A DNA stretch of 16,175 nucleotides, taken from contig SKGZ01000133.1 in NCBI GenBank assembly GCA_007117175.1, positions 1-16,175 on the forward strand, given 5' to 3'. Made by a program: the position numbers and the translations under genes. The stretch is from Bacteriovoracales bacterium (GTDB taxonomy: Bacteria > Bdellovibrionota > Bacteriovoracia > Bacteriovoracales > Bacteriovoracaceae). Shown piece by piece: positions 1 to 16,175 of this stretch. Numbering within the stretch: position 1 is the first letter of the stretch; each line of letters begins with the position of its first letter. The notes under the pieces were generated by a model, which worked only from the letters and a program-made list of their open reading frames with translations, made no database searches and was not told the DNA's origin.

Positions 1-2
1 GC

Positions 3-239
3 ACAAGTGTTACTTTAGAGGTGGGACAATTTACTTATCACATTAAGAAGACCACTCCATTGATTTTGGCAATGTACTCTGCCTTTATTTATGGGGTCTA
101 CCGTGCTCCTCAATACGTGATTAGAAAAACAGAGCAGATGGACAAAATACTTGGCCTAGACTCAGAGAGCATCTATAACAAAATTGCCACCCTTAAAAAA
201 AATATCCCTTTCTTCTGCAGCCGCAAACTTAAGAAGTAG
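3..239 (+). CDS. C-terminal part of an unidentified protein, cut by the window start
   Basis: The frame is open from the first bases of the window to a TAG at 237-239, giving 78 residues plus stop. A GTG at 21 exists, but the frame stays open upstream of it and no ribosome binding site precedes it, so this is most likely the tail of a longer gene. Visible are a hydrophobic stretch (LILAMYSAFIYGVY, about residues 20-33) followed by a basic region ending in SRKLKK, which could be a membrane-associated C-terminus. I do not recognise the family. The stop codon lies inside the left arm of a copy of the dispersed 20-nt element, so the gene and the element abut exactly. Confidence 0.6.
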   Translation, partial: TSVTLEVGQFTYHIKKTTPLILAMYSAFIYGVYRAPQYVIRKTEQMDKILGLDSESIYNKIATLKKNIPFFCSRKLKK

Positions 240-256
240 GTACGCCATCCTTTTTT
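236..256 (+). repeat. Dispersed 20-nt element, copy 1 (forward)
   Basis: Contains a perfect core GGTACGCCATCC followed by six T. The left arm reads GTAGG instead of AAAGG and includes the TAG stop of the preceding gene. It sits in the 35-nt gap between the convergent genes 3-239 (+) and 275-577 (-). Confidence 0.9.
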
Positions 257-274
257 CTGGCATGCCTTCACATT

Positions 275-577
275 TTATTCAGTGATTCGAACTCTTTGTA
301 GACTGACAAGATCTGGACGACAAGAGGGAGTGTTGACACGAATGGAGATTTTCATTCCGTTATCGCATTGATAATTTGTGGTATGGTTAAGAAAGCCTAT
401 TTCCCAAGACTGTTCACAAGCAGTTTGAAAACCAGTCTGAATGCCGGCAATGATTTCGTTATTGATCTCTGAAACGGCTTGTTCTATGGATTGTTTCACC
501 TCTTGATCACAATCATTATTAGCAAAGGCACTATGGGCGAAAAGAAATAAACTGAGTATGAATAATAAATTTTTCAT
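275..577 (-). CDS. Small exported four-cysteine protein, paralogue of 1155-1484
   Basis: The product has 100 residues. A signal peptide is clear (MKNLLFILSLFLFAHSAFA, about residues 1-19, AFA/N cleavage), so the mature protein of about 80 residues is probably periplasmic or outside the cell. Start ATG at 577 has AAGGAG 5 nt upstream. Four cysteines at residues 23, 54, 71 and 86 are spaced 31, 17 and 15 apart, exactly as in the protein from 1155-1484. The two also share a C-terminal block: YQCDNGMKISIRV..PSCRPD here and FQCNNDTKISVRL..PFCRPD there, each ending in a basic RVRI/RIRI tail. Two disulphides are an inference. I know no named family for it, and function is unknown. It is 116 nt downstream of 694-1158 and may be transcribed with it or from its own weak promoter. 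Confidence 0.85.
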   Translation of the reverse strand: MKNLLFILSLFLFAHSAFANNDCDQEVKQSIEQAVSEINNEIIAGIQTGFQTACEQSWEIGFLNHTTNYQCDNGMKISIRVNTPSCRPDLVSLQRVRITE

Positions 578-599
578 AAAAACTCCTTACTTTAGCTCT

Positions 600-605
600 A
601 TTCTA
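600..605 (-). promoter_or_regulatory. Possible -10 box for the gene at 275-577
   Basis: On the minus strand this reads TAGAAT, 22 nt before the ATG, leaving room for the AAGGAG site. No convincing -35 box stands at 16-18 nt, so the call is weak. Confidence 0.3.
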
Positions 606-693
606 ACCTTTGTTAAAAAGTAATGCAGAAACTGTGAATTTTTTTAAGCCTGATAAAGCAACTGTCTAAAAAGTGGACACTTTGTGAATTAAA

Positions 694-1158
694 TTAATGG
701 CCAAGGGCCTGACAGAGCTTGAGGGCCGCGGACTTAACAAGAATGAAAAAGCTTTGTTCAGTAGCTCTTTGATAGGCATAATCTTCTGCTAAACCACCAG
801 AGAGACCATTTTGAATAGTTTTTTGAACTGCGGATGTTTGAATTTTATTGGCACACTCAATAGTTGAATTGGAATATCCATATTCAAGTTGCTGGTTATT
901 TTGTGTTGGAAAATGAGTCGTCCTGTTTTTCCATTGGTTCACTTTTTGACAATATTCTACAGTCGCCTGATGAAGATCATCATTAAAAACCTGGTAAGCA
1001 TTTTCAATCTCTTGTTGAGATTTAAGGTGAGAATCAGTGTATTGGATAGCAATGGCGTGAACAGCATGATCAATTTGATCTACACAAATATTCTCTTGAG
1101 CATTGATACCTTGAATGCTAAGGCCAAGTAAGAAAAATGCTAAGCAATGTGGCTTCAC
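694..1158 (-). CDS. Small exported protein, five cysteines, unknown function
   Basis: The product has 154 residues and starts at a GTG (1158-1156) that overlaps the TGA stop of 1155-1484 in a GTGA arrangement, which suggests translational coupling. The N-terminus (MKPHCLAFFLLGLSIQGINA/Q) is a Sec signal peptide with cleavage after about residue 20. Cysteines are at residues 5, 25, 70, 102 and 149; the last four are in the mature protein. The mature part looks mostly helical. It lacks the CRPD block of its two neighbours and is not obviously their homologue. I do not recognise the family. Its position between two paralogous exported proteins on the same strand suggests a shared extracytoplasmic task, which is inference only. 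Confidence 0.8.
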   Translation of the reverse strand: MKPHCLAFFLLGLSIQGINAQENICVDQIDHAVHAIAIQYTDSHLKSQQEIENAYQVFNDDLHQATVEYCQKVNQWKNRTTHFPTQNNQQLEYGYSNSTIECANKIQTSAVQKTIQNGLSGGLAEDYAYQRATEQSFFILVKSAALKLCQALGH

Positions 1159-1484
1159 TTAATAATCCTAATTCGCACGACTTCCACAAAGTCAGGTCTG
1201 CAAAATGGAGACTTTAAGCGCACTGAAATTTTGGTGTCGTTATTACATTGGAAGCGAATACTATGGGTGACAAACACTCTTTCTCTCACAGCTTCACACT
1301 CAATCTTAAACATTTGTTCAATTTTTGAGACAGCTTCAGTTGCTAACTCAAGTCTTTTGGCAGCGGTAGCCTCTCTTCTCTCATCAGCACAATTAAAATT
1401 GTGAGACGGATGACTTACTGCCATGGCGCTGTGATCTAGTAGAGTTAAGGTGGTGAGTGTCATTAAAGCTAGTAAAAATTTCAT
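1155..1484 (-). CDS. Small exported four-cysteine protein, paralogue of 275-577
   Basis: I start it at the ATG at 1484, giving 109 residues. A longer frame reaches 1586, but the ATG at 1484 has AAGGAAA 5 nt upstream and opens a signal peptide (MKFLLALMTLTTLTLLDHSA, cleavage near AMA/V), while the upstream extension looks non-coding. Cysteines at residues 32, 63, 80 and 95 repeat the 31/17/15 spacing of the 275-577 product. The block from about residue 78 (FQCNNDTKISVRL, then PFCRPDFVEVVRIRI) is its conserved match. It is the first gene of the leftward group; its stop overlaps the start of 694-1158 by 4 nt. Function unknown; an exported protein stabilised by disulphides is the best description. 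Confidence 0.85.
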   Translation of the reverse strand: MKFLLALMTLTTLTLLDHSAMAVSHPSHNFNCADERREATAAKRLELATEAVSKIEQMFKIECEAVRERVFVTHSIRFQCNNDTKISVRLKSPFCRPDFVEVVRIRIIK

Positions 1485-1573
1485 AGCATTTCCTTTTGTT
1501 GAGAATTGAATATAGTTGAGCATCTTTACCGTGTATTGCAAAGAAAAACAAGTAGCCCTGTCATTTTTATAGG

Positions 1574-1593
1574 AAAAGTACGCCATTCTTTTT
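1574..1593 (+). repeat. Dispersed 20-nt element, copy 2 (forward, degenerate)
   Basis: Reads AAAAGTACGCCATTCTTTTT, with two changes in the 12-nt core compared with the consensus. It lies between the divergent genes 1155-1484 (-) and 1619-2809 (+), 25 nt before the ATG of the latter. Confidence 0.75.
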
Positions 1594-1618
1594 AAGATAG
1601 CTAAAAAAAGGAGTTGTC

Positions 1619-2809
1619 ATGAGTGGCTTACATTTTAAAATGCTTATTTTTTCATTTTTTTTATTATCCTGTAGTTCCAATGATAATCGAACTGAATCTT
1701 CTGGTGTAGGTCAAGGCTCCAATGCCTTAAGTGCTGGAGCTGCTAGTTTAAATTCAGCCGGTAGCTTATCTGGGATTTCCACTGCATTAAGTTCTAGTTT
1801 TGCCCTAATGGGCGGTGGAGGGTCTCAGCAAAGTTCTTTGGATGCTCTTTGCACAACTACTGGCATGCCCTGGGATAGTGACACTGAAGCTGAGATGCAA
1901 GCAAGTCATAGTGATTATTCTTTTTCATTTTTTCACTGCCAGACCTCGCTTGCTGGGGGAGGACCTGATTCAGCTTATGGGGCAATGTCCATCGCTCAGA
2001 TGTTTTTATGTTCGATAGAGAGCTCACTGCCGAATTTGCAATATAATGGTGAAGAGATTGATGGTGGCAGCTTTACTATTGATCAGCAATGCCTCAATGA
2101 TTCTTTACTGCAAGATGAAGAGATGAGTGAAATGGCAGGAATGCCCTTGGGCCCCAATTTAAAGATTACTGCTTCAACCATGCCTGCCAGTTCAGGTTGG
2201 GATCGTAAAATTGAAGTGACTGGAATTCACCTTGATGTGGATGACCCCAGCGAGCTTATGAATTTTACCACCTATTTTAGAAGAGATAATAATCTTATTG
2301 CTTTTAAATTTGTGGAGGTGAATGATCCCTTAGGAACCCCAGATATAAGCGCTTGGTCTTTTACAGTGGATAAGGCAAGTCAGCGTTTACACTTTGAAAC
2401 CTTTGCTCCGAGATTTGGTCGCCACATTCGCTTTTTAGCAGAAGGCAGTATGAATAACTCAGGTGTTTTCACTTCTATTGATAAAATTGCAGGTGCATAC
2501 GCCGAAGGTGATTCTAGTTCCTTAACTAAAGGGGCGACTATTATAGGCAGTGCTAGCAATAATTTGCGAGGTCGCCGTTTCTATGTGAATGGTGGCTTTA
2601 ATGCAGAGAATGAATGCCTTTTGATTACATCTGGTAATTGTTCTGCAGTGGAGTGGGGATTCTTAGAGTTTAATGAATCACAAGCTGAAAACTTCTATGA
2701 TGTTACTGACCTGTCTGATTTTATTAATGAAGAAGGCGAGAGCTTTCACCCACTTTCTTTTACAGCGATTGATGATAATAAGATGCCTTTAACGGATAGT
2801 TTTAGATAA
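1619..2809 (+). CDS. Outer-membrane-type lipoprotein of unknown function
   Basis: The product has 396 residues. The start is well supported by AAGGAG 6 nt before the ATG. The N-terminus carries a hydrophobic segment and a lipobox (FFLLSC, Cys18), and the next residue is Ser, which favours transport to the outer membrane. Residues of about 19-75 are Ser/Gly/Ala/Asn-rich and low-complexity, probably a flexible linker, followed by a folded domain with scattered Cys. A middle region (YFRRDNNLIAFKF, then a stretch ending RHIRFLAEG) resembles the equivalent part of the lipoprotein at 14996-16111 (YFKNRDNQANIVSL, then RMRIAEEG), so the two may share an architecture. No catalytic motif is seen. The coiled-coil gene follows 123 nt downstream. 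Confidence 0.85.
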   Translation: MSGLHFKMLIFSFFLLSCSSNDNRTESSGVGQGSNALSAGAASLNSAGSLSGISTALSSSFALMGGGGSQQSSLDALCTTTGMPWDSDTEAEMQASHSDYSFSFFHCQTSLAGGGPDSAYGAMSIAQMFLCSIESSLPNLQYNGEEIDGGSFTIDQQCLNDSLLQDEEMSEMAGMPLGPNLKITASTMPASSGWDRKIEVTGIHLDVDDPSELMNFTTYFRRDNNLIAFKFVEVNDPLGTPDISAWSFTVDKASQRLHFETFAPRFGRHIRFLAEGSMNNSGVFTSIDKIAGAYAEGDSSSLTKGATIIGSASNNLRGRRFYVNGGFNAENECLLITSGNCSAVEWGFLEFNESQAENFYDVTDLSDFINEEGESFHPLSFTAIDDNKMPLTDSFR

Positions 2810-2810
2810 A

Positions 2811-2840
2811 AAAATGGCGCTGCTTTGACACCAGCAGCGC
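2811..2840 (-). terminator. Hairpin with a T-tract on the minus strand only
   Basis: GCGCTGCT (2817-2824) pairs with AGCAGCGC (2833-2840) over an 8-nt loop. On the + strand it is preceded by an A run and followed by no T run; on the minus strand it reads stem, then CATTTTTTT, the classical intrinsic terminator layout. It stands directly after the stop at 2809 of a + strand gene, so it would stop antisense transcription rather than that gene. It may still act as a stabilising 3' hairpin on the + strand. Confidence 0.6.
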
Positions 2841-2932
2841 AGCTTAAGTGCCAGTTTGTCCCTAAAATTCTTTTTCTTTGACGAGAGATAGTGAAATTCA
2901 TTATTTGTTAGATAAGAAAAAGGAGTTCAGGT

Positions 2933-5900
2933 ATGAACTGGTATTTTAAAATAAGAGCGAGTGCTCTGCTCTTCACATTGGTGACAATTCACTCTGTGGC
3001 AAAATTGCCAGATGAGATTAACCATCCTCCTTATTTTCAAAGTTATCAAGAAAAGTCACGTCAGACCGAACAGGCTAAACAGCAATTAGAGCTTGAACAG
3101 AGAAGATTAGCTGAAATTAAAAAAGAGATTAAGAATTTACAGGATCAAATTGAATCAGCTCATCAACAGATAAGTCAAAATGAAAGATCGAATAGTCGAT
3201 CAGAGAGTGAGATTCACAGACTAAATAGAGAGGCAGATCAACAAGAAAGAAGAATAGAGAGCCTTAATGGGCAGTATCATCAATTAGAAAGAGATAAAAA
3301 CTCTGCAGAATCATCATTAAGAAGAGCTCAGTCTCAATTGGATCAAATTCGCTCAGAGCGCAATCGCGTCCAGGGTAGAATTGCCCCCTTAGAAAACCAA
3401 TTACAGTCTAGACGAAATCAATTAGCGAGGACACAAAATGATTTAAGTGGAGCGCAAAGGCAACGCTCTGATCTGCAATCTCAAATCAATAGGGCTAATT
3501 CACAAATTCAAACACTCAATTCCAGAATACGAGAAGGTGAATCACAAGTTCGCAACGTGAATGCCCAAATTCCTCGCCTGCAAGATCAGCGTCGATCTAA
3601 GGAAAGTGAGCGGGTCGCCGAACAAAGAAAGATTGAGCCATTGAATAATCGTGTTCGTCAACAACAACGAGTGGTGGAAGATTTGCGCAAGAGCGGAGCT
3701 GATAATAGTGAAATTCAGGCTGCCCAACGCCGCTTAAACGCCATTATTGGCACTAGAGATAATACTCAGAGTAGGGTGAGTGCACTAACTCGCGAAGTGA
3801 GAAATCTTGATCAACAAATTCAGAGTCAACAAAGAAGAGCACAGGAATTAAACGGACAAATTCAACAGGCAAGACGAGAGATCGCCAGTGCAGAAAGTCA
3901 GTTAACTCAACTACGCAATCAATCTCGAACTGTTTCTCAGAATATTGATTCTCTGCAGAGGCAAATCTCACAAATTGAGGGCCAAATTCGCTCAACTCAA
4001 AATCAGTTGTCACCACTAAGACGAGAGATGGATTCAGTGATGTCGCAGCTTTCGCAGGCTGAAAGCACGGTTCAAAGTCGTAATAGAGCAGTGGGACAGA
4101 TTGTGCAACAGATGAATAGCACTAATGATCAAATACGATCAGCCAATCAACAATTGGCTCAATTAGATCGCCAGGCGCAAAGTGAAGTGAATGCGATCAA
4201 TAGAAGAAATTCTGAAATTGAAAGTCTTTATCAAGCCATTGACGCCTCTATAGAGAGAAAATCACAGCAGATAGCTGCCCAAGCTGAACAAGAAAACACA
4301 GTGGCAACAGCTGATGATCAATATCAACAACATGTTGAAATCCGTCAGCAATTATACGCTGAGTATGAGAAGCGTCATCAACTTTATAGGCGATATATTG
4401 CCGAAGCAGAGCAATTAGGAGTTTCTCAAATCAATGGCGCTTTCCAATTAGGTGAAGACCATGGAGAAGAATTAGCTGAGTTACTAGCAAGACAAATCGG
4501 TTCTCAGATGGGTGCAAAACTAGGGCAAGCAGAAGCAATCTTGTGGGGATATGTCAGAGGTGAAGTTCAAGGTTATGATGAGGGTTATCAACAAGGTAAT
4601 CAAAGTGATGTCATTATTGAACAAGCAACCGCGAAGGCTACTAAGCAGGCATTGAAGGCAGCAACACAAAGAGCGCAAAATAAAGATAAGCCTCAATATT
4701 TTGAGCAAAAACTACAAGAACGTATCAAGCAGGCAATTAAACAAAGTAGCGAAATTGCCCAGAATGAGAGTTCCGGCAAAAGTCAGCAGGTACAATTATC
4801 ACAAGAAACGCAAGAGAATCATTGGACAATTTCACTGCAAAGTGAGTTGAATTATGAGCAAGAAGACTTCAGAGGTAAAGGGATAGCACCCATCACTGAA
4901 GCAGAGTTAAATAGCAGCCTCGAGTTGGCGACGTCCTTAGATGAAAAAATTCAAAAATTAATTGAGCAGCAAAAAAGGATTAAACTGGATAGTCAGCGAC
5001 TGGGGCAAGCCAGTGAAGTTTATCAAGTTCCCCAAAGAATGCCTCATTTTAGTCTTGACTGTCATGATGTCTATAAAGGAGTTGAAGATTTCATATCAGC
5101 CTGTCGAATGGCGGCAGTGAGCGGCTTTAGACAGCGATTCGTGCACAGCTCGCGAAGAAAACTTACAGATCTTTATCCCCAGCAATATTTAGAGGTTCGT
5201 CAAAAATCAAGATTAGCCAGTCAAGCAAAAGACTATGAAAAGCATTACCAAGTGGCTTATGAGGTTGCCTTTCAAGAGGGTGAGCAGGCGGGAGAAGAGT
5301 TAAACTATGAAAGAACCTATGGCGAAGTTTATAATATGCGCTACCCTCAGTTCTTAGGCGAGCAAAGAGAAATTGCTCGAAAAGAGGCAACTCAACAAGT
5401 GGAGCAAATTCTAAAAGAAAAGGCTATTGTGACTGTAGAGAAAATAGAATTGAGCTCTGATCTGAGTGGAGGAGAACAAGGTTATCTATCAATTGTATTA
5501 AATAATATCTCCGAGGTGGATGATGATAGCCTTAAAAAAATAGAGATAGAGTCTAATCGCTTTTTAGTTTTTGATCAAAAAAGAGTTTACTTGGATAAAG
5601 TGAAAGCTGGCTCACGAAGGACTTTTAAAATTGCGTATAAGGCTGCTAGTGATGCACAGACATCGCAAGAATTGAAGGTGAAAATCAAGGCAAGTTTGCC
5701 AGGTGACTATTATCAAGTAGAAAGAATTGAAAGCGCTCAAGCAACAGAGGTGGCTGCCTTTAACCCCCGCAGTGCCATTGAGCTGAGTTATAAAAAGCGT
5801 CCCAGAGTACGCCATGTGGGATTAATTCGGGCCCGCCATCATGTTGAGATCAACCTTGCTCCACTTTTTGAAGATCTTGCCGAAGGCTTGCAATTAGAAT

Positions 5901-6112
5901 TAGAAGTGATAGGTGAGGCTGCTGAGTCAGTGAGACTTGTGCAAGGAAAAGCAGAAATTCCCGGCGTCCTAAAAGTTGATCAACCGGTGTCGGCACGTCT
6001 TTCTTATTCATTTGATCGCCAGTTGCGATCCCAGTCGGTCAATTTCCGCCTCAATGTTTTTTATAAGCAAAGACTGATTCAAACCGAAGATTTTACAGTG
6101 AATCCTCGTTAA
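2933..6112 (+). CDS. Very large exported coiled-coil protein with a C-terminal beta-rich region
   Basis: The product has 1059 residues, with AAGGAG 8 nt before the ATG. A signal peptide (MNWYFKIRASALLFTLVTIHSVA, residues 1-23) makes it exported. Residues of about 35-495 form a nearly unbroken Gln/Arg/Ser/Asn-rich coiled coil, like the arm of an SMC or Rad50 protein. There is no Walker A or signature motif, so it is not an ATPase of that type. Around 496-560 there are glycine-spaced repeats (GYVRGEVQGYDEGYQQG), and a similar Tyr/Gly pattern recurs at about 770-812. Two Cys (710, 724) lie 14 apart. The last 230 residues (about 830-1059) look beta-rich, like an adhesin or Ig-like domain. A structural fibre, tether or periplasmic spacer is plausible. 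There is no transmembrane segment after the signal peptide. A dispersed element follows the stop by 8 nt. Confidence 0.9.
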   Translation: MNWYFKIRASALLFTLVTIHSVAKLPDEINHPPYFQSYQEKSRQTEQAKQQLELEQRRLAEIKKEIKNLQDQIESAHQQISQNERSNSRSESEIHRLNREADQQERRIESLNGQYHQLERDKNSAESSLRRAQSQLDQIRSERNRVQGRIAPLENQLQSRRNQLARTQNDLSGAQRQRSDLQSQINRANSQIQTLNSRIREGESQVRNVNAQIPRLQDQRRSKESERVAEQRKIEPLNNRVRQQQRVVEDLRKSGADNSEIQAAQRRLNAIIGTRDNTQSRVSALTREVRNLDQQIQSQQRRAQELNGQIQQARREIASAESQLTQLRNQSRTVSQNIDSLQRQISQIEGQIRSTQNQLSPLRREMDSVMSQLSQAESTVQSRNRAVGQIVQQMNSTNDQIRSANQQLAQLDRQAQSEVNAINRRNSEIESLYQAIDASIERKSQQIAAQAEQENTVATADDQYQQHVEIRQQLYAEYEKRHQLYRRYIAEAEQLGVSQINGAFQLGEDHGEELAELLARQIGSQMGAKLGQAEAILWGYVRGEVQGYDEGYQQGNQSDVIIEQATAKATKQALKAATQRAQNKDKPQYFEQKLQERIKQAIKQSSEIAQNESSGKSQQVQLSQETQENHWTISLQSELNYEQEDFRGKGIAPITEAELNSSLELATSLDEKIQKLIEQQKRIKLDSQRLGQASEVYQVPQRMPHFSLDCHDVYKGVEDFISACRMAAVSGFRQRFVHSSRRKLTDLYPQQYLEVRQKSRLASQAKDYEKHYQVAYEVAFQEGEQAGEELNYERTYGEVYNMRYPQFLGEQREIARKEATQQVEQILKEKAIVTVEKIELSSDLSGGEQGYLSIVLNNISEVDDDSLKKIEIESNRFLVFDQKRVYLDKVKAGSRRTFKIAYKAASDAQTSQELKVKIKASLPGDYYQVERIESAQATEVAAFNPRSAIELSYKKRPRVRHVGLIRARHHVEINLAPLFEDLAEGLQLELEVIGEAAESVRLVQGKAEIPGVLKVDQPVSARLSYSFDRQLRSQSVNFRLNVFYKQRLIQTEDFTVNPR

Positions 6113-6120
6113 AGGTCGTA

Positions 6121-6135
6121 AAAGGTACGCCATCC
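6121..6135 (+). repeat. Dispersed element, copy 3 (forward, lacking the T tail)
   Basis: AAAGGTACGCCATCC is intact but is followed by GAATACC rather than T residues, so the right arm is missing. AAAGGT is repeated 10 bp upstream (6111-6116), overlapping the stop codon of the coiled-coil gene. Confidence 0.85.
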
Positions 6136-6191
6136 GAATACCGCTAACTTAAGGATTTTCTTTAATAGTTTTAGATATTTATAAAATAGAC

Positions 6192-6221
6192 AAAAAAAAT
6201 GCGGCCATGCGTAATGGCCGC
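6192..6221 (-). terminator. Intrinsic terminator for leftward transcription
   Basis: GCGGCCAT (6201-6208) and ATGGCCGC (6214-6221) form a perfect 8-bp stem with a 5-nt loop. On the minus strand the stem is followed by A and eight T. It would stop leftward transcripts coming from 6863-7918 through the transposase remnant before they run into the coiled-coil gene. Confidence 0.7.
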
Positions 6222-6278
6222 CCGTGATTTCCTTGATAGGTTTAATTGTGACTAAACAAACAACCTCAGGAGATCAAT

Positions 6279-6854
6279 ATGTACTCTACTCGTTTTAACC
6301 TCAATAGTCAGAACATTCTTTATCAAATTTAATCCCTAAACGTCTTATTGAATACATATGCTCTGACACAGCTCGCTTTAGACTCTATGACCCATCAAGC
6401 ACCTTGTTTTGCTTACTTTACCAGGTGATTAATAATTGCAGCATGAAGGCGGCGATACTGACTCTTAATTTCCACCGGATGAATCAGAATAAAAAATTAG
6501 CTTCCATGAATACAAGCGCTCTTACTAAGGCCAAGAAACGCCTTAATGAGAACAAACTCAAATACATTGCATCTCAATTGGGGGCAGAGGTTGATAAAAA
6601 ATATTCAACAAGGCTATCCCAAGTTGAGATTATTGGCATTATTTAGTGCAAGCTCTGCTCCACCAAAGTCAGGATCGCTGGCAGTTTGCGAGGCCATGGG
6701 AATTGCCGAGCAGTATTTAGTGATACAAGGAAAAGGTAAAAAGGCACAGGCGAAGGTGAGGATCTGTCACTTTGCAGGAGTAGAGATTGTGACTGCATGT
6801 CGCGCTTACCCAGCACATATTAGAAACGGTGGAACAGCGGGATATTGTGATTAA
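6279..6854 (+). pseudogene. Decayed IS4-type transposase
   Basis: Three frames in succession carry pieces of one transposase. ATG at 6279 follows AGGAG and gives 17 residues (MYSTRFNLNSQNILYQI) before a stop. Shifting frame near 6326 continues as NLIPKRLIEYICSD and, further on, SMNTSALTKAKKRLNENKL, typical of the N-terminal domain of IS4/IS5-like DDE transposases (SxNTSAYxKARKRL pattern), up to a stop at 6646. A second shift gives GYPKLRLLALFSASSA, which resembles the segment after the first catalytic Asp. The DGTT-like catalytic block expected between these pieces is absent, so there is an internal deletion. The rest, to 6854, is not recognisable, and no terminal inverted repeats could be found. 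The element is dead and fills the 750-nt gap 6113-6862. Confidence 0.65.
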
Positions 6855-6862
6855 TCTACTGA

Positions 6863-7918
6863 TTAGCGCATGGAGCCCATGCTTGACTGGCTAGGTTGAG
6901 CCTCTCTAAGGCGTGGATGATCAATCACAGTTTTGAATTCATAGCAATGATCACAGCCACTTAAATTAGCACTTGTTTTTTCGATAAATGTGCCCACATG
7001 AATTCGTACTCGTTCTCCTGATTTTCTCGGAAGCAGTTCTTCTAGAACATTGAAGATATCAATTGGTTGAAGTTGACTGTCATCGGTAAGAAAAACAGTT
7101 TGTGAAATGAGTCCACGGCGATAGGCCATCAGGTTCTGTTCATCCAGAATATTCATGCCTTTATCCGTGGCTTCATAAATATAATCAAAAAGAGGGTTCG
7201 TAATAGGGCCAAAAACTTTATCAAGAACATTGACGCCATATCTTTTATCAATTTCATTAAAAAATCCATCAATGCCCAGCCAAATCAGTATATCGGCTCC
7301 TATCAGAGTAGGGATAACGGCCTTGTTAAGCTTCGTTAGTCCATGTTTGGCCAGCAAAGCTTTGATTCTAACTGTAGCTGCTGTGTGTAGGGTGGCTAGA
7401 CCAAGGTGGGAAAGTGTCAGTAGTGGAAATCCAACTGCTACGCTCACTTGGCCAGCTCTGCGTGCTGTCATGGCGTCGTGGGCAGCGGCCTCTGATTCCT
7501 TTAGCTGATCAATTTGAAAGTAATCACCGTTATGAAGATCAACACAGCTCTCATTGCGGTAATGAATAATATCCATGGTGTTAAAGCCTTGGTAGGAACA
7601 ATGACTAATTTTCACAAAATCAGGATATTCTGGGTGGGCAATGTACTTTAATGCCGTCAGTGGAACTTCATTGCGAAATTGATCCAGCTCCTGATAGAGT
7701 TCAGCTTGCAGAGGTTCAGTGGATTGGGCAATAAGTTCATCCACGCTTCGATCGGCAAAAACCTTTAAGATGGTGGAATGATTTTGATAAATCGGGTGAC
7801 TTACAATTGTTATAGTCGCTAACTCCAAGGGCATTTGCTGTGCGTGAGCTGACAGGGATGAGTTAAGAGTACTTAAGAAACTAAAAGAAATCATCATTAC
7901 TATTTTTAATATTTTCAT
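6863..7918 (-). CDS. Exported CxxCY protein, larger of two tandem paralogues
   Basis: The product has 351 residues with a signal peptide (hydrophobic MMISFSFL core, cleavage near AHA/Q at about residue 27). Blocks shared with the protein from 7982-8788 are YPDFVKISHCSYQGF, RNESCVDLHNGDYFQ, a C-terminal LEELLPRKSGE and a terminal CDHCYEF. Four cysteines are conserved between the two, the last two as CxxCY. One or two hydrophobic segments lie mid-protein (about residues 155-178 and 205-225) and could be membrane helices or a buried hairpin. CxxC could bind a metal or be redox-active, but no thioredoxin or haem context is visible. The ATG at 7918 has no Shine-Dalgarno sequence and lies 7 nt after an extended -10 box, so the mRNA is probably leaderless. 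Family not recognised. Confidence 0.85.
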   Translation of the reverse strand: MKILKIVMMISFSFLSTLNSSLSAHAQQMPLELATITIVSHPIYQNHSTILKVFADRSVDELIAQSTEPLQAELYQELDQFRNEVPLTALKYIAHPEYPDFVKISHCSYQGFNTMDIIHYRNESCVDLHNGDYFQIDQLKESEAAAHDAMTARRAGQVSVAVGFPLLTLSHLGLATLHTAATVRIKALLAKHGLTKLNKAVIPTLIGADILIWLGIDGFFNEIDKRYGVNVLDKVFGPITNPLFDYIYEATDKGMNILDEQNLMAYRRGLISQTVFLTDDSQLQPIDIFNVLEELLPRKSGERVRIHVGTFIEKTSANLSGCDHCYEFKTVIDHPRLREAQPSQSSMGSMR

Positions 7919-7925
7919 AAGTTCA

Positions 7926-7934
7926 ATTTTAGCA
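7926..7934 (-). promoter_or_regulatory. Extended -10 promoter giving a leaderless mRNA for 6863-7918
   Basis: The minus strand reads TGCTAAAAT, an extended -10 (TGn plus TAAAAT), ending 7 nt before the ATG. Transcription would start at or next to the ATG. No good -35 is visible, which fits an extended -10. Confidence 0.5.
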
Positions 7935-7941
7935 ATGCAAT

Positions 7942-7961
7942 AGAGTCTTTTGTTAGACTCT
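7942..7961. promoter_or_regulatory. Inverted repeat in the -35 region, possible operator
   Basis: AGAGTCT (7942-7948) and AGACTCT (7955-7961) form a perfect 7-bp inverted repeat with a 6-nt spacer. It spans about -23 to -42 from the inferred start of 6863-7918, where a repressor would sit. No T tract follows on the minus strand, so it is a poor terminator for 7982-8788. Confidence 0.4.
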
Positions 7962-7981
7962 TACTATTTTATAGTGGGTGA

Positions 7982-8788
7982 CTAATCTTTAAACAGTGGA
8001 CGGTAAGCGCGAAGGTAGTAGCAGCGTGAGCAGTTAAAAAGCCTAGCATCCTGAGCAATAATTTGTAGACCATGAGCAGTTGAACGAACCTCACCTGCTC
8101 GCGCCGGCAGCAGTTCAAGATAGTTTGCAAAGATCTGAGCAGGTTCAACATGATCAATAAGAGTAATCTGTGGAGCAATGTCTATTTGATCATCAGGCGT
8201 TTGGCGGCTATGAGCACTGAGCGGGCCAGTATCCTGTGCTTTGGCAATGATCTGTTCTAGATTGAAATCAGTTAAAACATCCACAATGATGGACTTGCCG
8301 ACAAGCTTGGCCTGAAATCGAAAGCTTTTGACATTGGCACCAGCGGCCTTAGCAAGACGATAAAACCGACGATAATAAAGAAAGCCAACCAGTGAAGCGG
8401 CTCCAATAATGGACCCTCCTCTGACTTGCCTTCGACTGCGAGCAGATTGATTGGCCAGTTGTTCAAAGTTAATGAGATTTTGGAGTTGGTAGTAAGCACC
8501 TGCATGTAAGTCTAAGCATCCGGCGTTACGAAAAAGCATTTGTTCAAAGTCTTGATAGTAGCACAGACTTATCTTCACAAAATCTGGATAACGATGATGG
8601 GAAATGATCTTGAGTGTAGCAATGCTATCATCAGGTTGAGGTTCTCTTAAAAAATCAAAGGAGAGCTCATAATCACTCTGTTTCATGATGATGACTTCTG
8701 GAATTTCTAGCTTGCCATGGTGATCTGCCCAAGGATGAGAGAGTCCCATCATAGGTAATAAAGCTAAGAAGAGAAATAGTTTTTTCAT
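7982..8788 (-). CDS. Exported CxxCY protein, smaller of two tandem paralogues
   Basis: I start it at the ATG at 8788 (268 residues), because it opens a clean signal peptide (MKKLFLFLALLPMMGLSHPW). A TTG three codons upstream is the alternative. Blocks shared with 6863-7918 are YPDFVKISLCYYQDF, RNAGCLDLHAGAYYQ, YLELLPARAGE and a terminal CSRCYYL, with the same four cysteines. After about residue 120 come an Arg-rich stretch and a hydrophobic segment (IIGAASLVGFLYYRRF), perhaps one membrane helix. The region between the shared blocks is shorter and diverged, so the duplication is old. There is no Shine-Dalgarno site; an extended -10 box lies 9 nt before the ATG. Function unknown. Confidence 0.85.
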   Translation of the reverse strand: MKKLFLFLALLPMMGLSHPWADHHGKLEIPEVIIMKQSDYELSFDFLREPQPDDSIATLKIISHHRYPDFVKISLCYYQDFEQMLFRNAGCLDLHAGAYYQLQNLINFEQLANQSARSRRQVRGGSIIGAASLVGFLYYRRFYRLAKAAGANVKSFRFQAKLVGKSIIVDVLTDFNLEQIIAKAQDTGPLSAHSRQTPDDQIDIAPQITLIDHVEPAQIFANYLELLPARAGEVRSTAHGLQIIAQDARLFNCSRCYYLRAYRPLFKD

Positions 8789-8797
8789 CGCAATCAA

Positions 8798-8806
8798 ATC
8801 TTAGCA
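8798..8806 (-). promoter_or_regulatory. Extended -10 promoter giving a leaderless mRNA for 7982-8788
   Basis: The minus strand reads TGCTAAGAT, ending 9 nt before the chosen ATG at 8788. The arrangement matches that of the paralogous gene at 7918. Confidence 0.45.
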
Positions 8807-8822
8807 GGCTCAGTGGGGTGAA

Positions 8823-8859
8823 AGAGTCAGACCTGTATTTTTTACAGGTCTACGGCTCT
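8823..8859. terminator. Stem-loop downstream of 8864-9565
   Basis: AGACCTGTA (8829-8837) pairs with TACAGGTCT (8843-8851) over a loop of T, and AGAG/CTCT extends the stem beyond an internal loop. It lies just after the TAA region of 8864-9565 and about 40-60 nt upstream of the inferred start of 7982-8788. No clear T tract follows on either strand, so it may be a weak or factor-dependent terminator, or a regulatory site for the next gene. Confidence 0.45.
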
Positions 8860-8863
8860 CAAT

Positions 8864-9565
8864 TTACAGAATTCGGGTCAAATTGCGAAGGATTCGCGCT
8901 TTGCCAGTCGTTGCTTGCTTTAAGTAGCGCAGCCGATTATCAAGTGGTTGTAGCGCTGAGTCTGCCTGTGTTTTGATTAAGCTGCGGAAAGCATTGTCTG
9001 AAAAAAGTGCCGTATCGAAGGGGAGTCCCCTATTAAGTGAGCGGTTTAGATTGACTGATTCAATGATATTGTCAACGTATCGCATGAGATTGCGCATGTC
9101 TTGATTAAATCCAGTGACTCTAGAGCTTCCTGTTTTCATGGAAATGTTGGAAGTATATTGATGCAGTACTGTGAAGGCGTTATCAATACTCCTAAGTAGT
9201 CTTACTTGCACTTGTTGGGTGTTCACTCTCATGGCGGCACGTGCTGCCTCGAGGTTATTAATAGTTTGATCCCCTGTTAAGTATCTGGCAAAATGAATGG
9301 GGTCTTGTCTGGCAATCTCTCTTACTGACATGTAGATGACGTTTTCGCTAAGATTGTGAATTCCTCTGTGGGTGATCACTGCCCTGCCGTTAGTGACTTG
9401 TTGTTGAGCGTTGAGTATTTGTACCTGAGATTCGATTCTGTTGAGATACTGGTAAAGAATTTTCTGGGAGAGTTCAGCAGAGAATGGCAGTGCTTGCGCA
9501 CTTACTTGGTAGTTGAGACCAAGAAAGGCCAGGCCGAGGGTTAGGATTTGCATTGTTTTCTTCAT
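8864..9565 (-). CDS. Exported helical protein of unknown function
   Basis: The product has 233 residues with a good signal peptide (MKKTMQILTLGLAFLGLNYQVSA/Q). The start is an ATG at 9565 with GGAGAT upstream. A second ATG at 9573 overlaps that site but stops after two codons. The mature protein has no cysteine, is rich in Gln, Asn, Arg and Leu, and looks wholly helical, with several amphipathic stretches. The C-terminus is basic (LRYLKQATTGKARILRNL). No known family is recognised. The gene lies 40 nt downstream of 9606-10484, and a copy of the dispersed element fills most of that gap, so the two are either separate units or an operon interrupted by the element. Confidence 0.8.
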   Translation of the reverse strand: MKKTMQILTLGLAFLGLNYQVSAQALPFSAELSQKILYQYLNRIESQVQILNAQQQVTNGRAVITHRGIHNLSENVIYMSVREIARQDPIHFARYLTGDQTINNLEAARAAMRVNTQQVQVRLLRSIDNAFTVLHQYTSNISMKTGSSRVTGFNQDMRNLMRYVDNIIESVNLNRSLNRGLPFDTALFSDNAFRSLIKTQADSALQPLDNRLRYLKQATTGKARILRNLTRIL

Positions 9566-9583
9566 TTTTTCATCTCCGTTTTA

Positions 9584-9602
9584 AAAGGTACGCCATCCTT
9601 TT
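9584..9602 (+). repeat. Dispersed 20-nt element, copy 4 (forward)
   Basis: AAAGG, the core and four T, then ATTTTAG. It begins 18 nt from the ATG at 9565 and ends 3 nt from the stop codon at 9606, between two leftward genes. Read in the direction of those genes it is the reverse form. Confidence 0.9.
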
Positions 9603-9605
9603 ATT

Positions 9606-10484
9606 TTAGTTATTAAACAATTGCGACATAATCATTTTGGCGTCACCTAATTGGTAGTCTAAAAGAGTATTACTCTCTTCAGAGTGAATCACATCATGAG
9701 TTAGGCCATATAGGTTTGTTAAAAAAGGATCAATATTAAGACCGCCATTTTCTACATAGTAAAATTGGTCATCGTATTCTTTGCCATTGATAGTCATCCA
9801 TGAATAGTCCTCATCAGGAATAGTCACGCTAGAACCCATATAAGTTGGGGTATAGTAGAAGCGATAGCCGTAGATTTGATCTGCCTTAAAATTAGCCGGA
9901 ATATCATTTTGGGATTGAAAGTAGAGAATAAAAGGGCGACAGGGTTGGGCAACACCATTATACATATCTGAGCAGGTTTTAGCATAGGGGACATTAAAGT
10001 CTTGCGGGTTATTGAGCACCTCTTGCATTTGATCGACGTCAGAGACTGTGACTGCATAACCAATAATGACATGCAGATTGGCCCTTATTACATCATATTC
10101 CTTTGTTTTTGGATTCATTCCTTCAAGTTTAAATTGTAAGTAATTGCTTGCTGGGTTGTATGAGCTGTAGCTGATTTTTAGTGGTGAGGTTTGAAAAATG
10201 GGCTCATGATTATCATTGTAAGTGGTATAGGTATACTGAGCATATAAGCTGCTAGTACTACAATTAAGGTTGATATCAGCTTCTAGAATGTCATTTTGTC
10301 TCATGTGTTGTTGTCGAAAGATATTAATTTCCTGTGGGTTAGTGCGTACACGATATGCGATTCCTGCTTGGTGATTGAGACGTTTTTGATGAACTTCACA
10401 CATCTTTTCAATAGCTGCACCGTGCGTTGTTTGAAATGCAAAGGTAAACAGTACCAGTAAAAATAAACTTGTGATTTGTTTCAT
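9606..10484 (-). CDS. Exported protein of unknown function, four cysteines
   Basis: The product has 292 residues with a signal peptide (MKQITSLFLLVLFTFAFQTTHG/A). The ATG at 10484 has AGAGGT upstream. Mature cysteines occur in EKMCEV (Cys29), LNCSTS, AKTCSD and QPCRPF, giving two possible disulphides. The mature part is Tyr/Asn/Asp-rich and alternates short hydrophobic strands with polar loops, so a beta-rich fold is likely. No catalytic motif or named domain is seen. It is driven by a recognisable promoter at 10529-10556 in the divergent region shared with 10629. Product most likely periplasmic or surface-exposed. Confidence 0.85.
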   Translation of the reverse strand: MKQITSLFLLVLFTFAFQTTHGAAIEKMCEVHQKRLNHQAGIAYRVRTNPQEINIFRQQHMRQNDILEADINLNCSTSSLYAQYTYTTYNDNHEPIFQTSPLKISYSSYNPASNYLQFKLEGMNPKTKEYDVIRANLHVIIGYAVTVSDVDQMQEVLNNPQDFNVPYAKTCSDMYNGVAQPCRPFILYFQSQNDIPANFKADQIYGYRFYYTPTYMGSSVTIPDEDYSWMTINGKEYDDQFYYVENGGLNIDPFLTNLYGLTHDVIHSEESNTLLDYQLGDAKMIMSQLFNN

Positions 10485-10528
10485 AATGTTGACCTCTAAT
10501 CTTTGTGATGATTCACTTTTGAATGCAC

Positions 10529-10556
10529 ATTACACTCGCCTTGATAGTCCAGTCAA
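10529..10556 (-). promoter_or_regulatory. Sigma70-type promoter for 9606-10484
   Basis: On the minus strand TTGACT (10556-10551), 16 nt spacer, TGTAAT (10534-10529). Each box matches 5 of 6 consensus bases. The predicted leader is about 38 nt and contains the AGAGGT site. Confidence 0.55.
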
Positions 10557-10591
10557 AGACAAAGGATGAGGTTTGTAAAAGATACACTCTT

Positions 10592-10621
10592 TTGAGTTTG
10601 ATTATTTTTTTGCCCTATAAT
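10592..10621 (+). promoter_or_regulatory. Promoter with consensus -10, leaderless start for 10629
   Basis: TTGAGT (10592-10597), 18-nt spacer, perfect TATAAT (10616-10621). Only 7 nt separate the -10 from the ATG at 10629, so transcription should begin at or within a base of the start codon. Confidence 0.6.
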
Positions 10622-10628
10622 AGAGACT

Positions 10629-11060
10629 ATGAGTTTGAAAATTTTATCAACTGTTTTGGTGAGCAGCGTCGCATTGTCAGGTCAGTGGTTGAATGCATCG
10701 GAGATCAATTTCTCCAGTGCAAACTCCTCAAAAGTAAGTTGTTCAATGGTCTTGAGAAAGATGGTGACTCTTAATGATCTCAGTTATGCCAAGTTAACTG
10801 GTTTTTTTAGAGATCAGTATATGGAGAAACTAGGAACTCAGTCTTATTCACTGTGGATGGTGAATCCCAAAGGATATCAACTCATTCGAGGTCAATTTGA
10901 ACTTTACTTAAAGTATCGTTATCCTCAAGATCCCAAGAAGATTAAAGAAATAAAAGAGCAGGTTCGATTTCCTAGTTTGATCGCCTTGATGGATTTGCAA
11001 GAAGGAGAAAAGGAGTTTATTCATATGATGAACTGGGCGATGAGTTTGGATGCACCTTAG
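10629..11060 (+). CDS. Exported protein of unknown function, possibly the 5' half of a frameshifted gene
   Basis: The product has 143 residues with a signal peptide (MSLKILSTVLVSSVALSGQW, cleavage near LNA/S). One mature cysteine is seen (VSCSM). The rest is helical and basic, with no known domain. No Shine-Dalgarno sequence exists, because TATAAT ends 7 nt before the ATG; a leaderless mRNA is inferred. The last 11 nt overlap the frame 11050-11436, which is unusually long for translational coupling and has no good ribosome site. Together the two frames would make one exported protein of about 270 residues, so a one-base indel near 11040-11058 is possible. Confidence 0.7.
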   Translation: MSLKILSTVLVSSVALSGQWLNASEINFSSANSSKVSCSMVLRKMVTLNDLSYAKLTGFFRDQYMEKLGTQSYSLWMVNPKGYQLIRGQFELYLKYRYPQDPKKIKEIKEQVRFPSLIALMDLQEGEKEFIHMMNWAMSLDAP

Positions 11061-11436
11061 AGATCGAATCTACGCCTTGGGTCTTGATCTTTATGCTGAG
11101 TCAAAAAATACTGCAATCTTAGCCGAAAGAATGCAGAATGTTTTTGAAAGTGAAATCGCAAGAAGACTAGGACCATTAGCAAGCTCTATGAATATTCAAG
11201 TGAGTTATAAAATTGAACGAGCTCGTAAGTTCTTAGTGGAAAAGAAGAAACGGGTGGAGCGCGATCGCTTAGTGATCGAGGTCGGTTCCCCGCAGCGAGA
11301 GAGCATTGATAGCCGGCAAAGCACACAGTCTCCAGTTGACCTTGCCCCGTCATCATCAACACTGACGGCTGAGCAAAGTAAGACCAAGAAAAAAATGATC
11401 TCTTTCTTAATGGATATGACTGAGGGAAAGCCCTAA
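11050..11436 (+). CDS. Overlapping downstream frame, helical and basic; separate gene or 3' half of a frameshifted one
   Basis: The frame encodes 128 residues from the ATG at 11050, with an in-frame TGA 9 nt upstream of that ATG. It starts inside the last codons of 10629-11060 and has no convincing ribosome site or signal peptide, unlike almost every neighbour. The N-terminal 60 residues (LRDRIYALGLDLYAESKNTA onward) look helical; then comes a Lys/Arg-rich stretch (EKKKRVERDR) and a Ser/Thr/Gln-rich linker before a short helical tail. The amino-acid pattern is credible as protein. Either it is coupled to 10629-11060 or both are pieces of one gene. A copy of the dispersed element follows 9 nt after the stop. 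Confidence 0.6.
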   Translation: MHLRDRIYALGLDLYAESKNTAILAERMQNVFESEIARRLGPLASSMNIQVSYKIERARKFLVEKKKRVERDRLVIEVGSPQRESIDSRQSTQSPVDLAPSSSTLTAEQSKTKKKMISFLMDMTEGKP

Positions 11437-11445
11437 AGGAGCCCT

Positions 11446-11465
11446 AAAGGTACGCCATCCTTTTT
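11446..11465 (+). repeat. Dispersed 20-nt element, copy 5 (forward, perfect)
   Basis: AAAGGTACGCCATCCTTTTT, 9 nt after the stop at 11436. CCCTAAAGG occurs twice in tandem (11431-11439 and 11442-11450), the second copy forming the left arm. Confidence 0.95.
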
Positions 11466-11562
11466 CAAATTTCGCGGCCCAATCCGATAGCTAATGTATA
11501 AAAACCACGGGTTTGACTAAAATCTTCATAATTGAAAATTGGCTTTAAGCAGAAATGGGCTG

Positions 11563-11582
11563 AAAAAGGATGGCGTACCTTT
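11563..11582 (-). repeat. Dispersed 20-nt element, copy 6 (reverse, perfect)
   Basis: AAAAAGGATGGCGTACCTTT on the + strand, 64 nt upstream of the ugd start. With copy 5 it forms a perfect inverted repeat around a 97-nt spacer. Confidence 0.95.
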
Positions 11583-11599
11583 CATAAGGCTGCTAGAAT
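11571..11599 (+). promoter_or_regulatory. Candidate promoter for ugd with an extended -10
   Basis: TAGAAT (11594-11599) preceded by TGC gives an extended -10. At a 17-nt spacing the -35 position would be TGGCGT, inside element copy 6. The -35 match is poor for sigma70; the extended -10 carries the call. Confidence 0.4.
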
Positions 11600-11646
11600 A
11601 CATCACAAAAAACATAAGAGAAGAACAAAAGGAAAAAGGCAAGAGC

Positions 11647-13017
11647 ATGAAAATAGCAATGATTGGAAGTGGGTATGTGGGTTTGGTCAGTGGGACCTGT
11701 TTTGCGCAGATGGGGCATCATGTGCATTGCATTGATATTGATGAGCAGAAAGTTCAGCGAATGAAGCAGGGTGAGTGCCCTATTTATGAGCCTGGGCTAG
11801 AGGATTTAATGCACAAGGCGCTGGAGAAGAGTTTTCTTTCTTTTTCTGCCAGCTATTCTGATATTGCTGCTGCTCAGGTGGTGTTCTTGGCGGTGGGAAC
11901 TCCCGAGTCCGCTGATGGCTCAGCTAATTTAAGTTATCTTTATCAGGCCATTGATCAATGTTTGGAAGTTTTTCGCCAGCACCCTGAACAAAAGAATCGC
12001 GTTTTCGTCATTAAGTCGACTGTGCCTGTGGGAACGGGCTTGGCGATTAAAAATCATTTAATCGCCAAAGGCTTTGGCGAGATTGCAGTGATCAATAATC
12101 CAGAGTTTTTAAAAGAGGGTTCGGCGGTGGATGATTTTATGAAGCCGGAGAGAATTATCTTGGGTGGTTCCATATTAGAAACCGATCAGTGGGCTTTTGA
12201 AGTTTTAGATGAAGTGTATGCTCCTTTTTCTCGTCAAAATTATCGCATTATCAAAATGAGCAATGTCTCTGCGGAAATGACCAAGTATGCGGCGAATTGT
12301 TTCTTGGCCACCAAGATTACCTTTATGAACGAGATCGCGCGCTTGTGTGATGTGCTGGGGGCGAATGTCAATGAGGTGCGCGCCGGGATCGCCACCGACA
12401 GTCGAATTGGTTCACAGTTTCTCTACCCTGGACCTGGCTATGGTGGTTCTTGTTTTCCAAAGGACGTCAAGGCGCTGGCCCATACCGCACGCCAAAATGA
12501 TGAGCCTTTTGAGATTATTGAAACGGTGGAGAAGGTGAACCAAAAGCAAAAACATTATGTACTAGAAAAGATGGATCAGTTTTTTGGTGGTCGTGATGGG
12601 CTCAATGGTAAGAATCTATGCCTATGGGGACTGGCCTTTAAGGCCAATACCGATGATGTGCGCGAGAGTTCTTCTTTGGTGGTGGCGGCCGAGCTGTTAA
12701 AGGCAGGGGTCAGTCATCTGCAAGTGCACGATCCTGAGGCCAGCGAAAACTTTATGCACTCATTGAAAGAATTTTTAAAAGTGAATGGAGTCAATGAGGA
12801 TTTAATTTCTCGGGTGAAGGTTCACAGTGATGAATACGCTGCTCTTGAGGCGGCCGATGCTCTGGCGGTTTTAACTGAGTGGACTCAGTACCGCTCCCCT
12901 GACTTTGCTCGCATCAAGCAATTGCTTCGCACCGATGTGATCTTCGATGCCCGCAACCTGTATAAGCGATCGCGAGTGGAAGCCGAACAAATGACCTATT
13001 TTGGAATTGGCTGCTAG
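11647..13017 (+). CDS. ugd: UDP-glucose 6-dehydrogenase
   Basis: Oxidises UDP-glucose to UDP-glucuronate with 2 NAD+ in the cytoplasm, supplying nucleotide sugar for capsule, exopolysaccharide or LPS. I start at the ATG at 11647 (456 residues, normal for the family), because the Rossmann motif MKIAMIGSGYVGLVSG must be N-terminal. The longer frame from 11539 runs through a copy of the dispersed element and is not credible. Residues 1-185 are the NAD-binding domain, with VGTP and STVPVGT motifs. The middle helix domain has NPEFLKEG and the substrate-loop motif YPGPGYGGSCFPKD with catalytic Cys. The C-terminal domain has LWGLAFKANTDDVRESSS and ends at FDARNLY. All key motifs are intact. No glycosyltransferase or polysaccharide gene is adjacent. 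Codons look more GC-rich than those of its neighbours. Confidence 0.97.
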   Translation: MKIAMIGSGYVGLVSGTCFAQMGHHVHCIDIDEQKVQRMKQGECPIYEPGLEDLMHKALEKSFLSFSASYSDIAAAQVVFLAVGTPESADGSANLSYLYQAIDQCLEVFRQHPEQKNRVFVIKSTVPVGTGLAIKNHLIAKGFGEIAVINNPEFLKEGSAVDDFMKPERIILGGSILETDQWAFEVLDEVYAPFSRQNYRIIKMSNVSAEMTKYAANCFLATKITFMNEIARLCDVLGANVNEVRAGIATDSRIGSQFLYPGPGYGGSCFPKDVKALAHTARQNDEPFEIIETVEKVNQKQKHYVLEKMDQFFGGRDGLNGKNLCLWGLAFKANTDDVRESSSLVVAAELLKAGVSHLQVHDPEASENFMHSLKEFLKVNGVNEDLISRVKVHSDEYAALEAADALAVLTEWTQYRSPDFARIKQLLRTDVIFDARNLYKRSRVEAEQMTYFGIGC

Positions 13018-13026
13018 TTAGGGCGA

Positions 13027-13046
13027 AAAGGTACGCCATCCTTTTT
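13027..13046 (+). repeat. Dispersed 20-nt element, copy 7 (forward, perfect)
   Basis: AAAGGTACGCCATCCTTTTT, 9 nt after the ugd stop codon; left half of an inverted pair. Confidence 0.95.
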
Positions 13047-13068
13047 CTGATTATTACCAATAATTTCG

Positions 13069-13088
13069 AAAAAGGATGGCGTACCTTT
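13069..13088 (-). repeat. Dispersed 20-nt element, copy 8 (reverse, perfect)
   Basis: AAAAAGGATGGCGTACCTTT, 25 nt from the stop codon of 13114-13509, right half of the inverted pair. Confidence 0.95.
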
Positions 13089-13113
13089 CCTTGTACTTTG
13101 TATTAATCAGAGC

Positions 13114-13509
13114 TTATCGCAATTGGGTACATACGATATTATTGCGTCTGCAGTGCATCTCGTGATTCTCTGCTAAGCAGGCGTTACGAGCTTGAGAGCT
13201 AGCCATGGCTTGAGTGTCTGCTTCGGCAGCGTATCTTGTACTAAAAGCAAAAAGTTCGCACTCAAAAAGACTTTCATTAGCAGGAATGTCTTGTTGTGAA
13301 AGATTATAGACTTGAATTTGTAAGTCGCGAACAGCTTGCTCTAGTCGAAGTGTTCTTTGAATCAGTTCTGTGTGATTGGAATTATCAGATCCAATGCGAA
13401 TACCAATAGTGGTCCGACCTTCACCAATAGTGATATAACCCCCGCCTTGGCTTTGTGCGTAAGCAGCTTGTGTCAAAACCATTGTCAACATTAATAATAA
13501 ACCTTTCAT
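13114..13509 (-). CDS. Small exported protein with a four-cysteine C-terminal domain
   Basis: I start at the ATG at 13509 (131 residues), since it has AAGGA 7 nt upstream and opens a signal peptide (MKGLLLMLTMVLTQAAYA/Q). The extension to 13587 is upstream leader. Residues 20-40 are Gly/Ile-rich (GGGYITIGEGRTTIGIRIG). Residues 46-75 have heptad-like spacing and could form a short coiled coil. Residues 84-131 carry Cys84, Cys111, Cys120 and Cys127 in the pattern CELFAFS..., ACLAENHEMHCRR...IVC, which resembles small extracytoplasmic disulphide domains in which an Ala-rich helix separates the first two cysteines. No function is known. A near-consensus promoter sits at 13577-13605; the leader contains a TTAGGC/GCCTAA hairpin (13527-13542) just before the ribosome site. 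Confidence 0.85.
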   Translation of the reverse strand: MKGLLLMLTMVLTQAAYAQSQGGGYITIGEGRTTIGIRIGSDNSNHTELIQRTLRLEQAVRDLQIQVYNLSQQDIPANESLFECELFAFSTRYAAEADTQAMASSQARNACLAENHEMHCRRNNIVCTQLR

Positions 13510-13576
13510 TGAAAATCCTTTGTTTTTTAGGCTATTGCCTAATGAATTGTTATTTGCTTTGCTCAAGCGTGGGCTG

Positions 13577-13605
13577 CTTATATCCACTTAAAAATTACAT
13601 GTCAA
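13577..13605 (-). promoter_or_regulatory. Strong sigma70-type promoter for 13114-13509
   Basis: On the minus strand TTGACA (13605-13600), 17-nt spacer, TATAAG (13582-13577): 6/6 and 5/6 consensus. The predicted leader is about 60 nt. Element copy 9 begins 12 nt upstream of the -35. Confidence 0.75.
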
Positions 13606-13617
13606 TGTATTTTTTAC

Positions 13618-13637
13618 AAAAAGGATGGCGTACGTTT
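13618..13637 (-). repeat. Dispersed 20-nt element, copy 9 (reverse, one mismatch)
   Basis: AAAAAGGATGGCGTACGTTT: one core base differs (ACG for ACC). It lies between divergent genes, 40 nt before the ATG at 13678. Confidence 0.88.
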
Positions 13638-13677
13638 GAGGTTGTGTTAAATTGTGAATCAATAAGGAGATTGGTTT

Positions 13678-14202
13678 ATGAAGAAGATGATTTGTCTGTT
13701 TTGGACGGTGCCCCTTTTTATGATGAGTGCTTGTATTACCGAGGTGACGGCACCCTTTTGTGATGCTAGCAATATGAAGGAGATAGCCGGCTTTGCTGGC
13801 GAGTATTATTTTGCGATGGATGATATAGATATAGTTATTGAGAGCAAGGGCAATGGTTTCTACCAATTTTTCTCCTACGATGATGATGAAGAAGACGGGC
13901 CGATGAGCTTTAAAGTGTGCCAGGTGAATTCACGCCTCATTATTGAAATTCCTAACGCAAGTGAGCTCTTGGCCATTCAATCAGCAGGTCAAGCTCAGTT
14001 GTTTGAACTTAATATCAATTCACAAACTGGAGATTTTTCCATGTACACCCTAGTGGCAGATCAGCAATCAATGATTAACGATGGTGTTTCTTATACCAGC
14101 GTAGCTGATGACCATGCGGTTGTGATGAATGAACAAATGAGTGCAACTCAACTGCTTGGCTACTTGGCCAAAAGATTCCAGATGAATTTTACAAAAATTT
14201 AA
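13678..14202 (+). CDS. Small acidic lipoprotein of unknown function
   Basis: The product has 174 residues. AAGGAG lies 8 nt before the ATG. The N-terminus MKKMICLFWTVPLFMMSAC fits a lipobox (MSAC, Cys19) and is followed by Ile, so it should be a lipid-anchored protein of the cell envelope. The mature part has an acidic loop (DDDEEDG, about residue 65) and two further Cys (APFCDA and FKVCQV) that could form a disulphide. It alternates short strands (FYQFFSY, RLIIEI, LFELNI), which suggests a small beta-sandwich or barrel. No known family is recognised. It is bracketed by element copies 9 and 10 in inverted orientation, like ugd and 14996-16111. Confidence 0.85.
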   Translation: MKKMICLFWTVPLFMMSACITEVTAPFCDASNMKEIAGFAGEYYFAMDDIDIVIESKGNGFYQFFSYDDDEEDGPMSFKVCQVNSRLIIEIPNASELLAIQSAGQAQLFELNINSQTGDFSMYTLVADQQSMINDGVSYTSVADDHAVVMNEQMSATQLLGYLAKRFQMNFTKI

Positions 14203-14207
14203 TAGTC

Positions 14208-14228
14208 AAAGGTACGCCATCCTTTTTT
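14208..14228 (+). repeat. Dispersed 20-nt element, copy 10 (forward, perfect)
   Basis: AAAGGTACGCCATCCTTTTT plus one more T, 5 nt after the stop codon at 14202 and 22 nt before the end of the decayed gene on the other strand. Confidence 0.95.
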
Positions 14229-14250
14229 GTCTTTGGCATTATTGTCAGAA

Positions 14251-14840
14251 TTAGTAATTGAGCATTTGATTTAAGACCTGATAGAGCTTAAGTCTGAGCT
14301 GAATATCATTTTGTATTAAGATCTCAATATCTTCAAGGGTTAATATTTCTAGTAGCTTAATTGCCACTATCATGGTTTCATCGGCTTCATCCGTTTTCTT
14401 CGCTTCAACTACTTCATCCACTTCATCCGCTTCATCCGCTTCATTCACTTTATGCTGTTGTGGGAAAAAGGCAGTTCTTAGTTCTCTGGGCCCTTGCAAG
14501 AGCTCTAATCTTTTTTCTATATCATGTAGGGAAATCCCTGCACTGACTCCCGCGGTGATGATAGCCGCCCAGCGGCCGCCATTGAGCATGGCCCTGGTCC
14601 GAGAGATTTGACGACTGGTGTGCTTGTTTGGCCCTGTGCCATTTGTTCTAGGCGATGAGACTGTATCAGTTCATTGAATTGGTGGAAAAGCTGCATAACC
14701 TCATGCACAGAGGGGATGTTGACCACTGCCTGCTGATGGGCAGGTCGGTATTGGGCAAGTGCTGTGAGCGGGGTCATAGGGGAGATGGCCAGCAGTAATG
14801 TCAGTGAGTAGATTGAATGGCGTAGATTCTTTTTGTTTAT
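14251..14840 (-). pseudogene. Decayed gene for an exported protein: frameshift and lost start codon
   Basis: Two overlapping frames look like one protein. The upstream part reads as a signal peptide (KKNLRHS, then SLTLLLAISPMTPLTALA/Q) and continues to about 14620. The sequence then makes sense only in another frame (SRTRAMLNGGRWAAIITAG) and runs to the stop at 14251. A one-base indel near 14605-14625 would explain this. No ATG, GTG or TTG opens the first frame upstream of the signal peptide; the natural start position (MNKK-like) is ATA at 14840, so the start may also be mutated. The C-terminal part has a nine-base tandem repeat giving an Ala-Asp-Glu run. A sequencing error could explain the indel but not the start. 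Alternatively 14251-14589 is a short gene of its own. Confidence 0.6.
14377..14448. repeat. Nine-base tandem repeat within the decayed gene
   Basis: Eight units of 9 bp, the best being TTCATCCGC in tandem, with diverged outer units. On the minus strand they encode repeated ADE-like triplets (ADE, VDE, TDE). The repeat keeps the reading frame, so copy changes would vary length, not frame. Confidence 0.75.
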
Positions 14841-14849
14841 AACAGTTTG

Positions 14850-14858
14850 ATTCTAGCA
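14850..14858 (-). promoter_or_regulatory. Extended -10 promoter of the decayed gene
   Basis: The minus strand reads TGCTAGAAT, identical to the extended -10 upstream of ugd. It lies 9 nt before the presumed original start at 14840, again a leaderless layout. Confidence 0.4.
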
Positions 14859-14923
14859 TAGAAGTTATTGTTTGATTCTTACGAGGGTAAGAGTTACAGA
14901 GGGGGAAGGCAGGAAGGGGTGCG

Positions 14924-14944
14924 AAAAAGGATGGCGTACCTTTT
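14924..14944 (-). repeat. Dispersed 20-nt element, copy 11 (reverse, perfect)
   Basis: AAAAAGGATGGCGTACCTTT plus one T, between the decayed gene (-) and 14996-16111 (+), 51 nt before the ATG of the latter. Confidence 0.95.
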
Positions 14945-14960
14945 GAGAATTGTGTAGATT
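14932..14960 (+). promoter_or_regulatory. Candidate promoter for 14996-16111, overlapping the element
   Basis: TAGATT (14955-14960) lies 17 nt after TGGCGT (14932-14937) of element copy 11, the same spacing as at ugd. The -35 fits sigma70 poorly. Confidence 0.3.
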
Positions 14961-14995
14961 AGAGGAACAAAAAAAGACGCAAACACGGAGGTTTT

Positions 14996-16111
14996 ATGAT
15001 TGCGAAAAATGGATTTGGGCCTATAGGGGCATTTACTCTAGGATTACTCTTTTTCTTTTCCTGTAGTTCTTCTAATAATTCTGCGCCAGCTGGCAATGTG
15101 ATGACTCAGCTGGAATCACAGGCAGTGGGGTATATGAGTGACTCCTTGCCTTCGGGAAATTCTTCCAGTGCTTCGCTGCTAGGTCTCAATGGCCAATTGG
15201 ATGAAGAGCACAATCGGGGGCAGAATGCTTATCATAGCTTACTTTCCGATGGAACTTTTTTGGATACTCGCACCAATTTAAAAAGACCAGCTCGAACCGC
15301 AGAAGCTGACACTAGTATTAGTCAATATATGACTGATTTGCTGGACTCTGATTATACTGATGGCAATGAGGATGAGCCCAATTCTCCCACCGTTTTCTTT
15401 CGCTTCCAGCAAGAGTTGGAGGTTTTAAAAATTCTAGCCACACAGCTGACATGGAGTAATGGAGCGCCTCCTGCGGGAACTCACACTTTAAATGTGGAAG
15501 GTAACGATGTGCAGGCAACCATTAGCTTAGTCACTGGTAATGCTAATTTTGATGTTTATATTGAGGTGGCAGCATTTGATGTGAAGGTCTATTTTAAAAA
15601 TCGTGACAATCAGGCCAATATTGTCAGTTTGGAAGAAAAAGGTGGCAGTGATTTTAGTTACTCACGCTTTTTTTGGAATCGCTCCACTGGCGCTATGAGC
15701 TATGACTATATTTCCACTGGGGATAATTATGAGGTAAGCCGGATGCGTATCGCCGAAGAAGGTGGACAGGCTAGGTTATTAAGCGTTTTGCCCTCTCAGG
15801 GGGGAGTGAATCGTATGTACATTCAAGCTCCTCAGGGAGGAGACTCTGAGACGTTTGATTTGAGCTTTGAAAGAACGGGTGATAATGCTGTGACGATTGT
15901 GAATTATTGCGCCAGTGGTACAGAGAACTCTGCCGCTACCCATGTTTGCGCTGGAGCAGGGTCGAATCTGGGTGCTGATATTGCTGGTAGTATTATTGCT
16001 GAAGTCAGTGACCCTGCAGAGTTGAGAAGTGATTTGTTTGGTGCTGATGATGCTGCTATGGGGGATGTCACTGCCCCTGATGATGCAGCTTTTTTGGACA
16101 GCTTGTTGTAG
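14996..16111 (+). CDS. Outer-membrane-type lipoprotein of unknown function
   Basis: The product has 371 residues. CGGAGG lies 5 nt before the ATG. A hydrophobic segment ends in a lipobox-like FFFSC (Cys23) followed by Ser/Asn-rich residues, which points to an outer-membrane lipoprotein. Residues of about 24-70 are low-complexity. A folded region follows with beta-type stretches (THTLNVEGNDVQATISLV, FDVYIEVAAFDVKVYF). The segment around YFKNRDNQ to RMRIAEEG resembles the corresponding part of the lipoprotein at 1619-2809, suggesting a shared, undescribed domain. Two Cys near the C-terminus (NYCASG, HVCAGAG) may pair. The tail is Asp/Ala-rich. Copies 11 and 12 of the dispersed element bracket the gene in inverted orientation. 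Confidence 0.85.
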   Translation: MIAKNGFGPIGAFTLGLLFFFSCSSSNNSAPAGNVMTQLESQAVGYMSDSLPSGNSSSASLLGLNGQLDEEHNRGQNAYHSLLSDGTFLDTRTNLKRPARTAEADTSISQYMTDLLDSDYTDGNEDEPNSPTVFFRFQQELEVLKILATQLTWSNGAPPAGTHTLNVEGNDVQATISLVTGNANFDVYIEVAAFDVKVYFKNRDNQANIVSLEEKGGSDFSYSRFFWNRSTGAMSYDYISTGDNYEVSRMRIAEEGGQARLLSVLPSQGGVNRMYIQAPQGGDSETFDLSFERTGDNAVTIVNYCASGTENSAATHVCAGAGSNLGADIAGSIIAEVSDPAELRSDLFGADDAAMGDVTAPDDAAFLDSLL

Positions 16112-16129
16112 TTGGCTGATTTCGTTTTT

Positions 16130-16151
16130 AGATAGTAGGTAGATAGTAGGT
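16130..16151 (+). repeat. Perfect 11-bp tandem duplication at element copy 12
   Basis: AGATAGTAGGT occurs twice without a gap (16130-16140, 16141-16151); the second unit runs into the core of the element. Confidence 0.85.
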
Positions 16152-16166
16152 ACGCCATCCTTTTTT
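16146..16166 (+). repeat. Dispersed 20-nt element, copy 12 (forward)
   Basis: GTAGG left arm as in copy 1, perfect core, six T. It starts 35 nt after the stop at 16111. Confidence 0.92.
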
Positions 16167-16175
16167 GCCATAGAA

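Follow-up and report, generated by a model that had tools for sequence, protein, structure and literature searches.

What is a 20-nt asymmetric sequence that recurs twelve times in a short stretch of bacterial DNA? The stretch analysed here (the window) comprises 16,175 nucleotides of a Bacteriovoracales genome, and an initial annotation had likened its repeat to DNA uptake sequences. A search with the 20-mer that tolerated up to three mismatches recovered all but one of the twelve annotated copies (11, against a mean of 0.01 after shuffling). The missing one, at 6121, is also genuine, its T-tail having been removed by an insertion sequence (IS) remnant. The exact 12-mer GGTACGCCATCC is present ten times, at 239, 6124, 9587, 11449, 13030, 14211 and 16149 on the forward strand and at 11568, 13074 and 14929 on the reverse, so the mismatch search and the exact count together bear out the annotated twelve copies, ten with the 12-mer.

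The window copies lie outside credible gene bodies, as the initial annotation had stated, with the one at 236..255 (+) overlapping the TAG stop codon of the left-hand gene. Several others follow genes: a stop codon stands 10 nt before the 20-mer edge at 11446..11465 (+) and immediately before the copy at 14208..14227 (+), 13027..13046 (+) lies behind a UDP-glucose dehydrogenase gene, and the last copy, 16146..16165 (+), comes after a gene ending at 16111. Divergent genes surround the variant AAAAGTACGCCATTCTTTTT at 1574..1593 (+) and a one-mismatch copy at 13618..13637 (-), two reverse-strand genes flank 9584..9603 (+), and 14924..14943 (-) lies upstream of a gene at 14996. Two copies have inverted partners, 11446..11465 with 11563..11582 (-), 118 bp apart, and 13027..13046 with 13069..13088 (-), which form the left and right halves of one pair. 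The copy at 6121..6135 (+) is cut after GTACGCCATCC by a remnant of an IS4-like insertion sequence at 6136..6862 (+; right end nominal). Finally, 11 bp of left flank are tandemly duplicated at two copies: the duplication extends to the edge of the one at 11446 (11429..11450, +) and overlaps the edge of the last one (16129..16152, +).

The repeat is not confined to the window. The 1.86-Mb assembly (85% complete, 301 contigs) holds 53 copies within two mismatches of the 18-mer, compared to none for the reversed control; 32 of the 53 are identical 18-mers, and this dialect of the repeat therefore appears to have been amplified recently. About 65 copies are present in total, a fifth or so of them (12) on the window's contig (Poisson P ~1e-12), so that the annotated density of one per 1.3 kb holds for the window but genome-wide reflects local clustering. 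Similarly, intergenic placement holds in the window but not across the genome, where a simple gene finder called genes that overlap 11 of the 65 copies, in several cases at the 3' end of the gene. A stop codon precedes 28 of 65 copies by no more than 30 nt, compared to 113 of 4000 random intergenic sites, and some copies are found where a gene starts or between two divergent ones. Inverted order was seen in 7 of 12 neighbour pairs in this genome and in 6 of 6 in a related genome, G030; inverted neighbours within 150 bp number 7 among 64 copies, most copies being singlets rather than REPIN-type doublets. Two masked contigs (L076 and L077) were excluded from the analyses of gene overlap, stop codons, centre conservation, flank duplications and folding. 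A coding origin was rejected: copies near tgt, dnaA and atpC could pass for C-terminal codons if the opposite strand is read, yet they come straight after the stop codon of the adjacent gene. The window has no Rfam match, which removed a known RNA family from consideration.

Outside its own genome the exact 18-mer gave stray matches only, and its absence from IMG/VR led us to reject a phage origin; as text in the literature, the core returned only unrelated sequences among the matches listed. Genomes of other genera nevertheless hold multi-copy dialects of the same palindrome. Of 368 genomes from the phylum, 80 have the common plan AAAGGTAC-N4-TACCTTT, with about 37 dialect copies in G131 (20+18 or 19+18), 42-44 in G030 (18+24 within one mismatch; 44 in a second count) and 33 in G062 (16+17). 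Dialect sequence changes between genera inside one family, and several genomes carry single-copy palindromes of the plan with varied centres. The palindrome is strong in G030 and G131 and imperfect in the dialect studied here, which is otherwise, as expected for REPs, short, palindromic, intergenic, multi-copy and genome-specific. The GT[AG]G tetranucleotide is absent from the 5' foot of the hairpin; the left flank in the listed copies reads AAAG or similar, which sets the element apart from classical GTAG REPs.

A gene for a REP-associated tyrosine transposase (RAYT), an HUH enzyme with a single tyrosine, adjoins the multi-copy dialect in three genomes. The two motifs lie 11 and 86 bp from the gene in G030 (C140) and 17 and 107 bp from it in G062 (C3), while in G137 one motif overlaps the gene and a variant lies at 641 bp; in these three the RAYT is flanked by its own inverted multi-copy repeat, the arrangement known from REPtrons. 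The common plan also flanks RAYTs in G333, G264 and G130, a multi-copy dialect being established for the first three genomes. Overall, a motif lies within 150 bp at 6 of 39 RAYT loci and is missing at 33, against a rough expectation of 0.16 that was computed for 40 loci, twelve of which were given a guessed count of 1, and with a motif slightly narrower than the one counted, in genomes picked partly for element richness. The 39 loci are those left of 50 after an ORF filter dropped 11, including one in G062 (C4) with a copy ~150 bp from the RAYT match; another RAYT of G062 (C2:9871) was excluded from the comparison, and the gene parsed for G218 is the neighbour of the HMM match rather than the match itself. 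The proteins score above the cut-off of PF01797 and, at E values of 3e-16 to 6e-22, all below that of NCBIfam REP_Tyr_transpos. H61-x-H63, Y120, N124 and P125 are invariant in 11 aligned sequences, in agreement with the HUH and Y---NP motifs as defined in PMC6006769. No single RAYT clade owns the element in a tree of 37 proteins, in which few rows were labelled and the label count is uninformative. The initial annotation had proposed looking for such a transposase, and the window's own genome does contain one RAYT, but not one directly flanked by the element: its 8.1-kb contig has copies at distances of 593 and 1061 bp, with a gene between the RAYT and the nearer copy. Given this distance, the link within the genome is only suggestive. 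The dialect-rich G131 (86% complete) yielded no RAYT at E 1e-3.

These data bear on what the repeat might be. DNA uptake sequences and binding sites for a chromosome-structuring protein would likewise be short, conserved, mostly intergenic and found in inverted pairs. Uptake sequences, however, should number in the hundreds genome-wide, and the low copy number (~65 in 1.86 Mb), the clustering, the complete change of sequence between genera and the dialects beside transposase genes in three genomes leave the uptake analogy of the initial annotation unsupported; we consider either function extremely improbable. Transcription terminators, as a family of immobile sequences fixed at the ends of genes and kept by descent or gene conversion, fit better, although we still regard this reading as unlikely. 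Such a family would account for the strand-biased placement behind stop codons, the T-tail, and the single-copy palindromes with varied centres in several genomes, and two inverted pairs fold stably, at -32.5 and, for the pair at 13027, -37.0 kcal/mol. However, a single copy folds at just -2.9 kcal/mol, rather than each forming the stable G+C-rich hairpin before a T-run that an intrinsic terminator needs. Single copies here are one base short of the general plan and have lost perfect palindromy, so only inverted pairs fold strongly. The annotated argument that a plain terminator has no need of a conserved centre also gained weight: in the examined contigs 32 of 33 occurrences of AAAGG-N8-CCTTT share the centre and only one has another, contrary to a free loop. 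Nor would terminators explain genus-specific multi-copy dialects, adjacent RAYT genes or the copies at gene starts and between divergent genes.

One-sided tandem duplication of the flank up to the element edge was found at 15 of 64 copies, compared to 41 of 3301 matched background sites, and also in G030 and G131 (one G131 locus was listed twice, so that 21 rows represent 20 places). Replication slippage is not favoured as their origin, because microhomology amounts to just 0-3 bp. Alternatively, the element could be mainly an insertion target of the IS4-like element, with the duplications as its excision scars. At C206 a second, partial IS copy adjoins GTACGCCATCC of another element, exactly at the base where the IS in the window does so; in G061 two IS ends, read by eye, lie 12 nt from AAAAAGGTGC; and IS4-family target duplications have a range of lengths that takes in 9-12 bp. 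On the other hand, the genome has just two IS copies, both broken, and relatives occur in 5 of 129 family genomes, its own included, and are absent from G030 and G131 despite the duplications there. Moreover, the IS breaks the core on the right whereas the duplications lie on the left, and multiplication of the element would be left unexplained. We think this origin very unlikely.

By contrast, several observations favour the REP-like alternative that the initial annotation had also listed: other genera have palindromic relatives, which in some genomes flank RAYT genes, and copies form inverted pairs, tend to lie at the 3' ends of genes and have been entered by an IS. The element is thus probably a non-autonomous mobile repeat of REP/REPIN-like type that lacks the GTAG foot, in the dialect of this genome, its mobility being deduced from sequence. 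A RAYT may recognise the hairpin in single-stranded DNA and cut beside it, allowing single copies or inverted pairs to re-insert; copies would survive where they do least harm, at gene 3' ends, and the one-sided duplications of 9-12 bp could be scars left where a cut at the element edge was staggered or displaced. More doubtful is a broader proposal, that REPs lacking the GTAG foot form, together with RAYTs, a phylum-wide class whose spread leaves new copies with ~8-13 bp of duplicated flank, always on the same side. If so, REP dispersal could be read from the scars, and such spread would be distinct from the IS200/IS605 reaction, for which we know of no larger target duplications. Related dialects occur in many genera, the one-sided duplications may record the insertion reaction, and caution is due before inverted intergenic repeats are taken for uptake signals.

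The REP-like reading invites comparison with described systems. REPtrons comprise a RAYT (TnpAREP) gene flanked by REPs, as laid out in the cited sections of PMC2817692, PMC6006769 and PMC8266576; in the layout of PMC2817692 two REPs stand in inverted orientation. The element resembles them as a short, palindromic, genome-specific intergenic repeat in many copies, with inverted doublets and, in some genomes, a RAYT gene between two inverted copies, and like REPs it lies close to gene 3' ends (as described in part of PMC3733652). It differs in lacking the GT[AG]G foot, in having tens rather than hundreds of copies, in its one-sided flank duplications and in a RAYT that, in its own genome, is not directly flanked. 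One survey (PMC6006769) reports, in the section cited, that RAYT subclasses 2.1 and 2.3 had no REPs next to them. As in REPINs, inverted pairs can form a long hairpin, but the copies here are mostly singlets whereas doublets dominate in Pseudomonas fluorescens SBW25 (passages of PMC3116915). The insertion of ISRm22, of the IS4 family, into Sinorhizobium REPs (passage in PMC1525189) likewise occurs at one fixed base of the repeat, in contrast to just two broken IS copies here. TIRtrons share with the present loci a RAYT-like gene (TIRYT) with inverted non-GTAG repeats on either side, some of these belonging to moderately abundant families; they often share GGGGWSAS (excerpt of PMC3733652), whereas the present repeats have AAAGGTAC...GTACCTTT in common and are palindromes in their own right.

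We analyzed the distribution of the 20-nt asymmetric element in the window and throughout its source assembly (1.86 Mb in 301 contigs, 85% complete). The initial annotation had listed twelve copies in the window, and all twelve positions are correct: eleven match the 20-mer with at most three mismatches (0.01 expected), and the twelfth, at 6121, is present and truncated after GTACGCCATCC by a remnant of an insertion sequence (IS). Its figure of ten exact 12-mer cores was reproduced, and a genome-wide count gave 53 copies of an 18-mer at up to two mismatches, 32 of them exact, and none for the reversed control. A second search pattern returned 65 matches in the assembly (control, 2) and revealed the class GTACGCCGTTC. 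In the set used for detailed study, the window plus 40 contigs from the assembly (30 with matches and 10 without, two of these masked), GTACGCC.T.C occurs in 65 copies. Twenty-eight of these follow a same-strand stop codon by at most 30 nt, against 113 of 4000 random intergenic sites; for stop codons on the other strand the count is 9 of 65. Short palindromic intergenic repeats (REPs) have been reported near gene 3' ends (PMC3733652). Three copies, behind tgt (L041 5355), another gene (L041 6710) and dnaA (L067 10403), share about 50 bp past the element, an imperfect palindrome TTCTCA...GTGATAATG...TGAGAA, and are perhaps a longer form of it.

In relatives, the 18-mer occurs at background level; an exact search of 84,980 species, one genome each, found just three stray single matches, and IMG/VR had none. 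A common palindromic plan, AAAGGTACNNNNTACCTTT, is present with zero mismatches in 80 of 368 genomes of the phylum and absent from the source genome, and its reversed control was non-zero in 13 genomes, with at most 2 matches each. Palindromic copies were counted on both strands, and multi-copy versions particular to one genome (dialects) were read from the first places listed per genome, so that only part of the copies was seen as sequence. G131 has six copies of AAAGGTACGGCATACTTT and, in two separate counts, 20+18 or 19+18 copies around AAAGGTACGGCATACCTTT. In G030, 18+24 copies were counted with up to one mismatch, and 44 fit the general plan exactly; those listed read AAAGGTACCGCGTACCTTT. 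Several genomes of genus g25 each have a few copies of AAAGGTACCGCATACCTTT, and general-plan counts reach 16+17 in G062, 22 in G169 and about 25 in G175. The element under study reads as the general plan minus one base, AAAGGTAC-GCCAT-CCTTT. Behind the palindrome AAAAGGTACGCCGTACCTTTT, most of the nine copies listed for G169 (L270-L277) have a conserved tail, GGGGGTGCGGCG; palindrome and tail together form a longer repeat in that genus.

A single copy from the source genome folds at -2.9 kcal/mol and two of its inverted pairs at -32.5 and -37.0 kcal/mol. The G030 and G131 repeat, often extended to GCCAAAAGGTAC...TACCTTTTGGC, folds at -17.2 and -14.8 kcal/mol, respectively. Neighbors at most 150 bp apart are ordered with the element first and its inverse second in 7 of 12 cases in the source genome, in all 6 in G030 and in both in G062, where the orientation of the element was chosen by the analyst; the sole such pair in G131 has the opposite order.

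The Y1_Tnp domain (PF01797) of REP-associated tyrosine transposases (RAYTs) is encoded in 86 of 129 family genomes and 19 of 20 chosen genomes; G131 yielded no RAYT. Because most genomes have the domain, mere presence tells little, and position is more telling. In G030, a RAYT gene (C140, 17188-17823) has the multi-copy dialect 11 bp past its end and 86 bp ahead of its start; for a RAYT gene of G062 (C3) these distances are 17 bp and 107 bp. In G137 (C4), a dialect overlaps the end of the genome's only RAYT gene, and a variant differing by one base lies 641 bp upstream. Similar motifs that follow this plan, which may or may not belong to a multi-copy dialect, adjoin RAYTs in G333 (one overlapping, one at 56 bp), G264 (one 104 bp behind the gene, another about 150 bp before it) and G130 (overlapping). 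Two-sided copies are inverted in five of these six loci. A motif lies within 150 bp in 6 of 39 loci with a parsed gene, and in none of the remaining 33, against a rough expectation of 0.16 that assumed 40 loci, guessed counts of 1 for twelve and a slightly narrower motif than the one counted; the resulting P of about 2e-8 is too small because copies cluster. The genomes were picked partly for richness in the element, and the 39 exclude 11 of 50 loci, which were unparsed. Ten G137 copies fall in two stretches of one contig (L268, L269), one surrounding the RAYT, as if dispersal were local.

The RAYT proteins exceed the cut-off for PF01797 and match the NCBIfam REP-associated tyrosine transposase model at E 3e-16 to 6e-22, all under its curated cut-off; H61-x-H63, Y120, N124 and P125 are invariant in 11 of 11 aligned proteins. 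The only RAYT found in the source genome (C16, 2124-2789) matches the solved TnpArep structure 4er8 at E 0.0017. Its 8.1-kb contig also holds four element copies, the nearest 593 bp away with another gene in between, a link that is suggestive only. The element behaves like a REP, as a short, non-autonomous hairpin repeat, and we regard it as quite probably a REP-like mobile repeat. A RAYT is its likely mover, and the chances that the C16 protein fills this role in the source genome are about even.

Some copies are flanked by a duplication on one side. An exact repeat of 9 bp or more, with a lag between 6 and 32 bp, is found on the left (GGTACG) side of 15 of 64 copies in the source genome versus 41 of 3301 matched intergenic sites; on the right, 1 of 63 is duplicated at the end of the T-run and 4 of 61 at the edge of the core. 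Lags of 25, 27 and 31 bp span the element itself. A whole unit of 9-12 bp is duplicated at twelve copies, ten of which have a right breakpoint compatible with a point after the first G of GTACGCC; two are in the window, both detected by Tandem Repeats Finder. At the dnaA copy the gene's stop codon falls in the first unit, which marks the second as the addition. Of 20 places in G131, 6 are duplicated on the left and none on the right; in G030, oriented to GGTACGCGGTACC, the left is duplicated in 5 of 33 and the right in 1. Both cases are weakened because the duplicated unit there contains the repeat's own arm. A staggered cut that is filled in and closed would duplicate the left flank, as would strand transfer if the two cuts were 9-12 bp from each other. 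The literature consulted yielded no description of such duplications, which is no proof of absence, and searches for RAYT or REP in Bdellovibrio or Bdellovibrionota found nothing relevant.

The window is also rich in lineage-specific duplicated genes, as two pairs of related neighbors indicate, both for small, probably secreted proteins: 275-577 and 1155-1484 (- strand; 36% identity over 90 aa, E 8e-21), and 6863-7918 and 7982-8797 (- strand; 26% over 299 columns, E 2e-19), the latter with no Pfam match. A coiled-coil-like protein of 1059 aa (2933-6112, + strand) has only weak ATG16/Tropomyosin-type Pfam matches. A 9-bp tandem repeat, TTCATCCGC, in 7.6 copies (14377-14444) lies within an open frame whose product would contain an acidic DEADEV-type repeat.

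The IS remnant directly behind the 6121 copy is IS4-like, a label that is weak here (E 0.058); its sole other match in the genome, on C206, abuts another element copy at the same base. A relative in G061 matches IS4 at E 3e-30, still below cut-off. Two ends of related IS4-like elements in that genome (L084, L087) lie, by eye, 12 nt from AAAAAGGTGC, as if these too target terminator- or REP-like sites. The element is not of the classical GTAG REP type. Its association with an IS4-like remnant resembles that of ISRm22, an IS4-family element for which REPs are a known location (PMC1525189): in both, an IS4-like element is located in repeat copies.
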